Below, one piece after another: positions 1-64,000 of a stretch of DNA of 64,000 nucleotides; the stretch's first letter is position 1; each line of letters opens with the position of its first letter. Where the stretch lies: positions 1 to 64,000 of the forward strand of contig NZ_JAGDYL010000001.1 in the NCBI RefSeq assembly GCF_017565705.1. Reading direction: 5' to 3'. A program made the translations under genes and the position numbers. The notes beneath the pieces were generated by a model. That model was not told the DNA's origin, searched no databases, and worked only from the letters and a program-made list of their open reading frames with translations. The DNA is from Leucobacter ruminantium (GTDB taxonomy: Bacteria > Actinomycetota > Actinomycetes > Actinomycetales > Microbacteriaceae).

Positions 1-138
1 CACGAACACGGAACGCACGAGGGCGCTTGCACCCTGGCTCGAGTTCTACAACACTGGACGCTGCCACTCAGCCCTGAGAGGCTTCCCACCGATCAGCCGA
101 CTGGAACCAACGTCCTGACCGGGTACAGCTAGCCGGCG

Positions 139-165
139 CCGGCTGCGCGGCTCGTCCGCAGCCGG
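139..165. terminator. Hairpin downstream of adnB
   Basis: Nine-base perfect inverted repeat (CCGGCTGCG at 139-147, CGCAGCCGG at 157-165) about 70 nt beyond the adnB stop codon on the minus strand. A second short palindrome, AGCCGGCGCCGGCT, lies at 131-144. There is no clear T-tract, so use as a terminator is inferred from position only. The rest of 1-234 shows no gene I can support. Confidence 0.4.
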
Positions 166-234
166 CGACTCGCGGCTGCACCGACGGAACGCTCCGTGCG
201 CCGACGGTGCCAGGTACCGCTGCGCCCGCCGCCC

Positions 235-3200
235 TCAGCCTGTGAGCCGGGCTGCCGCCTCTCTCCAGATCCGTTCGAGCTCGGCGAGGCTGTGCGCCTC
301 CCCGCCGCGCAGCTCCACACCCTCGGCCACGTAGAACAACGCGACGTCGATGCGCTCGGGGTCGACGCCCGCCCACTGCGCGTAGGCATGGCGGTAGAGG
401 TCGAGCTGGAAGAAGCGTTTCTCGCGCTCGGCATCGGTGCGGGGCGATCGGCCCGCCTTCCAGTCGACCACCTCGAAGCGCGCATCGTCGCCCGAGCCCG
501 AGCGGTAGACGGCGTCGAGCTTGCACACGAGGGTGCGGCCGGCGAACGGCAGGGTGACCTCCTGCTCCACGGCGATCGGCCTGAGGCCGGCCCATCGCGA
601 CCGCTCGAACACGTCGATGAGCGGTTCGAGCTCCCGTTCGACGTCGAACTCCGCGCGCCCGGGGTCCCACTCCTCGGGGTCGAAGCCGAACAGCGGAAGC
701 GCTGTACCGAGCGCCGTGGTGGCCCTGCGCTCGACCCACTCGTGGAAGCGGTTGCCGATACGCGTGCGCCGGAACGGGCGCTGCGGAACGGGGCGAAGTC
801 TGCGCCGCTCGGCCGCGCCGGGATCCTCGACGAACTCGTGGAAGGCGGAGGCCGTGATGCGCTCGGGCAGCCGCACGGCCGCTCCTTCGCCGCGCTCGGC
901 CGCCGCGCGCTCGGCGAGCAGCAGCCGCACGGTCTCGTCGACGGCCGCGCGCGGCTGCGCCTCGTCGGCTGCGAGCTCGGCTCGGAGCGCGGCGGCGGCT
1001 CGCAGCACGGGCTCCGTGCGCGCTCCGAGCGGATCGAGCGGCCAGGTCTCGGTCAGCTCGGCCGCCCCTCCTGGGTCGGTGTCGTACGCGCTCGCGACGG
1101 GCAGGTCCGAGATGACGCCGTGCTCCTGCAGTTCGAGCAGGTAGGGCGACGGCTGCCGGGGCCTCGACTGCCCGCCCCAGAACGACCCGCTCAGCAGGAG
1201 ACGACCGGCCGAGCGCGTGATCGCGACGTAGGCGAGTCTGCGCTCCTCCTCGGCATAGCGCTCCTTCGACTCGGCCTGGTAGTCGGCGATCCGGTCCTTC
1301 AGCTCCTTCTGGGTCGAGGCGAGCCGCCAGAGCAGCTGCGGACGCGCCGGGGCATCGCCGCGCAGTTCGTCGGGCAGCTGTCCCTTGCGCAGCCATCCGA
1401 CGCCGCGCCTCGGCGCGGCGGGAAACTCCCCCTCGACGAGTCTCGGGATCGCTACGATGTCCCACTCGAGCCCCTTCGAGCCGTGCGCAGTGATGAGCTG
1501 CACGGTGCCGGGGGCGGGCGCGGCGACGTGCTCGTCCACCTCGTCGGCCTCGATCGCCCGTTCGATCCACTCGAGCAGCGAGGGCAGCGTGCCGCGGTCG
1601 TCGACGGCGAGGTAACCGGCGACGAGTTCGCCGAAGACGTCGAGGTTTGCGAGCGCGGCGGCCCCGCCACCGTGATCCCTCGCCTCGTTCGCCTCGAGTT
1701 CGATGTCCAGGCGCAGGGCGTGCACGGCCGCGGAGATGAGCTCGCCGATGTCTCCGCCGACGCTCTGTCTCAGGTTCGCCAGCATCCGGCCGGCCTCGCG
1801 CAGGCGCGCGATTCCGGTCTCGCTGATCCCGGTGAGGGCGCGGTGCGAGGGATCCCTGATCGTCGCGATCTGGTCGAGCGCGTCGATGAGCGTGAACTGC
1901 CGATCCGGGTCGGGGAGCACGCTGTCGGCCTCGCGGTCGGCCTCGCTGAGGCGCTGCTGGCCGACGTCGCGCGAGGAGAACCACCGTGCGGCGTCTCGGA
2001 GGCCCGCCAGGTCGGCGACGCCGATGCGGAAGCGTGGGCCCGCGAGCAGTCTGATGAGGTCTCCGCCGGCGTCGGCGTACCAGACGCAGCGCAGCGCGCT
2101 CACGACGTCGGTGACCTCCGGGGTGCTGAGCAGACCGCCCAGGCCGATGATGCGGTTGGGAACGCCGACCGCTGAGAGCGCCGCGGCGAAGGCGGGCATG
2201 TGGCGCCGGTTGCGGAAGATCACCGCGGCGCTCGGCGGTTCGCCGTGTTCGGCGAGGTGTGCCGCACGCGCGTCGGCGACCCAGCGGGCGAGCTGCTCCC
2301 GCTCCTCGTGCACGCTCTCCGGGAAGAGCCACTCGACGCTGCCTGCGACCGCGGCGGGACTCGGCGCCAGCCGCGGCACGGAGATCGGCGAGTCGGCGGC
2401 GAGCGGCGCGGACACGGCCGCGGCCGCATCGAGCACCGTGCGCGGATTCCTCCAGCTCGTCGACAGCGTGAGCGTGGCGGCGGCCTCGCGCTCCCCTGCG
2501 GGCCCGGCCGCGCGCCCGCGGAAATCGGCGTGGAAGGACTGCAGGCCCGCGGCCGAGGCGCCGCGCCAGCCGTAGATGGACTGGTGGGGGTCGCCGACCG
2601 CCATCACGGGCGACCCCGCGAAGATCCGCGAGAGCAGCCGGGTCTGCCCGACCGAGGTGTCCTGCACCTCGTCGAGCAGCACGGCCGCGTGGCGGCGCCG
2701 CAGCACGGCGACCGCGTCCGGGGATCCCTCGAGCGTGCGCGTCGCGAGCGCGAGCTGATCGGAGAACTCGATGAGCCCGCGACGCTGCTTGGCGGCCGCG
2801 AACTCTCGCGCGAGTCTCGTGAGCAGGGGCGTCTCCGCGACGTTCGCTACGGCCTTCGCCACGTCGGCGTAGTTCTTCCCGTCGGCGCCTCCGACGGTGT
2901 CTTTCTCGTTGTAAGGGAGCTCGATGACCCGCGCGAACTCGCCGACGATCTGCTCGACCCGATCGAACGAGGTCAGGTTGTCCGCGACCGCGTGGTCGAT
3001 CGCGAGCACGTGCCGCACGAGCTCGGGCGTGCGGAGCGAACTCGTCACGAGGTCGGGGTCGTCGCTGGAGAGGATCGTCTCGCGCGCGACGCGCCAGGCG
3101 GTGGCCTCATCGATGACGACGGCTCCCGGCGGGATGCCCGCAGCGACCCCGAACTCCTGCAGCACGCCGGAGGCGAAGGCGTTGTAGGTGCTGACCTCCG

Positions 3201-3618
3201 GCAGGTCGAGGCCGTCGCCCAGCAGCCGCGCCAGCTCATGAGCGCGCTCGGACTCGCGGGCCGAGAGTCGGCCGAGCTCGGCAGCGTCTCCCAGCCGTGC
3301 GCTGAAGTTCTCGAGGCGGGTGGTGATCCGCTCGCGCAGCTCGCCCGCAGCCTTCCTGGTGAAGGTGAGGCCGAGCACCCGGTCGGGTTCTACCAGGCCG
3401 TTGGCGACGAGCCAGACGACGCGGTTCGCCATCGTCTCGGTCTTGCCGCTGCCCGCGCCGGCTATGACGAGCGCGCTGCCCGCGAGCGGGTGCTCGATCA
3501 CCGCGCGCTGCTCCGCCGTCGGCAGGAGCGGCGGTCTCTCCGGGTCGGCGAGCAGCTCCGCGATGCGATCGGCGGTGAACACCGGCGCGGATCCCGCCTG
3601 GTTCGTGCTCGCCATCAT
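235..3618 (-). CDS. adnB: AdnB-like UvrD-family helicase with C-terminal RecB-like nuclease
   Basis: Lead-motor subunit of the actinobacterial AdnAB double-strand-break resection machine (about 1127 aa; mycobacterial AdnB is about 1100). Seen: Walker A GAGSGKT at residues 54-60, motif Ia region GLTFTRKAAGELRERI, Walker B LLDEVQD at 314-320, GDPHQSIYGWRGA, TAHGSKGLEWD, and near the C-terminus a RecB-type nuclease core VVDWKAG followed by FFQLDLYRHAY. The ATG overlaps the adnA stop as ATGA; a second ATG follows directly at 3615. The overlap indicates translational coupling with adnA, fitting a heterodimer. The helicase and nuclease motifs look intact. AdnB naming follows motif quality and gene order as in mycobacteria. 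Confidence 0.9.
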   Translation of the reverse strand: MMASTNQAGSAPVFTADRIAELLADPERPPLLPTAEQRAVIEHPLAGSALVIAGAGSGKTETMANRVVWLVANGLVEPDRVLGLTFTRKAAGELRERITTRLENFSARLGDAAELGRLSARESERAHELARLLGDGLDLPEVSTYNAFASGVLQEFGVAAGIPPGAVVIDEATAWRVARETILSSDDPDLVTSSLRTPELVRHVLAIDHAVADNLTSFDRVEQIVGEFARVIELPYNEKDTVGGADGKNYADVAKAVANVAETPLLTRLAREFAAAKQRRGLIEFSDQLALATRTLEGSPDAVAVLRRRHAAVLLDEVQDTSVGQTRLLSRIFAGSPVMAVGDPHQSIYGWRGASAAGLQSFHADFRGRAAGPAGEREAAATLTLSTSWRNPRTVLDAAAAVSAPLAADSPISVPRLAPSPAAVAGSVEWLFPESVHEEREQLARWVADARAAHLAEHGEPPSAAVIFRNRRHMPAFAAALSAVGVPNRIIGLGGLLSTPEVTDVVSALRCVWYADAGGDLIRLLAGPRFRIGVADLAGLRDAARWFSSRDVGQQRLSEADREADSVLPDPDRQFTLIDALDQIATIRDPSHRALTGISETGIARLREAGRMLANLRQSVGGDIGELISAAVHALRLDIELEANEARDHGGGAAALANLDVFGELVAGYLAVDDRGTLPSLLEWIERAIEADEVDEHVAAPAPGTVQLITAHGSKGLEWDIVAIPRLVEGEFPAAPRRGVGWLRKGQLPDELRGDAPARPQLLWRLASTQKELKDRIADYQAESKERYAEEERRLAYVAITRSAGRLLLSGSFWGGQSRPRQPSPYLLELQEHGVISDLPVASAYDTDPGGAAELTETWPLDPLGARTEPVLRAAAALRAELAADEAQPRAAVDETVRLLLAERAAAERGEGAAVRLPERITASAFHEFVEDPGAAERRRLRPVPQRPFRRTRIGNRFHEWVERRATTALGTALPLFGFDPEEWDPGRAEFDVERELEPLIDVFERSRWAGLRPIAVEQEVTLPFAGRTLVCKLDAVYRSGSGDDARFEVVDWKAGRSPRTDAEREKRFFQLDLYRHAYAQWAGVDPERIDVALFYVAEGVELRGGEAHSLAELERIWREAAARLTG

Positions 3619-6600
3619 GCGCGGCTCACCGCCTCGATGATGTGGAGTCTGCAATTGCCCGGCTGATGCGGGTCGGAGCAGTGGTGCTCGATGCGGGCGG
3701 TGAAGGCGCCGGCCGCCATGATCTCGGCCGCGGCGAGCACGCGCTGCACGAGTTCGGCACGCCCTTCCTCGGAGAGCGGCTGCTGGACTCGCTCGATGAA
3801 ACCCGCGCCCTTCGCGGCGTCGGGATGCACGTAGAGCAGCCGTGCGCCGCCGCTGCGCACGGCGCCCGGGCCGGGCTCCCCCGTGTGGACCGAAGCGGCC
3901 TCGGAGCCGGGCTCTTCCGCGCCGCCCGGCCCGGCACCGGAGCCGGCCTCGGAGCCGAGCACGGCTTCGGACTCGTGCCCGGTCGCAGAGGAGTCGATGG
4001 CGGAGGCACCGAGGTCGAACGCACCGAGCATCACCCCGAGCTGATAGGCCTGCAGCTGAGCGTGGCGCTCGGCCTCCGGTTTCGACGGCGGCGTGGCGCC
4101 GGTCTTGAGATCGAGCACGGTGATCTCCGCCCCCGTCGGAGTCTCGCGCAGTTCGAGCCGATCGGCCTTGCCGCGCAGCTCAGCCGGCCCAAGAGGGATC
4201 GCGAAGCCCGACTCGCGCCCGATGAGGCGTCGGTCGGACGCGTCGAATTCGCGCAGGTAGTCGGCGAGGCCCCGGGCCATCGCCGCCGCGGTCGATTTCG
4301 CGCGCTCCGACTCCCACTCGGCGTCGAAGGGCAGTTTGCCCCACTCGCTCGTGATGGCCTCGAGCAGCTCCTCGGGGTCGTGCCCCTCCGCGGTCTCGAG
4401 CGCGTGATGCACGAGCGTTCCGAGGCTGGCCTGCACGCTGCCGCTGCTCCCCCCGAGCGCCGTCACCGCCCAGTCGAGAGGACAGCGCTCGGCGGCCTCG
4501 AGTTGGGAGGGGCTGACCGGGATCCTCCGCTCGCCGTCTCCCTCCCCCGCACGGCCGATCGGGGCGTAGAGCGGGGCCTCCGTGCTCGGCGGCAGCACGC
4601 CGTACCACTCGTCGGGGTGCGCGCCGGGCACGCCCGCGCGCACGAGTTCGGAGAGCGACACCAGCGCCTCGCCGTCCGACGGATCGGCGACGACCCTGCG
4701 ACGCAACGCAGCGACGGCCCCGCGCAGGGTGAGCCGTGAACTCGGCAGTCCGTCGCGCAGGTGCTCGCGACCGAAGCCGAAGAAGGGGCTGGGGTGGTGA
4801 TCCTCGTCTGCGATCGCCACCACCAGCAGTTCCTCGCGCGCCCGCGCGCAGGCCTGCGCGAAGAGCCGCAACTCGTCGTGGATCGTGTCCTTGCGCGACG
4901 GGGCGGTCGCCTCGCCGCCCCGCAACCAGCGTTCGAGAGCGACGGTGCCGAGCAGGGATCCGCGGGAACGCGTGTTCGGCCAGACCCCGTCTTCGGGACC
5001 GATGATCGCGACGAACCCGAACTCCCTGCCGATCGCGCCCTGCGGCGTGGTCACGGTGACCGCGGCGCGCTCGCCTCGCTGCGCCAGCGTGTCCTCGGGA
5101 ACCGTGTTCTCGAGCAGATCGTCGAGCAGTTCGGAGACGGGCTGCTCGCTGGCCTGCTCCTCGTGCCGCTGCAGCGCGAAGAAGAGGCCGAGCGCGGCGT
5201 CGAGGGATCGGTTCGCCTCGTCCGAACGGGCCCCGCGGCCCGCGAGAGCCTCATCCTGCCACCTATCGGCGAGCCGCGTGCCGTCCCAGATCGCCCAGAG
5301 CACTTCGCGGGGGGTGCCCCCGGCCTCGCGTACCCGATCTCCCGCCGCCGCGATGAGGCCGAGGCGACGCAGAGCCCTGCCCCCGGCGCTGTCCACGGCC
5401 GGTTCGGCCCCGGGGAACGCGAACGCATCGAGCACCACCTCGTCGGTCGCCCTCGGGTCCCTCTCCTCGTCGCGCGCCGCGCGGCGCTCCCGCATGAGGA
5501 GCGCGCCGCGGAGCCGCCGCACCGCGACAGGGTCGAGCCCGCCGACCGGGCCGCCGAGCAGGTGGAGCACGCCCTCCGCGTCGAGTCGGGCGATGTCGAG
5601 GGCGTGCTGCAGCAGCCCCACGAGATCGCGCACGATCCGATGCTCGCGCAGCACGATGCCGCCGGCGACGACCCCCGTGGGCACCTGGTGCGAGGCGAGA
5701 CCGCGCGAGATGCGCGCCGCCTCGGACCGCGAGCGGCAGAGCACCGCCATTCCACCCCAGTCGAGTGGTTCGCCGCCCTCGAGCCCGAGCCTGCGCGAGC
5801 GCATGCGGTGGGCCACGATCCCGAGCTGTTCGGCAGGCGAAGACGCCCGCGCGAAATCTATGCGCCCTGCGGCATCCCCGGACGCCGCGGAGCGCTGCGC
5901 ACCTGCGCCGGCGGCGCCGACGCGGGCCGTGAGCCCGCGCACCAGCTCGCGGATCTCCCGCCCGTGTCGGTGCACCGTGCCGAGCACTGCAGCCTGCTCG
6001 GGCTCCGCACCCGCTACGCCGCCCGTCACTCCCCCTCCGCCGACTCCCCCGCGCCTCGCGAGCTCTGAGGTGAGGGCCGTGAGCATGCGGGTCCGCTCGC
6101 CGTGGAAGGCCGCTGTCGCCACGTCCGGGTCGCCGAAGACCCAGACGGCGCTGCCCGCAGCGGCGCAGGCGGCGAGCAGCGCGAGCTGCCCCTCGCCGAG
6201 TTCCTGGGCGTCGTCGACGAGCAGCAGGCGCGGTGGCTCTGCCCGGCCTGCGCGCAGCTCGCCCGCCGCGGCCCGCAGCAGCGCACTCGAGCTCAGCTCT
6301 TCCGGCCTCTCGACTCCGAGACGGCGATCGACCGCACCGATGATCGCGAGCGCCTCGCGCCAACGGGCGATCAGCTCATCGGCCGGGGCGTCGGTCCGCG
6401 CGTCGAGCGCGGCCCGGCCCCGCAGTCGCGCGAGCTCGTCGCCCAACGAGCCGGTGTGGAGGTCGAAGTCGTCGATCACGCGCCAGAACTCGCGCAGCTC
6501 CGCCCTGAACGCCGGACTGCGCAGCACCTCGTCGACGAGCACGGCGGAGGTCCCATCAGCCGCACGCTCCGCAAGACGATCCTCGATGACGGCGGCGATC

Positions 6601-6947
6601 GCCTCGTCCTGCGCCGTACCGGTGAGCAGCCTGGGCACGGGGTCGCCCGAGGCGGCCGCGGCCTGGGCGAGCACCGCGAAGGCGAGCGAGGCCGGAGTGC
6701 GGGCGGGGGTGCCCCCGAGTGCACGCCGCGCACGGGACTCGATGGAACCGCGCAGCGCAGCCGCGGCCAGGCGATTCGGCGCGATCGCCAGCACATCGGC
6801 CTCGCTGCGCCCCGGGCGCTCGAGCACCCGGGCGTAAGCCTCGACGAGCACGGAGCTCTTGCCGCTGCCGGGCGCCCCGAGCACACGTGCGTGCCGGTCG
6901 GGGTCGAACGCCAGAACGGCGAGCTGCGCGGGGTCGAATCGGATCAT
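3615..6947 (-). CDS. adnA: AdnA-like helicase-nuclease subunit
   Basis: First gene of the adnAB pair (1110 aa). Walker A GAPGSGKS lies at residues 24-31, but the Walker B box is degenerate (LLLVDDAQE instead of a DEAQD-type box), as expected for the weaker motor subunit. A PD-(D/E)XK nuclease core is visible in the C-terminal third (VLDLKTG, then QLQAYQLG). ERCPLDW plus two C-terminal cysteines (HHCSDPHQPGNC) resemble an iron-sulfur-stapled nuclease, but only three of the usual four cysteines are evident. A low-complexity Gly/Ala/Glu stretch interrupts the nuclease domain. TAGGCT on the minus strand ends 6 nt before the ATG, so the message is probably leaderless. Confidence 0.88.
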   Translation of the reverse strand: MIRFDPAQLAVLAFDPDRHARVLGAPGSGKSSVLVEAYARVLERPGRSEADVLAIAPNRLAAAALRGSIESRARRALGGTPARTPASLAFAVLAQAAAASGDPVPRLLTGTAQDEAIAAVIEDRLAERAADGTSAVLVDEVLRSPAFRAELREFWRVIDDFDLHTGSLGDELARLRGRAALDARTDAPADELIARWREALAIIGAVDRRLGVERPEELSSSALLRAAAGELRAGRAEPPRLLLVDDAQELGEGQLALLAACAAAGSAVWVFGDPDVATAAFHGERTRMLTALTSELARRGGVGGGGVTGGVAGAEPEQAAVLGTVHRHGREIRELVRGLTARVGAAGAGAQRSAASGDAAGRIDFARASSPAEQLGIVAHRMRSRRLGLEGGEPLDWGGMAVLCRSRSEAARISRGLASHQVPTGVVAGGIVLREHRIVRDLVGLLQHALDIARLDAEGVLHLLGGPVGGLDPVAVRRLRGALLMRERRAARDEERDPRATDEVVLDAFAFPGAEPAVDSAGGRALRRLGLIAAAGDRVREAGGTPREVLWAIWDGTRLADRWQDEALAGRGARSDEANRSLDAALGLFFALQRHEEQASEQPVSELLDDLLENTVPEDTLAQRGERAAVTVTTPQGAIGREFGFVAIIGPEDGVWPNTRSRGSLLGTVALERWLRGGEATAPSRKDTIHDELRLFAQACARAREELLVVAIADEDHHPSPFFGFGREHLRDGLPSSRLTLRGAVAALRRRVVADPSDGEALVSLSELVRAGVPGAHPDEWYGVLPPSTEAPLYAPIGRAGEGDGERRIPVSPSQLEAAERCPLDWAVTALGGSSGSVQASLGTLVHHALETAEGHDPEELLEAITSEWGKLPFDAEWESERAKSTAAAMARGLADYLREFDASDRRLIGRESGFAIPLGPAELRGKADRLELRETPTGAEITVLDLKTGATPPSKPEAERHAQLQAYQLGVMLGAFDLGASAIDSSATGHESEAVLGSEAGSGAGPGGAEEPGSEAASVHTGEPGPGAVRSGGARLLYVHPDAAKGAGFIERVQQPLSEEGRAELVQRVLAAAEIMAAGAFTARIEHHCSDPHQPGNCRLHIIEAVSRA

Positions 6948-7289
6948 GCGATCAGCCTACTGAGCGCCTCGGACATTCCGGCCGGGGTGTCGGCGCGGGA
7001 TCCCCGGCCCCGATGCGAGGCGCATCCCGACGCTGCGAAGCCCAGCCGAACGACGCTCAGGAGGACCGCCCGGAACAGCCGGGCCGCCGGTACGCGGCAG
7101 CCGTTCAGCGCGATGCGTCCGCGTCGCGGGATCCGACAATTCCGCGCCGATTCCGGAGCATTCCTTCGGCCCGTCCGACAACCCCTCCCGAGAATGTCCG
7201 GGGCGGTCGCTACTCTGTGCCGTGAGATCAGCGCCGAACACCGACCACCGGCAGGCGGGCGGCGCACGAGCAGCGAGGAGGCTGATCGC
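6948..7289. other. Intergenic region between divergent adnA and penicillin-acylase gene
   Basis: About 340 nt without a supportable gene. It holds the adnA -10 box (TAGGCT on the minus strand, 6954-6959) and a possible plus-strand -10 TACTCT at 7210-7215 for the acylase gene, leaving a 5' leader of roughly 70 nt. No convincing -35 box, riboswitch fold or RNA gene was recognised. Confidence 0.5.
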
Positions 7290-10025
7290 ATGACCCAGCG
7301 CACCGACGAGCACCGACCCGCACGTCAGCGGAGGCGTCGCCTGCGGCGAGCGCTGCTCGGCGTGCTCGCCGGTCTCGTGGGCCTCGCGGTCGTCGTCGCG
7401 GGCATCGGCGCGTGGGCGGTGACGCGGTCGTTCCCGCAGCTCGACGGCCGAATCGACGCTGCGGGCATCGACTCGCGGGTCGATGTGCAGCGAGATGCCC
7501 GGGGCATCCCGACCATCACCGCCGACTCCAGCGCCGACCTCTTCTTCGTGCAGGGCTTCGTGCACGCGCAGGATCGCTTCTGGGAGATGGACTTCCGGCG
7601 CCACCTCACGAGCGGTAGGCTCTCCGAGCTGTTCGGCGAGTCGCAGCGCGACACCGACGTGTTCCTCCGCACGCTCGGCTGGCACCGGGTCGCCGAGCAG
7701 GAGGTCGAAGCGCTTCCAGAGGAGGTGCGCGGTTACTACGAGGCCTACGCCGAAGGGGTGAACGCCTACCTCGCCGACCGCAGCGGCGGTCGGATCTCGT
7801 TGGAGTACACCGTGCTCGGCATGCAGAACCCCGACTACGAACCCGAGCCGTGGACTCCGGCCGACTCCGTGGCGTGGTTCAAGGCGATGGCGTGGGATCT
7901 GCGCACGAACATCGAGGACGAGACGGCGCGGGCTCTCGAGAGCCGTTCGCTCTCCCCCGAACGGCTCGCCGAGCTGTATCCGGGCTACCCCTTCGACGAG
8001 CACCCGGTGATCCTCGCGGACGACCGGGCCGGCGGGGCGGTGATCGCGGCCTCCGCCGGCGCCCCCGCGGTGGAGGAGGCCGGGTCCGGTGGAGAGGGAC
8101 TCGCCGAACCGGGCGCATCGGCCTCCGACCCGGGCGGCTCCGCCTCCCCGCAGTCCGAATCGGCGCAGTCCGCGCCCGCCGACGCCTCGGCGCCTGCCGC
8201 CGAATCCGTACTCGGCAGGGTCGACGCGCTCATCTCCTCTCAGAGCGAGGGTGTGGGATCGAACTCCTGGGTGGTGTCGGGCGAGTTCACCGAGAGCGGC
8301 AAGCCGCTCCTCGCCAACGACCCCCACCTCGGCGCGGAGATGCCGTCGGTGTGGACCCAGATGCAGTTGCGATGCCGATCCGTCGACGAGCGGTGCCCGT
8401 TCGACGTCGCGGGTTTCAGCTTCTCGGGCCTGCCCGGCATCGTGATCGGGCACAACCGCGAGGTCGCTTGGGGCTTCACGAACCTCACGACCGACGTCGC
8501 CGACCTCTACGTCGAACGGGTCGAGCCCGACGGCTACTGGAAGGACGGGAAGAAGCACCCCTTCGAGACGCGTAGGGAGACGATCCGCGTCGCGGGCGGG
8601 AGCGACGAGGAGATCGAGGTGCGCTCGACCGCGCACGGGCCGATCGTCTCCGGCCTCACCCCCGACTTCACCGCGATCGCCGAGCACCCCCGCGTGGGCA
8701 CAGCATCCGGCGGGGGCGGGACCGCAGTCGATCCCTCGACCCTGGGAGCGCTGCCGCCCGGCGAGTTCGCGGTGAGTCTGCGGTGGACGGCGCTCGACGC
8801 GGGCAGCACCGCAGAGGCGATCTTCCTCATGAACACGGCATCCGACTACGCGGGATTCCGCGAGGCGGCGTCGAAGTTCGACGTCCCCGCGCAGAATCTG
8901 ATCTACGCGGACCTCGACGGAAACATCGGGTATCAGGCTCCGGGCAGGCTCCCCGTGCGCGGGGCGGGCGACGGCTGGCTGCCCCAGCCGGGCTGGGACA
9001 GCGCATACGATTGGCGCGGCTTCGTCCCCTTCGACGAGCAACCGCGAACGCTCAATCCCGCATCGGGATACATCGTCACCGCGAACAACGCGATCGTCGA
9101 CGACGCCTACCCCTACCTCCTCAGCAGAGACTGGGACTACGGCTACCGCGCGGCGCGCATCGTCGAGCTGTTGGAGGAGCGCATCGCCGCGGGCCCGGTC
9201 GACTCGGCTGATATGACGGCCATCCAGCTCGACAACCGATTTCCTGCGGCCGCGGAGTTGCAGGCGGCCTACGCCAGCGTCTTGGATCCGACCGGGAGCC
9301 ACCCGGAAGGCGTGGGCGGCACCGACTCCGTCACGGCCTCCGCACTGCGGATGCTGCAGGAGTGGGACGGGCAGAACGATGCGGATTCGGCGGCTGCGGC
9401 CTATGCGAACGTGCTGTGGGAGCACGTCACCGCCGAGATGGTGCAGGCCATCGGCGGCACGGACGCGAACGGCACCGCTGCGATCCCCCGTGACGATCAG
9501 GGGCGCTTCGCGCTCTTCTTCGCCCGGCAGCTCGATGACCCCGAGAGCGTCTGGTTCGGCGACGACCGCGAAGCCCTGCTGCTCTCGGCGGCCGAGGCGG
9601 CATCGCACGAACTCGTCGAGGCGCAGGGATCGGACCCGTCGCGCTGGAACTGGGGCGAGCTGCACGCGCTCGAACTGACGAACGGCACCTTCGGCACGAG
9701 CGGCATCGCGCCGATCGAGGCGCTCTTCAACCGAGGACCCTATCCCGTCGGCGGCGGCTCGAGCGTCGTCAACGCGACGGGCTGGACGCTCGGGGAGGGC
9801 TACGAGACCGTCACCGTACCGTCGATGCGCATGGTGATCGACCTCGACGATTGGGATGCCTCGACCTGGCAGAACCTCTCGGGCCAGAGTGGACACGCGT
9901 TCCACCCGAACTACGCCGATCAGGCCGAGAACTGGGCCTCCGGCGAGACCTACGCCTGGCCCTACTCCAGGAAGGCCGTCGAGGCGGCCACGACGCATCG
10001 CCTGGTGATCGAACCCTCGACGTAG
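7290..10025 (+). CDS. Penicillin acylase family (Ntn-hydrolase) protein, membrane-anchored
   Basis: 911 aa, start chosen at the ATG preceded by GCGAGGAGG. A basic N-terminus is followed by one hydrophobic segment (about residues 24-46), so the enzyme is exported or anchored. The autocatalytic cleavage site is clear: GVGSNSW with nucleophile Ser324, followed by the family motif LLANDPHLG. The N-terminal (alpha-chain) part has FVHAQDRFWEMDFRR; the beta chain has GHNREVAWGFTN. A Ser/Ala/Pro-rich stretch just before Ser324 looks like the spacer peptide removed during maturation, longer and less complex than usual. Family members hydrolyse amides such as beta-lactam side chains or acyl-homoserine lactones. 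The substrate cannot be told from sequence. Confidence 0.92.
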   Translation: MTQRTDEHRPARQRRRRLRRALLGVLAGLVGLAVVVAGIGAWAVTRSFPQLDGRIDAAGIDSRVDVQRDARGIPTITADSSADLFFVQGFVHAQDRFWEMDFRRHLTSGRLSELFGESQRDTDVFLRTLGWHRVAEQEVEALPEEVRGYYEAYAEGVNAYLADRSGGRISLEYTVLGMQNPDYEPEPWTPADSVAWFKAMAWDLRTNIEDETARALESRSLSPERLAELYPGYPFDEHPVILADDRAGGAVIAASAGAPAVEEAGSGGEGLAEPGASASDPGGSASPQSESAQSAPADASAPAAESVLGRVDALISSQSEGVGSNSWVVSGEFTESGKPLLANDPHLGAEMPSVWTQMQLRCRSVDERCPFDVAGFSFSGLPGIVIGHNREVAWGFTNLTTDVADLYVERVEPDGYWKDGKKHPFETRRETIRVAGGSDEEIEVRSTAHGPIVSGLTPDFTAIAEHPRVGTASGGGGTAVDPSTLGALPPGEFAVSLRWTALDAGSTAEAIFLMNTASDYAGFREAASKFDVPAQNLIYADLDGNIGYQAPGRLPVRGAGDGWLPQPGWDSAYDWRGFVPFDEQPRTLNPASGYIVTANNAIVDDAYPYLLSRDWDYGYRAARIVELLEERIAAGPVDSADMTAIQLDNRFPAAAELQAAYASVLDPTGSHPEGVGGTDSVTASALRMLQEWDGQNDADSAAAAYANVLWEHVTAEMVQAIGGTDANGTAAIPRDDQGRFALFFARQLDDPESVWFGDDREALLLSAAEAASHELVEAQGSDPSRWNWGELHALELTNGTFGTSGIAPIEALFNRGPYPVGGGSSVVNATGWTLGEGYETVTVPSMRMVIDLDDWDASTWQNLSGQSGHAFHPNYADQAENWASGETYAWPYSRKAVEAATTHRLVIEPST

Positions 10026-10099
10026 CCGGGACGGTTCGGTCGCGCTGCGCTGCTGGCGAACGGCGCCACCGGGCGGGACGACGACCGCCCACCGCCCCC

Positions 10100-10105
10100 T
10101 AGACT
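10100..10105 (+). promoter_or_regulatory. Putative -10 box for the DUF3107 gene
   Basis: TAGACT of the same class as the -10 boxes elsewhere in the window. Here it gives a leader of about 78 nt, and the downstream GTG has a strong ribosome binding site instead of being leaderless. No clear -35 box. Confidence 0.4.
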
Positions 10106-10189
10106 CGGAGGCAGCGGCGCCGGAACCCGTTGTTCCGGCGCCGAGCAGCACTGTGCCGCGGCCCCGCGCCGCAACCGAGGAGGTATTCC

Positions 10190-10417
10190 GTGGAAGTTCG
10201 CATCGGCATCATTCAGTCCCCCCGCGAGATCAGCTTCGAGTCCGACCAGGCCGCGGACGAGGTGCGCCAGGCGGTCGAGTCGGCACTCGCCGAGGGCAAG
10301 CAGCCGCTCGTCTCGTTCACCGACGCGAAGGGCAAGCAGTACCTCGTGCCGACCGCGGCGATCGCCTACGTCGAGCTCGGCGGCGACAGCGGGCGCAAGG
10401 TCGGCTTCATCAACTGA
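10190..10417 (+). CDS. DUF3107 family small protein
   Basis: 75 aa actinobacterial protein of unknown role (DUF3107). The GTG start is fixed by GAGGAGGT at 10177-10184 and by the conserved beginning VEVRIGIIQSPREISFES. The middle is an amphipathic helix (Asp/Glu/Arg/Ala-rich) followed by predicted beta strands (LVSFTDAKGKQYLVPTAAIAYVEL) and the characteristic end KVGFIN. No signal peptide. In many Actinobacteria it sits near adnAB and an RhlE-type helicase, as here. No function is proposed. Confidence 0.88.
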   Translation: MEVRIGIIQSPREISFESDQAADEVRQAVESALAEGKQPLVSFTDAKGKQYLVPTAAIAYVELGGDSGRKVGFIN

Positions 10418-10465
10418 CGAGCCAGTCAGCCGACGAACGGCTCAGCTGACGAAGCGGCTCGTCAG
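10414..10465. terminator. Nested hairpin between convergent DUF3107 gene and coaBC
   Basis: Outer arms CTGACGAGCC (10414-10423) and GGCTCGTCAG (10456-10465) enclose inner arms GTCAGC/GCTGAC and AGCCG/CGGCT, giving a cruciform-like nested structure. It begins over the DUF3107 stop codon and serves two convergent genes. No long T-tract is present, so termination is inferred. Confidence 0.6.
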
Positions 10466-10503
10466 CCGTCGCACCGGTCGCGGCCCCGCGTCGCCTGCGG
10501 GTC

Positions 10504-11940
10504 TCACACGAGCGGGTGCGGGCCGCCCTCGAGCTCCTCGACCACCGCGTCGAGCAGCGCGTCGGCGGCCTCGCGCTTCGTACCCGAGGCGACGCGCACC
10601 AGCTCGCCGTCCGAGTCGAGCACGTGCAGCGTGTTCTCGCCCGACTCGAAGCCCTCGCGCCATCCCACCGCGTTGACGGCGAGCAGATCGACGCCCTTGC
10701 GGGCGAGCTTGCGGCGACCGCGCTCGAGCAGCTCTTCCTCGTCTTCAACGGTCTCGGCGGCGAAACCGACGATCACCTGACCGGGCCGCTGCGCCTTCAC
10801 GAGCGAGACGAGAATGTCGGGGTTCTCGGTGAGCACGATCGACGGCGCCTCTCCCGGAGCGTCCTCCTTGCGGATCTTCCGGTCCGAGACCTCCGCGACG
10901 CGGTAGTCGGCTACCGCGGCGGCCATGAGGATCACCTCGGCCCCTGCCGACGCGGCGTGCGCGGCCTGCTCCAGTTCGGCGGTCGTGCTCACGCGCACGG
11001 TGCGCACGCCGGGCCGTTCCGCAGCCGCGAGCACCGACTCGTCGATATTGGCGGCGAGCAGCACGACCTTCGCCCCCCGCTCCGCCGCGGCCGTCGCGAG
11101 CGCTACTCCTTGCCGCCCACTCGAGCGGTTGCCGATGAAGCGCACGGGATCGATGGGCTCCCTGGTGCCTCCGGCGGTGACGAGCACGTGCACGCCCTGC
11201 AGATCCCCCATCGCAGGGGCGGAATCCGTCCGGTCCGCGGTCTCCTCCGTCTCCACGGGCGACCCTTCGGCATCCTCCCCGACCGCGACCCCGACGACGG
11301 GGGCGACGACGGTGCGCGCGTCGTCGAAGTCCGCCGCAGCGGCAGGGGCCGATCCCTCATCCCGGCCTTCCTGCCCGGCGGCATCGCGACGCCCCTCGAG
11401 CTCGCCCTCCAGCACGCCGTCGAGCAGATCGTGCACGCGCGCCGCGATCGAGTCGGGTTCGCTCATGCGGCCGAGCCCGCTGTCCGAGCCCGTCAGCCGG
11501 CCGCTCTCGGGGCCGACGAAGTGCACGCCGCGGGAACGCAGGATCGCGATATTGTCCTGCGTCGCCGGATGCTCCCACATCTCCGTGTGCATCGCGGGCG
11601 CGACGAGCACGGGCGCCCGGGTCGCGAGCAGCGTCGTGCCGAGCAGATCGTCGGCGATCCCCGCGGCCATCCGCGCGAGCGTGTTCGCCGTGGCCGGCGC
11701 CACCACCACCAGGTCGGCGCGCTGCCCGAGCGCGACGTGCCGCACCTCGGGCACGTCCTCGTGCACGGAGGTGGTCACGGAGTTGCGGCTGATCGCCTCC
11801 CAGGTCGGCTTGCCCACGAAACGCAGCGCGTCCTCGGTGGGCACGACGTGCACGTCGTGCCCCTCCTCGACGAGCAGGCGGGCGAGCAGCACGGCCTTGT
11901 AGGCGGCGATGCCGCCGGTGACTCCGAGCACGATGTTCAT
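10504..11940 (-). CDS. coaBC: Bifunctional phosphopantothenoylcysteine decarboxylase / phosphopantothenate-cysteine ligase
   Basis: Coenzyme A biosynthesis: CoaB ligates cysteine to phosphopantothenate and CoaC, an FMN flavoprotein, decarboxylates the product. The CoaC half shows GVTGGIAAYKA, the active-site His region EVRHVALGQRADLVVVAPATANT, PAMHTEMW and GLGRMSEP. The CoaB half shows VTAGGTREPIDPVRFIGNRSSG, AAAVADYR and SDRKIRKE. At 478 aa it is about 60-70 residues longer than usual. The excess is an acidic Ala/Glu/Asp-rich linker between the two domains. TACGAT on the minus strand ends 6 nt before the ATG, suggesting leaderless translation. A longer upstream reading frame has no homology and is ignored. 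Confidence 0.95.
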   Translation of the reverse strand: MNIVLGVTGGIAAYKAVLLARLLVEEGHDVHVVPTEDALRFVGKPTWEAISRNSVTTSVHEDVPEVRHVALGQRADLVVVAPATANTLARMAAGIADDLLGTTLLATRAPVLVAPAMHTEMWEHPATQDNIAILRSRGVHFVGPESGRLTGSDSGLGRMSEPDSIAARVHDLLDGVLEGELEGRRDAAGQEGRDEGSAPAAAADFDDARTVVAPVVGVAVGEDAEGSPVETEETADRTDSAPAMGDLQGVHVLVTAGGTREPIDPVRFIGNRSSGRQGVALATAAAERGAKVVLLAANIDESVLAAAERPGVRTVRVSTTAELEQAAHAASAGAEVILMAAAVADYRVAEVSDRKIRKEDAPGEAPSIVLTENPDILVSLVKAQRPGQVIVGFAAETVEDEEELLERGRRKLARKGVDLLAVNAVGWREGFESGENTLHVLDSDGELVRVASGTKREAADALLDAVVEELEGGPHPLV

Positions 11941-11983
11941 GGATTCATCGTACTCAGAGCGACCCGTCGATAGGCTCGTGCGG

Positions 11984-12895
11984 GTGGGGAAAGCCGAGAG
12001 AAGCGTCGAGAGGATCGCCGTTCGGGAGGCGGCGAAAGCCCTGCGGCGCGGCGCGCGGCGCGGTTCGAGCCGCCGCGGCCGCGGCCCTCGGCGGTGGATG
12101 CTCGGCGCGCTGCTGCTCATCGGATGCGCGGTCGCGGGAACCGTACTCGCAGCGGGCTTCCCCGATACCCCCTCCGGGGCGCCCTCTGCCCCGCCGCCCG
12201 TCTCCGGCCCGGTCTCATCGGACGCGCCGGAAGGCCCGGCGCCGGAGGACCCGGTGCGGGAGAGCCCATCGTCGGAGCCCGATCCCGAGCGCCCCGCGCC
12301 GGGAGACGCGCCGATCGCACCGGACACGGCCGTCGCCGTCCTCGACTCGTTGCCGGTGAAGGGCCGCGCGCCTAAGACCGGCTACGACCGCACGGGCGAG
12401 TTCGGCAAGGCATGGACCGACGTCGACGGCAACGGCTGCCGCACGCGCGAGGACATCCTGCGGCGCGACCTCGACGACGTCGTGCTCGACGGCGCGTGCA
12501 AGGTGATGAGCGGCACGCTCGTCGATCCCTATACCGGTCGCACCGTCGCGTTCGTGCGGGGCGAGCAGACCTCGGCGCTCGTGCAGATCGACCACGTCGT
12601 CGCGCTCTCCGACGCGTGGCAGAAGGGCGCCCAGGGGATCGGGTACGAGCGGCGCGTCGCCCTCGCGAACGACCCGCTCAACCTGCTCGCGGTCGACGGC
12701 GCAGCGAACTCGGCGAAGGGAGACGGGGATGCGGCGACCTGGTTGCCCGAGAACCGCGGCTTCCGCTGCGAGTACGTCGCCAGGCAGGTCTCGGTGAAGG
12801 CGGCCTACGGCCTGTGGGTGACGCAGGCGGAGCAGACGGCGATGCGGGGCGTGCTCGCCTCGTGCCCCGAGCAGCCGGTCGCGACGGCGGAATGA
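11984..12895 (+). CDS. Secreted or membrane-anchored HNH endonuclease family protein
   Basis: 303 aa. A very basic N-terminus precedes a hydrophobic segment (MLGALLLIGCAVAGTVLAAGF), then a Pro/Ser/Glu-rich linker of about 60 residues, then a GmrSD-C/DUF1524-like HNH domain. Its core motifs are IDHVVALSDAWQKGA, ANDPLNLLAVDG and DAATWLPENRGFRCEYV. These proteins are predicted extracytoplasmic nucleases; the biological target is unknown. Conserved cysteines (GNGCRTR, DGACKV, GFRCEY, ASCPEQ) could form disulfides, consistent with export. Start chosen at the GTG lying 7 nt after TAGGCT (11971-11976); GTG 11978 and upstream ATGs are alternatives. It diverges from coaBC with a shared promoter gap of about 40 nt. 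Confidence 0.82.
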   Translation: MGKAERSVERIAVREAAKALRRGARRGSSRRGRGPRRWMLGALLLIGCAVAGTVLAAGFPDTPSGAPSAPPPVSGPVSSDAPEGPAPEDPVRESPSSEPDPERPAPGDAPIAPDTAVAVLDSLPVKGRAPKTGYDRTGEFGKAWTDVDGNGCRTREDILRRDLDDVVLDGACKVMSGTLVDPYTGRTVAFVRGEQTSALVQIDHVVALSDAWQKGAQGIGYERRVALANDPLNLLAVDGAANSAKGDGDAATWLPENRGFRCEYVARQVSVKAAYGLWVTQAEQTAMRGVLASCPEQPVATAE

Positions 12896-12905
12896 CTGCG
12901 AGTGA

Positions 12906-14066
12906 TCAGCCCGCGCGCTCCAGCAGCACCGCGACCTCGAGGTGACGCGTGTGCGGGAACATGTCGAACACGCGCGCCTCTCGCACCGCGAACGACGGCA
13001 TGGAGGCGAGGTCCCTCGCCAGGCTCTCGGGATTGCAGCTCGAGTAGATCGCGTGCCGCGACGGCCCGCCGTCGAGCCACGCGCAGAGCTCGGGGCCGAT
13101 CCCTCGCCTCGGCGGGTTCACGATGACGAGCTCGGGGATCTCCTCGCGCGGCGCTGCGAGCGCGAACGCGGTCGCATCGGCGGCCTCGAAGCGCGCATCG
13201 ATGCCCGCCTCCCGCGCACTGCGGCGGGCCGACCGCACGGCTGCCTCCGACACTTCGACGCCGAGCACGCGGCGCGTCGCAGCGCCCGCCGCACCGACAC
13301 CCGCGCAGTGCAGGGCGAAGCCGCCGACCCCGCAGTAGAGGTCCCACAGCGAGGAGGGATCGACGCGCGCCACCCACTCGGCGGCCTGCGCGTAGAGCGC
13401 CCGGGCCACCGCGGTGTTCGTCTGGAAGAAGCTCTGCGGCCGCAGATGCAGTGAGACGCCGTCGAGACGCATGTCGAGCGACGAGCCGAGCAGCAGCTCC
13501 TCGCGCTCTCCCTCGAGCACGGCCTTGTGCTCGGGCAGCAGGTTCACCGAGATCACGGTCGCCTCGGGAACCGCGCGCCTCAGCTCCCGGAGGCCGGAGC
13601 GCAGCCGCGCAAGGCCCTGCTCGCCTCGGGTGACGAAGCGCACCATGAGCGCGCCGTCCGGCGCCGCGGTCACGTGCACGAACTTCAGCTCGCCGCGCCG
13701 GCGCGGCACGTCGTAGGGTGCGAGGCCCGTGCTCTCGATGAACTCTGCGAGGCGAGGGATCGCAGCCCGGATCGCGGGCGACTGGATGAGGCAGTCGCGC
13801 AGATCGACGCCGGCCCCGTCCGGCCCGAGGATGCCGAGCGTGACGCTGCCCCGCCGCCCACCGACCACGAGCTTGGCCTTGTTGCGGAAGTCGCGCACGC
13901 CGCCGACGACACTCGGCAGCCATGCCGCCTCGGGGATCTCGGGCAGCAGCTCGCGGCAGCGGGATTCCTTCTCGGCGAGCTGCGCCTCGTACGGCGTCTC
14001 GATGAGCGCGCACGATCGGCAGGCCGCGGCCTCGAAGTAGTCGCAGCGCGGCGTCTCGAAGAGCAT
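12906..14066 (-). CDS. rlmC: 23S rRNA (uracil-C5)-methyltransferase RlmC-like
   Basis: 386 aa, close in length and motif order to E. coli RlmC (RumB), which makes m5U747 in 23S rRNA. Seen: N-terminal iron-sulfur cysteines (CDYFEAAACRSC plus DCLIQS), FRNKAKLVV, RRRGELKFVHVT, RPQSFFQTN, the SAM site DLYCGVGGFALHC, LVIVNPPRRGIG and the catalytic cysteine in IYSSCNPES. The C-terminus FDMFPHTRHLEVAVLLER is typical. The ATG used gives the canonical beginning MLFETPRCDY; a longer frame upstream is the antisense shadow of the neighbour. It runs on the same strand as the ferritin-like gene with 14 nt between them, so it is probably co-transcribed. Confidence 0.93.
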   Translation of the reverse strand: MLFETPRCDYFEAAACRSCALIETPYEAQLAEKESRCRELLPEIPEAAWLPSVVGGVRDFRNKAKLVVGGRRGSVTLGILGPDGAGVDLRDCLIQSPAIRAAIPRLAEFIESTGLAPYDVPRRRGELKFVHVTAAPDGALMVRFVTRGEQGLARLRSGLRELRRAVPEATVISVNLLPEHKAVLEGEREELLLGSSLDMRLDGVSLHLRPQSFFQTNTAVARALYAQAAEWVARVDPSSLWDLYCGVGGFALHCAGVGAAGAATRRVLGVEVSEAAVRSARRSAREAGIDARFEAADATAFALAAPREEIPELVIVNPPRRGIGPELCAWLDGGPSRHAIYSSCNPESLARDLASMPSFAVREARVFDMFPHTRHLEVAVLLERAG

Positions 14067-14080
14067 GTCCCGCGTGGCGC

Positions 14081-14800
14081 TCAAGCGGTGAGGCCCAACC
14101 CGTCCATGCGGCGGATGTGGTCGGCGATGAGCTCGGTGAAGACGGGCTCGACCTCGTCGGCGTCGAACTCGCGGTTCTCGCTCAGCAGCAGCACCGCGCG
14201 CGCGACGAGCAGGGTGTCTCCGACGAGACGGCGACCCCAGAGCGCGAGCCAGCTCGAGAGCTTCGGATCGTCTGCGAGGGCCTCCTCGAGGAGCTCCTTG
14301 AGCTGCGCTCGACCCGTGTCCTCGCCCAGGATCGCGATCGCCTCGCCGCGGTAGCCGTCCTTCAGCCCCGTCGCGAGGCTCGCGAAGAAGTCGTCGAACA
14401 GCCCGCCGACGAGGTAGAGCGAGAGCACGTGCTGGTGCCAGTCGCCCGTGTCGATGCGCTCGACGTAGGCCTCGATCACGCCGCTGAAGGGCTCCATCAC
14501 CACGTGCGGCTCGTGACCGCGCCTGCGGATCTCGCCCGTCAGGCGGTGGTGCTTCGAGAGCGTCTCGCCCGCGACGTTCGCGAGCGCGTCCTTCGCCTTG
14601 AGCGTAGGGGCGCCTGAGACGCCGCGCGTGGCGGCCTCGTAGAGCTCGAGCTGGAGGTAGGCCGTCAGGCCGAGGAACGGCAGGATCCCCGGCGCGAACT
14701 CGGCCAGCTCCACGCGCTCGGCCTCGTTCGCCTCGCCGCGCGATCGTATCTTGCGCGCGGGCGCGCTCTTCCGGCGCAGCCCTCGGATCCACTCGAACAC
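14081..14800 (-). CDS. Ferritin-like fold protein (MiaE-like family)
   Basis: 239 aa all-helical protein with carboxylate/histidine motifs of a di-iron ferritin-like fold: LQLELYEAATRG, AGETLSKHHRLTGEI and the later helix HQHVLSLYLVGGLFDDFF. It matches the actinobacterial ferritin-like family often annotated as MiaE-like (tRNA hydroxylase homologue). Activity is not established. No signal peptide. GTG start, with TAAGCT on the minus strand ending 6 nt before it, so probably leaderless. It is divergent from the DEAD-box helicase, an arrangement recurring in Actinobacteria. Confidence 0.82.
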   Translation of the reverse strand: MFEWIRGLRRKSAPARKIRSRGEANEAERVELAEFAPGILPFLGLTAYLQLELYEAATRGVSGAPTLKAKDALANVAGETLSKHHRLTGEIRRRGHEPHVVMEPFSGVIEAYVERIDTGDWHQHVLSLYLVGGLFDDFFASLATGLKDGYRGEAIAILGEDTGRAQLKELLEEALADDPKLSSWLALWGRRLVGDTLLVARAVLLLSENREFDADEVEPVFTELIADHIRRMDGLGLTA

Positions 14801-14943
14801 CCTGTCAGCTTACCTCCGGCTCGACCGCGGGCTGGAATAGACTGGCTCCCGTACGTTATTCGCCGCCATCGCCGCAGGAGCGACGGCCGCTGCGCCCCGA
14901 TCAGATGCAGAGCGCAGCACCGCATCACAGAACAGGACGCAAC

Positions 14944-16485
14944 GTGACGACCTTCCTCGAACTCGGGGTCGACCAGGACATGGTCGATTCGCTCGCAGAC
15001 CAGGGCATTATCGACGCCTTCCCCATCCAGGAGCAGACGATCCCACTCGCCATCTCGGGTCAGGACATCATCGGTCAAGCCAAGACCGGTACCGGCAAGA
15101 CCTTCGGTTTCGGTCTGCCTCTGCTGCAGCGCATCGGGGCGAACCCCGAGCCGGGCGTGCAGGCGCTCGTCGTCGTGCCGACCCGCGAGCTGTGCGTGCA
15201 GGTGTTCGAGGATCTCGAGCTGGCGGCGAAGAACCGCGGCGCCACGGTCGTGCCGATCTACGGCGGCAAGGCTTACGAGGGGCAGATCGAGCAGCTGAAG
15301 GCCGGTGCCCAGATCGTGGTCGGCACCCCCGGCCGCCTCCTCGACCTCGCGAGCCAACGCGTGCTGAACCTCGGCGATGTGCGCGAGATGGTGCTCGACG
15401 AGGCCGACAAGATGCTCGACCTCGGCTTCCTCGCCGACATCGAGAAGCTGTTCTCGAAGACGCCTCCCACGCGCCACACCATGCTGTTCTCAGCGACGAT
15501 GCCCGGCACGATCGTCACGCTGGCGCGACGCTTCATGTCGAAGCCGATCCACATCCGCGCGACCGATCCCGACGAGGGTCACGTGCAGGCCAACATCGAG
15601 CACATCGTCTACCGCGCCCACTCGCTCGACAAGGACGAGGTGATCGGCCGCATCCTGCAGGCCGAGGGGCGGGGCAAGACCGTGATCTTCATGCGCACGA
15701 AGCGCGCCGCGGCGAAGCTGCAGGAGGAGCTGAACGATCGCGGCTTCGATGCGGCGGCGGTGCACGGCGACCTGAACCAGGATCAGCGCGAGCGGGCCAT
15801 GGCGGCGTTCAAGGCGGGCAAGAAGGACATCCTGATCGCCACCGACGTCGCGGCGCGCGGCATCGACGTCGACGACGTCACCCACGTCATCAACCACACG
15901 GTCCCCGACGACGAGAAGACCTACCTGCACCGCGTGGGCCGCACCGGCCGCGCGGGCCGCACGGGCATCGCCGTCACCTTCGTCGACTGGGACGACCTGC
16001 ACAAGTGGGCGCTCATCGACAAGGCGCTCGAATTCGGCACGCCCGAGCCGAAGGAGACCTACTCCTCCTCGCCGCACCTCTACACCGACCTGAACATCCC
16101 CGAGGGCTCGAAGGGCCGGCTCAAGGCGACTCCGGTCAAGGAGTCCGCGGGCGGGCGAGGCGGCAGGGGCGCTTCGTCCCGCGGCGAGGGCGCACGCGGC
16201 GAGGGATCCGAGCGCTCGGGCGAGGCGCGCAAGCGCACGCGCCGTCGCACCCGCAGCGCGAACCCGAAGGGTCCGGGCCGTCACGAATCGCACGGCCACG
16301 AGCAGCACGGTCACGACCAGGAGGGCGGCGGCGAGCCCGGCGCTCCCCTGCTGCAGGAGACGGGCGAGGGATCCGCGCCGCGCCGCCGACGCCGTCGCCG
16401 CCGGAGCGGATCGGGGCAGGCCGGGGCTCAGGGCGAGTCGTCGCAGGGCTCGGAGACGCCGCAGGGCGAGGCCGCCTCGGAGTAG
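14944..16485 (+). CDS. rhlE: DEAD-box RNA helicase, RhlE-like, with basic C-terminal tail
   Basis: 513 aa. All helicase motifs are visible: FPIQEQTIPLA (Q motif), AKTGTGKT, PTRELCVQV, VGTPGRLLD, DEADKM, FSATMP, IATDVAARGIDVDDV and HRVGRTGRAGRTG. The last 130 or so residues are low complexity: Gly/Arg-rich, His/Gly-rich (HESHGHEQHGHDQ) and an eight-arginine run, probably an RNA-binding tail. GTG start at 14944 preceded by AGGAC; an in-frame ATG at 14905 lacks a ribosome binding site. TAGACT at about 14838 suggests a leader near 100 nt, long for this window, so post-transcriptional (for example cold-shock) control is possible. Roles in ribosome assembly or RNA decay are family knowledge. Confidence 0.93.
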   Translation: MTTFLELGVDQDMVDSLADQGIIDAFPIQEQTIPLAISGQDIIGQAKTGTGKTFGFGLPLLQRIGANPEPGVQALVVVPTRELCVQVFEDLELAAKNRGATVVPIYGGKAYEGQIEQLKAGAQIVVGTPGRLLDLASQRVLNLGDVREMVLDEADKMLDLGFLADIEKLFSKTPPTRHTMLFSATMPGTIVTLARRFMSKPIHIRATDPDEGHVQANIEHIVYRAHSLDKDEVIGRILQAEGRGKTVIFMRTKRAAAKLQEELNDRGFDAAAVHGDLNQDQRERAMAAFKAGKKDILIATDVAARGIDVDDVTHVINHTVPDDEKTYLHRVGRTGRAGRTGIAVTFVDWDDLHKWALIDKALEFGTPEPKETYSSSPHLYTDLNIPEGSKGRLKATPVKESAGGRGGRGASSRGEGARGEGSERSGEARKRTRRRTRSANPKGPGRHESHGHEQHGHDQEGGGEPGAPLLQETGEGSAPRRRRRRRRSGSGQAGAQGESSQGSETPQGEAASE

Positions 16486-16583
16486 TCGGCGGTTCCTCGC
16501 CGCGCCCGCTCGCCGTACCGGGCTCGCCGTACCGCCGGGCGCGGGATCCCTCGCCGCCGGGCGCCGCGATCGCGCACGCCCGG

Positions 16584-17435
16584 CTAGCGCGGCACGGCCA
16601 CGTTCTCGCGGATGCGCGCGACGATCGCGGGGTCGCTCGTGCGCTCCCCCAACCGATTCGGCTTGCCCGCGCCGTGGTAGTCGCTCGCGCCGGTGACCTC
16701 CAGGCGCAGCTCCGCGGCCGCGCCCTCGAGCGAGGGAAGCCAGTCGGCGCGGTTCTCGGGATGATCGAGCTCGACGCCTCCCAGGCCGACCGCCGCGAGC
16801 GCTGCGAGATCGGCGGCGGGCAGCGGTGCGCTCTGCCTGGCTGCGGCGGGGTGCGCGATCACGGCGAATCCTCCGGCCGCGCGCACGAGACGGATCGCCT
16901 CGGCCGTCTCGATGGCCTTGGTGCCCATGTAGTAGGGCGAACCCGGGAACAGCACGGCCTCGAACGCGGCGCTCCGGTCGACGGCGTAGCCTGCGGCCAC
17001 GAGCGCGTCGGCGATGTGCGGGCGCCCCACGGTGCGGGCGTCGTCCGCTCCGACCACCTGGTCCCAGGTGATCGCGTAGTCGGCGGAGAGCCGCCGCACC
17101 ATCTCACGCGCACGGGTGACCCGGGATTCCCGCACCTCGGCGAGCGCCGCGAAGAGCTCACCGGCCTCGGGCCTGATCCCGTAGCCGAGCAGGTGCCGCG
17201 AGCGCCCCCGGAACTTCGTCGTGATCTCGATGCCGGGCAGGAAGTCGACGCCGGCATCGCGGGCGGCCTCACGGGCCTCGCCCCAACCGTCGATCGTATC
17301 GTGGTCGGTGAGCGCGAACCCCGCGAGCCCGAGCTCCGCGGCCTCGCGAGCGATCTCGCCCGGTCTCGTCGTGCCATCGGAGCACACGGAATGCGTGTGC
17401 AGATCAAAGCCCAACGGTGTGCCGGTTCCTCCCAT
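16584..17435 (-). CDS. PHP-domain phosphoesterase (nucleoside 3',5'-bisphosphate phosphatase-like)
   Basis: 283 aa PHP-fold metal-dependent hydrolase of the YciV/RNase AM type. Ligand motifs: FDLHTHSVCSDG, LTDHDTIDGW, PGIEITT, GRPHIADALV, VIAHPAA and the final GASDYHG. Known relatives dephosphorylate 3',5'-nucleotides or trim RNA 5' ends using a trinuclear metal centre. The ATG is preceded by TAGACT (minus strand, 6 nt away), so the mRNA is probably leaderless. It is convergent with the helicase gene. Confidence 0.9.
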   Translation of the reverse strand: MGGTGTPLGFDLHTHSVCSDGTTRPGEIAREAAELGLAGFALTDHDTIDGWGEAREAARDAGVDFLPGIEITTKFRGRSRHLLGYGIRPEAGELFAALAEVRESRVTRAREMVRRLSADYAITWDQVVGADDARTVGRPHIADALVAAGYAVDRSAAFEAVLFPGSPYYMGTKAIETAEAIRLVRAAGGFAVIAHPAAARQSAPLPAADLAALAAVGLGGVELDHPENRADWLPSLEGAAAELRLEVTGASDYHGAGKPNRLGERTSDPAIVARIRENVAVPR

Positions 17436-17538
17436 TCCACCAGTCTACGACCGGAGGGGCGCGGGACTTCGCCATGCGAGGCGGAGCCCCGGAAGGGCGG
17501 GCCGACGCGGAGATCGGCGCCGGCCCTCCTCGTGCCGA

Positions 17539-18294
17539 CTACTGCGCGGTGTAGCCGCCGTCGACGAGGTGATAGCTGCCGGTGACGAAGGACGCGGCGT
17601 CGCTCGCGAGGAAGGCGACGAGCTCGGCGACCTCCTCGGCGCGCCCGAGGCGTCCCATCGGGTGCAGGGAGATGAGGTGCTGCCTCGTGGCATCGTCCGC
17701 GTCCTTGAGCAGCGGCGTGTCGATGTAGCCGGGGCCGACCGAGTTCACGCGCACGCCGATGGGCGCGTTCTCGAGGGCGGCGGTCTTCGTCAGGCCGACG
17801 ACCGCGTGCTTGCACGCGACGTAGGCGGGCGATCCGGGACTGCCCACACTGCCGAGGATCGAGGCGATGTTCACGATGGATCCGCCCGACCCCGCAGCGG
17901 TCATGGCCCTCGCCTGCGCGCGGGTGCCGCGGAAGACCGCGTTCAGATTGATGGATACCACCTTCTCCCAGTCGTCATCGCCGTAGTCGACCGTGGGAGC
18001 GACCCTGCCGCCGATGCCCGCGTTGTTGACGCCGATGCGCAGCGTGCCGAGCTCCTGGGCGGCCCGGACGGTCTCGTCGACGACGTCGGTCGCCGAGGCG
18101 TCGCCGACGACCGATACGGCGCTGCCGCCGGCGGCCTCGATCTCGGCGACAACGGCGTTCGCGGCCTCGGCGCTCAGATCCTGCACGACGACCTTCGCTC
18201 CGTTCGCCGCGAGCAGCAGGGCGACGGCCCTGCCGATGCCGGATCCCGCTCCCGTGACGATCGCCGAGCGGTCTGAGACCTCGTATGCAGCCAT
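17539..18294 (-). CDS. Short-chain dehydrogenase/reductase
   Basis: 251 aa classical SDR. Cofactor loop TGAGSGIGRA, NNAGIGG, catalytic Ser in IVNIASILGS, Tyr/Lys in AYVACKHA, and the C-terminal SYHLVDGGYTAQ. An Asp in VVVQDLS after beta-2 suggests NAD(H) preference. Start chosen by an ideal ribosome binding site, AAGGAGGT about 9 nt before the ATG, one of the few strong leadered starts here. The substrate is not identifiable. Divergent from the aminopeptidase gene. Confidence 0.9.
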   Translation of the reverse strand: MAAYEVSDRSAIVTGAGSGIGRAVALLLAANGAKVVVQDLSAEAANAVVAEIEAAGGSAVSVVGDASATDVVDETVRAAQELGTLRIGVNNAGIGGRVAPTVDYGDDDWEKVVSINLNAVFRGTRAQARAMTAAGSGGSIVNIASILGSVGSPGSPAYVACKHAVVGLTKTAALENAPIGVRVNSVGPGYIDTPLLKDADDATRQHLISLHPMGRLGRAEEVAELVAFLASDAASFVTGSYHLVDGGYTAQ

Positions 18295-18455
18295 GTGGGA
18301 TACCTCCTTCTGCTCCGGCCCGTTCGGTCGGGCCCGGGCTCCCCAGGCCACGCCCCGGATGCGGGGCGCACGCAAGCTCGGTACGCCTGGAATCGCTCGG
18401 CACCTCACTGCGCGGGCGGCGAGGCTCGAGCCCGGGCGGGTGGGAAGATGGAGGG

Positions 18456-19877
18456 ATGAACGAGCAGCCCACCCACGATGCGCGGGTCGATCACAGCAGT
18501 CGCAGCACGACGCCGCGCTCCGGCGGTTTCCTGGAGTACATCTCATCGCACTGGGCGGAGCGAGACGAGCCGCTCCCCGACCCGATCGCGGCCGCGCCGT
18601 ACGCGGCGGCGCGGCGGCGGGCTCTCGGCGCCCGCTTCCCCGGCCGACGCATCGTGATCCACGCGGGTGCGATGAAGCAGCGCTCGAACGACACCTTCTA
18701 CCAGTTCCGGGCGCACAGCGCGTTCGCCCACCTCACCGGATGGGGTTCCGAGAGCGAGCCGGGCGCTGTGCTGGTGCTCGACCCGGTCGGCGAGGGATCC
18801 GCGTCCGGACACGACTCGGCCGATCCCTCGCCCACTCACTCGGCGACGCTCTACTTCCGAGAGCGGGCCGGGCGCGACAGCGACGAATTCTTCGCGAACC
18901 CCGAGATCGGCGAGTTCTGGATCGGCCCCCGACCCTCGCTCGCCCAGGTGTCGGCGCTGCTCGGCATCCGCACGGCTCCGCTCGAGACCTTCGTCGCCGA
19001 AGAGGACGACTGCACGCTCGACGACCCCGAACTCTCCCGCGAGACCTCGGAGATGCGACTGGTGAAAGACGCGTTCGAACTCGCCGAGATGCGGGCCGCG
19101 GTCGAAGCCACCGCGCGGGGCTTCGACGAGGTGCTGGCCGCGCTTCCGCGGGCGAGCGCGCACCCGCGGGGCGAGCGGGTGGTCGAGGGCGTCTTCAACC
19201 AGCGCGCCAGGCTCGACGGCAACACGGTCGGCTACGAGACGATCGCGGCCGCGGGTCCGCACGCGTGCACGCTGCACTGGATCCGCAACGACGGCGCCGT
19301 GCGCGACGGCGAGCTGCTGCTGCTCGACGCGGGCGTCGAGCTCGACAGCCTGTACACGGCCGACATCACGCGCACCGTGCCGGTGTCGGGCACCTTCTCG
19401 GAGCCCCAGCGCCGGGTCTACGAGGCCGTGCTCGAGGCGGCCGATGCGGCGCGCGCCATCGTGCGGCCCGGCATCCGGTTCGGCGACGTGCACGACGCCG
19501 CGATGGCGGTGATCGAGCGGCGCACGCGCGAGTGGGGCCTGCTGCCCGAGCCCGTCGAGGGAGAATCCGTCGCCTACCACCGCCGCTACATGGTGCACGG
19601 CACGAGCCACCACCTCGGGCTCGACGTGCACGACTGCGCCCAGGCGCGGCGGGAGATGTACCTCGACGGCGTGCTCGAGGCGGGCATGGTGTTCACGATC
19701 GAGCCGGGCCTGTACTTCCAGCCGGACGATCTGACCGTGCCCGAGGAACTGCGCGGCATCGGCGTGCGCATCGAGGACGACATCGCAGTCACCCCCGACG
19801 GCTGCGAGAACCTCTCGGCGGCGATCCCCCGCACGGCCGACGCGGTCGAAGCGTGGGTGCGGGGCGCCCGGGGCTGA
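18456..19877 (+). CDS. pepP: Xaa-Pro aminopeptidase (M24B)
   Basis: 473 aa aminopeptidase P family protein removing N-terminal residues that precede proline. An N-terminal creatinase-like domain (GAMKQRSNDTFYQFRA) is followed by the pita-bread metallopeptidase domain with all five metal ligands in context: LLLDAGVELDSLYTADITRT, MVHGTSHHLGLDVHD, MVFTIEPGLYF and GIGVRIEDDI. Probably a dinuclear Mn2+ enzyme in the cytoplasm. GAAGAT lies 6 nt before the ATG as a weak -10 box; no ribosome binding site. Confidence 0.93.
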   Translation: MNEQPTHDARVDHSSRSTTPRSGGFLEYISSHWAERDEPLPDPIAAAPYAAARRRALGARFPGRRIVIHAGAMKQRSNDTFYQFRAHSAFAHLTGWGSESEPGAVLVLDPVGEGSASGHDSADPSPTHSATLYFRERAGRDSDEFFANPEIGEFWIGPRPSLAQVSALLGIRTAPLETFVAEEDDCTLDDPELSRETSEMRLVKDAFELAEMRAAVEATARGFDEVLAALPRASAHPRGERVVEGVFNQRARLDGNTVGYETIAAAGPHACTLHWIRNDGAVRDGELLLLDAGVELDSLYTADITRTVPVSGTFSEPQRRVYEAVLEAADAARAIVRPGIRFGDVHDAAMAVIERRTREWGLLPEPVEGESVAYHRRYMVHGTSHHLGLDVHDCAQARREMYLDGVLEAGMVFTIEPGLYFQPDDLTVPEELRGIGVRIEDDIAVTPDGCENLSAAIPRTADAVEAWVRGARG

Positions 19878-19925
19878 GCAGATCCGCGCAGCTCACCGCG
19901 TGAGCGGCCGTGCGCGGCGACCCCC

Positions 19926-21530
19926 TCAGCCCAGCATCTCGAGAGCGGCCTGGGCGGCGTTGTGGCCGCCGATGCCGCTCACGGCCCCGCCGCGCCGTGC
20001 GCCCGAACCGCACACGAGCAGCGTCGGGAGGTCCGTCGAGACGCCCCAGCGCGCGGCGGGGGTGTCGAGCGGCTCGCCGTCCTCGGCCCAGGGCCACGAC
20101 AGCCCGCCGTGGAAGATGTCGCCGCCGATCATGCCGAGCGACTCCTCGAGGTCGAGCGTCGTGCGCGCCTCGATGCAGGGCGTGCCGTCGGGCGCCGTGT
20201 AGAGGCAGTCGGCGATCGGCTCGGCGAGCACGGAGTCGAGCGACCGCTGCGCCGCGGCGAGCAGCTCCTCGCGCAGCGCATCGTTGTCGCCGCGCTCGGC
20301 GAGGGCGTGCGGCACGTGCAGGCCGAAGAGTGTGAGCGTCTGGGCCCCCTCGGCGCGCAGCTCGGGGCCGAGGATCGAGGGATCGGTGAGCGAGTGGCAG
20401 TAGATCTCGGCGGGCAGCGGATCCGGGAGGGATCCCTCGGCCGCTCGCCCGTACGCGCCCTCGAGCTGTGTGAGCGTCTCGTTGATGTGGAAGGTGCCGG
20501 CGAACGCGGCCGAGGGATCGACCCGCTCGTCTCGCAGCTTCGGGAGCCGCTTCAGCAGCATGTTGACCTTCACCTGCGCGCCCGCGGGCCGCTCGGGGGC
20601 GCCGGGCACGCGCGCGGCGGGGGCTCCGCCCGCGACGAGCAGGCGTTCGAGCACTGCGGGGCCGACTCCGCTCATGACGATGCGGCCGCGCACGGATCCC
20701 TCGTCCGATGCGTCGGAGAACCGCACCTCGCCGTCGGCCGTGACCGCGGAGACCTCGAGGCCGGTGCGCAGCTCGGCACCGGCCTCGCGGGCGACGCGCT
20801 CGAGCTCGCCGCTCACGCGTCCCATGCCGCCCACCGGCACGTCCCAGTCGCCCGTGCCGCCGCCGATGACGTGGTAGAGGAAGCAGCGGTTCTGGTCCAG
20901 GGAGTCGTCGTCGGCCGAGGAGAAGGTGCCGATGAGCCCGTCGGTCAGCGCGATGCCGCGCGCGATGTCGCTCTCGAGCGACGAACGGATCATCTCGCCG
21001 AGCGGGCGCTCGAAGAGCTGCTCCCAGAGCTCGTCGTCGCCGACGAGCTCGCGCACCTGGGAGCGGGTCATGAGCGGGTCGGTGACCGTCGGGAAGAGGC
21101 GCTGCGCGAGCGGGGAGAGCCGCTCGTAGAAGGCGGCGAAGCGGTCGGCCTCGGCGCGGTCGCCGGTGACCCGCTCGAAGGACGCCGCGGTGGCCTCTGC
21201 GTCGCCGTTGTCGACGAGCACGCCCCGGCTCGGGTCGGAGGGGTCGGGCGTGTAGGAGGAGTAGCGCCTGCGGCTCAGCTCGATGCGCAGACCGAGGTCG
21301 TCGACGATGCGCTGCGGCAGCAGGCTTACGAGGTAGGAGTAGCGGGAGAGCCGAGCGTCGAGACCGGGCCAGGGCTCCTCGGAGACGGCGGCGCCGCCCA
21401 GGTGGTCGAGTCGCTCGAGCACGAGCGCGCTCTTACCCGCCCTGGCCAGGTATGCGGCGGCGACGAGGGCGTTGTGCCCGCCTCCGACGATGACGACATC
21501 GTGCGTGTGATCCGGGGATGCTGCGGTCAT
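19926..21530 (-). CDS. FAD-dependent oxidoreductase, phytoene-desaturase / PYROXD2-like
   Basis: 534 aa. N-terminal dinucleotide-binding motif VVIVGGGHNALVAAAYLARAG followed by LVLERLDHLGGAAVSEE, and a C-terminal flavin-binding segment LLVCGSGARRGGAVSGIGGHNAAQAALEML. This pattern is the PYROXD2-like branch of the carotenoid desaturase family; the reaction is uncharacterised in bacteria. No other carotenoid genes are nearby, so a carotenoid role is not supported. The ATG is the only suitable start near the conserved N-terminus. Divergent from the secreted 3D-like protein across a 66-nt promoter gap. Confidence 0.85.
   Translation of the reverse strand: MTAASPDHTHDVVIVGGGHNALVAAAYLARAGKSALVLERLDHLGGAAVSEEPWPGLDARLSRYSYLVSLLPQRIVDDLGLRIELSRRRYSSYTPDPSDPSRGVLVDNGDAEATAASFERVTGDRAEADRFAAFYERLSPLAQRLFPTVTDPLMTRSQVRELVGDDELWEQLFERPLGEMIRSSLESDIARGIALTDGLIGTFSSADDDSLDQNRCFLYHVIGGGTGDWDVPVGGMGRVSGELERVAREAGAELRTGLEVSAVTADGEVRFSDASDEGSVRGRIVMSGVGPAVLERLLVAGGAPAARVPGAPERPAGAQVKVNMLLKRLPKLRDERVDPSAAFAGTFHINETLTQLEGAYGRAAEGSLPDPLPAEIYCHSLTDPSILGPELRAEGAQTLTLFGLHVPHALAERGDNDALREELLAAAQRSLDSVLAEPIADCLYTAPDGTPCIEARTTLDLEESLGMIGGDIFHGGLSWPWAEDGEPLDTPAARWGVSTDLPTLLVCGSGARRGGAVSGIGGHNAAQAALEMLG
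20427..20438. repeat. Full 12-bp palindrome of the over-represented GAGGGATC motif
   Basis: GAGGGATCCCTC, one of three complete palindromic copies of the motif that occurs about 65 times as a half-site in this window. It lies inside the FAD-oxidoreductase coding sequence. Confidence 0.85.
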
Positions 21531-21558
21531 GGGCAACAGCCTATCGCCGGTCGGGGCC

Positions 21559-21587
21559 TTTACCGCGCCAAGATCCCGAGATACAAT
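21559..21587 (+). promoter_or_regulatory. Canonical promoter TTTACC-N17-TACAAT
   Basis: -35 TTTACC (21559-21564) and -10 TACAAT (21582-21587) with a 17-nt spacer, the best sigma-70-type promoter in the window. The -10 ends 9 nt before the GTG of the secreted 3D-like protein, so the transcript has almost no leader. Confidence 0.75.
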
Positions 21588-21596
21588 CGTTACATT

Positions 21597-22148
21597 GTGC
21601 CTGCTTCCTCCATCGCCCGCCCGCACCCCTCTCCGCTCCCCTGGGCGCGGGTCCGCGGTGTGGCGGCCGCCTCGGCGGTCGTGGTCTTCCTCGGCAGCGC
21701 GATCATGGCGCCCTTCTCGATGACGGGCGCCCTCGCCGACGGGGGCGCCGCCGGCTTCGAGCGTCAGGCCTTCACCGCCGGCGCTGCGTCCGAGCAGGCC
21801 GTCGACGTCGAGGTTCCCGCTGTCGACACGGCGAAAGCAGCGGCCGCCGTGCCGGGCGGGGCGGCTTCGGGCGCTCTCTACACGCTCGAGGAGTTCATGT
21901 TCAGCGGCGTCGTCAACTGGGGCGGCTACAAGTTCACCTACTACAGCCAGCAGGTGCTGCCCGGCTCCGGCCTCGACATCCCGGGCCGTCACGTCAACGA
22001 GGGGGGCTTCGTGAGCGACGCCGACGGCTACCTCGTGCTCGCGGGATCGGCGCCCAAGGGCACCGTCTACGAGACGCCGTTCGGCGCCCCGGGCAAGATC
22101 TACGACCGCGGCACCACGGGCAACCACCTCGACGTCTACATCCGCTGA
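21597..22148 (+). CDS. Secreted 3D-domain-like protein
   Basis: 183 aa. A Pro/Ser/Arg start leads into a hydrophobic signal segment (VRGVAAASAVVVFLGSAIMAPF), an Ala/Val-rich linker, then a C-terminal domain with the three-aspartate pattern of 3D (MltA/double-psi barrel) proteins: WGGYKFTYYSQ, SDADGYLVLAGSAPKGTVYETPFG, GKIYDRG and HLDVYIR at the very end. Such domains occur in cell-wall-acting enzymes and resuscitation factors, so a role at the cell wall is plausible but unproven. GTG start close behind a canonical promoter; no ribosome binding site. Confidence 0.75.
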   Translation: MPASSIARPHPSPLPWARVRGVAAASAVVVFLGSAIMAPFSMTGALADGGAAGFERQAFTAGAASEQAVDVEVPAVDTAKAAAAVPGGAASGALYTLEEFMFSGVVNWGGYKFTYYSQQVLPGSGLDIPGRHVNEGGFVSDADGYLVLAGSAPKGTVYETPFGAPGKIYDRGTTGNHLDVYIR

Positions 22149-22196
22149 CGCGTCGGGCCCGGCGCCCTCACGTTCAGGCGTGACACCGCGCTCGCG

Positions 22197-22586
22197 CTAC
22201 GCGGGCTCCTCGCCGTCGACGTAGACCCAGCGCCCGTCTTCCGCGCGGGAGAAGCTGCTGCGCTCGCGCTGCTCGAGTCTGCCTCCGGGGGTGCGCGCAA
22301 CGGCGGTGAAGGTCACGCGCCCCTCGCGGTCGAAGGGACCGCCCGCCTCGACCGCCTCCACGAAGAGCCGCCTCCAGGCGATGGTCGGGTCGAGTTCGAG
22401 CGAATCGGGTCGGGTTGAGGGATCCCACGTGGAGAGCAGGTAGTCACCGAGCCCGAGGGCGAAGGCGCTGTACCGCGAGCGCATCAGACGTTCGGCGGTG
22501 GGAGCTGCTGCGCCGTCGTGCAGCGGCAGGCAGCAGGCGCCGTAGGGCTCGCCCCTTCCGCAGGGACAGGGATGCGTCGCGTCCAT
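22197..22586 (-). CDS. ychJ: YchJ family protein (SEC-C motif, UPF0225)
   Basis: 129 aa. Starts with a SEC-C-type zinc-binding motif CPCGRGEPYGACC and continues with the YchJ/NTF2-like core AERLMRSRYSAFALGLGDYLLSTWDPSTRP, ending FSRAEDGRWVYVDGE. Molecular function unknown. TACGCT on the minus strand ends 6 nt before the ATG (leaderless pattern). Convergent with the 3D-like gene. Confidence 0.9.
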   Translation of the reverse strand: MDATHPCPCGRGEPYGACCLPLHDGAAAPTAERLMRSRYSAFALGLGDYLLSTWDPSTRPDSLELDPTIAWRRLFVEAVEAGGPFDREGRVTFTAVARTPGGRLEQRERSSFSRAEDGRWVYVDGEEPA

Positions 22587-22752
22587 CCCTCCAGCGTAGC
22601 CGCGCGGACGGGGCGCAGCTCGAGCGGAACGCAGCTCGAGCGGGACGCAGTGCGCGCGCCGACGAGCGCACCGGCGGACGGCCGCGGCGCGAATCCGGGA
22701 TAGGATGGTGGCATCGGCGCCACGCGCCCCCTGACACTCGCGAGGAGACAAC

Positions 22753-22977
22753 GTGAAGATCCGCACCCGCATCGCCGCAGCCGTGACCGTAGCGCTCGCC
22801 TCGGTGTTCATCGGCGCCCCCGCCTTCGCGCACGACGGCCACGGCACCGAGTCGATGTTCTCGAGCGCCGGCCACCCGGTCGACGTCGTCGCGGTCTCGA
22901 TCGTCGGCGTGGTGATCCTCGCGGTCGTGCTCATCGGCTCGACCCTCATCGGCAATCTCTTCGAGAAGAAGCAGTAG
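22753..22977 (+). CDS. Small exported membrane protein, unknown function
   Basis: 74 aa, GTG start behind CGAGGAGAC. A signal peptide (KIRTRIAAAVTVALASVFIGAPAFA) with cleavage expected after AFA leaves a mature protein beginning HDGHGTES, a His-rich tip. One transmembrane helix (VVAVSIVGVVILAVVLIGSTLI) and a short basic tail follow. The His cluster could bind metal, which is speculative. TAGGAT at 22701-22706 may be its promoter. Confidence 0.7.
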   Translation: MKIRTRIAAAVTVALASVFIGAPAFAHDGHGTESMFSSAGHPVDVVAVSIVGVVILAVVLIGSTLIGNLFEKKQ

Positions 22978-23032
22978 CAGTCCGGCAGCGGCGGCACCCG
23001 GGCGGTACCAGAGGTAACCGGGAGACGGCGTC

Positions 23033-23950
23033 GTGATCGATCTGCGTCAGTTGCAGGCGCTCAGCGCCGTGGCGGCCGAGGGATCGGTGGCGCGCGCAGC
23101 CCTGCGCCTCGGTTGGAGCCAGCCGACGGTCGACTACCACCTCCGCAACCTCGACCGGCTCGTCGGCGTGGAGCTCACGACGCGCAGTACGCGGGGCAGC
23201 CGCCTCACCGCCGCCGGCACCCTCATGCTCGAACGGGGCGAGGAGATTCTGAACCTCGCCGATCGCGCGGTCACCGACGTGCGCGATCTCGCCCAGCTGG
23301 GCCGCATCAGGTTGCGTTTCGGCACCTTCCCCACCGCGGCCGCGCGCCTCCTCCCCGGCATCGTGAGCCGGGTGTCCGAGCTGGGCATCGAGCTCGACGC
23401 CACGCTCGAAGAGCTCGCGCCGCTCGTCACCGGGATCAATCAGCACACCCTCGACGCCGCGCTCGTCTACACCGCGGGCGGCTACCAGCTGCCGTTCCGT
23501 TCCGAGGTTCACACGACCCACGTGTTCACCGACCCGATGCTGCTCGCGCTGCCGGCGAACCACCCGGCCGCCAGACACGCGAGCTTCGACCACGATGCGT
23601 TCATCGGTCTCGCCAGGGATTCGTGGGTGATGGGTTCCACACCCGGCGACACCCTCGACGATCTCGTGCGCGAGGTCTTCCACGCCGCGGGCCACCCGAG
23701 CGTCAACGTCGCGATCCGCACCGACGACTACTCCGTGGTGCTCGGTCTCATCTCGGCGGGGCTGGCCGTCGCACTCGTACCGAGCCTCGTCGGCAACAAT
23801 CCGCCCGACGGCGTCGTGCTGCGGCCGATCGACGATCCCCGCTTCACCCGAGAGCTGCTGCTCGCGGCGCCCGCCGGCCCCGGAGGTCCCTCGGCCGCCG
23901 TGCGTCAGCTGGCCGAGGTGGTCCGCCGCTCGATCGCGGCGCTCGGGTAG
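23033..23950 (+). CDS. LysR family transcriptional regulator
   Basis: 305 aa. N-terminal winged HTH (LRQLQALSAVAAEGSVARAALRLGWSQPTVDYHLRNLDRLVG) and a periplasmic-binding-like effector domain from about residue 90. GTG start with GGGAGA upstream. LysR proteins usually control a neighbour. The adjacent, convergent DHA2 efflux gene or the small exported protein are candidates, but the gene is not divergent from either, so the target is open. Confidence 0.9.
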   Translation: MIDLRQLQALSAVAAEGSVARAALRLGWSQPTVDYHLRNLDRLVGVELTTRSTRGSRLTAAGTLMLERGEEILNLADRAVTDVRDLAQLGRIRLRFGTFPTAAARLLPGIVSRVSELGIELDATLEELAPLVTGINQHTLDAALVYTAGGYQLPFRSEVHTTHVFTDPMLLALPANHPAARHASFDHDAFIGLARDSWVMGSTPGDTLDDLVREVFHAAGHPSVNVAIRTDDYSVVLGLISAGLAVALVPSLVGNNPPDGVVLRPIDDPRFTRELLLAAPAGPGGPSAAVRQLAEVVRRSIAALG

Positions 23951-23984
23951 CCCCGGCTCTTGCCGTGAGGCCACCCGAACGGCG

Positions 23985-25463
23985 TCAGTGACCGCCCGCT
24001 CCGGGCTCCTGGTCGGCAGGCTTCCGAATGAAGAACGCGAGCACGACCGGCACCACCGCGATGCACGCGGCGACGAAGAACGCGGCGTGGGCACCCGGCT
24101 CCCCCGCCACCGCCGTCGGCACGCCCTTCGCCTCTCCCGTGTGCAGGAACACCGAGTAGATCGAGATCAGGACCGCGGTGCCGGCTGCACCGCCGACCTG
24201 CTGCAGCGTGTTGAGCGCGGCGGAGCCGTGCGAGTACAGCGAGCGGTCGAGGGATCCGAGCGAGGCCGAGAACAGCGGGGTGAACGATCCGGCGAGACCG
24301 AGCGACATCAGGATCTGCACGATCATGAGGAACCAGGTCGGCGTGTCGGTACCCACCGTCGAGTAGACGAACATCGAGACCGCGATGAGGATCGTACCGG
24401 GCACGAGCAGGGTCTTGGGGCCGCGGGCATCGTAGATGCGGCCCATGACCGGGCCGAGGAGGCCCATGAGGATCGAGCCGGGCAGCAGCACCAGACCGGC
24501 CGCAGTCGGTTCGAGGCCCGCGACGTCCTGCAGATAGAGCGGCAGCAACGAGAAGGTGCCGAACATCGACAGCGCGACCACGCCCATGATGATCACGGCG
24601 ACCACGTAGTTCCGCGAGGTGAACACCCGCAGGTCGAGCAGCGCGTCGTTCTTCTTCTGCAGTACGAGCTGGCGCCACACGAAGAGCGCGAGGAACACCA
24701 GCCCGCTCGCGATCACGGTCCAGGGCAGGGCTCCGCCTCCGGCTCCGCCGTGGCCGCCGAGCTGGCTGAGGCCGTAGACGATACCGCCGAAGGCGAGGGC
24801 CGACAGAACGATGGAGAGCACGTCGATGGGAGCGCTGGTGGTCTCGCCGAGGTTGGTCATCCACTTCGCGCCGAGCGCGAGGGCGACGACTGCGATGGGC
24901 AGGATGATGCCGAACAGCCAGCGCCACCCCAGGTGATCGAGCACGACGCCGGAGAGCGTGGGGCCGAGCGCCGGAGCGAGGCTCATGACGAGGCCGACGC
25001 GCCCCATCATGCGTCCACGAGAGTTCGGCGGCACGACGTTCATCATGGTCGTCATGAGCAGCGGCATCATGACGCCGGTTCCCGCAGCCTGCACGATGCG
25101 GCCGACGAGCAGCAGCGAGAACCCGGGGGCCACGAGGCAGATCGCCGTGCCGAGCACGAACGAGCCGATCGCCGCGAGGAACACCTGTCGAGTCGTGAAA
25201 CGCTGCAGCAGGAAGCCCGTGGTCGGGATCACGACCGCCATCGTCAGCATGAACGCGCTGGTGAGCCACTGCCCGAGCTCCGGTGGGATGCCGAGGGTGT
25301 GGTTCAGCGAGGGGATCGCGATGGCCATCGTCGTCTCGTTGAGGATGGCGACGAAGGCCGCAGCGAGCAGAAGCCAGATGACCCGCATGCCTGCGGGATC
25401 GATACCGGCGGAGCGGTCGGGGGCGGAAGGGGTGTCGAGGGGCTTCTCGGCAGTTTCAGACAT
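23985..25463 (-). CDS. DHA2-family MFS drug efflux permease
   Basis: 492 aa, 14 predicted membrane helices, with the DHA2 signatures RFTTRQVFLAAIGSF (motif A-like), GRIVQAAGTGVMMPLL (motif C-like) and PPNSRGRMMGRVGL. It exports lipophilic cations or drugs by proton antiport in known relatives; the substrate is unknown here. The ATG is overlapped by an inverted repeat that also covers the likely -10 box, so local repression is likely. Confidence 0.9.
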   Translation of the reverse strand: MSETAEKPLDTPSAPDRSAGIDPAGMRVIWLLLAAAFVAILNETTMAIAIPSLNHTLGIPPELGQWLTSAFMLTMAVVIPTTGFLLQRFTTRQVFLAAIGSFVLGTAICLVAPGFSLLLVGRIVQAAGTGVMMPLLMTTMMNVVPPNSRGRMMGRVGLVMSLAPALGPTLSGVVLDHLGWRWLFGIILPIAVVALALGAKWMTNLGETTSAPIDVLSIVLSALAFGGIVYGLSQLGGHGGAGGGALPWTVIASGLVFLALFVWRQLVLQKKNDALLDLRVFTSRNYVVAVIIMGVVALSMFGTFSLLPLYLQDVAGLEPTAAGLVLLPGSILMGLLGPVMGRIYDARGPKTLLVPGTILIAVSMFVYSTVGTDTPTWFLMIVQILMSLGLAGSFTPLFSASLGSLDRSLYSHGSAALNTLQQVGGAAGTAVLISIYSVFLHTGEAKGVPTAVAGEPGAHAAFFVAACIAVVPVVLAFFIRKPADQEPGAGGH

Positions 25464-25478
25464 AAGAGGTTTATCTTA
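25463..25478 (-). promoter_or_regulatory. Inverted repeat over the DHA2 efflux promoter
   Basis: TAAGA-N6-TCTTA at 25463-25478. Read on the minus strand, the distal arm contains a TAAGAT -10 box 9 nt before the ATG. A repressor bound here would block transcription of the efflux pump. The repressor is not adjacent; the site is inferred from symmetry only. Confidence 0.45.
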
Positions 25479-25500
25479 CACCTGTTTCGCCGATCCCGCG

Positions 25501-25572
25501 GGTCGAGCGAGCGAAGCGAGTCGAAACCCAGCAGCCCCGACGGTTTCGACTCGTCGCAAGCTCCTCGCCGGG
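25501..25572 (-). repeat. Interspersed palindromic repeat, copy A
   Basis: Contains CGAGTCGAAACC and its complement GGTTTCGACTCG, flanked by GGCGAGGAGCT on one side and CGCTTCGCTCGCTC on the other (minus-strand reading). It is the reverse complement of copy B at 38269-38346. It lies between the lipoprotein stop and the efflux gene, where it may also fold as a terminator. Confidence 0.8.
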
Positions 25573-25591
25573 CCAGCGGAGTGGGGCTCCG

Positions 25592-26200
25592 TCAATCGGT
25601 GGGGCGTTCACCTTTCTTCTCGGTCTGCTTCGCGGCCTTCTCGGCCTCCTCCGCAGCCTCCGCCTCGGCACGCTGCTGCTCCCACTGCGCGCACGCCGTG
25701 ACCGGGTCGGCGGGAAGGCCGAGCACCGCGCGCGCCTCCGCGGCGGTCGTTCCGACCTCGGCCGAGTCCTTCCAGGCGTAGCCGAGCACGTCGTCGATCG
25801 GCATGGCGGCCACCTTCGCCGCCTGCTTCGCATCCGAGCGCAGCGTTTCCCGAACGGCCGCGATCTCATCGGTCGCGTCATCCGGCCAGGCTCGGTCCTT
25901 GGGCTCGAGCTGCTTCGCCGCCTCTTCGCTCGCCTTCCCGACCGCGCGCATCGCCTCCGCGAAGTCGTCGGTGCCCGTCTCACCCCGGGTCTGGGCGATG
26001 CGCAGGCGGTCGATCTCCACGTCGACAGCGCCCCAGGCCTCGTTCACGGGACAGACGGCGTCGAGGTACAGCCCGCCCGCCTTGGTAGCGGAGAGCACCT
26101 CGACCTCGGGTTCGGCGGGCGTCTCGGGCTCCGGCGCGCAGCCGCCGAGCACGAGCAGCAGAGCCGCCCCGGCCACGACGGGCAGAGTCTTCCTACGCAT
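25592..26200 (-). CDS. Putative lipoprotein, unknown function
   Basis: 202 aa. Lipoprotein signal peptide with lipobox LVLGGC near residue 21, then a Pro/Glu-rich spacer and a helical, charged domain (DEIAAVRETLRSDAKQAAKVAAMPIDD), ending in a Glu/Ala/Lys coiled tail. Two further cysteines (LDAVCPV, TACAQW) may pair. TATTCT on the minus strand ends 6 nt before the ATG (leaderless pattern). No family recognised. Confidence 0.8.
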   Translation of the reverse strand: MRRKTLPVVAGAALLLVLGGCAPEPETPAEPEVEVLSATKAGGLYLDAVCPVNEAWGAVDVEIDRLRIAQTRGETGTDDFAEAMRAVGKASEEAAKQLEPKDRAWPDDATDEIAAVRETLRSDAKQAAKVAAMPIDDVLGYAWKDSAEVGTTAAEARAVLGLPADPVTACAQWEQQRAEAEAAEEAEKAAKQTEKKGERPTD

Positions 26201-26249
26201 CCCCTCAGAATACCTCGGCCGACGCGGTCGGCCGCGCTAGGGTGGCGCC

Positions 26250-26591
26250 ATGGCCAGATACCGGGACGAGGATCAGGCGGCCGCCGACGGCATCCGCATC
26301 GTGCACGAGCCGGAGCGCAGCAGATATGCGGCGTTGCGGGGATCCGGTGACGACGCGCTCCTCATCGGGGAGGCGCACTACACCCTGCTCGGCGACGATG
26401 CGATCGACTTCGACCACACCGTGGTGACTCCTCCCATGCGCGGCACCGGCGTCGCAGGCCTGCTCGCGCAGCGCGCCCTCACCGGCGAGGCCGCACGGGG
26501 GCGGCGGGTGCGAGCGTCCTGCTGGTTCATCGCGGGGTACCTCGGGAGACACCCCGAGCTGCTTGATGACGAGGGCCGGCCGACGCGCTGA
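26250..26591 (+). CDS. GNAT-like N-acetyltransferase (YidJ/COG2388 type)
   Basis: 113 aa, the short GNAT fold of the COG2388 family: YTLLGDDAIDFDHTVVTPPMRGTGVAGLLAQRAL, where MRGTGVA corresponds to the acetyl-CoA loop, and CWFIAGYLGRHPE is the typical C-terminal motif. The acceptor is unknown. TAGGGT (26238-26243) lies 6 nt before the ATG. Divergent from the lipoprotein gene. Confidence 0.87.
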   Translation: MARYRDEDQAAADGIRIVHEPERSRYAALRGSGDDALLIGEAHYTLLGDDAIDFDHTVVTPPMRGTGVAGLLAQRALTGEAARGRRVRASCWFIAGYLGRHPELLDDEGRPTR

Positions 26592-26669
26592 ACCCACCGG
26601 CTCGGCGCACCGATTCGTCAACCCCGCCAACGCCCCGGGCTCGACCGACACCACGAGTTCGACCGAAGA

Positions 26670-27314
26670 CTACTTCTCCTTGCGGATGCGCTTCCGGACC
26701 TTCGACGGCTTCTCGCCGCGCTCCTGGAGCAGTTCGGTCAGGTCGTGCTCGATGAGCTGCTGGATGCGCTCGTCGCGATGGCTGCGATACTCCTCGTCGT
26801 GCCCGCCGCTGTAGTAGGGGTGCGTTGCGCGCTCCTTCAGCGAGTCGCCGATCTCGCCCCAGGCGAGATCGCGGGCCCGGGCGGCGGTCTCGGCGAGATA
26901 CTGCTCGTCCGCGCAGCGCAGGCGCAGCTCGGCGGCGACGCCCTCGTAGACCTCGAGCCGGTGCCGCAGCGTGCGGCTGTCGTCATTGCCGTAGTCGGAT
27001 TCGCTCCACGAGCTGCGCCCCGTCTCGCGGATCTCGCCGATCATCCGCGAGATGTGCTTCGCGTCGCGCTCGCGCTCCTCAGCGAGCGCCTCGGTGGCCG
27101 AACGCACCATCTCCACGATCTGCGCCTCGTCGTAGTCGATGTTGCGCTTCAGCGCGTTCATGATGATGTCGTTCTTCACCGTCATGCGCACGGCGACGTC
27201 GGCGACCATCAGGCCCTGCTCGACGATCTCCTCGACGGGGGCCAGCACTCGGCGCGGCAGGCGTCGCGAGCTATGCCCGCCACGACGCTTGCGTTTCTTC
27301 GACCAGCCGAACAC
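26670..27314 (-). CDS. Uncharacterised charged helical protein
   Basis: 214 aa. GTG start set by GGGAGGAG 4 nt upstream; the longer in-frame ATG has no such site. Basic N-terminus (FGWSKKRKRRGGHSSRR), then a long run of Glu/Arg-rich helices (EMVRSATEALAEERERDAKHISRMIGEI, EVYEGVAAELRLRCADEQYL) and a Lys/Arg-rich end (KPSKVRKRIRKEK). No signal peptide or membrane segment. I do not recognise a family. The composition suggests a nucleic-acid-associated or cytoskeleton-like helical protein, which is only a guess. Confidence 0.75.
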   Translation of the reverse strand: MFGWSKKRKRRGGHSSRRLPRRVLAPVEEIVEQGLMVADVAVRMTVKNDIIMNALKRNIDYDEAQIVEMVRSATEALAEERERDAKHISRMIGEIRETGRSSWSESDYGNDDSRTLRHRLEVYEGVAAELRLRCADEQYLAETAARARDLAWGEIGDSLKERATHPYYSGGHDEEYRSHRDERIQQLIEHDLTELLQERGEKPSKVRKRIRKEK

Positions 27315-27423
27315 GGCACTCCTCCCGGGGCGCACATGCGCACCTCGATCCATTATCGCCGATACTCACTCCGCACGGGCACAGGAGTGTGAGAGAATCG
27401 AGTGAGGCCCCGCGAACCGGGGC

Positions 27424-27461
27424 GCGGACGAGGGAGCTGTACCCGCACACTGACGACGGCC
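27424..27461 (+). ncRNA. Guanidine-III (ykkC-III) riboswitch
   Basis: The sequence begins GCGGACGAGG and continues through GTACCCGC, matching the conserved core of ykkC-III RNAs (known form CCGGACGAGG ... GUACCCGG). P1 pairs GCGG (27424-27427) with CCGC (27442-27445). P2 pairs GCTGT (27436-27440) with ACGGC (27456-27460). A GC hairpin (GCCCCG/CGGGGC) sits just upstream at about 27407-27423. The ribosome binding site GGAAGG of the first exporter begins directly after P2, so ligand binding likely controls translation initiation. Downstream genes are guanidinium exporters, as expected. Confidence 0.82.
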
Positions 27462-27476
27462 GGAAGGATGATCGTC

Positions 27477-27797
27477 ATGTCCATCGCATGGGTGCTCCTC
27501 ATTCTGAGCGGCATGCTCGAGGCGGTCTGGGCGACCGCGCTCGACGCCTCTCACGGTTTCAAGCGGCTGCGGCCGACCCTCCTCTTCGTCATCACCTACA
27601 TCGCGAGCATGGCCGGGCTCGCCTACGGCATGTCCGAGATCCCCGTCGGCACCGCCTACGCGGTGTGGGTGGGCATCGGGGCCGTGCTCACCGCGGCCTG
27701 GGCGATGATCACCCGCAAAGACCGGGCGACCGTGCTGCGCGTCGTCCTGCTGCTGGGGCTCATCGCCTGCGTCGTCGGCCTGAAGGCGGTGAGCTGA
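27477..27797 (+). CDS. gdx: SMR guanidinium exporter subunit (Gdx/SugE-like), first of pair
   Basis: 106 aa, four transmembrane helices. SMR signature with the central glutamate in LSGMLEAVWATALDASHGFKRLRP and PVGTAYAVWVGIGA in helix 3. Gdx proteins exchange guanidinium for protons. The ATG at 27477 has GGAAGG at 8-10 nt; an ATG at 27468 is too close to that site. Control by the upstream guanidine-III riboswitch supports guanidinium as substrate. The stop is 1 nt before the second subunit gene, implying co-translation and probably a heterodimer. Confidence 0.9.
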   Translation: MSIAWVLLILSGMLEAVWATALDASHGFKRLRPTLLFVITYIASMAGLAYGMSEIPVGTAYAVWVGIGAVLTAAWAMITRKDRATVLRVVLLLGLIACVVGLKAVS

Positions 27798-27798
27798 G

Positions 27799-28170
27799 AT
27801 GGCGCGCGCGGAGAAGACGCCGACGGGCGTGCACTGGGTCGTGCTCATCGTCAGCGCGGCGCTCGAGGCGCTCTGGGCGATCATGCTCGACGAGTCGCAC
27901 GGATTCACGAGGCTGCTGCCGAGCCTCGTGTTCGTCGTCGCCAACGTGCTCAGTCTCGTCGGCCTCGGCTATGCGATGCGCGGCCTCCCCGTGAGCGTGG
28001 CCTACGCGATCTGGACCGGGCTCGGCGCCGCCCTCACCGTCGGCGCGTCGTTCGCGCTGGGCACCGAGGATCCCTCGCCCCTCAAGATGCTCTTCCTCGC
28101 GGGAATCGTCGGGTGCGTGATCGGCCTCAAGTTCGCAGGCGACCCGAAGCCGCGCACCGAGGCAGGCTGA
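27799..28170 (+). CDS. SMR guanidinium exporter subunit, second of pair
   Basis: 123 aa. Same family and topology as the preceding gene, with the transport glutamate in VSAALEALWAIMLDESHGFTRLLP and LPVSVAYAIWTGLGA. A polar C-terminal tail (DPKPRTEAG) is extra. Paired SMR genes usually encode antiparallel heterodimers with opposite membrane insertion. The N-terminus here is basic (ARAEKTP) and the tail mixed, so orientation cannot be settled by eye. Confidence 0.9.
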   Translation: MARAEKTPTGVHWVVLIVSAALEALWAIMLDESHGFTRLLPSLVFVVANVLSLVGLGYAMRGLPVSVAYAIWTGLGAALTVGASFALGTEDPSPLKMLFLAGIVGCVIGLKFAGDPKPRTEAG

Positions 28171-28173
28171 GCG

Positions 28174-28848
28174 CTACAGCAGCGAGGCCCACACCGAGGC
28201 GGCCGCGGCGGGGCCGAGGCTGACGGGCCCCTCCGAGCCCGCGACGCGCACCGTCACGGTCTCGGAGTAGGGCTCCCCCGGCAGCACATCGAGTTCGGCG
28301 TCCACGACGAGCCCGCGGCTCGCGAAGTACTGCAGCATCTCGTTGTCGGCGTCCGAGATCCGCTCGACTCGCACCCGGCAGGGTGCGGAGGCCTCTGCGA
28401 GCACGATCGCGTCGGGGCGGTGCACCCGCCCGTCGGCGCTCGGGATGGGGTCGCCGTGCGGATCCCTCGTCGGAAAACCGAGCACCCGGTCGACGCGGTC
28501 GATGAGCTCGTCGGAGACCGCGTGCTCAAGGCGGTCGGCCTCGTCGTGCACCTCGTCCCACTCGTAGCCCAGCATCTGCACGAGGAAGGTCTCGAGCAGC
28601 CGGTGCCTCCGGATCATGGAGACCGCGTGCTCCCGGCCGTCGTCGGTCAGCGTGACCGCCCCGTAGCGCACATGACCGATGAGCTCGAGGTCCGAGAGCT
28701 TGCGCAGGGCGTCGGAAACGGTGGACAGCCTCACGCCTGCGGCCTCGGCGATCGCCGAGTTCGACACCGGCGCGTCGGACCACTCCTGCAGCCCCCAGAT
28801 GACCTTGAGGTAGTTCTGCATGCTCGGAGAGATGTCGTCGACGCCCAC
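28174..28848 (-). CDS. DtxR/MntR family metal-dependent transcriptional regulator
   Basis: 224 aa. N-terminal winged HTH (NYLKVIWGLQEWSDAPVSNSAIAEAAGVRLSTVSDALRKL), dimerisation/metal domain (HRLLETFLVQMLGYEWDEVHDEADRLEHAVSDELIDRVDRVLGFP) and a C-terminal SH3/FeoA-like domain. At the position of the DtxR ligand Cys102 the motif reads EADRLEH (Asp), which argues against the iron-type EACRWEH site. The residue matching MntR Asp8 appears to be Asn. Metal identity (Mn or Fe) is therefore uncertain. GTG 28848 lies 7 nt after TACCCT (minus strand); GTG 28854 is an alternative. Divergent from the DUF488 gene. Confidence 0.88.
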   Translation of the reverse strand: MGVDDISPSMQNYLKVIWGLQEWSDAPVSNSAIAEAAGVRLSTVSDALRKLSDLELIGHVRYGAVTLTDDGREHAVSMIRRHRLLETFLVQMLGYEWDEVHDEADRLEHAVSDELIDRVDRVLGFPTRDPHGDPIPSADGRVHRPDAIVLAEASAPCRVRVERISDADNEMLQYFASRGLVVDAELDVLPGEPYSETVTVRVAGSEGPVSLGPAAAASVWASLL

Positions 28849-28906
28849 CCGCACAAGGGTACCCGCTCCCCTGGCGCCGCGGCACCTCGAGAGGGACACT
28901 GGGAGC

Positions 28907-29293
28907 ATGGACATCAGGATCAAGCGGGTGTATGAACCGGCGGCTCCGGGGGACGGCTTCCGGGTGCTCGTCGACCGTCTCTGGCCCCGCGGAGTGTCGA
29001 AGGAGGCGGCCGCGCTCGATCTCTGGGAGAAGGAGGCGGCCCCGAGCACCGAGCTGCGGCGCGCGTGGCACGCGGAGGTCGACAGTCGATCCCCCGCGCA
29101 CTTCGCCGGGTTCGCCGCCGACTACCGCGCCGAGCTGTCGGGCGGCGCGGCCGGCGCGGCCCTCGACGAGCTCGTGCGTCTGGCGCGCGAGCACTCGCCG
29201 CTCACCCTGCTCTACGGGGCGAGGGATCCGGAGACCAACCACGCCGTCGTGCTGCGCGAGGCGCTGCTGGAGCGCCTGCGCGGGGACGGCTGA
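28907..29293 (+). CDS. DUF488 family protein
   Basis: 128 aa. Opens MDIRIKRVYEPAAPGDGFRVLVDRLWPRGVSKEAAALDLW, the hallmark of DUF488 proteins, with PSTELRRAWH and LTLLYGARDPETNHAVVLRE later. Function unknown; the PRG loop and the Arg/His residues suggest a small enzyme. GACACT lies 6 nt before the ATG. Head-to-head with the metal regulator, sharing a promoter gap under 60 nt. Confidence 0.9.
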   Translation: MDIRIKRVYEPAAPGDGFRVLVDRLWPRGVSKEAAALDLWEKEAAPSTELRRAWHAEVDSRSPAHFAGFAADYRAELSGGAAGAALDELVRLAREHSPLTLLYGARDPETNHAVVLREALLERLRGDG

Positions 29294-29357
29294 GCGGGGC
29301 GCGGATGCTCCCGCGCCCGGCGTCTCCCGAGGCTCGGGGCCGGCTGTCCGGCGAAGC

Positions 29358-30920
29358 TCAGGAGGGGGTCAGCACCTCGCGCAGGCGTTCGATCGCGTCG
29401 GCGAACTCGGCGTCGTCGGGCCCGCCCATGCCGAGCACGATGCCCGCCGTGCGGTCGGGGCGCCGATGCTGCCAGTAGTCGCCGAGCGCCGCGACGCCGA
29501 GGCCCGCCGGGAAGCGGGGCGCAGGCTCGGCGGCGCGCGCCACCACGGCGGCCTCCCACTCGATCGGGGCGAGGGACCCGGGAGCGCGGTCCGCGGTCGT
29601 CGCCGCGGCCCCCGAACCGCCCGCGCGACCGGCCCCGCCCGGCGGGGCAGTGAGCTCGAGCACCGCGTGCAGGCCTCCGCTCATCGGCCGCACCCGCACC
29701 CCGGGCACCCCGGCGAACCGCGCGGAGATGCGGTCGCGGCGCGCCGAGTGCCTGCGCCGCACGCGTGCGATGTTGCGGCGCAGCTCCCCGCTCGCCAGGT
29801 AGTCGGCGAGCGCGAGCTGCACCACCGATGACACCGGGGATCCCAGGTCGAGGCGCACGGGCTCGAGCAGGGCTCGCAGGTTCTCGGGCGCGAGCAGAAA
29901 GCCCGCGGCGAGCGCCGGCGAGATCGTGCTCGAGAACGTGCCCAGGGTCACGACGGATCCCCGCAGCGGGTCGTCGAGCGCTGCGAGCGCGGGCAGCGGG
30001 CCGCCGGAGTGCCGCAGCTCCGAGTCGTAGTCGTCCTCGACGACGATCACCCCGGTGCGCGCGGCCCAGTCGAGCAGTTCGCGGCGGCGCGGCAGCGGGA
30101 GGGATCCGCCGACGGGGTACTGGTGGCTCGGGGTGACGATGACGAGGTCGAGCATGCCCGCAGCGGGCAGGGCCGAGGTCCGCAGCCCGTCGGCGTCGAC
30201 CGGCAGCGAGACGATCCGGGCGCCGTGTCGGGCCGCGACGCCGCGCAGCGACGGGTATCCCGGATCCTCGACGCCGACGACGAGGCCGTTGCCGCGCGTG
30301 GTGCCGAGCGCCGTGAGCAGCAGGCCGAGCCCCTCGCGGGCGCCCGCGGTGACGATGACGTCGCGGACGGATCGCGATGTGCCGCGCATGAGTCGCAGGT
30401 GCTCGGCGATCTCGTGCCGCAGCCTCGGATCGCCGAGAGCCGGCTGGCGCCGATCCGCCACGCGCACCGCATCGCGCCACGCGGCCCGCCAGGCCGGCCG
30501 CTCGGTCACGTCGGTGAGCGGGGTGCCGGGCGCCAGCGGCGGTCGCAGCGGGGGCTCCTCGGCCCCGACCGGGGTCGCGCGATCCGCGTCGCCCGTGTTC
30601 GGTGAGGGATCGGGAAACGCCGCACGGGGCTGCCCGCCGAGCGCGCCCAGGTCGGGGTTCACGGCGGTGCCCCTGCCGTGCTCCGCACGCAGGTACCCCT
30701 CGGCGACGAGCTGCTCGTACGCCGTCACGACGACGCCGCGCGCCACCCCGAGCCGCGAGGCGAGCGCCCGGGTCGCGGGCACGCCCTCGCCCGGCCGCAG
30801 GCGGCCGGCGTCGATCTCATCGCGCAGCGCCGCGGCGAGCTGCACGGGCAGCGAGGCGTCGGCCGCGCGATCGAGCTGCAGGGGGAGCTCCGCAGGGGTT
30901 CGCAAGGAGTTCGTGCTCAC
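29358..30920 (-). CDS. MocR/PdxR-type GntR regulator with aminotransferase-like domain lacking the PLP lysine
   Basis: 520 aa. GntR winged HTH (LPVQLAAALRDEIDAGRLRPGEGVPATRALASRLGVARGVVVTAYEQLVAEGYL) joined by a Pro/Ala linker to a fold-I aminotransferase domain (VEDPGYPSLRG, TPSHQYPVGGSLPL, VVEDDYDSELRH). In MocR proteins the PLP lysine sits in a GTFSK-like motif. Here the codons read TLGTFSSTISPALAAGFLLAP, with Ser in its place. The C-terminal domain has an Ala/Gly-rich insertion. GTG start follows a possible TGGACC-N17-CAGACT promoter. A symmetric site upstream is its likely operator. Regulated genes unknown; the adjacent methyltransferase is on the same strand. Confidence 0.88.
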   Translation of the reverse strand: MSTNSLRTPAELPLQLDRAADASLPVQLAAALRDEIDAGRLRPGEGVPATRALASRLGVARGVVVTAYEQLVAEGYLRAEHGRGTAVNPDLGALGGQPRAAFPDPSPNTGDADRATPVGAEEPPLRPPLAPGTPLTDVTERPAWRAAWRDAVRVADRRQPALGDPRLRHEIAEHLRLMRGTSRSVRDVIVTAGAREGLGLLLTALGTTRGNGLVVGVEDPGYPSLRGVAARHGARIVSLPVDADGLRTSALPAAGMLDLVIVTPSHQYPVGGSLPLPRRRELLDWAARTGVIVVEDDYDSELRHSGGPLPALAALDDPLRGSVVTLGTFSSTISPALAAGFLLAPENLRALLEPVRLDLGSPVSSVVQLALADYLASGELRRNIARVRRRHSARRDRISARFAGVPGVRVRPMSGGLHAVLELTAPPGGAGRAGGSGAAATTADRAPGSLAPIEWEAAVVARAAEPAPRFPAGLGVAALGDYWQHRRPDRTAGIVLGMGGPDDAEFADAIERLREVLTPS

Positions 30921-30948
30921 CCGAGCAGTCTGGCACGCCGGACCCGAC

Positions 30949-30991
30949 TGGTCCAGGCGCATATACCGACATCCGATATCGCGCTGGACCA
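30949..30991. promoter_or_regulatory. Symmetric operator upstream of the MocR-type regulator
   Basis: TGGTCCAG (30949-30956) and CTGGACCA (30984-30991) form a perfect 8-bp inverted repeat separated by 27 nt. The arm nearest the gene overlaps the possible -35 box TGGACC of the regulator promoter. MocR proteins commonly bind such spaced repeats in their own promoters. It could equally control the methyltransferase stop-side region, but that is less likely. Confidence 0.55.
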
Positions 30992-31015
30992 ATAGCGCCG
31001 CCCGCGCCCTATCCG

Positions 31016-31876
31016 TCACCTGAAGGCCGGAGCCGTCCCCGCCAGCCGCTCGCGCATCACCCGGAGCGCGGACTCGTTCTCGTCCATGAGCACGAAGCGG
31101 CGGTCGAGCTGCGCCGCAGCCTCCCCCGTCGTGCCGCTCCCCGCGAAGGGATCGAGCACCCAGTCCCCCGGCCGGCTCGACGCCTGGATCATGCGCCGCA
31201 GGATGCCGAGCGGCTTCTGGGTGGGATAGCCGGTGCGCTCCTTCCCCGTCGGCGAGACGATCGTGTGCCACCAGGTGTCGGTCGGCAGCTTGCCGCGCGC
31301 GGCGCGCTCGGCCGTCACGAGGCTCGGGGCCATGTAGGGCTCGCGGTCGACCGCCTCGGCGTCGAAGTGATAGCGGTCGGGATCCTTGACGTAGACGAGG
31401 ATGTTCTCGTGCTTGGTCGGCCACTTGCGCCGGGACCGCGCACCGTAGTCGTAGGCCCAGATGATCTCGTTGAGGAAGCAGTCGCGGCCGAAGAGCGCGT
31501 CGAGCAGCACCTTCGCGTAGTGCACCTCCCGGTAGTCGAGGTGCAGGTAGAGCGTGCCGTCCGGCGCGAGCAGGCGCCAGGCCTCCTCGACGCGGGGTTC
31601 GAGGAACTCCCAGTAGTCGACGAAGCGGTCGTCGAAGGCGAGCGTGCGCTCGCGGGTCACCTCGTAACCCTGCCCGCGGAAGCCGAGCCTACCGCCCTCG
31701 GTCTCGCCGCTCGTACGCACGCCGCGGACCCGTTCGGCCTGCCGGAACAGCCCCGTGTTGAACGGCGGATCGAGATAGACGACCGTGAAGGCGCCGTCGG
31801 GCAGCGCGCGGAGGTGCCGGAGGTTGTCGCCCGCGAGCACCAGATCGGGTCCGTCGGGTCGCCAGGCTTCGTGCAC
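31016..31876 (-). CDS. Orphan beta-class DNA methyltransferase
   Basis: 286 aa amino-methyltransferase (N6-adenine or N4-cytosine). Catalytic motif IV DPPFNTG at residues 36-42 comes before SAM motif I VLDPFAGSGTTGEAA near residue 240, the beta-class order. The target recognition domain lies between them (about 60-220), with WAYDYGARSRRKWPTKHENILVYVKD and GYPTQKPLGILRRMI. No restriction endonuclease gene is adjacent, so it looks solitary and may be regulatory. The recognition sequence cannot be read from the protein. GTG start with TAGGCT on the minus strand 6 nt away. Confidence 0.9.
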   Translation of the reverse strand: MHEAWRPDGPDLVLAGDNLRHLRALPDGAFTVVYLDPPFNTGLFRQAERVRGVRTSGETEGGRLGFRGQGYEVTRERTLAFDDRFVDYWEFLEPRVEEAWRLLAPDGTLYLHLDYREVHYAKVLLDALFGRDCFLNEIIWAYDYGARSRRKWPTKHENILVYVKDPDRYHFDAEAVDREPYMAPSLVTAERAARGKLPTDTWWHTIVSPTGKERTGYPTQKPLGILRRMIQASSRPGDWVLDPFAGSGTTGEAAAQLDRRFVLMDENESALRVMRERLAGTAPAFR

Positions 31877-31991
31877 CGATCCAGCCTAACGGTGTCGGAG
31901 GCGGGCGGTAACGTGAGGCGCAGCCGGCGAGGGCCGGTCGCAGCCTCGGGGTCGACCGGCCCGGCGAGGCAGCCGGACGAATGGAGCAGTC

Positions 31992-32348
31992 ATGATCCGA
32001 CTCGGAATGATCACGATCGACACGGCGGATGCCCGCGGCCTCGCCGCCTGGTGGGCCGAGCGGCTGGGCGGCGAGATCGTGCACGACGCCGAGGGGTGGT
32101 TCTGCATGGTCCGCGCTCCACAACTCCCCGTCGCCCTGGGCTTCCAACGGGTGGACGAGCCGACTCCGGGGAAGAACCGGCTGCATCTCGACCTCGACCG
32201 GGGCACCGAGGCCGCCCGCGAGAGCGTCGTCGCGGACTGGGTCGCAGCCGGGGCGACGCATCTCGGGCAGCGCGGCGAGGCGGACTTCAGGTGGGACACC
32301 TTCGCCGACCCCGACGGGAACGAGTTCTGCATCGGCGACCCGCACTGA
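31992..32348 (+). CDS. VOC-superfamily (glyoxalase-like) protein
   Basis: 118 aa, glyoxalase-like domain of the DUF/VOC type: MITIDTADARGLAAWWAERLGGEIV at the start, RLHLDLDRG in the middle and FADPDGNEFCIGDPH at the end. Single domain of normal length; probably a homodimer. Substrate unknown. TAACGT at about 31909 could be the promoter. Confidence 0.88.
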   Translation: MIRLGMITIDTADARGLAAWWAERLGGEIVHDAEGWFCMVRAPQLPVALGFQRVDEPTPGKNRLHLDLDRGTEAARESVVADWVAAGATHLGQRGEADFRWDTFADPDGNEFCIGDPH

Positions 32349-32377
32349 GCGGTCGGGTCGCACCCGCAGCTCGGAAG

Positions 32378-33508
32378 TCAGAGGTCCGCGAGTTCGAGCG
32401 GCGGCTCGTTCGGGCCGAGCTCGGGGTGCAGGATCTCGGCGAGCTCGGCGGGGTCGAGTTCGCCGACCGTCGCGGGCGACCAGTGCGGATCCCTGTCCTT
32501 GTCGATCACCTGGGCGCGCACGCCCTCCGCGAAATCGGCCCGGGGTGCGAGCCTGCCGACCACGCGCAGGTCGTCGCGCAGCACCTCGGTGAGCCCGAGC
32601 CCGAGCCTGCGCGTGCGGTCGAGCTGGGCGAGGGTCACGGCGACCGAAGTCGGGCACATGCCGCGCACGGCAGTCGCGATGCGGGCGGCATCGTCAGCCG
32701 CGGGCGCGCCTGCGGCGCCGGCTGCATCGAGTGCGGCGAGCAGACGCAGCAGCGCGCCCTTCGGGTCGTCCGCGGCGCGCGCGAGGGCGGTCTCTGCGAT
32801 CGGCTCCCACCACTCGCGGGTGGCGAGCAGCGGCGCCTCGGGCGCCGGTTCGGCGAAGCGAGCGCACACGGTGCCGGGGTCCTCGCCCGAGGCGAGCGCC
32901 GCGCGCAGCCCGTCCAGCCGCTCGGAGGGCACGTAGTGGTCGGCGAAGCCGAGGGCGATCGCGTCGCCCGCACGCATCTCACCCGCGGTGATCGCGAGCA
33001 GTTCGCCGAGCCTGCCGGGAGCGCGGGCGAGCAGCAGGTGCCCGCCCACGTCGGGGATGATCCCGATGCGCACCTCGGGCATCGCCAAGCGGCTGCGCTC
33101 CGTGACGACGCGGTGCCGAGCGTGCCCGGTGAGGCCGATCCCGCCGCCCATCGTCACGCCGTCCATGAATCCGACGACGGGAATGGGCGAGAAGCCGACC
33201 GCGTGGTCGACTCGGTACTCGATCGCGAGAATCTCTCGCGCGCCCCCGCGCGCGAGCTCCTTGATGTCCCCGCCCCCGCAGAAGCCCCGTTCTCCCGCTC
33301 CGTCGAGCACGATCGCCGAGGGAGCGTCCGCTCGCGCCGCGGCGAGCGCGGCCTCGAGACCGAGGAACATCTCCCGGTTGAGCGCGTTGATGGCGCGCGG
33401 CCGGCTCAGCGTGATGCGGGCGATCGCCCCCTCGCTCCTGCTGATGATGAGCGGTTCCCCCGGTTCTGGTGCGGGCGGTACCTGAGAGGGATCGGCTGCG
33501 ATGCTCAT
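32378..33508 (-). CDS. Enoyl-CoA hydratase/isomerase family protein (3-hydroxyisobutyryl-CoA hydrolase-like)
   Basis: 376 aa, the length and architecture of HIBCH-type crotonases. Oxyanion-hole segments GFCGGGDIKEL and MDGVTMGGGIGL, and the catalytic region AMPEVRIGIIPDVGG with the HIBCH-style Glu/Asp. The long C-terminal helical part (ADFAEGVRAQVIDKDRDPHWSPATV) is also typical. Known relatives act in valine degradation. No other valine-pathway gene is nearby. Confidence 0.88.
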   Translation of the reverse strand: MSIAADPSQVPPAPEPGEPLIISRSEGAIARITLSRPRAINALNREMFLGLEAALAAARADAPSAIVLDGAGERGFCGGGDIKELARGGAREILAIEYRVDHAVGFSPIPVVGFMDGVTMGGGIGLTGHARHRVVTERSRLAMPEVRIGIIPDVGGHLLLARAPGRLGELLAITAGEMRAGDAIALGFADHYVPSERLDGLRAALASGEDPGTVCARFAEPAPEAPLLATREWWEPIAETALARAADDPKGALLRLLAALDAAGAAGAPAADDAARIATAVRGMCPTSVAVTLAQLDRTRRLGLGLTEVLRDDLRVVGRLAPRADFAEGVRAQVIDKDRDPHWSPATVGELDPAELAEILHPELGPNEPPLELADL

Positions 33509-33549
33509 GCCAGCACCGTAGCAGCCCGCAGGCGGTAGGCTCGGTTCCC

Positions 33550-34386
33550 GTGTTCGACGACCGCTATGACAACGACCCCGTCGCCAGGATGAAGCCGAGG
33601 CGCGGGCCCGTGCAGCGCCTCGAGGTGCCCCTCGCGAAGGGCCTCGTGGTCGAGCACACGGAGTCGGAGTGGTGCGGTGCCGTGGTCGGCGCTCGCGAGG
33701 GCCTCGTGCAGCTCGAGGACTTCCGTGGCAAGGTGCGCGCCTTCCCGCTCGCCGACGGCTTCCTCATCGACGGCGAGCCCGTGTCGCTCGTGATGCCGAA
33801 GCGCAAGCCGGCCGGTCGGCAGCGCACGGCATCGGGCTCCTTCGCCGCTCCGCAGCAGCGCGCGCGCATCGCGATGCCGAGCCGCATCTTCGTCGAGGGC
33901 AAGCACGATGCCGAGCTGGTCGAGCAGGTCTGGGGCGATGACCTCCGGGTCGAAGGCGTCGTGGTCGAGCTGCTGCAGGGCGCCGACAACCTCGAAGCGG
34001 TGCTGCGGGAGTTCGGCCCGGGCGAGGGCAGGCGAGCCGGGGTGCTGCTCGACCACCTCGTGCGCGGCAGCAAGGAGACCCGCATCGCCGACGCCATCGC
34101 ACGGGGCCCCCACGGCGCGCACGTGCTCATCGTGGGCCACCCCTTCGTCGACATCTGGCAGGCGGTGAAACCCGCCCGGGTCGGCCTGCAGGCGTGGCCT
34201 CAGATCCCTCGCTCGATCGAGTGGAAGACCGGCATCTGCCGCGCCCTCGGCTGGCCGTCCGACGAGCCCGCCGACATCGCCGATGCGTGGTCGCGCATCC
34301 GCGGTCGCGTGCGCGACTTCCGCGACCTCGAGCCCGAGCTGGTCGGTCGGGTCGAGCACCTCATCGACTTCGTCACCGTGGGCTGA
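33550..34386 (+). CDS. DUF3097 family protein
   Basis: 278 aa actinobacterial protein of unknown function. It starts VFDDRYDNDPVARMKPRRGP, followed by a small beta-rich domain (WCGAVVGAREGLVQLEDFRGKVRAFPL) and a TOPRIM-like segment (RIFVEGKHDAELVEQVWGDDLRVEGVVVELLQGADNLEAVL; DHLVRGSKETRIADAI), suggesting nucleic-acid metabolism. GTG start lies 8 nt after TAGGCT (33536-33541). A signal-free cytoplasmic protein. Confidence 0.9.
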   Translation: MFDDRYDNDPVARMKPRRGPVQRLEVPLAKGLVVEHTESEWCGAVVGAREGLVQLEDFRGKVRAFPLADGFLIDGEPVSLVMPKRKPAGRQRTASGSFAAPQQRARIAMPSRIFVEGKHDAELVEQVWGDDLRVEGVVVELLQGADNLEAVLREFGPGEGRRAGVLLDHLVRGSKETRIADAIARGPHGAHVLIVGHPFVDIWQAVKPARVGLQAWPQIPRSIEWKTGICRALGWPSDEPADIADAWSRIRGRVRDFRDLEPELVGRVEHLIDFVTVG

Positions 34387-34437
34387 GCCGGCGGGCGTAT
34401 CCTGCTGGGAGAGCCGTGCGCGATCGGAGGAGGCGCT

Positions 34438-35280
34438 GTGTCGAGACCCCTGTTCCTGCTCATGCCCGAATGGCAGGGCTCGTCGTCGTCGCGGGCCATG
34501 CAGCTGGCCGACGGGGCCGAGGCGCTGCGCGAGGACCTGCCGTCCTCTTCGACCCGCGAGGTGGCCGTGCCGCTCGAGGCCGGCGACGCTATGGGCACCC
34601 CGGTAGCGAGGCTCAGCAGCCTCCTCCGCGCCCGGGAGGCCGCGCGCGAGGCGCTCGCCGATGCGGAGGCTCCCCCGATCGTGCTCGGGGGCGACTGCGC
34701 GTCGTCGCTCGCGGGCCTCGACGCCGCGATGAGGGGCGAGGGATCCCTCGCCGTCCTCTGGTTCGACGCCCACCCCGATCTGCAGCATCCCAGCACCTCG
34801 CCCTCGGGAGCCGCGTCGGGTATGACCCTGCGGCACGCACTCGGCGACGGCGCCGCCGACCTCGTCTCGCAGCCGGCGATCGATCCCTCGCGCCTCACGC
34901 TCATCGGCACCCGCGCCGCCGATCCCGAGGAATCGGAGGAGATCGAGCGCCTCGGCATCACGACGCTGCTGCCCGGCGACGAGAGCGCAGAGACGTTCGC
35001 GGCTCGCGTCGCGGAGCGCGTCTCCGGCGCCGACCGCGTCTACATTCACGTCGACCTCGACGTGCTCGACCCGGCCGAGTTCGCCGCGGTGCACGCCCCG
35101 GTGCCGTTCGGCCTCCCGGTCGCCCACCTCACCGCGGCGATCCGCGCGGCCGTCGCGGCCGTACCGCTGGGCGGGGCCGCGATCTGCGAGTTCGCACCCG
35201 CCGACGCCGGCGCGGCCGCCGAAGACCTGCCGACCGTGCTGCGCGTGCTCGGCGCGCTGACCTCGGGCTCCGCGGCGTGA
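34438..35280 (+). CDS. Arginase/ureohydrolase family protein
   Basis: 280 aa. Metal-binding motifs of the arginase fold: GGDCASSLAG (first ligand His replaced by Cys), LWFDAHPDLQHP and HVDLDVLDPAEF. The Cys variant occurs in an actinobacterial branch whose substrate I cannot name. Residues for guanidino binding downstream of the second motif differ from arginase and agmatinase. GTG start with GGAGGAGG at 34425-34432. The last codon overlaps the start of the next gene (GTGA), so the two are translationally coupled. Confidence 0.86.
   Translation: MSRPLFLLMPEWQGSSSSRAMQLADGAEALREDLPSSSTREVAVPLEAGDAMGTPVARLSSLLRAREAAREALADAEAPPIVLGGDCASSLAGLDAAMRGEGSLAVLWFDAHPDLQHPSTSPSGAASGMTLRHALGDGAADLVSQPAIDPSRLTLIGTRAADPEESEEIERLGITTLLPGDESAETFAARVAERVSGADRVYIHVDLDVLDPAEFAAVHAPVPFGLPVAHLTAAIRAAVAAVPLGGAAICEFAPADAGAAAEDLPTVLRVLGALTSGSAA
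34738..34749. repeat. Full 12-bp palindrome of the over-represented motif
   Basis: GAGGGATCCCTC inside the arginase-like gene, encoding Glu-Gly-Ser-Leu in frame. Confidence 0.85.
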
Positions 35281-35696
35281 GCGCGCCCCGGCCGGCTCCC
35301 GAGAGCGCAGAGACTCCCTCCGGGGCCGAGCGGTATCGCGACGCGCGGCCGTGGCCGCTCGCCCGGATCGGCTACCTCTACGCGACGTGCGTCGGCTTCG
35401 TGTGGGGCTCGATCTGGAGCACCGGGCGCGTGCGGCGCCACGACGGGCTGTGGGTGTTCCGGGGCATGCCGAAGTGGACCTTCGGGCGCGGGGGCAGCTG
35501 CGTCGGGGCCTGCTACCTCACCGACCGGAACGCCTCCCCCGCCGTCCTGCGCCACGAGCGCGTGCACCGCGAGCAGTGGCGGCACTACGGACTCGCGCTG
35601 CCGCTGCTGTACCTGCTGGCGGGGCGCGACCCGTTGCGCAACCGCTTCGAGATCGAGGCGGGCCTCGAGGACGGCGGCTACGTGCGCCGCGGCTGA
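35277..35696 (+). CDS. Small HExxH-motif protein coupled to the arginase-like gene
   Basis: 139 aa; GTG overlaps the previous stop as GTGA. The centre is RHERVHREQWRHYG, a perfect HExxH metalloprotease-like motif, followed 25 or so residues later by RNRFEIEAGLEDGGY, which supplies possible third-ligand glutamates. A weakly hydrophobic stretch (YLYATCVGFVWGSIW) near residues 33-48 and another after the motif (LALPLLYLLAG) suggest membrane association. Similar proteins are sometimes labelled Fe-S oxidoreductase without support; only two cysteines close together (GSCVGAC) are seen. Protease activity is inference. Confidence 0.7.
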   Translation: MSAPRPAPESAETPSGAERYRDARPWPLARIGYLYATCVGFVWGSIWSTGRVRRHDGLWVFRGMPKWTFGRGGSCVGACYLTDRNASPAVLRHERVHREQWRHYGLALPLLYLLAGRDPLRNRFEIEAGLEDGGYVRRG

Positions 35697-35733
35697 CCGC
35701 GCGGCAGGATCCCTCGCCTCCCCGACCCCACCC

Positions 35734-35826
35734 GCGAGATGCGGGTGTTCGCACCAGATGACCCGGATATCCCGGGAAATAGGCCGCATCTCGTGACACG
35801 TCCGCCATCTGGCGACATGCCCATCC
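35734..35826 (+). repeat. Palindromic element flanking the AbiEi/DUF559-like gene, 5' copy
   Basis: CGAGATGCGG (35735-35744) and CCGCATCTCG (35784-35793) are perfect 10-bp arms. CCAGATG and CATCTGG form a second interleaved pair. The first 22 nt differ at only about four positions from the element at 37103 on the other side of the gene. Same orientation in both copies. Confidence 0.75.
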
Positions 35827-35916
35827 CGCGCACGCGGTTCTCCCTCCACAGCTAGAAAGTGCCCTGACCTTTCCACAGATCGCCCGGATCGCCCCCACCG
35901 GGCGCGTTCAGGGGCC

Positions 35917-36996
35917 ATGATCGCCGGTATGGAGCTGAGAGAGAAGATCGACCGGGCGGTTGCCGCAGTCTTATCCCGCGGCGCCCTGATGCGCTCGGGC
36001 CTGAGCTGGCGAGGGATCGCCGACCGGGTGTCGTCAGGCGAACTCATTCGGCTGCGCAACGGCTGGTACGTTCGCGGCGAAACGTGGGAGGCCGAACGGC
36101 CGGATGTGCGGCACCTCATGGTGATGCACGCGGCACGGTCCGACCGGCACGGCAACGGCGTGTTCTCGCACCGCAGCGCCGCGACGCTGCACGGGCTTCC
36201 GGTCTGGTCCGATTGGATGAGGGGCGAGCGCGATCGAGCGGTGCGCGACTGCCTGACCGCGCACCTGCTCGCGCCCATCGCCGCCTCGGGAAGCGGCGGC
36301 GCGCGGTCGAAGCTGTACCGCCGCCCGGACGGGAGCGCCGACACCGTCCGCATCGCGGGTTTCACCTGCACCTCGGCGGATCGCACGCTCGCGGACCTCG
36401 CCGCGAGCGAGCCGTTCGCCGTCGCGCTCTCCTGCGCCGACCGGCTGCTGCGCGACGAGGTCGCCGTGGGTCGGCTCATCGACCCCCGGGGCGTGGAGGC
36501 GTGGCGCGCACGCCTCCTGGCGCTGGCGCGCTCACGAGCGGGAGCGCGGGGAGTCCGTGCGCTGCGCGCACTCGCGGCTCTCGCCGACCCGCGGGCCGAG
36601 TCGCCGCTCGAAAGCGTCAGCCGCCTGCGATCGTGGCAGATCGGCCTCGAGCCCGAACTGCAGGTGCCCGTGAGGTCGGAGCGGGGCGGCACGCTGTATC
36701 TGGACTTCCTGTTCCGCAGCGTCGGGTTCTTCGGCGAGTGCGATGGCAAGGGGAAGTACTTCGACGACGAACTGCGCGGGCAGCGCACCCCCGACGAGGT
36801 CTTCGAGCACGAACGACGGCGGCACAACTGGGTGAGCGGCGTCACCCGCATGAACGGAGTGCGCTGGGGCGTTCGAGAGGTCGTGACGGTGGAGCGATTC
36901 GCGACGCACCTGCGCGAGTTCGGGGTGCCGTTCCCGGGGCGAGCCGTCGAGTGCTTCGGGCCCGAGATCGCGAGGTTCCTGCGCGAGGCGCGGTGA
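35917..36996 (+). CDS. AbiEi-like / DUF559-type protein, possible defence or mobile-linked nuclease
   Basis: 359 aa. The N-terminal part (about 1-60) resembles an AbiEi-type winged-helix antitoxin domain (LMRSGLSWRGIADRVSSGELIRLRNGWYVRG) and SHRSAATLHGLPVW. The C-terminal part (about 215-330) has a VSR/DUF559-like PD-(D/E)XK pattern: SPLESVSRLR, LYLDFLFRSVGFFGECDGKGKYFDD, ERRRHNWVSG. Function is not established; proteins of this build are numerous and variable in Actinobacteria. ATG at 35917 or 35929. The gene stands alone between two copies of a palindromic element, unlike its core-gene neighbours. Confidence 0.75.
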   Translation: MIAGMELREKIDRAVAAVLSRGALMRSGLSWRGIADRVSSGELIRLRNGWYVRGETWEAERPDVRHLMVMHAARSDRHGNGVFSHRSAATLHGLPVWSDWMRGERDRAVRDCLTAHLLAPIAASGSGGARSKLYRRPDGSADTVRIAGFTCTSADRTLADLAASEPFAVALSCADRLLRDEVAVGRLIDPRGVEAWRARLLALARSRAGARGVRALRALAALADPRAESPLESVSRLRSWQIGLEPELQVPVRSERGGTLYLDFLFRSVGFFGECDGKGKYFDDELRGQRTPDEVFEHERRRHNWVSGVTRMNGVRWGVREVVTVERFATHLREFGVPFPGRAVECFGPEIARFLREAR

Positions 36997-37101
36997 GATA
37001 TCGGGGCTGAGGGTCGTCCAGCATCACACGGCGCCCGCACGAGGCCCGCGCGGGGCCCGCGCGCCGGTCGACGCACGCGCCGCGAGCGCCGAAGCTGCGC
37101 C

Positions 37102-37182
37102 GCGAGACGCGGATGTTTGCACGAAAAGGCGCCGAAATCAACGTGCATATGCGTGCGTCTCGTGAAAATGGGCGCATCTCGG
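37102..37182 (+). repeat. Palindromic element flanking the AbiEi/DUF559-like gene, 3' copy
   Basis: CGAGACGC (37103-37110) pairs with GCGTCTCG (37155-37162), and a further CGCATCTCG follows at 37173-37181. It aligns with the 5' copy at both its head (CGAGAYGCGGRTGTTYGCAC) and its TCTCGTGA segment. The remaining 36997-37278 shows nothing else that I can support. Confidence 0.72.
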
Positions 37183-37278
37183 GTCAGGACGATCGGGGCG
37201 GGACGGAGGGATCGGACCGGCACGGATCGACCCGTGCGGCCCGGCCCGGCCCGGCACAGGCAGGATACTGTGAGACGC

Positions 37279-38238
37279 ATGAGCGAGCAGCGCGACGACG
37301 ACAGCAGTGACGAGTTCCGGTTCCTGGTGGGAGACGCCGCGCGCGTCGGAGCGGACGGGCCGCTGCCGGCCGTGCGGCGCGTGCGGGTCGAGGTCTCTGA
37401 TGGGCGAGGGATCAGCGGGCTCGTGTTCACGCCGAACGCGCAGGCATCCGACGCGAGCGCTCCGCCCGCGGTCGCGGCGCTGCACGGGGCCGGGCTCAAC
37501 GCGCACAGCTTCGACCCGATGCTGCTCGCGCTCGGCGCGCCCGCCGTGGCGCTCGACCTGCCGGGCCACGGACGCAGCGACTGGCGAGCCGACGCCGACT
37601 ACCGCCCGGGCACGATGGCCTCGGACGTCGCCGCGGCGATCGAACGGCTCGCACCGCAGCCCGTCGCGCTCGTCGGCCACTCGCTCGGCGGACTCACCGC
37701 CGCGATCATCGCCTCGGAGCGCCCCGACCTCGTCGAGCGACTCATCGTCGTCGACATCACGCCCGGCGTCTCTCCCGCGGGAGACGCGGGGGCCGTCGCC
37801 GAGTTCATCCTGGGCAAGCGCGACTACGGATCGATCGAGGAGATCGTCGACCGCGCCGTCGAGTTCGGCATCGGCAGCGACCGCACCGCGCTCACCCGAG
37901 GCGTCACCCTCAACACCCGGCTGCGCGCCGACGGCCGCATCGAGTGGACGCACCACCTCGCCCACCTCGACCGGCTGCCCGCGGCACCGGGAGACCCGCT
38001 CCCCTACGCCCCGATCTGGGCGGCGCTCGAAACGGCGCAGGAGCACGGCATCCCCGTCTCGCTCGTCCGCGCGACGCGCGGCATGTTGACCGAGGCGCAC
38101 GTCGCCGAGTGGCGCCAACGGCTGCCGCACAGCGAGATCGTCGAGGTGGCCGGGCCGCACAACCTCCACGAGGCCGCACCCGTCGAGCTGGCCGGCGCTG
38201 TACGCGGGCTCTGCGGAGGTGGAGGGAACGCCGGTTGA
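37279..38238 (+). CDS. Alpha/beta hydrolase
   Basis: 319 aa. Oxyanion segment LHGAGLNAHSFDPML, DLPGHGRSDWRADA, nucleophile elbow GHSLGGLTAA, and the catalytic His in VEVAGPHNLHEAAP. A helical cap region lies at about 180-240. Substrate unknown. ATG follows GATACT (37264-37269) by 9 nt. Confidence 0.9.
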   Translation: MSEQRDDDSSDEFRFLVGDAARVGADGPLPAVRRVRVEVSDGRGISGLVFTPNAQASDASAPPAVAALHGAGLNAHSFDPMLLALGAPAVALDLPGHGRSDWRADADYRPGTMASDVAAAIERLAPQPVALVGHSLGGLTAAIIASERPDLVERLIVVDITPGVSPAGDAGAVAEFILGKRDYGSIEEIVDRAVEFGIGSDRTALTRGVTLNTRLRADGRIEWTHHLAHLDRLPAAPGDPLPYAPIWAALETAQEHGIPVSLVRATRGMLTEAHVAEWRQRLPHSEIVEVAGPHNLHEAAPVELAGAVRGLCGGGGNAG

Positions 38239-38268
38239 GCGGAACGGGGGCGAACATTCCACCGGCTT

Positions 38269-38346
38269 GGCGAGGAGCTCAGCGACGAGTCGAAACCGGA
38301 GTATCGTCTCGGTCGCCGGGCTTCGACTCGCTTCGCTCGCTCAACC
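38269..38346 (+). repeat. Interspersed palindromic repeat, copy B
   Basis: GGCGAGGAGCT, CGAGTCGAAACC, a variable loop, then CTTCGACTCGCTTCGCTCGCTC. It is the same element as copy A at 25501-25572 in the opposite orientation. It sits between the convergent alpha/beta hydrolase and rsrA genes, followed by a short direct repeat (GCTCAACCGGCGGTGG and GCTCAACCAGCGGTAG). Confidence 0.8.
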
Positions 38347-38392
38347 GGCGGTGGAGACTCGCCCGCTCAACCAGCGGTAGGAGCGCGCCGGG

Positions 38393-38662
38393 TCAGGCCG
38401 CGGGCGAATCCGCAGGCGAATCCACGCTCAGCGCCCGCAGGATCGCGTCCCGCAGCTCCTCGGGCGGGCAGTTGCTGTCGCGCTCGTCCTCGCACGCCCG
38501 GCGCACCACCTCGGTGAGGCTGATGCAGACCGACTGCTCGTCGCGGCAGTGCGGGCAGCTGTCGAGATGCTCGCGGATCGGTGCCGATTCTTCAGCGCAG
38601 AGCTCGCCGCGCAACAGCTCGTACAGATTGGCCTTCGCCTTCTCGCAACCGCAATCGCTCAT
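38393..38662 (-). CDS. rsrA: Zinc-binding anti-sigma factor RsrA
   Basis: 89 aa ZAS-family anti-sigma factor. H32-x3-C36-x2-C39 (HLDSCPHC) plus N-terminal cysteines C4/C6 provide the zinc/thiol switch. Oxidation to a disulfide releases the sigma factor in known RsrA proteins. The ATG overlaps the sigR stop (ATGA), coupling synthesis to that of its partner. Confidence 0.93.
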
Positions 38663-39315
38663 CGCGCGTCCTCCTCGCTCTTCCCTCGGGTCGATGCCGC
38701 CGCCTTCGCCGACTTCTTCCCCATGCTCTGTCCAACGCCCTGCTCGCCCGCATATTCCCCGAGAGCCTTGCGCAGTCGCGCGCGTCCCCGGTGCAGACGG
38801 CTCATGACCGTGCCGATGGGCACCTCGGCGATGTCGGCGATCTCCTGGTAGCTGAAGCCCTCGACGTCGGCGAGGTACACCGCCATCCTGAAGTCCTCGG
38901 GCAGCGCATTGAGCGCGTCGGTCACCACCGAGTCGGGCGTGCGGTCGATCGCCTCCGCCTCGGCCGACCGCGAGGACATCGCCGTCGTCGACTCGGCGCC
39001 GCCCAGCTGCCAGTCCTCGAGATCCTCGACCACGCCCAGGTAGGGCTCGCGCTGCTTCTTGCGGTAGGTGTTGATGTAGCTGTTGGTCATGATGCGGTAG
39101 AGCCAGGCCTTGAGGTTCGTGCCCGCCTGGTACGAGGCGAACGCCGAGTAGGCCTTGAGGAAGGTCTCCTGCACCAGGTCCTGCGCATCCTGGGGGTTGC
39201 GCGTCATCTTCATCGCGGCGCCGTAGAGCTGATCGAGCAGCGGCAGCGCCTCCTCCCGGAACCGGGCCTCGAGCCGCTCCGGCGTCTCGTTCTCCTGCAC
39301 AGCGCGCTCACTCAC
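38659..39315 (-). CDS. sigR: ECF sigma factor SigR/SigH (thiol-oxidative stress)
   Basis: 218 aa. Region 2 ([57 protein letters not shown]) and region 4 ([49 protein letters not shown]) match the SigR group. The following anti-sigma gene confirms identity. A Lys/Ala/Ser-rich tail is extra. GTG start lies 7 nt after TAGGAT on the minus strand. The GGAAT...GTT autoregulatory promoter expected for SigR is not obvious in the short gap to aroA. Confidence 0.93.
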
Positions 39316-39359
39316 GTCTCCGATCCTATCCGGCAGGCCGACGGGTAGACTGGACACCG

Positions 39360-40880
39360 ATGCTCGAAGCGAAGATGAACCACGGCAAAGACGGCGACGA
39401 GATCCGGACGGGCGAGGGATCCGGCGGATCCGCGCACTGGTCGGCCCCGATGGCCGCAGGGTCGGTCGATGCGCGCGTGCCGCTCCCCGGCTCCAAGTCG
39501 CAGACGGGGCGCGAACTCGTGCTCGCAGCGCTCGCGGACGGGCCGGGCCTGCTCCGCTCGCCCCTGCACTCCCGCGACTCCGCGCTCATGGTCGACGCGC
39601 TGCGCGCCATCGGCACGACGATCGAGGAGGTCCCGAACGATGGCCTCTACGGCCCCGACCTGCGCGTCACCCCGGCGGAGGAGCTGATCGGATCGACGAG
39701 CATCGAATGCGGGCTCGCGGGAACGGTCATGCGTTTCGTACCCCCGGTCGCGGCGCTCGCGCTCGGTCCCGTCGCGTTCGACGGCGATCCCTACGCTCGC
39801 AAGCGGCCCATGCGGCCGCTGCTCGAGGCGCTGCGCGCGCTCGGCGCCGACATCGCCGACGAGAACCGCGGCGCGCTCCCCTTCACTGTGCACGGCACCG
39901 GTTCGCTGCGCGGCGGCCGCGTCGAGATCGACGCATCGCTCTCGAGTCAGTTCGTCTCGGCGCTGTTGCTCTCGGGCTCCCGCTTCGACGAGGGCGTGCA
40001 CGTGGTGCACATGGGAGCGCGCGTGCCGAGCCTCCCCCACATCGAGATGACGATCGACGCGCTCCGCTCGCGCGGTGTCGAGGTCGAGCGGCCCGCCGAG
40101 GGCGAGTGGGCGGTCGGCCCCGGGTCCATCGCGGCGCGCGACCTCGCGATCGAGCCCGACCTGTCGAACGCCGCTCCGTTCCTCGCCGCCGCGGTCGCGG
40201 TGGGAGGCAGCGTGACCGTTCCGGGCTGGCCGGGCGAGACCACCCAGGTCGGCGACCGGCTGCGCGAGCTGCTGCCCGAGTTCGGCGCGCGCGTCGAACT
40301 GACGACCGACGGATCCCTCACCGTGTCGGGCGATGGCCGAGTGCGCGGCGTCGAGCTGTACGTCCCCGAGGCGGGCGAGCTCGCCCCGACCCTCGTCGGC
40401 CTCGCCGTGCTCGCCGGAATGCAGGGCGAGTCGAGCCGCATCACGGGTATCGGGCACATCCGCCATCACGAGACCGACCGCATCGCCGCGCTCGTCGCCG
40501 AGATCAGGCGTCTGGGCGGCGAGGCCGAAGAGCTCGAGGACGGCATCGCGATCCACCCGGCCGAACTGCACGGCGGGCTCTGGGGCGCCTACGCCGATCA
40601 CCGCATGGCGACGACAGGTGCGCTCATCGGTCTCCGGGTGCCCGGCGTCGAGGTCGACGACATCGGCTGCACGTCGAAGACGCTGCCGCAGTTCACCGAG
40701 CTGTGGGGCGGGATGCTCGACGGGGAAACGCAGGAGCGCCGAGGCGGCTCGGGCGACGCCGGAACCGGAGAGGAGGGCGATCTGATCGCCGGCCTCGTGA
40801 ATCACATCGGCATCCCCATCGCGAAGGGCGTGGGTCGCACGGTCGGGCGCATCGCCCGCGGCATCTCGGAGTGGGACTGA
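39360..40880 (+). CDS. aroA: 3-phosphoshikimate 1-carboxyvinyltransferase with C-terminal extension
   Basis: EPSP synthase of the shikimate pathway. [22 protein letters not shown] carries the active-site Lys46; [60 protein letters not shown] and [16 protein letters not shown] follow. 506 aa versus about 430-450. The excess is a charged N-terminus and a tail of roughly 60 residues ending in an amphipathic segment ([26 protein letters not shown]). ATG is 8 nt after TAGACT. Divergent from sigR; rsgA follows after 3 nt. Confidence 0.94.
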
Positions 40881-40883
40881 CGC

Positions 40884-41957
40884 GTGAGCTGGCTGCTGCC
40901 CGACGACGATGACGACGTGCCCTACGGCGAGTACGCCGACCACGCCGTGCGGCAGCGCCCCAACCCGAAAGCCAACAGACCCCGCACGAAGCGCAGACCC
41001 GAGCACGCCGACGCCCTGATCGGCATGGTGACCGCCGTCGATCGGGGTCGTTACACCGTGCTCATCGCCGCGGGAGCCGATCCCTCCGACCCGGCCGAAC
41101 GCTCGGTGCTCGCCGCCAGGGCCCGCGAGCTGCGCCGCACCCCCATCGTCATCGGCGACCGGGTGCAGCTCGTCGGCGACACGAGCGGGGCCGAGGGATC
41201 CCTCGCCCGCATCGTCGCCCTCGAGGAGCGGCGCACCGTGCTGCGGCGCAGCGCCGACGACAGCGATCGGCTGGAGCGCGTGATGGTCGCGAACGCCGAC
41301 CAGATGCTCATCGTGGTCGCGGCGGCGAACCCCGAGCCGCGCGTCAGACTCGTCGACCGCTACCTGGTCGCGGCCTACGACGCAGGGATCGCTCCGCTCA
41401 TCTGCATCACCAAGGTCGACCTCGCGGATCCCGAACCGTTCCTCGGGCACTTCGCGGCGCTCGAGGTGCCGGTCTTCAGGTCGGCCCCCGGATCGTGGCC
41501 GCTCGACGAGATCCGGGCGGCGCTCGCGGGGTGCACGACCGTGTTCGTCGGCCACTCGGGCGTCGGCAAGTCGACGCTCATCAACGCTCTGGTGCCCGAC
41601 GCCGACCGGGCCACGGGCCACGTCAACGAGGTCACGGGGCGGGGTCGTCACACCTCCTCGTCGTCGGTCGCGTTCCGCGCCGACACCCCGGGAGGCATCG
41701 GACCCGACGGCGCCCCGGCCGATACGGGCTGGGTCATCGACACTCCGGGCGTGCGCTCCTTCGGGCTCGGACACGTGACGGGCGAGAGCATCCTGCGCGG
41801 CTTCACCGATCTCGCGGAGATCATCGACGGCTGCCCCAGGGGCTGCTCGCACTCCGACGACGCCCCCGACTGCGAGCTCGACGCGGCGATCGCCGACGGG
41901 CGCCTCGACGCCGCGGGCGCGGCGAGGGTCGAGTCGCTGCGCCGCCTCCTCAAATAG
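40884..41957 (+). CDS. rsgA: Ribosome biogenesis GTPase RsgA
   Basis: 357 aa circularly permuted GTPase of 30S assembly. An N-terminal OB-like domain (VIGDRVQLVG) is followed by G4 ITKVDL, G1 GHSGVGKST, G2 region GRGRHTSSSS and G3 DTPG. A C-terminal zinc motif CPRGCSHSDDAPDC follows. Acidic start (LLPDDDDDVPYGEYADH). GTG 3 nt after the aroA stop implies an operon; aroA-rsgA is a recurrent actinobacterial pair. Confidence 0.95.
   Translation: MSWLLPDDDDDVPYGEYADHAVRQRPNPKANRPRTKRRPEHADALIGMVTAVDRGRYTVLIAAGADPSDPAERSVLAARARELRRTPIVIGDRVQLVGDTSGAEGSLARIVALEERRTVLRRSADDSDRLERVMVANADQMLIVVAAANPEPRVRLVDRYLVAAYDAGIAPLICITKVDLADPEPFLGHFAALEVPVFRSAPGSWPLDEIRAALAGCTTVFVGHSGVGKSTLINALVPDADRATGHVNEVTGRGRHTSSSSVAFRADTPGGIGPDGAPADTGWVIDTPGVRSFGLGHVTGESILRGFTDLAEIIDGCPRGCSHSDDAPDCELDAAIADGRLDAAGAARVESLRRLLK
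41193..41204. repeat. Full 12-bp palindrome of the over-represented motif
   Basis: GAGGGATCCCTC within rsgA, again encoding Glu-Gly-Ser-Leu in frame although the gene is unrelated to the arginase-like gene carrying the same codons. Confidence 0.85.
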
Positions 41958-41983
41958 CGCCGCGTCGAATACCGGAAACGTCG

Positions 41984-42015
41984 AAGGGACCCGGAACCGA
42001 GGTTCCGGGTCCCTT
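41984..42015. terminator. Strong bidirectional terminator between rsgA and icd
   Basis: Arms AAGGGACCCGGAACC (41984-41998) and GGTTCCGGGTCCCTT (42001-42015) are perfect complements, ending TT on one strand and AA on the other. Convergent genes on both sides. Confidence 0.88.
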
Positions 42016-42031
42016 CTCGCGAGGGAACCGC

Positions 42032-44248
<2,217 letters not shown>

Positions 44249-44411
44249 GTCTCGTATTTCTCCCGTTCGAAAATCTCGGCGTAATTCACTCGCCAGTTTA
44301 GCCCACGATCGGCAAGTATCTTGATATCGAGAGATTTCGGACGCGTCGAGGATCCGCGAGGGATCCATGTCCGCAGTCGGCGCCCGGCACGATGCCGCTA
44401 CGCTGGAGTCC

Positions 44412-44885
44412 ATGAGCGAACGCGTGATCCTCGAGCCAGGCCACCCCGCACCCGAGTTCTCCCTGCAGGATCAGGACGGCGAGACCCGTTCCCTCGCCGA
44501 CTTCCGCGGCGAGAAGGTCGTGCTGTTCTTCATCCCCGAGGCGATGACGCCCGCCTGCACGAAGGAGTCCTGCGAGTTCCAGGATTCGTCTGAGGCGCTC
44601 GCGACGGCGGGATACCGCGTGCTGGGCATCTCCCGCGACTCCGTCGAGCGCCTGCGCCGCTTCGCGGATCGCGACGGCCTCGAGTACCCGTTCCTCAGCG
44701 ACCCCGAGGCCGAGGTGCACCGGGCCTACGGCGCCTACGGCACGAAGAACAGCTATGGCCGCATCATCGAGGGCGTCATCCGCTCGACCTTCGTGATCGA
44801 CGAGGGGGGCCTGATCGCCCACGCCCTCTACAACGTCAAGGCCACAGGGCACGTGGCCCGCGTGCGCAAGCTGCTCGGAGTGTAG
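44412..44885 (+). CDS. bcp: Thioredoxin-dependent peroxiredoxin (Bcp/PrxQ)
   Basis: 157 aa PrxQ-type peroxiredoxin. [11 protein letters not shown] gives the peroxidatic Cys49 and resolving Cys54 in the usual CX4C arrangement. It reduces hydroperoxides using thioredoxin. TACGCT (44399-44404) lies 7 nt before the ATG. It sits close to SigR/RsrA, in keeping with an oxidative-stress role, though a SigR promoter is not visible. Confidence 0.93.
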
Positions 44886-44894
44886 CCGCCGGGG

Positions 44895-45323
44895 CTACTC
44901 CGCAGCCGATCCCTCCCCCGGGATCTCCTGCAACGTCGGCCGCGCGAGGATCGCGGCGAAGAAGCCCGCGAGCGCCGCCGCGACGAGCGCGAAGCCGAAC
45001 TGCCACGGCCCGATCCCGAGTTGCAGGCACCCGGTCCCGGCTGCGAAGAGCAGCACGTGGATCGTGAGCGCCGAACCCCGCACCCAGCTCGCACGCGTGC
45101 GCAGCGCTCCGACGAGCGTGATCACGAGCCACAGCAGAGACAGCGCCGCCATCGCGATGAGGCTCACGTTCTGCACGAGGATGACGCTCGCGCCCGAGCC
45201 GAAGGTCGCGAGCACCGCGATCAGCAGCACCCAGGCGAGCAGCAGCGCTTCGAGCACGAGCAGCACGTCGAGCACCAGCCAGGCCACGGCCGATCGTGCG
45301 TTTCCCGAGGGTGACGGGGTCAT
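44895..45323 (-). CDS. Four-helix integral membrane protein, unknown function
   Basis: 142 aa with four hydrophobic segments (LDVLLVLEALLLAWVLLIAVLA, VSLIAMAALSLLWLVITLVGAL, ALTIHVLLFAAGTGCLQLGI, FGFALVAAALAGFFAAILA). Acidic C-terminus. No family recognised. Convergent with bcp with a 9-nt gap. Confidence 0.75.
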   Translation of the reverse strand: MTPSPSGNARSAVAWLVLDVLLVLEALLLAWVLLIAVLATFGSGASVILVQNVSLIAMAALSLLWLVITLVGALRTRASWVRGSALTIHVLLFAAGTGCLQLGIGPWQFGFALVAAALAGFFAAILARPTLQEIPGEGSAAE

Positions 45324-45517
45324 TTCGCGAACCTTTCCAAGTTCTTACAAACTATCTATTGATTTGCTTCTGCATCCGTGAAACTATATATTCCGTCGAG
45401 TTTCGCGCACACCGACGTGAGCATTCTCAGCCACGTTTCAGGTAGTTACGGCGCGAGATCTAGGCTATACGGCCTCATCAGTATTTCGCGTGCGTGCGTT
45501 TACAGATGGAGGACAAG
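45324..45517 (+). promoter_or_regulatory. AT-richer whiB1 promoter region
   Basis: Contains the window's most AT-rich stretch (ACTATCTATTGATTTGC, AACTATATATTCC). A TAGGCT -10 candidate lies at 45461-45466 and a small palindrome TGAG-CATT-CTCA at 45418-45429. Mycobacterial whiB1 is controlled by CRP-like and Lsr2-type proteins. Whether this site is bound is unknown. Confidence 0.45.
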
Positions 45518-45766
45518 ATGGATTGGCGCGAACAGGCTGCGTGCCTCACGGTAGACCCCGAGCTCTTCTTCCCGGTCGGCAACACCGGCCCGGCCGTCGA
45601 GCAGATCGAGCGGGCGAAGTCCGTGTGCGCCCGCTGCACGGTGACCGAGATGTGCCTGCAGTACGCGATGGACACCGGTCAGGATTCCGGCGTCTGGGGC
45701 GGCCTGAGCGAGGACGAGCGCCGCGCGCTCAAGCGCCGCGCGGCTCGCGCCCGCCGCGCCAGCTGA
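45518..45766 (+). CDS. whiB1: WhiB1 iron-sulfur transcriptional regulator
   Basis: 82 aa. Cluster cysteines C9, C37, C40 and C46 lie at the same positions as in M. tuberculosis WhiB1. It shares DWR at the start, DPELFFPVGN, DTGQDSGVWGG and SEDERRALKRR. WhiB1 binds a [4Fe-4S] cluster, senses nitric oxide and contacts the principal sigma factor. ATG 45518 has GGAGGA 5 nt upstream; upstream ATGs at 45506 and 45494 are less likely. Confidence 0.95.
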   Translation: MDWREQAACLTVDPELFFPVGNTGPAVEQIERAKSVCARCTVTEMCLQYAMDTGQDSGVWGGLSEDERRALKRRAARARRAS

Positions 45767-45775
45767 CCGCTGCGA

Positions 45776-45810
45776 GAAAGGCCCCGGATCGTCACGATCC
45801 GGGGCCTTTC
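45776..45810. terminator. Strong terminator between whiB1 and argG
   Basis: GAAAGGCCCCGGATCG (45776-45791) and CGATCCGGGGCCTTTC (45795-45810) form a perfect 16-bp stem with a 3-nt loop, serving convergent whiB1 and argG. Confidence 0.88.
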
Positions 45811-45830
45811 TGCTGTTCGTGCGATGGAGG

Positions 45831-48787
<2,957 letters not shown>

Positions 48788-48801
48788 CGCTCCCCCGTCT
48801 C

Positions 48802-48856
48802 CGCGCATCGATCCGCGCATCGCTCCGCGCGTGGCTCCGTGCGTGGCTCCGTGCGG
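48802..48856. repeat. 12-bp minisatellite across the pucR start
   Basis: About 4.5 imperfect copies of a 12-bp unit: CGCGCATCGATC, CGCGCATCGCTC, CGCGCGTGGCTC, CGTGCGTGGCTC, CGTGCGG. On the minus strand the unit encodes a four-residue repeat and creates extra in-frame ATGs. Copy number may vary between strains and change the pucR N-terminus or leader. Confidence 0.75.
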
Positions 48857-48981
48857 AATGTACTTTCGTCTATCCGCTCCTTTAAAAGATATACCCGAGT
48901 CGCGCGCCCGCGCACCGCGGTTCCAGAAGAATCGTGAGCACCACCCGTCACCGCAGTCCGAACTGTTCAAGGAGGATCATT

Positions 48982-50340
48982 TTGGAAACGACGACCCGCC
49001 GGAGCGTGGACGAAGCGCCGCTCACGCGATTCCACGTCAAGCTGACCGTGTTCTCGTCTGGCGGTCCGTTCATCGACGGCTACGCGCTGTCGATCATCGG
49101 AATCGCCCTCATCACCATGCAGCCGGCCCTGCAGCTCTCCGCGACCGAGATCGGCCTCCTGGGAGCGGCGAGCCTCATCGGCATCTTCGTCGGCGGAGGC
49201 CTCTTCGGCTGGGTGACCGACAAGGTCGGCAGGCACAAGATGTATATCATCGACCTCCTGGCTCTCGCACTCTTCTCCGTACTCTGCGGAGTGTCCACCG
49301 ACGTCTGGCAGGTCATCGCATGCCGGTTCATGCTCGGCGTCGCGATCGGGGCGGACTACCCCATCGCCACCTCGCTGCTCGCGGAGTTCCTCCCGCGCAG
49401 ATACCGGGGACGGCTGCTCGGCGCGACCTTCGTCGTCTGGGCGATCGGCGCCGCGGCCGCATACCTCGTCGGATACCTCTTCCGCGACTTCGGCCCTGAC
49501 GCCTGGCGCATCCTGCTGGCCACGCCCGCCGTCTTCGCGATCATCACCCTGCTCTTCCGCCTCGGCACGCCGGAATCGGCCCGTTGGCTCCTCTCCCGGG
49601 GACGAGTCGACGAGGCGCGCGCGGTCGTCAAGAAGGTGTACGGCGAGCAGTACGAGGTCGAAGATCTCGGCGAGCCCTCGGACGCGAGCACGCCCCGCGC
49701 GACCTTCGCCTCCGTGTTCAGGGGCGAGTACCTCAAGCGCACGCTGTTCGTCGCGATCTTCTGGACGGCCCAGGTGATCCCGATGTTCGCGGTCTACACC
49801 TTCGCGCCCGACCTGCTCGCCTCGTTCGGCATGACCGGGGATGCGAACCTCTACGGCGGTTCGCTGATCATCTCCCTCTTCTTCGTCGTCGGCGGCATCC
49901 CCGGCCTGCTGGTGGTCGACCGGATCGGGCGCCGCAAGCTCATGATCTACTCGTTCGCCCTCGCCACGGCGGTCCTCATCATCCCGGCGCTCATCCCCGG
50001 CGTCGGCGCCTGGCCGCTGTTCATCGCCCTGACGCTGTTCGCCTTCGCGTCGGGCTCGGCGAACTTCCTCCAGATCGTCTACCCGAACGAGCTCTTCCCC
50101 ACCGAGGTCCGAGCTACCGCCGTCGGCATCGGCACCGCGTTCAGCCGCATCGGCAGCGCGACGAGCACCTACCTGATGCCGCTCGCGATCCTGCACTTCG
50201 GCGCGGCGGGATCCCTCGCCATCGGCGGCATCGTGAGCCTCGTCGGCCTCATCGCGACCTTCGTGCTCGCCCCCGAGACGGCGAACCGCTCGCTCACCGA
50301 CACGGCGACCAACCGCGTCGTCGCCGGCTCAGGCGGTTGA
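48982..50340 (+). CDS. MFS transporter (sugar-porter-like)
   Basis: 452 aa, 12 transmembrane segments. Family motifs: GWVTDKVGRHKMYIIDLL between TM2 and TM3, RFMLGVAIGADYPIATSLLAEFLPRRYRGR, PESARWLLSRGR, and in the second half DRIGRRKLMIYSFAL and NELFPTEVRATAVG. TTG start at 48982, chosen because AAGGAGG ends 7 nt before it; upstream ATG 48934 lacks one. Gene order (divergent PucR, downstream ureohydrolase) suggests import of a guanidino or related nitrogen compound. Confidence 0.88.
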   Translation: METTTRRSVDEAPLTRFHVKLTVFSSGGPFIDGYALSIIGIALITMQPALQLSATEIGLLGAASLIGIFVGGGLFGWVTDKVGRHKMYIIDLLALALFSVLCGVSTDVWQVIACRFMLGVAIGADYPIATSLLAEFLPRRYRGRLLGATFVVWAIGAAAAYLVGYLFRDFGPDAWRILLATPAVFAIITLLFRLGTPESARWLLSRGRVDEARAVVKKVYGEQYEVEDLGEPSDASTPRATFASVFRGEYLKRTLFVAIFWTAQVIPMFAVYTFAPDLLASFGMTGDANLYGGSLIISLFFVVGGIPGLLVVDRIGRRKLMIYSFALATAVLIIPALIPGVGAWPLFIALTLFAFASGSANFLQIVYPNELFPTEVRATAVGIGTAFSRIGSATSTYLMPLAILHFGAAGSLAIGGIVSLVGLIATFVLAPETANRSLTDTATNRVVAGSGG

Positions 50341-50383
50341 CCGGCCCCAGCACAGACACCCAGAGATAGAGAAGGAGTTCCAC

Positions 50384-51331
50384 ATGGTGGCTCATCAGCC
50401 CGTAGGCCCGGTCGAGGCGACCGAGGTCCCCCGCTACGCCGGTCTCGGCACCTTCGCCCGCCTGCCGCAGGTCCACGAGGTGCCCGACTACGACGTCGCG
50501 ATCCTGGGCGTACCCTACGACGGGGGCGTCTCGTTCCGGCCGGGGGCGCGCTTCGCACCGTCGGCGATCCGCGAGGCCTCCCGCCTGCTCCGCCCCGGAT
50601 ACCACGTCGAGCTCGACACGACCCCCGTCGCGAAGAAGCAGTTCGTCGACGCCGGCGACGTGGCCTGCACGCCCTACAACATCGGGAGGGCCGTCGAGCA
50701 GATCGAGGCGGCCGCGTCGAAGTTCGTCGGCGAGGACAAGGTCGTGATCGCGCTCGGAGGCGACCACACGATCGCCCTGCCGATGCTGCGGACGACCGCG
50801 AAGGTGCACGGACCGGTGGCGCTGCTGCACTTCGACGCGCACCTCGACACCTGGGACACGTACTTCGGCGAGCCCATCACGCACGGCACGATGTTCCGCC
50901 GCGCGTTCGAGGAGGGCCTGCTCATCGAGGACCGCTCGATGCACGTGGGCATCCGCGGTCCGGTGTACGACCGGGACGACTTCGTGCGCGACCACGAGTT
51001 CGGCTTCCAGATCATCCGCTGCTCCGACATCGACCGGATCGGCGTGCCCTCGGCGATCGAGCGCGTGAAGGAGCGCATCGGCGACGCCCCCGTCTACCTG
51101 TCGATCGACATCGACGTGCTCGATCCGGCGTACGCGCCCGGCACCGGTACGCCCGAGATGGGCGGGCTGCACTCGCGCGAACTGCTGCAGCTGCTGCGCG
51201 GGCTCAAGGGGCTGAACATCGTGGGCGCCGACGTCGTCGAGGTGGCTCCGGCCTACGACCACGCCGACACCACGGCGCTCGCGGCCGCGACCCTCGTGTT
51301 CGACTACATGGCCCTGCTCACGCAGGACTGA
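50384..51331 (+). CDS. speB: Agmatinase-family ureohydrolase
   Basis: 315 aa. Mn2+ ligands in GGDHTIALP, LLHFDAHLDTWD and LSIDIDVLDPAYAPGTGTPE; PYDGGVSFRPGARFAPSAIRE near the start is typical of agmatinase and guanidinobutyrase. It releases urea from a guanidino compound; which one (agmatine, guanidinobutyrate, guanidinopropionate or guanidine) cannot be decided by eye. The RBS GAAGGAG sits 7 nt before the ATG, and the gap to the transporter is 43 nt, so they probably form one operon under PucR. Confidence 0.92.
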   Translation: MVAHQPVGPVEATEVPRYAGLGTFARLPQVHEVPDYDVAILGVPYDGGVSFRPGARFAPSAIREASRLLRPGYHVELDTTPVAKKQFVDAGDVACTPYNIGRAVEQIEAAASKFVGEDKVVIALGGDHTIALPMLRTTAKVHGPVALLHFDAHLDTWDTYFGEPITHGTMFRRAFEEGLLIEDRSMHVGIRGPVYDRDDFVRDHEFGFQIIRCSDIDRIGVPSAIERVKERIGDAPVYLSIDIDVLDPAYAPGTGTPEMGGLHSRELLQLLRGLKGLNIVGADVVEVAPAYDHADTTALAAATLVFDYMALLTQD

Positions 51332-51352
51332 GCGGGCCGGCTCTCCCGCACG

Positions 51353-51419
51353 CCGCAGGCGGGGACGCGTTCCGGGGTTTCGCTGATGCCGATACCCCGA
51401 AACGCGTCCCCGCCTGCGG
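51353..51419. terminator. Long palindromic terminator / REP-like element, copy 1
   Basis: 26-bp arms (51353-51378 and 51394-51419) with one mismatch and a 15-nt loop. The core reads GGGGACGCGTTCCGGGGT. It sits between convergent speB and mdh and could terminate both. The arrangement closely resembles the palindrome inside hrpA at 55242-55294, including the 15-nt loop. Confidence 0.82.
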
Positions 51420-51457
51420 AGCGAGGGCCCCCGGTGCGAGGGCCCCGGTGCGAGGGA

Positions 51458-52477
51458 TCAGATCAGCCCGAGCTCGCGCACCGCGTCGCGCTCGGCCTCG
51501 AGCTCGGCGACCGAGGCGCCGATCCGCTCGCGCGAGAAGACGTCGACCGACAGGCCCTCCACGATCTCCCAGTCTCCGCCGTGCGAGACGACGGGGAACG
51601 ACGACACCAGCCCCTCGGGCACGCCGTACTCGCCGTGCGAGACGACCGCGGCGCTCGTGCGGCGCGGGACCCCATCGGCAGCCGTCCCCGTGCCGAGCAC
51701 CCAGTCGCGCACGTGCTCGATCGCGGCGTTCGCCGCGGACGCGACCGACGAGCCGCCCCGCACCTCGATGATCTCGGCGCCGCGCTTCGCGACGCGCTCG
51801 ATGTACGCCCCGCGCGCCCAGGACGCGTCGACGGCGTCGAGCGCGGGCCGCCCGGCGACGGTCGCGTGCGACAGGTCGGGGTACTGCGTGGCGGAGTGGT
51901 TGCCCCAGATCGTCACACCGTCGACCTCTGAGACGGCGACCCCGGCCTCGGCGGCGAGCAGGCCGACGGCGCGGTTGTGGTCGAGCCTCGTGAGCGCGGT
52001 GAACCGCGAGGCCGGCACGTCGGGCGCGTGCTGCTGCGCGATGAGCGCGTTCGTGTTCGCGGGGTTGCCCACCACGATCACGCGCACGTCGTCGGCCGCC
52101 CCCGCGCCTATCGCCGCGCCCTGCGGCCCGAAGATGGCGCCGTTGGCGGCGAGCAGATCGCCGCGCTCCATCCCCGCGGTGCGCGGCCGCGAGCCGATGA
52201 GCATGGCAATGTTCGCACCCTCGAAGCCCGCCCCGGGATCATCGGTGATGTCGACCCCGGCGAGCAGAGGGAAGGCGCAATCGGCGAGCTCCATCGCGGC
52301 GCCCTCGGCCCCGCGCATGCCCTGGGGGATCTCCAGCAGCCGCAGCCGCACGGGCTGGTTTGCGCCGAGCATGTCGCCCGCCGCGATGCGGAACATCGCC
52401 GCGTAGCCGATCTGCCCGCCCGCCCCCGTCAGGGTGACGGTGACGGGCGCCTTCGCGGTGTTCGTATCGTGGGTCAT
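51458..52477 (-). CDS. mdh: Malate dehydrogenase
   Basis: 339 aa of the cytosolic type. NAD loop [55 protein letters not shown] with the catalytic Asp, and the active-site His in [18 protein letters not shown]-cycle enzyme. ATG near the conserved N-terminus; upstream gap to the aldo/keto reductase stop is about 70 nt. Confidence 0.95.
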
Positions 52478-52549
52478 GCCGATCCCTCTCTGGTCTGGGC
52501 GTCCGCGCGGCGGTCGCTCCGGCGCCGCCGGGCGGCGGGTATTGATCGT

Positions 52550-53386
52550 TCAGCGGTCGTTGAAGGCGCGCGGGTCGGGGCCGAAGCCCCGCTGCTCGTC
52601 GAGCGCATCGATGGCGGCGAGCTCGGCATCGCTCAACGCGAAGTCGAAGATGGCGGCGTTCTCGAGCAGCCGCTCGCGCCGCGAAGTCTTCGGGAAGACG
52701 ATGCGCTGCTGCTGCACGTGCCAGCGCAGCACGACCTGGGCCGGGGTCTTGCCGTGCGCCTCGGCGGCGGCGACGATCTCGGGGCGCTCGAGCAGGTCGG
52801 ACTTGCCCTGCGAGAGCGGGCCCCACGCCTCGACCGCGATGTCCTGCGCTCGGCAGAAGTCGGCGAGTTCGCGGCGCTGGTGCAGCGGGTGCAGCTCGAT
52901 CTGATCGACGGCGGGCACGACGCCGGTCTCGTCGATGAGCTGCTGCAGGTGCTCGATCTCGAAGTTCGAGACGCCGATCGACGTCGCCCGGCCGGACTCC
53001 GCGATCTCGATGAGGGATCGCCACGCGCCGAGCGCCTCACCGCGCTCAGGCTGGGGCCAGTGGATGAGGAAGAGGTCGACGCGGTCGAGGCCGAGTCGAT
53101 CGAGACTCTCGTCGAAGGCCTCGCGCGGGCGCGGCTGGTCGGTGTTCCAGAGCTTCGTCGTCACGAAGATCTCGTCGCGATCGATGCCGCTCGCGGCGAT
53201 CGCCCGGCCCACCTCGGCCTCGTTGCGGTAGTAGCTGGCCGTATCGATGTGACGGTACCCGGCCTCGAGCGCCTCCGACACGAGGCGCTCGGTCTCGCCC
53301 GGTTCGACCTTGAAGACGCCGAGTCCGAGCTGCGGGATCCCGCGGCCGTCGTTCAGGGTGATATTCGGAATCTGCAGCGCACTCAT
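52550..53386 (-). CDS. Aldo/keto reductase
   Basis: 278 aa. Catalytic tetrad in context: Asp and Tyr in YRHIDTASYYRNEAEVG, Lys in VTTKLWN, His in LFLIHWPQP; NADPH-binding end VFPKTSRRERLLENAAIFDFALSDAEL. Resembles 2,5-diketo-D-gluconate reductases. ATG is 7 nt after TAGACT on the minus strand. Confidence 0.93.
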   Translation of the reverse strand: MSALQIPNITLNDGRGIPQLGLGVFKVEPGETERLVSEALEAGYRHIDTASYYRNEAEVGRAIAASGIDRDEIFVTTKLWNTDQPRPREAFDESLDRLGLDRVDLFLIHWPQPERGEALGAWRSLIEIAESGRATSIGVSNFEIEHLQQLIDETGVVPAVDQIELHPLHQRRELADFCRAQDIAVEAWGPLSQGKSDLLERPEIVAAAEAHGKTPAQVVLRWHVQQQRIVFPKTSRRERLLENAAIFDFALSDAELAAIDALDEQRGFGPDPRAFNDR

Positions 53387-53431
53387 GCCGCCCAGTCTAG
53401 AGCGGCCCGGGCGCGCGATAATAGAAGCGTC

Positions 53432-56400
53432 ATGACGAATCCCGCGCTGCGCATCGAGTTCCCGGCCGATCTCCCCGTCTCGCAGATGCGCGACGAGATC
53501 TCCGACGCCATCCGCGACCACCAGGTCGTGATCGTCGCGGGCGAGACCGGTTCGGGCAAGACGACGCAGCTGCCGAAGATCGCCCTCGCGCTCGGCCGCG
53601 AGCGCATCGCGCACACCCAGCCGAGGCGCATCGCGGCGCGCACGATCGCGGAGCGCGTCGCCGAGGAGCTGGGAAGCGAGCTCGGGGGGCTCGTGGGCTA
53701 CCAGGTGCGCTTCACCGACAGGGTGTCGGCCGAGACTCGCATCCGCCTCATGACCGACGGCATCCTGCTCAACGCGATCCACCGCGACCGCGACCTCACC
53801 GCCTACGACACGATCATCATCGACGAGGCGCACGAGCGATCCCTCAACATCGACTTCCTGCTCGGCTACTTGAAGACCCTGCTCCCCCGCCGCCCTGATC
53901 TCAAGGTGATCATCACCTCGGCGACGATCGACCCCGAGTCGTTCGCGAGGCACTTCGCCTCGTCCGACGGAGAGCCGGCCCCCGTGATCGAGGTGTCGGG
54001 GCGCACCTACCCCGTCGAGATCCGCTACCGGCCGCTGGTGGAGGAGGTCACGACACCAGACCCGAAAGGCGGGGCCGACCGCGTGCGCAAGGTCGAGCGC
54101 GACCTCTTCGACGCGATCGGCGACGCGGTGCAGGAGCTGGGGCGCGAAGAGCCGGGTGACGTGCTCGTGTTCCTGAGCGGCGAGGCCGAGATCCGCGACG
54201 CGGCCGATGCGCTGAACGGTCGGTTCGCGAGGGATCGAGCCAGGCCGCTCGAGATCCTCCCCCTCTACGGCCGGCTCTCCGCGGCCGAGCAGCACCGGGT
54301 CTTCGAGCCCAAGCGCGGGGCGAACGCCGCCGCCCGCCGCGTCGTGCTCGCCACGAATGTCGCGGAGACGTCGCTGACGGTGCCCGGCATCCGCTACGTC
54401 GTCGACGCGGGCACGGCGCGCATCTCCCGCTACTCGGCGCGCAGCAAGGTGCAGCGGCTGCCCATCGAGCCGGTCTCGCAGGCGAGCGCCAACCAGCGCT
54501 CCGGCCGCTCGGGCCGCACGAGCCCCGGCATCGCGATCCGGCTCTACTCCGAGGAGGATTTCGAGAACCGCCCCGAGTTCACCGAGCCCGAGATCCGCCG
54601 CACGGGCCTCGCCTCCGTCATCCTGCAGATGCTCGCGCTCGGCCTCGGCGACATCGCGCGCTTCCCCTTCCTCACGCCTCCCGACCAGCGAGGGATCGCC
54701 GACGGTCTGGGGCTGCTGACCGAGCTCGGCGCGGTGGAGACCGCACCCGCCTCCGGGTCGGGCCGCGGTTCCGGCGGATCCCGGCGCGGGAAGGCCGCCC
54801 ATCGCATCACGAAGATCGGCCGCGAGCTCGCCCGCCTGCCGATCGAGCCGCGCTTCGCGCGCATGGTGATCGAGGCCAGGCGCCACGACGCGGTGCCGGA
54901 TGTACTCGCGATCGTGGCCGGCCTCACCGTCCAGGACGTGCGCGAGCGGCCGAGCGAGAAGCGCGCGCAGGCCGATCAGCTGCACGCCCGCTTCGCCGAT
55001 CCCCAGGGCGATCTCATGACCCTGCTGAACCTTTGGAACTACCTGCAGGAGCAGCAGCGGGAGCTGTCGTCGAGCGCGTTCCGCAGGCTCTGCAAGGCCG
55101 AGTTCCTGAACTTCCTGCGGGTGCGCGAGTGGATGGACCTCTTCCGGCAGCTGTCGCGGATCGCCGGAGTGAAGCGTTCAGCGGGCTCCGCCGCCGCCCT
55201 GGCCCCCTCAACGCCTGCCGCGACCTCCGCCCTCCCCGAGCAGGGGTCGCAATCGGGGGTATCAGGGCGTCGGAAACCCCCGAACGCGACCCCTCGCGCC
55301 CAGGGGTCCGGGGCAGGCCAGGGATCCGCCTCGGGGGCGGAGTCCGGTTCGTCGGACGCGATCCACCGCTCGATCCTGGCGGGCCTGCTGTCGCAGCTCG
55401 GCGTGCGCGACGATCGGCAGGACCGCAGCGCCCCGTCCCGCGGGCGGAACGTCGCGGGCGCCGTCAAGCGCAAGCCCGCCCAGGAGTACCTCGGTTCGCG
55501 CGGCACCCGCTTCGTGCTCTACCCCGGCTCGGTGCTCGCGAAGAAGCCGCCCGAGGTCGTCATGAGCGTCGAGCTCGTCGAGACGTCGCGGCTCTTCGCA
55601 CGCTCCAACGCGGTCATCGACCCGGCCTGGGCCGAGGAGCTCGCGGGGCCGCTCGCGAAGCGCCAGATCTCCGAGCCGCACTGGGAGAAGAAGCAGGGCG
55701 CTGCCGTGGCCGTCGAGCGCGTCACGCTGTACGGCGTGCCGATCGTGACAGGCCGACGCGTGCAGCTGTCGCGATTCGACCCCGAGCAGGCGCGCGAGCT
55801 GTTCATCAGGCACGGGCTCGTCGAGGGCGAGTGGGAGGTGCCGGCAGGGGGATCCCTCTACGCCTTCGACCGCGCCAACCGGCAGCTGCGCCGAGAGCTC
55901 GAACAGCTCGAGGAGCGCACGCGCCGCCGCGACATCGTCTCCGACGACGAGACCGTGTTCGACTTCTACGACGAGCGGATCCCTCGGCACATCACGACCG
56001 TGCGCGACTTCGAGGGCTGGTGGAAGGAGGCTCAGCGGAAGCAGCCGAAGCTCCTGACCATGCGCCGCGAGGACCTGCTCGAGGACGACGCCGAGCAGGT
56101 GGACGAGAGCGAGTTCCCGCGGCAGTGGCGGCACGGCGACCAGACGCTGCGGCTGAAGTACCGCTTCGATCCGACGGCCGAGGACGACGGCGTGACGGTG
56201 AACGTGCCGCTGCCGCTGCTGCCCCGGCTGGACGGCTCCGATTTCGAGAAGCTCGTGCCCGGCCTGCGCCAGGAGCTCGTGACCGCACTCATCAAGACGC
56301 TGCCGAAGGCGATCCGCAAGCACGTCGTGCCCGCGGCCGACTGGGCGCGCACGCTGCTCGCGACCGTCGAGCCGAAGCTCGACGCGTCCGCGGACGCTCC

Positions 56401-57541
56401 CGCCCTCACGCAGCTGCTCGCGGACGAGATCCGGCGCCGCACGAGCGTCTCGGTCTCCCCCGACGACTTCGATCCCTCGCGGCTGCCCGCGCACCTCACC
56501 CCCACCTTCCGCGTGGTCGACGCCCGCGGGCGCACCCTCGGCAGCGGCAAGGATCTGTCCGAGCTGCAGGCGGCGCACAAGCAGCGGGCCACGCAGGGCG
56601 TCGCCAAGGTCGCGGCGGCCGCGCTCCCGAAGAGCGACCTGGAACGCACCGGCGCCACGACCTGGGACTTCGGCGAGCTGCCGCGCCACGTCGACACGGC
56701 CTACGCGAAGGGCCGCGCGAGCGGCGGCGGGGTCGTGCGCGCCTACCCGGCCATCGTCGACCGGCGCACGAGCGTCGATCTCGTGCTCGTCGCCGACGAG
56801 GCCGAGCAGGCCAGGCTCTCCCGGCGAGGGATCCGCCGTCTGCTCGTCCTGAGCTCGCCCTCGCCCGCGAGCTACGTGCGCGAGCACCTCTCGAACCAGG
56901 AGAAGCTGCTGCTCGGTGCGGGCCCCTACCGCACCCTCGACCTCGCGATCGCCGACGTCTCGCTCGCGGTCGCCGACCGCGCCATCCGCCGCCACGCCCC
57001 CGACGGCCTCGTCTGGTCGGCGGAGGCGTTCGCCGCGATCGCCGACGAGTACGCCCGATCCCTCATCGACGACATCTACGCCGCCATCGCCCTCACCGCT
57101 CGCGCGCTCGACCGGGCGCGGCTCGCGCGCAAGGCCATCGACGGCGCGAAATCCATCCACGTGCTCGGTCAGGTGGCCGATGCGGCGCGGCAGGTGGACG
57201 GGCTCGTCTGGGCCGGCAACGGCGCGGACGGCTTCGTGTCGCGCACGGGCCTCGAACGGCTCGAGCGCGTGCCCGTCTACCTGGAGGCCGTCGAATTGCG
57301 CATGCGGGGTCTCGTCGAGAACCCGGGGCGCGATCGCGCCTGGCAGAACGAGGTCGACCGCGTGCTCGCGATGTTCGCGGAGGCGGGCGGCGAGATCCCG
57401 CTTCCCGTCGACGCGCCCGATCGGCTCGTGCGCGCGAGGTGGCTGATCGAGGAGCTGCGGGTCAGCCTCTTCGCGCAGCGGCTGCGCACGGCCGAGCCGG
57501 TCTCGGTGCAGCGCATCCAGAAGGCGCTGCGCGAGGGGTAG
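53432..57541 (+). CDS. hrpA: ATP-dependent RNA helicase HrpA with low-complexity insertion
   Basis: 1369 aa DEAH-box protein. GETGSGKTTQLP, QPRRIAARTIAERVA, IIDEAHERSLNIDF, TSATID, FLSGEAEIRDAADAL, ATNVAETSLTVPGIRYVVD and QRSGRSGRTSPG are visible, and the C-terminal half is the DUF3418 domain of HrpA. At about residues 585-680 the helicase core is interrupted by a Ser/Gly/Ala/Pro-rich stretch that contains the palindrome at 55242-55294. ATG follows GATAAT by 9 nt. Probably resolves stalled or collided ribosomes (family knowledge). Confidence 0.93.
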   Translation: MTNPALRIEFPADLPVSQMRDEISDAIRDHQVVIVAGETGSGKTTQLPKIALALGRERIAHTQPRRIAARTIAERVAEELGSELGGLVGYQVRFTDRVSAETRIRLMTDGILLNAIHRDRDLTAYDTIIIDEAHERSLNIDFLLGYLKTLLPRRPDLKVIITSATIDPESFARHFASSDGEPAPVIEVSGRTYPVEIRYRPLVEEVTTPDPKGGADRVRKVERDLFDAIGDAVQELGREEPGDVLVFLSGEAEIRDAADALNGRFARDRARPLEILPLYGRLSAAEQHRVFEPKRGANAAARRVVLATNVAETSLTVPGIRYVVDAGTARISRYSARSKVQRLPIEPVSQASANQRSGRSGRTSPGIAIRLYSEEDFENRPEFTEPEIRRTGLASVILQMLALGLGDIARFPFLTPPDQRGIADGLGLLTELGAVETAPASGSGRGSGGSRRGKAAHRITKIGRELARLPIEPRFARMVIEARRHDAVPDVLAIVAGLTVQDVRERPSEKRAQADQLHARFADPQGDLMTLLNLWNYLQEQQRELSSSAFRRLCKAEFLNFLRVREWMDLFRQLSRIAGVKRSAGSAAALAPSTPAATSALPEQGSQSGVSGRRKPPNATPRAQGSGAGQGSASGAESGSSDAIHRSILAGLLSQLGVRDDRQDRSAPSRGRNVAGAVKRKPAQEYLGSRGTRFVLYPGSVLAKKPPEVVMSVELVETSRLFARSNAVIDPAWAEELAGPLAKRQISEPHWEKKQGAAVAVERVTLYGVPIVTGRRVQLSRFDPEQARELFIRHGLVEGEWEVPAGGSLYAFDRANRQLRRELEQLEERTRRRDIVSDDETVFDFYDERIPRHITTVRDFEGWWKEAQRKQPKLLTMRREDLLEDDAEQVDESEFPRQWRHGDQTLRLKYRFDPTAEDDGVTVNVPLPLLPRLDGSDFEKLVPGLRQELVTALIKTLPKAIRKHVVPAADWARTLLATVEPKLDASADAPALTQLLADEIRRRTSVSVSPDDFDPSRLPAHLTPTFRVVDARGRTLGSGKDLSELQAAHKQRATQGVAKVAAAALPKSDLERTGATTWDFGELPRHVDTAYAKGRASGGGVVRAYPAIVDRRTSVDLVLVADEAEQARLSRRGIRRLLVLSSPSPASYVREHLSNQEKLLLGAGPYRTLDLAIADVSLAVADRAIRRHAPDGLVWSAEAFAAIADEYARSLIDDIYAAIALTARALDRARLARKAIDGAKSIHVLGQVADAARQVDGLVWAGNGADGFVSRTGLERLERVPVYLEAVELRMRGLVENPGRDRAWQNEVDRVLAMFAEAGGEIPLPVDAPDRLVRARWLIEELRVSLFAQRLRTAEPVSVQRIQKALREG
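55242..55294. repeat. REP-like palindrome inserted in the hrpA coding sequence, copy 2
   Basis: Arms AGGGGTCGCAATCGGGGGT (55242-55260) and ACCCCCGAACGCGACCCCT (55276-55294) are complementary except for two positions. The loop is 15 nt. It lies in frame within a variable, low-complexity part of hrpA and resembles the element at 51353-51419. Confidence 0.78.
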
Positions 57542-57571
57542 GCGGGATCCCTCACCGCCTCCCGCAGGGAC

Positions 57572-58807
57572 TCAGCGCGACGCCGCCCACTCCGGGTCGA
57601 CCGCGATCGCGTGGACGTGCAGGTCGCGCTTCGGGAAGTCGATGTCGTCGACCTCGATCTCGACGCGGCGCTCCCCCGTCACCGTGTCGATGCCGAAGAT
57701 CGCGAGGCCCTCGAGCCTGTCGTACGAGGGCCCCTTGCTCGGGTTGACGAACTCCTCATCGGCCGCGACGCCGTAGACGCGTCCGCCGGCCTGCGCCAGC
57801 ACGCCCTCGCCGATGCCGACGACCGGGTCGTAATCATCGACGAAACCGCTGAGCTCCGCGGCGAGCTCGACCTCCGCGACCGGGCGATCATCGCCGACCA
57901 CGGGCCGCTCCGCCGCATCGGGCAGCCGCACCGACCACAGGCGCCAGTCGGCCGCCCAGTACAGCCGTCCCTCGCGCACGAACGGCGTCTCGGGGTAGGC
58001 CTGCCCGACGGAATCGGGGTAGCGCAGCTCGACCTCGCCCATCTCCCCCGTCTCGCGGTCCCACACGCGCAGCGCCTGCGCCGAGGGCGACCCGTCGGAG
58101 ATCTCCCCGAGCCCATAGGCGCGGTCGGCGTCGCACGCGAGCGCGGTGACGCCGTCGAAGAGGCCGAGCCCCGCGAAGTCCTCGGTCTCGGGCGTGACCG
58201 TCTCGACGCCGTTCGGGCCGACCATGACCGCCTGCCCGTCGCACCCGGCCAGCGCCGGCACGGCGTAGTCCGTGTCGGCCCGGGAGAGCGTCCCCGAGGC
58301 GGCATCCACGAACGCGATCTCGGGACGCTGCGGCGAAGACATCATCACCGCGAAACCCGTGTCGGTCGCGGTCCGGCTCCACTCGCTGCGACCCTCGTGC
58401 TCTCCGGGGAGAGGGATCTCCGTGAGACCGTGCTCGTGCAGCACGTACTCGTGGCCGGGGTCCCCCGTGCTGAGCCCGTTGGAGGACCAGACCAACCGCG
58501 AGTTCTCGAACCCCCGCTCATCGAGACGCACCGAGCGCGTCTCGCCGGCCTCGTTCACGAGCACCAGGTACGAGATGTCGCGGGCGTCGAGCCGCAGCGC
58601 GACGACCGCGTCCTCGATCCCGAACCCCTCGGAGATGGCGGGCGCCTTGAGGTACCTGACGAGCGGCCCCAGGCCGAAGATCGCCCCCAGCACGAGCGCG
58701 ACCACGAGCCACGCGGTCAAGGCGGCCCGACCGCCTTTGCGCGCGTGCGATTCCCGGGCGCGCGCCGATCCCTCGCCCTGCCGACGAGGCTTTCCCCGCT
58801 GTCCCAT
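57572..58807 (-). CDS. Membrane-anchored beta-propeller-like protein, unknown function
   Basis: 411 aa. Basic N-terminus, one transmembrane helix (LTAWLVVALVLGAIFGLGPLV, about residues 30-50), then a repetitive beta-rich domain with WSS, GRLYWAADWRLWSVRL and GVLAQAGGRVYGVAADEEF. Likely an extracytoplasmic propeller. No catalytic motif. Ends about 7 nt from the general stress protein stop on the same strand. Confidence 0.78.
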   Translation of the reverse strand: MGQRGKPRRQGEGSARARESHARKGGRAALTAWLVVALVLGAIFGLGPLVRYLKAPAISEGFGIEDAVVALRLDARDISYLVLVNEAGETRSVRLDERGFENSRLVWSSNGLSTGDPGHEYVLHEHGLTEIPLPGEHEGRSEWSRTATDTGFAVMMSSPQRPEIAFVDAASGTLSRADTDYAVPALAGCDGQAVMVGPNGVETVTPETEDFAGLGLFDGVTALACDADRAYGLGEISDGSPSAQALRVWDRETGEMGEVELRYPDSVGQAYPETPFVREGRLYWAADWRLWSVRLPDAAERPVVGDDRPVAEVELAAELSGFVDDYDPVVGIGEGVLAQAGGRVYGVAADEEFVNPSKGPSYDRLEGLAIFGIDTVTGERRVEIEVDDIDFPKRDLHVHAIAVDPEWAASR

Positions 58808-58814
58808 CTCCGCG

Positions 58815-59312
58815 CTACTGCACCGACGCGGTGAGGATCTTGCGGGCCTCGTGCAGCAGTTCGGGCTCCGTGACGAGGTCGTAGCGGTTCGCGACCATCT
58901 GCATGACCGAGGAGAAGTCGCGGCGGTTGCGGTTCATCGCGTACGAGAGCACGCCGAACAGCATGCCGAAGCCTGCTCCGATCACGACTGCGGCGGCGAA
59001 GACACCGAGAATAGCGGCGTTGTCGGGCTGGAAGATGAAGAGCAGCAGGCCGAGGAAGAGACCGAGGTAGGCGCCCGACAGCGCGCCCATGAGCGCGACG
59101 CGACCGTAGGTGAGGCGGCCGGTGACCCGCTCGACGCTGCGCACGTCGTTGCCGAGAATGCTGATCTGACGCACCGGGAAGCCCGCTCGCGCGAGCACGT
59201 CGACCGCGTGCTTCGCGTCTTCGTAGCGATCGTAGGTGGAGATCACCTCGCCCTTGGGGATCTCGGGGATCATCGGCAGGCGCGAGGAGGAGACGGGGCC
59301 CGGAGTGCTCAT
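58815..59312 (-). CDS. General-stress-protein-like membrane protein
   Basis: 165 aa. Cytoplasmic part VISTYDRYEDAKHAVDVLARAGFPVRQISILGNDVRSVERVTGRLTYGR matches the general stress protein 17M-like domain of Actinobacteria. Two transmembrane segments (ALMGALSGAYLGLFLGLLLFIF and ILGVFAAAVVIGAGFGMLFGVLSY) and a short soluble tail follow. Function unknown. GAGAAT ends 6 nt before the ATG on the minus strand. Confidence 0.83.
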   Translation of the reverse strand: MSTPGPVSSSRLPMIPEIPKGEVISTYDRYEDAKHAVDVLARAGFPVRQISILGNDVRSVERVTGRLTYGRVALMGALSGAYLGLFLGLLLFIFQPDNAAILGVFAAAVVIGAGFGMLFGVLSYAMNRNRRDFSSVMQMVANRYDLVTEPELLHEARKILTASVQ

Positions 59313-59355
59313 GCTCCTATTCTCTCACCGTCGCCTGCGGGAAGGCCGCCGAGTT

Positions 59356-60516
59356 TCAGCTCCGGGCGAAACGGACGATGGCCTGCGGATACCCGGGAAC
59401 CGGGATCTCTCGCGTCGAGAGGTCGTCGAGAGCGACCAGTGTGATGCCGTCCCACCCCGCGTCTCGCGTGTTCCCTCCGGCCATTGCGGCGTATTCGCGG
59501 CCTGCGGGATCCTTCCACGGCGCGACGGTCTCGTGAGGCACCGCGGTCGGTACGAGGCGCTCCGATCCGCTGTCGAGATCGAGGACTGACAGGTTCGGGC
59601 CGCCTGTCGCATTGCCGAACGCCCCGGTGCCGACGGTCAGCAGGCTGCGCCCGGCGAGGGCGGTGCCGTGCGAGTGCGAGTTCGCGGCGCTCGGGATCGC
59701 GGAGGTCGCTCCCGTGCGCGGGTCGAGGCGCACGACGGTGCGGCCCTGCACCGGCAGGAGGACCGAGCCGTCTGCCTCCACCGCGCCGTAGTGCGGCTTC
59801 TCCCACGACGCGAGACCGCCCTCGCTCCCGAACGGCGCGACCCGGTGGGTCGTGGGCTCCAGGGAGACGGCGTCGATCACCGTCACGCCGAAGCCGTCGT
59901 GATCGACGGTCGCAGCCCATGAGCCGTCGGGCGCGACGAGCACGTCGAAGGGTCGCTCGCCGACTGCGGCCTCCCCGACGAAGGCTCCGGCAGCCGTGTC
60001 GAAGACCTCGAGCACCGCCCCGCCCGCACCACTCGACACCGCGACGTACACCCGCGAGCCATCGGGCGAGACCGCGAGCCCCAGGCCGCCAGGCCGGTAC
60101 TCGCCGCTCGAGACGAACGGGGCGGGATGTCGGTAGGCCACGAGGGCGGAGCGCTCGCCCGCCGCGAGGTCGATGACCGCCAGCCCCTCGGCGGTCGCGG
60201 CATAGGCCGTGGCACCGCCGGACGCGACGGCCACACCCCAGGGCGCCGCACCCGCCCTGATGCGGTGCACGGCCTCGGCGTCCGGGAGCGCCGGGTCGAT
60301 CACCGCGACCTCGTCGGAGCGCGCGAGCGAGACGAGCAGGAGCTCCCGCGCGACCGGCTGCGGCTCCTCGGGAACCGCTTCATCGCGAGGAGCACGATCG
60401 CCGTCTCTCGACGCCCGCGGCTCTGCGGCGCAGCCCGCGAGGACGAGGCCCGCGACAGCCGCCGCGCCGAAGAGGCCCCGTCGTGAAAGCGGGGCGTGGG
60501 TATGGGCGCGCGGCAT
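59356..60516 (-). CDS. Tat-exported beta-propeller lipoprotein
   Basis: 386 aa. The start SRRGLFGAAAVAGLVLAGCAAE carries a twin-arginine motif and a lipobox cysteine, so the protein is probably a Tat-dependent lipoprotein. The body is a YncE/lactonase-like propeller with repeats GVAVASGGATAYAAT, GLAVSPDGSRVYVAVSS, DVLVAPDGSWAATVDHDG. Role unknown. GAGACT is 6 nt from the ATG. Confidence 0.83.
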   Translation of the reverse strand: MPRAHTHAPLSRRGLFGAAAVAGLVLAGCAAEPRASRDGDRAPRDEAVPEEPQPVARELLLVSLARSDEVAVIDPALPDAEAVHRIRAGAAPWGVAVASGGATAYAATAEGLAVIDLAAGERSALVAYRHPAPFVSSGEYRPGGLGLAVSPDGSRVYVAVSSGAGGAVLEVFDTAAGAFVGEAAVGERPFDVLVAPDGSWAATVDHDGFGVTVIDAVSLEPTTHRVAPFGSEGGLASWEKPHYGAVEADGSVLLPVQGRTVVRLDPRTGATSAIPSAANSHSHGTALAGRSLLTVGTGAFGNATGGPNLSVLDLDSGSERLVPTAVPHETVAPWKDPAGREYAAMAGGNTRDAGWDGITLVALDDLSTREIPVPGYPQAIVRFARS

Positions 60517-60679
60517 CTCCCCAGTCTCCCGCAGTCGGCTGACGGCTCTCTGACCATGGAGCCCGCAGCGGCGCGTGTTCGGCGAGGGATCGTGCCCACG
60601 AGGCCCGTCCCCCGGATCCCTCGCCGGAAAGCGCCGGCCGAGCGCCCCGGGGCACGCCCAGGACCGGTAGCGTAGGGGT

Positions 60680-61954
60680 GTGAGTACTTCGAGGGTCTTC
60701 GTGGGGCGCCTCGCCGGGCGCGGTGTGTTCGATCCCGTCGGCGATCGGATCGGCAAGGTGCGCGACGTGCTGGTCGTCTATCGCGCGGCCAGCGCACCGC
60801 GCGTCGTCGGCCTCATCGTCGAGATCCCGGGGAAACGCAGAGTGTTCGTGCCGATCGGCCGCGTCACCTCGATCGGATCGGGCCAGGTCATCACGACCGG
60901 TCTCATCAACGTGCGCCGCTTCGAGCAGCGCGGCGGCGAGACGAGGATGATCGCCGAGATGATCGGACGCGAGGTGCTGGTGGCCGGCGAGCGCCCGGGT
61001 GCGCCCGTCACCGCGAAGATCGAGGATGCCGCGATCGAACGTGCGAAGAACGGCGAATGGCTCGTGTCCGAGCTGTTCGTGCGACTGCCCAAGCCGTCGG
61101 CTCCGTTCGCGCGCGCCGAGTCGCGCATCGTGCGCTGGTCCGAGGTGCGACTGCCGAGCTCGAAGGTGGGAGCGCAGTCGGCGGAGCTGCTCATCCAGAC
61201 GATGGTCGACCTCAAACCGGCCGACCTCGCCGAGGCTCTGCTCGAGCTGCCGCAGGCCCGCATGCTCGAGGTCATCGACGAGCTGCCCGACGAGCGCGTC
61301 GCCGATGCTCTCGAGGAGATGAGCGAAGCCGACCAGCTGGCGCTGCTCGCCCAGCTCCCCGCCGACCGCACGGCGGACGTGCTCGACCGCATGGAGCCCG
61401 ACGACGCGGCCGACCTGATCTCGGCCCTCCCGACCGCGAAGGGCGAGGAGCTGCTCGACCTGATGGAGCCCGAGGAGGCGGAGGATGTGCGCCGCCTGCT
61501 CGAATACGACAGCGACACCGCCGGCGGCCTCATGAGCCCCGCCCCGATCGTGCTCTCGGGCGAGTCGAGCGTCGCCGAGGGGCTCGCCATGATCCGGCGG
61601 AGGGAGATCCCTCCCGCGATGGCCTCGGCGGTATACGTCACGAACCCGCCCTACGAGACGCCGACGGGCGAGTACATCGGCATGGCGCACTTCCAGCGCA
61701 TGCTGCGCTTCCCTCCCCACGAGCGTCTGTCGTCGCTGCTCGACACCGAGATCGAGCCCGTGCCGGTCGACGCGAGCGCGGCCGAGGTGTCGCGACGGCT
61801 GGCGAGCTACGACATGGTGGCGATGCCCGTGGTCGACGATCAGCAGCGACTCGTCGGAGTCGTCACGGTCGACGACGTGCTCGACCATCTGCTTCCCGAC
61901 GACTGGCGCCACGCCGACGACGAGGACGCCGACGACCGCGCGGGGAGGGCCTGA
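60680..61954 (+). CDS. MgtE N-terminal domain / CBS protein without membrane channel
   Basis: 424 aa. Two PRC-barrel-like segments (GVFDPVGDRIGKVRDVLVVY, MIGREVLVAGERPG), then an MgtE-N helical repeat domain (LKPADLAEALLELPQARMLEVIDELPDERVADALEEM) and a CBS pair (YDMVAMPVVDDQQRLVGVVTVDDVLDHLLP). No transmembrane helices, so it lacks the Mg2+ channel and is a soluble regulator-like protein. GTG is 6 nt after TAGCGT. First gene of a tight operon with DUF1003 and mrp. Confidence 0.9.
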   Translation: MSTSRVFVGRLAGRGVFDPVGDRIGKVRDVLVVYRAASAPRVVGLIVEIPGKRRVFVPIGRVTSIGSGQVITTGLINVRRFEQRGGETRMIAEMIGREVLVAGERPGAPVTAKIEDAAIERAKNGEWLVSELFVRLPKPSAPFARAESRIVRWSEVRLPSSKVGAQSAELLIQTMVDLKPADLAEALLELPQARMLEVIDELPDERVADALEEMSEADQLALLAQLPADRTADVLDRMEPDDAADLISALPTAKGEELLDLMEPEEAEDVRRLLEYDSDTAGGLMSPAPIVLSGESSVAEGLAMIRRREIPPAMASAVYVTNPPYETPTGEYIGMAHFQRMLRFPPHERLSSLLDTEIEPVPVDASAAEVSRRLASYDMVAMPVVDDQQRLVGVVTVDDVLDHLLPDDWRHADDEDADDRAGRA

Positions 61955-61956
61955 TC

Positions 61957-62505
61957 ATGGGACTGTTCAAGCGCGACACCGGTCTCGACGCCCCGCGTTC
62001 CGCCGGCTCCCGGGCCGTCAAGGTGCGGCCCTCGGACGCTTCGGACCGGAGCAGCAACGAGCGCTTCGGGCGCTGGAGCGAGGCGATCGCCCGCGGGATG
62101 GGAACGCCCTGGTTCCTCTTCATCCTCACCCTCGTCTGCCTCGTCTGGCTCGCGTGGAACACCTACGGCCCCGAGCAGTGGCGCTTCGACTCCGCGGCGC
62201 TCGGCTTCACCGCGCTCACCCTCATCCTGTCCCTCCAGGCCTCGTACGCCGCTCCCCTGATCCTGCTGGCGCAGAACCGGCAGGACGACCGCGACCGGGT
62301 GCAGATCGAGCAGGACCGGCAGCGCGCCGAGCGCAACCTCGCCGACACCGAGTTCCTCGCCCGCGAGGTCGTCGCGCTGCGCCTCGCGATCAAGGATCTC
62401 CCCGATCGCGATTTCGTGCGCGCCGAGCTGAAGGCCCTGCTGACCGAGCTGCAGGAGGAAGAGGATCCCGCGCCCGAGGAGAATCCGGATGCCGACCGCG
62501 CCTGA
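61957..62505 (+). CDS. DUF1003 membrane protein
   Basis: 182 aa. Two transmembrane segments (TPWFLFILTLVCLVWLAWNTY and FTALTLILSLQASYAAPLILLAQNRQ) followed by a charged coiled-coil tail (RDRVQIEQDRQRAERNLADTEFLAREV), as is standard for DUF1003. ATG is 3 nt after the previous stop with GGGGAGGG upstream. Function unknown. Confidence 0.9.
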   Translation: MGLFKRDTGLDAPRSAGSRAVKVRPSDASDRSSNERFGRWSEAIARGMGTPWFLFILTLVCLVWLAWNTYGPEQWRFDSAALGFTALTLILSLQASYAAPLILLAQNRQDDRDRVQIEQDRQRAERNLADTEFLAREVVALRLAIKDLPDRDFVRAELKALLTELQEEEDPAPEENPDADRA

Positions 62506-63640
62506 GGCGGCGGTCCTGGCCGCGCTCGATCGGGTGAGGGATCCCGAGATCCTGCGTCCGATCACGGAGCTCGGCATGGTGCGCGCCGTCGAGGTGGACG
62601 CCGACGGGCGGGCGACCGTGTCGATCCTGCTCACGATCGCGGGGTGCCCGGCGGCGCGACGCATCGAGGCCGACGTGCTCGAGGCGGCGTCGCAGGCGCC
62701 CGGCGTCTCCGAGGCGCGCGTGGAGGTCGGCGTCATGACCCCCGAGGAGCGGCGCGACTTCGTCGAGCGTGTGCGCGGCGACCGGGGCTCGCGCCCCCGG
62801 CAGTTCGGCCCCGAGTCGCTGACACGGGTGATCGCCGTGACGAGCGGCAAGGGCGGTGTCGGCAAGTCCTCGCTCACCGCGGGGCTCGCCGTCGCGCTCG
62901 CCGAGCGGGGTCTCGCGGTCGGCCTCGTCGACGCCGACGTGTTCGGATTCTCGATCCCCGGCCTCCTCGGGCTGAGCCGCGACGGCGTCACCGAGCAGCC
63001 CACGCGAGTCGACGACATGATGCTGCCGCCCGTGGCGCACGGTGTGAAGGCGATCTCGATCGGCATGCTCCTGGGCGACGCCGACCCACGCACGACCGCC
63101 GTGTCGTGGCGCGGTCCGATGCTGCATCGCACGATCGAGCAGTTCCTGCGCGACGTCTGGTTCGGCGACCTCGACGTACTGCTGCTCGACCTGCCCCCGG
63201 GAACGGGCGACGTCGCGATCACCGTGGGGCAGCTGCTGCCGCAGGCCGAGGTCATCGTCGTGACCACCCCGCAGGAGGCCGCGGCCGATGTCGCGGTGCG
63301 CAGCGCGCTCGTCGCCAGGCAGACGGGTCAGCGGGTCATCGGCGTGATCGAGAACATGGCCGGCCTGCTGCAGCCCCACGGAAGCGTGCTCGACCTCTTC
63401 GGCACGGGCGGCGGTGCGCTCGTCGCCGAGCGGCTCGGCGACGCCGAGCACGGCGAGGTGCCGCTGCTCGGCAGCGTGCCCCTCTCCCCCGTCTTCCGCG
63501 CAGGGGGCGATACGGGTGAGCCGGCGGTGCTGCGGCATCCCGACGATCCGGCAGCGGCCGAGGTGCTGCGCATCGCCGAGCGCCTGATGGCCGGCGGCCG
63601 CGGTCTCGCGGGGCGATCGCTGGGTCTCAGCGTCCGCTGA
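62489..63640 (+). CDS. mrp: Mrp/NBP35 family iron-sulfur carrier ATPase
   Basis: 383 aa; start overlaps the DUF1003 gene by 17 nt. An N-terminal MIP18-like domain (DRVRDPEILRPITELGMV, LLTIAGCPAARRIEADV) leads to a deviant P-loop GKGGVGKSSLTAGLAVAL, DADVFGFSIPGLLG and LLDLPPGTGDVAITV. Scaffold proteins carry a CXXC after IENM; here that segment reads IENMAGLLQPHG with no cysteines. Many actinobacterial Mrp proteins share this absence. Confidence 0.92.
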   Translation: MPTAPEAAVLAALDRVRDPEILRPITELGMVRAVEVDADGRATVSILLTIAGCPAARRIEADVLEAASQAPGVSEARVEVGVMTPEERRDFVERVRGDRGSRPRQFGPESLTRVIAVTSGKGGVGKSSLTAGLAVALAERGLAVGLVDADVFGFSIPGLLGLSRDGVTEQPTRVDDMMLPPVAHGVKAISIGMLLGDADPRTTAVSWRGPMLHRTIEQFLRDVWFGDLDVLLLDLPPGTGDVAITVGQLLPQAEVIVVTTPQEAAADVAVRSALVARQTGQRVIGVIENMAGLLQPHGSVLDLFGTGGGALVAERLGDAEHGEVPLLGSVPLSPVFRAGGDTGEPAVLRHPDDPAAAEVLRIAERLMAGGRGLAGRSLGLSVR

Positions 63641-63660
63641 TCGGCCGCGAGGGATCCGCG

Positions 63661-64000
63661 CTACGTCGCCTCGTCGTCGAAGTGGAACTCGCCCGTGTCG
63701 GGCCGCCGGGGTGCAACGATCCGCTCCGCGGCTGAGGCTCCGCGCGCGGGACGCGCCGCCTCACGCTCATCCTCGAGCAGCGCGTCGCGGATGATGCGGC
63801 GCGGATCGTACTGGCGAGGATCGAGCTGCTTCCAGTCGACGTCGTCGAACTCGGGGCCCATCTCGTCGCGCAGCCGATCCTTCGCGCCGTCGGCCATCCG
63901 CTTGACGGTGCGGACGAGGTCACCGAGCTTCTTCGCATAGGCCGGCAGTCGTTCCGGGCCGACGACAAAAACCGCGATCACGAGGATCACCAGCAGTTTC
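63661..64000 (-). CDS. tatB: Sec-independent protein translocase TatB (partial, runs off window)
   Basis: C-terminal 113 codons of TatB on the minus strand; the start lies beyond the window edge. The end of the N-terminal membrane helix and hinge (LLVILVIAVFVVGPERLPAYAKKLGDLVRTVKRM) precede the amphipathic helix and a charged tail. Neighbouring mrp/DUF1003/MgtE-N genes match the usual actinobacterial tatB context. A Tat substrate lipoprotein is encoded at 59356-60516. Confidence 0.88.
   Translation of the reverse strand, partial: KLLVILVIAVFVVGPERLPAYAKKLGDLVRTVKRMADGAKDRLRDEMGPEFDDVDWKQLDPRQYDPRRIIRDALLEDEREAARPARGASAAERIVAPRRPDTGEFHFDDEAT

Follow-up and report, generated by a model that had tools for sequence, protein, structure and literature searches.

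Introduction

The HIP words are cyanobacterial, the KOPS/AIMS are GC-rich, strand-polar octamers, and the uptake signal of Pasteurellaceae stands at about one copy per kb. According to Frye et al. 2013 (PMC3630211), transformation that depends on short uptake sequences belongs specifically to two groups of Gram-negative bacteria, Neisseria and Pasteurellaceae, and the DUS of Neisseriaceae, like the octamer described here, occurs in thousands of copies, is asymmetric, and exists in related species as dialects that share a short core. The same paper describes inverted pairs tied to terminators, together with overlapping dyad pairs in one species, again as found here. The USS of Pasteurellaceae is a different word from ours (Bakkali 2007, PMC1939737; van Passel 2008, PMC2346458); the latter paper reports that uptake sequences favour one orientation within reading frames, and the former holds, as one view, that uptake sequences are mostly neither inverted repeats nor located downstream of genes. 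Here, we describe the octamer GAGGGATC (complement GATCCCTC) of Leucobacter ruminantium, for which the best analogy is the DNA uptake sequence and not HIP1, Chi or KOPS.

Abundance of the octamer in the window and the genome

In the window, that is, the whole stretch of 64,000 nucleotides that was analysed, the two strands hold 36 copies of GAGGGATC and 31 of GATCCCTC, where the original prediction had counted about 35 and about 31, and each of its 14 example positions contains a copy. Besides the palindromic and paired copies, which are located below with the gene ends, the forward-strand copies lie at 1847-1854, 4193-4200, 5202-5209, 13354-13361, 13754-13761, 16201-16208, 16366-16373, 20377-20384, 20512-20519, 22417-22424, 23078-23085, 24249-24256, 29221-29228, 30099-30106, 30604-30611, 33486-33493, 36011-36018, 37206-37213, 37406-37413, 39414-39421, 43975-43982, 44358-44365, 47520-47527, 51452-51459, 53012-53019, 54229-54236, 54690-54697, 56826-56833, 58411-58418, 62536-62543 and 63649-63656. 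On the reverse strand they lie at 1674-1681, 2723-2730, 8730-8737, 11351-11358, 13098-13105, 16545-16552, 20695-20702, 28069-28076, 28461-28468, 34203-34210, 34882-34889, 35708-35715, 40312-40319, 41079-41086, 43743-43750, 44908-44915, 50210-50217, 52481-52488, 53838-53845, 55851-55858, 55978-55985, 56471-56478, 57057-57064, 57546-57553, 58767-58774 and 61606-61613. The predicted expectation of about two copies from base composition is correct, and Markov models raise it to 5.4 (order 1), 6.0 (order 2) and 7.4 (order 3), with GAGGGATC holding rank 1 among all the 8-mers of the window at order 2. The count is thus far from the Markov expectation (67 against 6 at order 2), and the enrichment is not a property of the window only, given that the genome holds 2,548 copies, 1,282 and 1,266 by strand (3,305,448 bp in 69 contigs of arbitrary orientation). 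This confirms the octamer observation, which proved to be bigger than originally stated.

The density of the word is 882 per Mb on the 438-kb contig C13 and, over a 330-kb sample of the core, 966 per Mb, which shows that GAGGGATC is kept up on the resident chromosomal DNA of L. ruminantium at about one copy per kb; in this, it resembles DUS and USS, which number hundreds to thousands of copies at about the same density. The backwards-read pattern, taken as a control, occurs 7 times genome-wide, but as TAG is part of this control, which is itself depleted, a comparison with other genomes is more informative. The flank of the word is not neutral, with G favoured two bases upstream (72% of 319 sites at position -2 vs. 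30% before GAGG generally), and regular spacing between copies was looked for and found to be absent (distance CV 1.27).

Action on DNA rather than on protein

The statement that selection acts on the DNA and not on the protein is borne out, as selection or drive, by the use of all six frames and by a synonymous null that keeps amino acids and codon usage, while not preserving codon-pair preference. Under this shuffle, 4.1 genic copies are expected in the window and 62 are found, and on the 438-kb contig, 306 are seen vs. 17.5 expected. The six reading frames of the window hold 17, 7, 8, 16, 10 and 4 copies, and sense and antisense copies within ORFs are equal, with 122/124 in one count and 139/151 on C13, all gene calls being crude throughout. 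Here the word departs from DUS and USS, which are reported to favour one orientation within reading frames (PMC2346458). We give almost no credence to an origin of GAGGGATC in codon, amino-acid or mutation bias, or in an assembly artefact. The high GC content and the abundance of words such as CGAGCAGC for codon reasons speak for such an origin, and the milder words of the relatives could be a codon-pair effect; against it stand the excess over the synonymous shuffle, the six frames, the many kinds of change that build the word, and the low-GC contigs of the same assembly, which are without it. Codon or amino-acid bias as the cause is ruled out by the shuffle together with the frame test.

In alignments with five relatives, 39 of the 174 aligned octamers that are one change away from GAGGGATC in the relatives are GAGGGATC in L. 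ruminantium, the highest rate of all the 19,892 octamers for which 100 or more neighbours were aligned, and the reverse change, away from the word, was seen in 1 case. Where the relatives already have the word, it is retained in 15 of 19 instances vs. 25% identity for octamers generally. As these alignments show, copies of GAGGGATC have arisen by point changes at most of its positions. The 24 one-off neighbours total 407 in L. ruminantium vs. 417 in the relatives, a comparison that weakens neighbour depletion as a proof of directed conversion, and the only neighbour that is clearly lower is GCGGGATC, with 68 vs. 155. An earlier depletion of these neighbours, based on Markov models, was partly a model artefact.

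Strand, gene ends and mobile DNA

On C13 (437,666 bp), the copies split 200 vs. 186 by strand and have no visible tie to GC skew, with no consistent skew over 22 bins (one contig of an unordered chromosome). The word is therefore like DUS and USS in being asymmetric without chromosomal strand bias, and, for the Chi-like and segregation roles suggested in the original prediction, these counts do not support a polar signal. In KOPS/AIMS, the skew rises toward the terminus, and no such rise was found over the 22 bins of C13. It is very unlikely, in our judgement, that GAGGGATC is a Chi-type recombination signal that protects the resident chromosome or promotes its repair. It is a GC-rich octamer, dense in resident DNA and scarce in mobile DNA, as Chi is reported to be commoner in the core genome (PMC8022716); but Chi has leading-strand polarity, as also described there, whereas GAGGGATC has an even strand split on C13 (origin and terminus unmapped), and its family of words varies between congeners. 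The C13 strand counts leave polar signals unsupported.

With crude gene calls, the density of the word reaches 4.07 per kb in convergent gaps vs. 0.76 in genic DNA and 1.04 in divergent gaps, and inverted (+-) pairs occur in 7 of 57 convergent gaps vs. 5 of 207 other gaps. Two such pairs in the window are formed by 18792-18799 (forward) with 18822-18829 (reverse) and by 60584-60591 (forward) with 60615-60622 (reverse). Inverted pairs at gene 3' ends are a likeness to DUS and USS, in a feature that is disputed in the literature. By ratio, the convergent excess of another word, CGGGATCC, is similar (0.89 vs. 0.16, on 7 copies). Two copies may also overlap as the halves of a palindrome: GAGGGATCCCTC at 20427-20438 consists of 20427-20434 (forward) and 20431-20438 (reverse), the palindrome at 34738-34749 of 34738-34745 (forward) and 34742-34749 (reverse), and that at 41193-41204 of 41193-41200 (forward) and 41197-41204 (reverse). 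On C13, GAGGGATCCCTC occurs 21 times vs. 8.6 expected for independent halves among 386 copies.

In five low-GC, mobile-looking stretches, which were set aside after the counts had been seen, there are 2 copies in 100 kb. The word is thus shown to be almost missing from the sampled mobile-looking DNA, and DUS and USS are likewise depleted in recently acquired DNA. Strand symmetry, restriction to the core and the palindrome excess, which would also suit a symmetric binder, are in favour of a site bound by a nucleoid, segregation or anti-invader protein, which would label the cell's own DNA from within and have no role in uptake. We consider this quite unlikely, given that no such protein is known to us that binds coding DNA at thousands of sites and changes its dialect rapidly.

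Methyltransferases and the likeness to HIP1

The likeness to HIP1 that had been proposed stands in part, since about one copy per kb and the replacement of the word by another in single lineages are also described for HIP1 and the alternate HIPs by Elhai 2015 (PMC4390886). The HIPs are, however, palindromes with a cognate methyltransferase in that account, whereas GAGGGATC is asymmetric and no methyltransferase that we found visibly accounts for it. A HIP1-type methyltransferase might mark the word, or some shorter core, for instance GGATC, with methylation-guided repair creating and keeping copies as a by-product, an explanation that we regard as unlikely. Elhai 2015 lends it some weight, in that one or more putative methyltransferases that would fit are present in each cyanobacterial genome whose words are highly over-used, the model there saturates near one site per kb, and GGGATCCC, which shares GGGATC with GAGGGATC, heads the words of two Synechococcus. 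A syntenic orphan DNA methyltransferase is also present in many Leucobacter; it is encoded in the window at 31016-31876 on the reverse strand (286 aa) and is a candidate motif writer, though an unsupported one. Aligned with 14 orthologues, this enzyme has 5 residues of its own plus a terminal one (the target-recognition region was not mapped with a tool) and no block of change relative to genomes that use another dialect, so that a switch in its specificity is unsupported. A PF02086 enzyme is absent from the L. ruminantium genome, which removes Dam-like methylation from consideration, and the C5 (contig C11), MmeI-like (C8) and HsdM (C15) methyltransferases lie in word-poor stretches; the genome-wide methyltransferase search left out PF02384 and the MmeI family.

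Dialects in Microbacteriaceae

In draws of 54 genomes of the genus, 398 of the family and 396 of the order, GAGGGATC does not go above 388 copies in any other genome, and its strong amplification is limited to L. ruminantium among the genomes searched. Relative to the synonymous null, GAGGGATC stands at 17.5 in L. ruminantium and at 0.7-4.1 in five relatives (G421, G323, G401, G425 and G437). GCGGGATC stands at 3.3-3.4 in the first four of these, at 1.9 in G437 and at 1.15 in L. ruminantium, which means that it is over-used in four Leucobacter and at chance level in L. ruminantium. Among the 30 octamers with the strongest depletion in L. ruminantium vs. its relatives, 17 hold GGATC or GATCC by an eye count. 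The dialect shift is incomplete, because the genus words TCGGGATC (1.85), CGGGATCC (1.59) and GCGGATCC (2.16) stay above the synonymous null in L. ruminantium.

Other dialects are found in the genus and beyond it. The word of Leucobacter sp. OH1287 is GGGYGGATCC, with counts of 178 vs. 19 for GCGGATCC and 40 vs. 1.0 for GGATCCGCCC. In another genus, the dialect differs between two species: GCGGATCC stands at 67 vs. 13.7, even over six frames, in G164, whereas its congener G215 has 2 vs. 5.7 for GCGGATCC and 14 vs. 3.6 for ACGGATGC. ACGGATGC-type words are over-used in Cryobacterium, Agromyces and others, and five genomes (G025, G102, G212, G029 and G053) hold more than 1,700 strand-symmetric copies of ACGGATGC each. 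Codon-pair preference could explain part of the excess in the weaker dialects, because the null ignores codon pairs and the GGATG words are frame-uneven, with a largest share of 0.41-0.49 in Agromyces and Cryobacterium. Among 71 loci, GGAT/ATCC leads the tetramers in the top-1 words (23 loci) and in the top-3 words (37), and comes second in the top-6 words with 48 vs. 49 for CGAG, where codon words crowd; no strong GGAT word was seen in the stretches read of G331, G045 and G035. The proposed comparison with related Microbacteriaceae therefore gives a divided answer, in which the amplification of GAGGGATC is not shared by the kin searched, and words with the GGAT(C/G) core are over-used by other members of the family. 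Many of the sampled Microbacteriaceae have words of a family with this core, of which GAGGGATC seems to be one dialect. DUS and USS likewise occur in related species as dialects around a shared core, even though the dialects here differ within genera, whereas the neisserial ones are reported to agree with the core phylogeny (PMC3630211).

A possible uptake code

Among the roles listed in the original prediction, that of an uptake signal fits best, a function that we infer. We suggest, tentatively and somewhat short of an even chance, that GAGGGATC is a lineage dialect of the GGAT(C/G) family that would serve as a DUS-like self-recognition tag for DNA exchange. In such a mechanism, GAGGGATC would be preferred by some component of the uptake or recombination machinery that binds DNA, and fragments bearing the word would be taken up or recombined more often, by which copies made by chance point mutations could spread and lost copies could be restored. 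If the binding protein changed, a new dialect would begin and the old words would decay. The wider proposal, that Microbacteriaceae have an uptake-type self-recognition code in which the GGAT core is conserved and the dialect switches from one close species to the next, this Leucobacter having moved from the genus word GCGGGATC to GAGGGATC, is possible and rather doubtful; if it is true, a shift in receptor specificity is recorded in the genome.

The DUS of Neisseriaceae belongs to Gram-negative bacteria, whereas the family of L. ruminantium is Gram-positive, and comEC of the isolate is interrupted. The ComEC domain is present in all 20 genomes searched and also in 10 of 14 control genomes, and being so widespread, its presence tells little. 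In the L. ruminantium isolate, an element that carries a large serine recombinase interrupts comEC toward the N-terminus, and uptake through ComEC therefore looks impossible at present. GAGGGATC has no report as a genomic motif among the literature matches listed, and no paper on a DNA uptake sequence in Microbacteriaceae was matched in the open-licence literature. To our knowledge, no earlier code of the uptake-sequence type is known in a Gram-positive family.

Significance

What looks new here is that GAGGGATC can be seen as a dialect within a family-wide word system. Whatever may read the word, the 10-fold rise of an octamer over its genus, together with the loss of the nearest older word, is a major change across the genome and calls for a cause. 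Dialect switches within a genus would allow the protein that reads the word to be mapped by means of sister species, and an actinobacterial word family with DUS-like behaviour would point to a renewed origin of codes of this type.

Abundance of the Octamer and Its Maintenance on DNA

The window holds 36 copies of GAGGGATC and 31 of its complement GATCCCTC, against Markov expectations for both strands of 5.4 (order 1), 6.0 (order 2) and 7.4 (order 3), in agreement with the original prediction of about 35 and 31, whose 14 named positions all carry the word. The genome-wide over-representation proposed there also holds beyond the window, with 1,282 copies of GAGGGATC and 1,266 of GATCCCTC, that is 2,548, in the whole assembly (3,305,448 bp, 69 contigs, completeness 99.4%). 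The complete contig carrying the window (C13, 437,666 bp, with the window at 1-64000) has 386 copies on both strands, split 200/186 in 22 bins, where strand showed no visible relation to GC skew. A survey of the word across 54 genomes from the genus, 398 from the family and 396 from the order (overlapping sets, each including this genome) put G401 second with 388 copies, followed by G164 with 376 and G323 with 339; the amplification is thus limited to this species among the genomes searched.

A coding effect was considered as the cause of the word. Copies within genes occupy every one of the six frame-orientation classes (55, 29, 38, 48, 43 and 33 in 330 kb of sampled core; sense frames 69, 30, 40 and antisense 53, 62, 36 on the contig), and codon-driven control words lie mostly in one class (share 0.75 for AGCAGCAG and 0.71 for CGAGCAGC). 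Furthermore, coding DNA of the contig holds 306 copies vs. 17.5 expected (highest of 40 shuffles, 24) on a synonymous null in which codons are swapped among sites coding for the same amino acid, codon pairs not being kept. This spread and this excess rule out the coding effect and bear out the earlier claim that selection acts on DNA and not on protein: the word is kept up at the level of DNA across the genome.

The copies also have a preferred setting. Base −2 is G in 72% vs. a baseline of 30%, with base −1 at baseline, and on the contig the word is densest in convergent gaps, at 4.07 per kb, followed by tandem gaps (1.79), divergent gaps (1.04) and genes (0.76). None of eleven other octamers exceeds 1.65 per kb in the convergent gaps, and the convergent/genic ratio is similar or higher in three rare ones, CGGGATCC (7 copies), GAGCGATC (4) and GAGGGGTC (2). 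The overlapping palindrome GAGGGATCCCTC was seen 21 times vs. 8.6 expected from its halves. An intergenic array at L010:17789-17905, in another stretch of the genome, has one plus-strand copy followed by five minus-strand copies, with four steps of exactly 21 bp.

Origin of the Copies and Dialect Shift in Leucobacter

Alignments of the window to five genomes of Leucobacter (identity about 80%) covered 21–38 kb each. Where these relatives have a one-change neighbour of GAGGGATC, 39 of 174 aligned octamers are GAGGGATC here, the top rate among 19,892 octamers having at least 100 aligned neighbours, with a single reverse case; 15 of 19 copies already in a relative are kept. Six of the eight positions contribute changes to these gains, GCGGGATC being the main source (23 of 73). 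Codons overlapping the word differ synonymously from the relatives in 35% vs. 22–23%, their amino-acid difference (23% vs. 21–25%) being about equal.

In a comparison with the relatives, no octamer is more enriched here than GAGGGATC (319 vs. 31, scaled), and GGATC is part of many of those depleted most, such as CGGATCCG (28 vs. 134) and GATCCCGC (68 vs. 154). Over the synonymous null, GCGGGATC is 3.3–3.4-fold in relatives G421, G323, G401 and G425, 1.9 in G437 and 1.15 here; CGGGATC is 2.6–2.8, 1.5 and 1.23, respectively; and CGGATCCG is 1.4–3.8 across the five and 1.14 here. Still above the null here are TCGGGATC (1.85), CGGGATCC (1.59), GCGGATCC (2.16, inside the relatives' range of 2.0–3.7) and GGATCC overall (2.3, in part via GAGGGATCC). 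By these values the nearest word to GAGGGATC has decayed to chance and others only in part, and therefore the dialect shift is incomplete.

A Probable Family-Wide Word System

The synonymous null was applied to 79 sets, namely 71 other Microbacteriaceae loci (15–21 kb each) and eight from this genome and its relatives. GGAT/ATCC is the most frequent tetramer of the top words (23 of 71 loci), and Leucobacter loci exceed the null for GGATCC in 21 of 22 cases (349 vs. 157), loci of other genera in 10 of 49 (207 vs. 274). With more DNA read, Leucobacter sp. OH1287 gave (observed/expected) GCGGATCC 178/19.0, GGATCCGCCC 40/1.0 and GGATCCACCC 25/1.0, which make GGGYGGATCC; Cryobacterium sinapicolor gave ACGGATGC 38/3.9, Agromyces luteolus ACGGATGCC 24/1.8 and Herbiconiux ginsengi CGCATCCG 34/4.4. 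Genome totals of GCGGATCC are 1,745 in 1.9 Mb for OH1287 and 1,552 in 3.8 Mb for G437. Among the 398 family genomes, ACGGATGC is near strand-symmetric where abundant, reaching 2,406 copies (G102), and low in all ten Leucobacter. Two congeners of genus g85 are opposites: G164 uses GCGGATCC (67/13.7; frames 8, 12, 13, 11, 11, 12) and avoids ACGGATGC (1/6.4), while G215 has GCGGATCC 2/5.7 and ACGGATGC 14/3.6.

A GGAT word was weak or missing in the stretches read from G331, G045 and G035. G331 (genus g45) has 890 ACGGATGC genome-wide, vs. about 70–165 in most congeners counted, yet one in the coding DNA of the 60 kb read, which may reflect either uneven distribution or a mixed assembly. In G035 (L274, L275) the leading DNA-level 10-mer, CCGCGCCTCC (18 vs. 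1.1), is without the GGAT core. The strong locus-specific words of Leucobacter sp. 7(1) (L107; ATCAGCAT/AGGCAGGC) and Cryobacterium sp. M96 (L170; CCTAACCC/AGGGTTAG) are probably local repeats.

For the GGATC words (Leucobacter, OH1287, G164) there is good support for a family-wide system of which GAGGGATC is one dialect. The GGATG words probably belong to it too; their spread over the frames is less uniform (CGGATGCC in Agromyces, 5, 15, 3, 19, 3, 31; ACGGATGC in Cryobacterium, 17, 1, 0, 4, 9, 4), so codon-pair preference may contribute to them.

Stretches Poor in the Word

Twenty further stretches of the genome, 386 kb together, were examined. The contrast with word-poor DNA is partly one of selection, given that six stretches were set aside once counts were seen: L003, L008, L011, L014 and L019 (GC 0.64–0.66) with 1, 0, 1, 0 and 0 copies, and L018 with none in its first 14.0 kb and then six. 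GC and gene content are independent signs for them. Proteins scanned in the first five include a TrwC relaxase, a prohead protease, a type I restriction enzyme, glycosyltransferases and an MmeI-like restriction-modification enzyme (L008:785-3559, minus strand, in a stretch without the word); the word-free part of L018 has iron-transport-type ABC genes in its first 6 kb and a DXS gene at 11.2–13.1 kb.

Candidate Enzymes and the Possible Role

Among the methyltransferase families PF02086, PF01555 and PF00145, no enzyme of this genome visibly accounts for the dialect. PF02086 is missing here and present in 11 of 54 genus genomes; the single PF00145 lies on contig C11; and the single PF01555 is an orphan RsrI/CcrM-like N6/N4 DNA methyltransferase in the window (31016-31876, minus strand), with orthologues near aroA in about a dozen Leucobacter loci.

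The ComEC domain was present in all 20 genomes searched. In this genome comEC (L238:4615-7934, or contig C48:15614-18933) starts near residue 304 of the query fragment, its N-terminal side cut by an element with an adjoining large serine recombinase, and neither the missing part nor ComEA was found in the 17 kb of contig preceding it. ComEC begins at nearly the same residue in G323 (L240), where no recombinase was identified, and in G420 the Pfam match likewise begins at position 27; these like starting points suggest that elements may insert repeatedly into comEC in this genus.

Of the roles first listed, a Chi-like one (PMC8022716) fits less well than an uptake signal, and so does the likeness to HIP1 (PMC4390886). 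The uptake signal fares better as a best guess, held with confidence well below one half because comEC is interrupted and the orientation bias within genes described for uptake sequences (PMC2346458) is absent for GAGGGATC. An asymmetric word at one per kb, strand-symmetric, with inverted pairs at 3′ ends, changing dialect and near-absent from mobile-looking DNA matches published descriptions of uptake sequences (PMC3630211, PMC1939737), and the word system of this family may, tentatively, be an uptake-type code.
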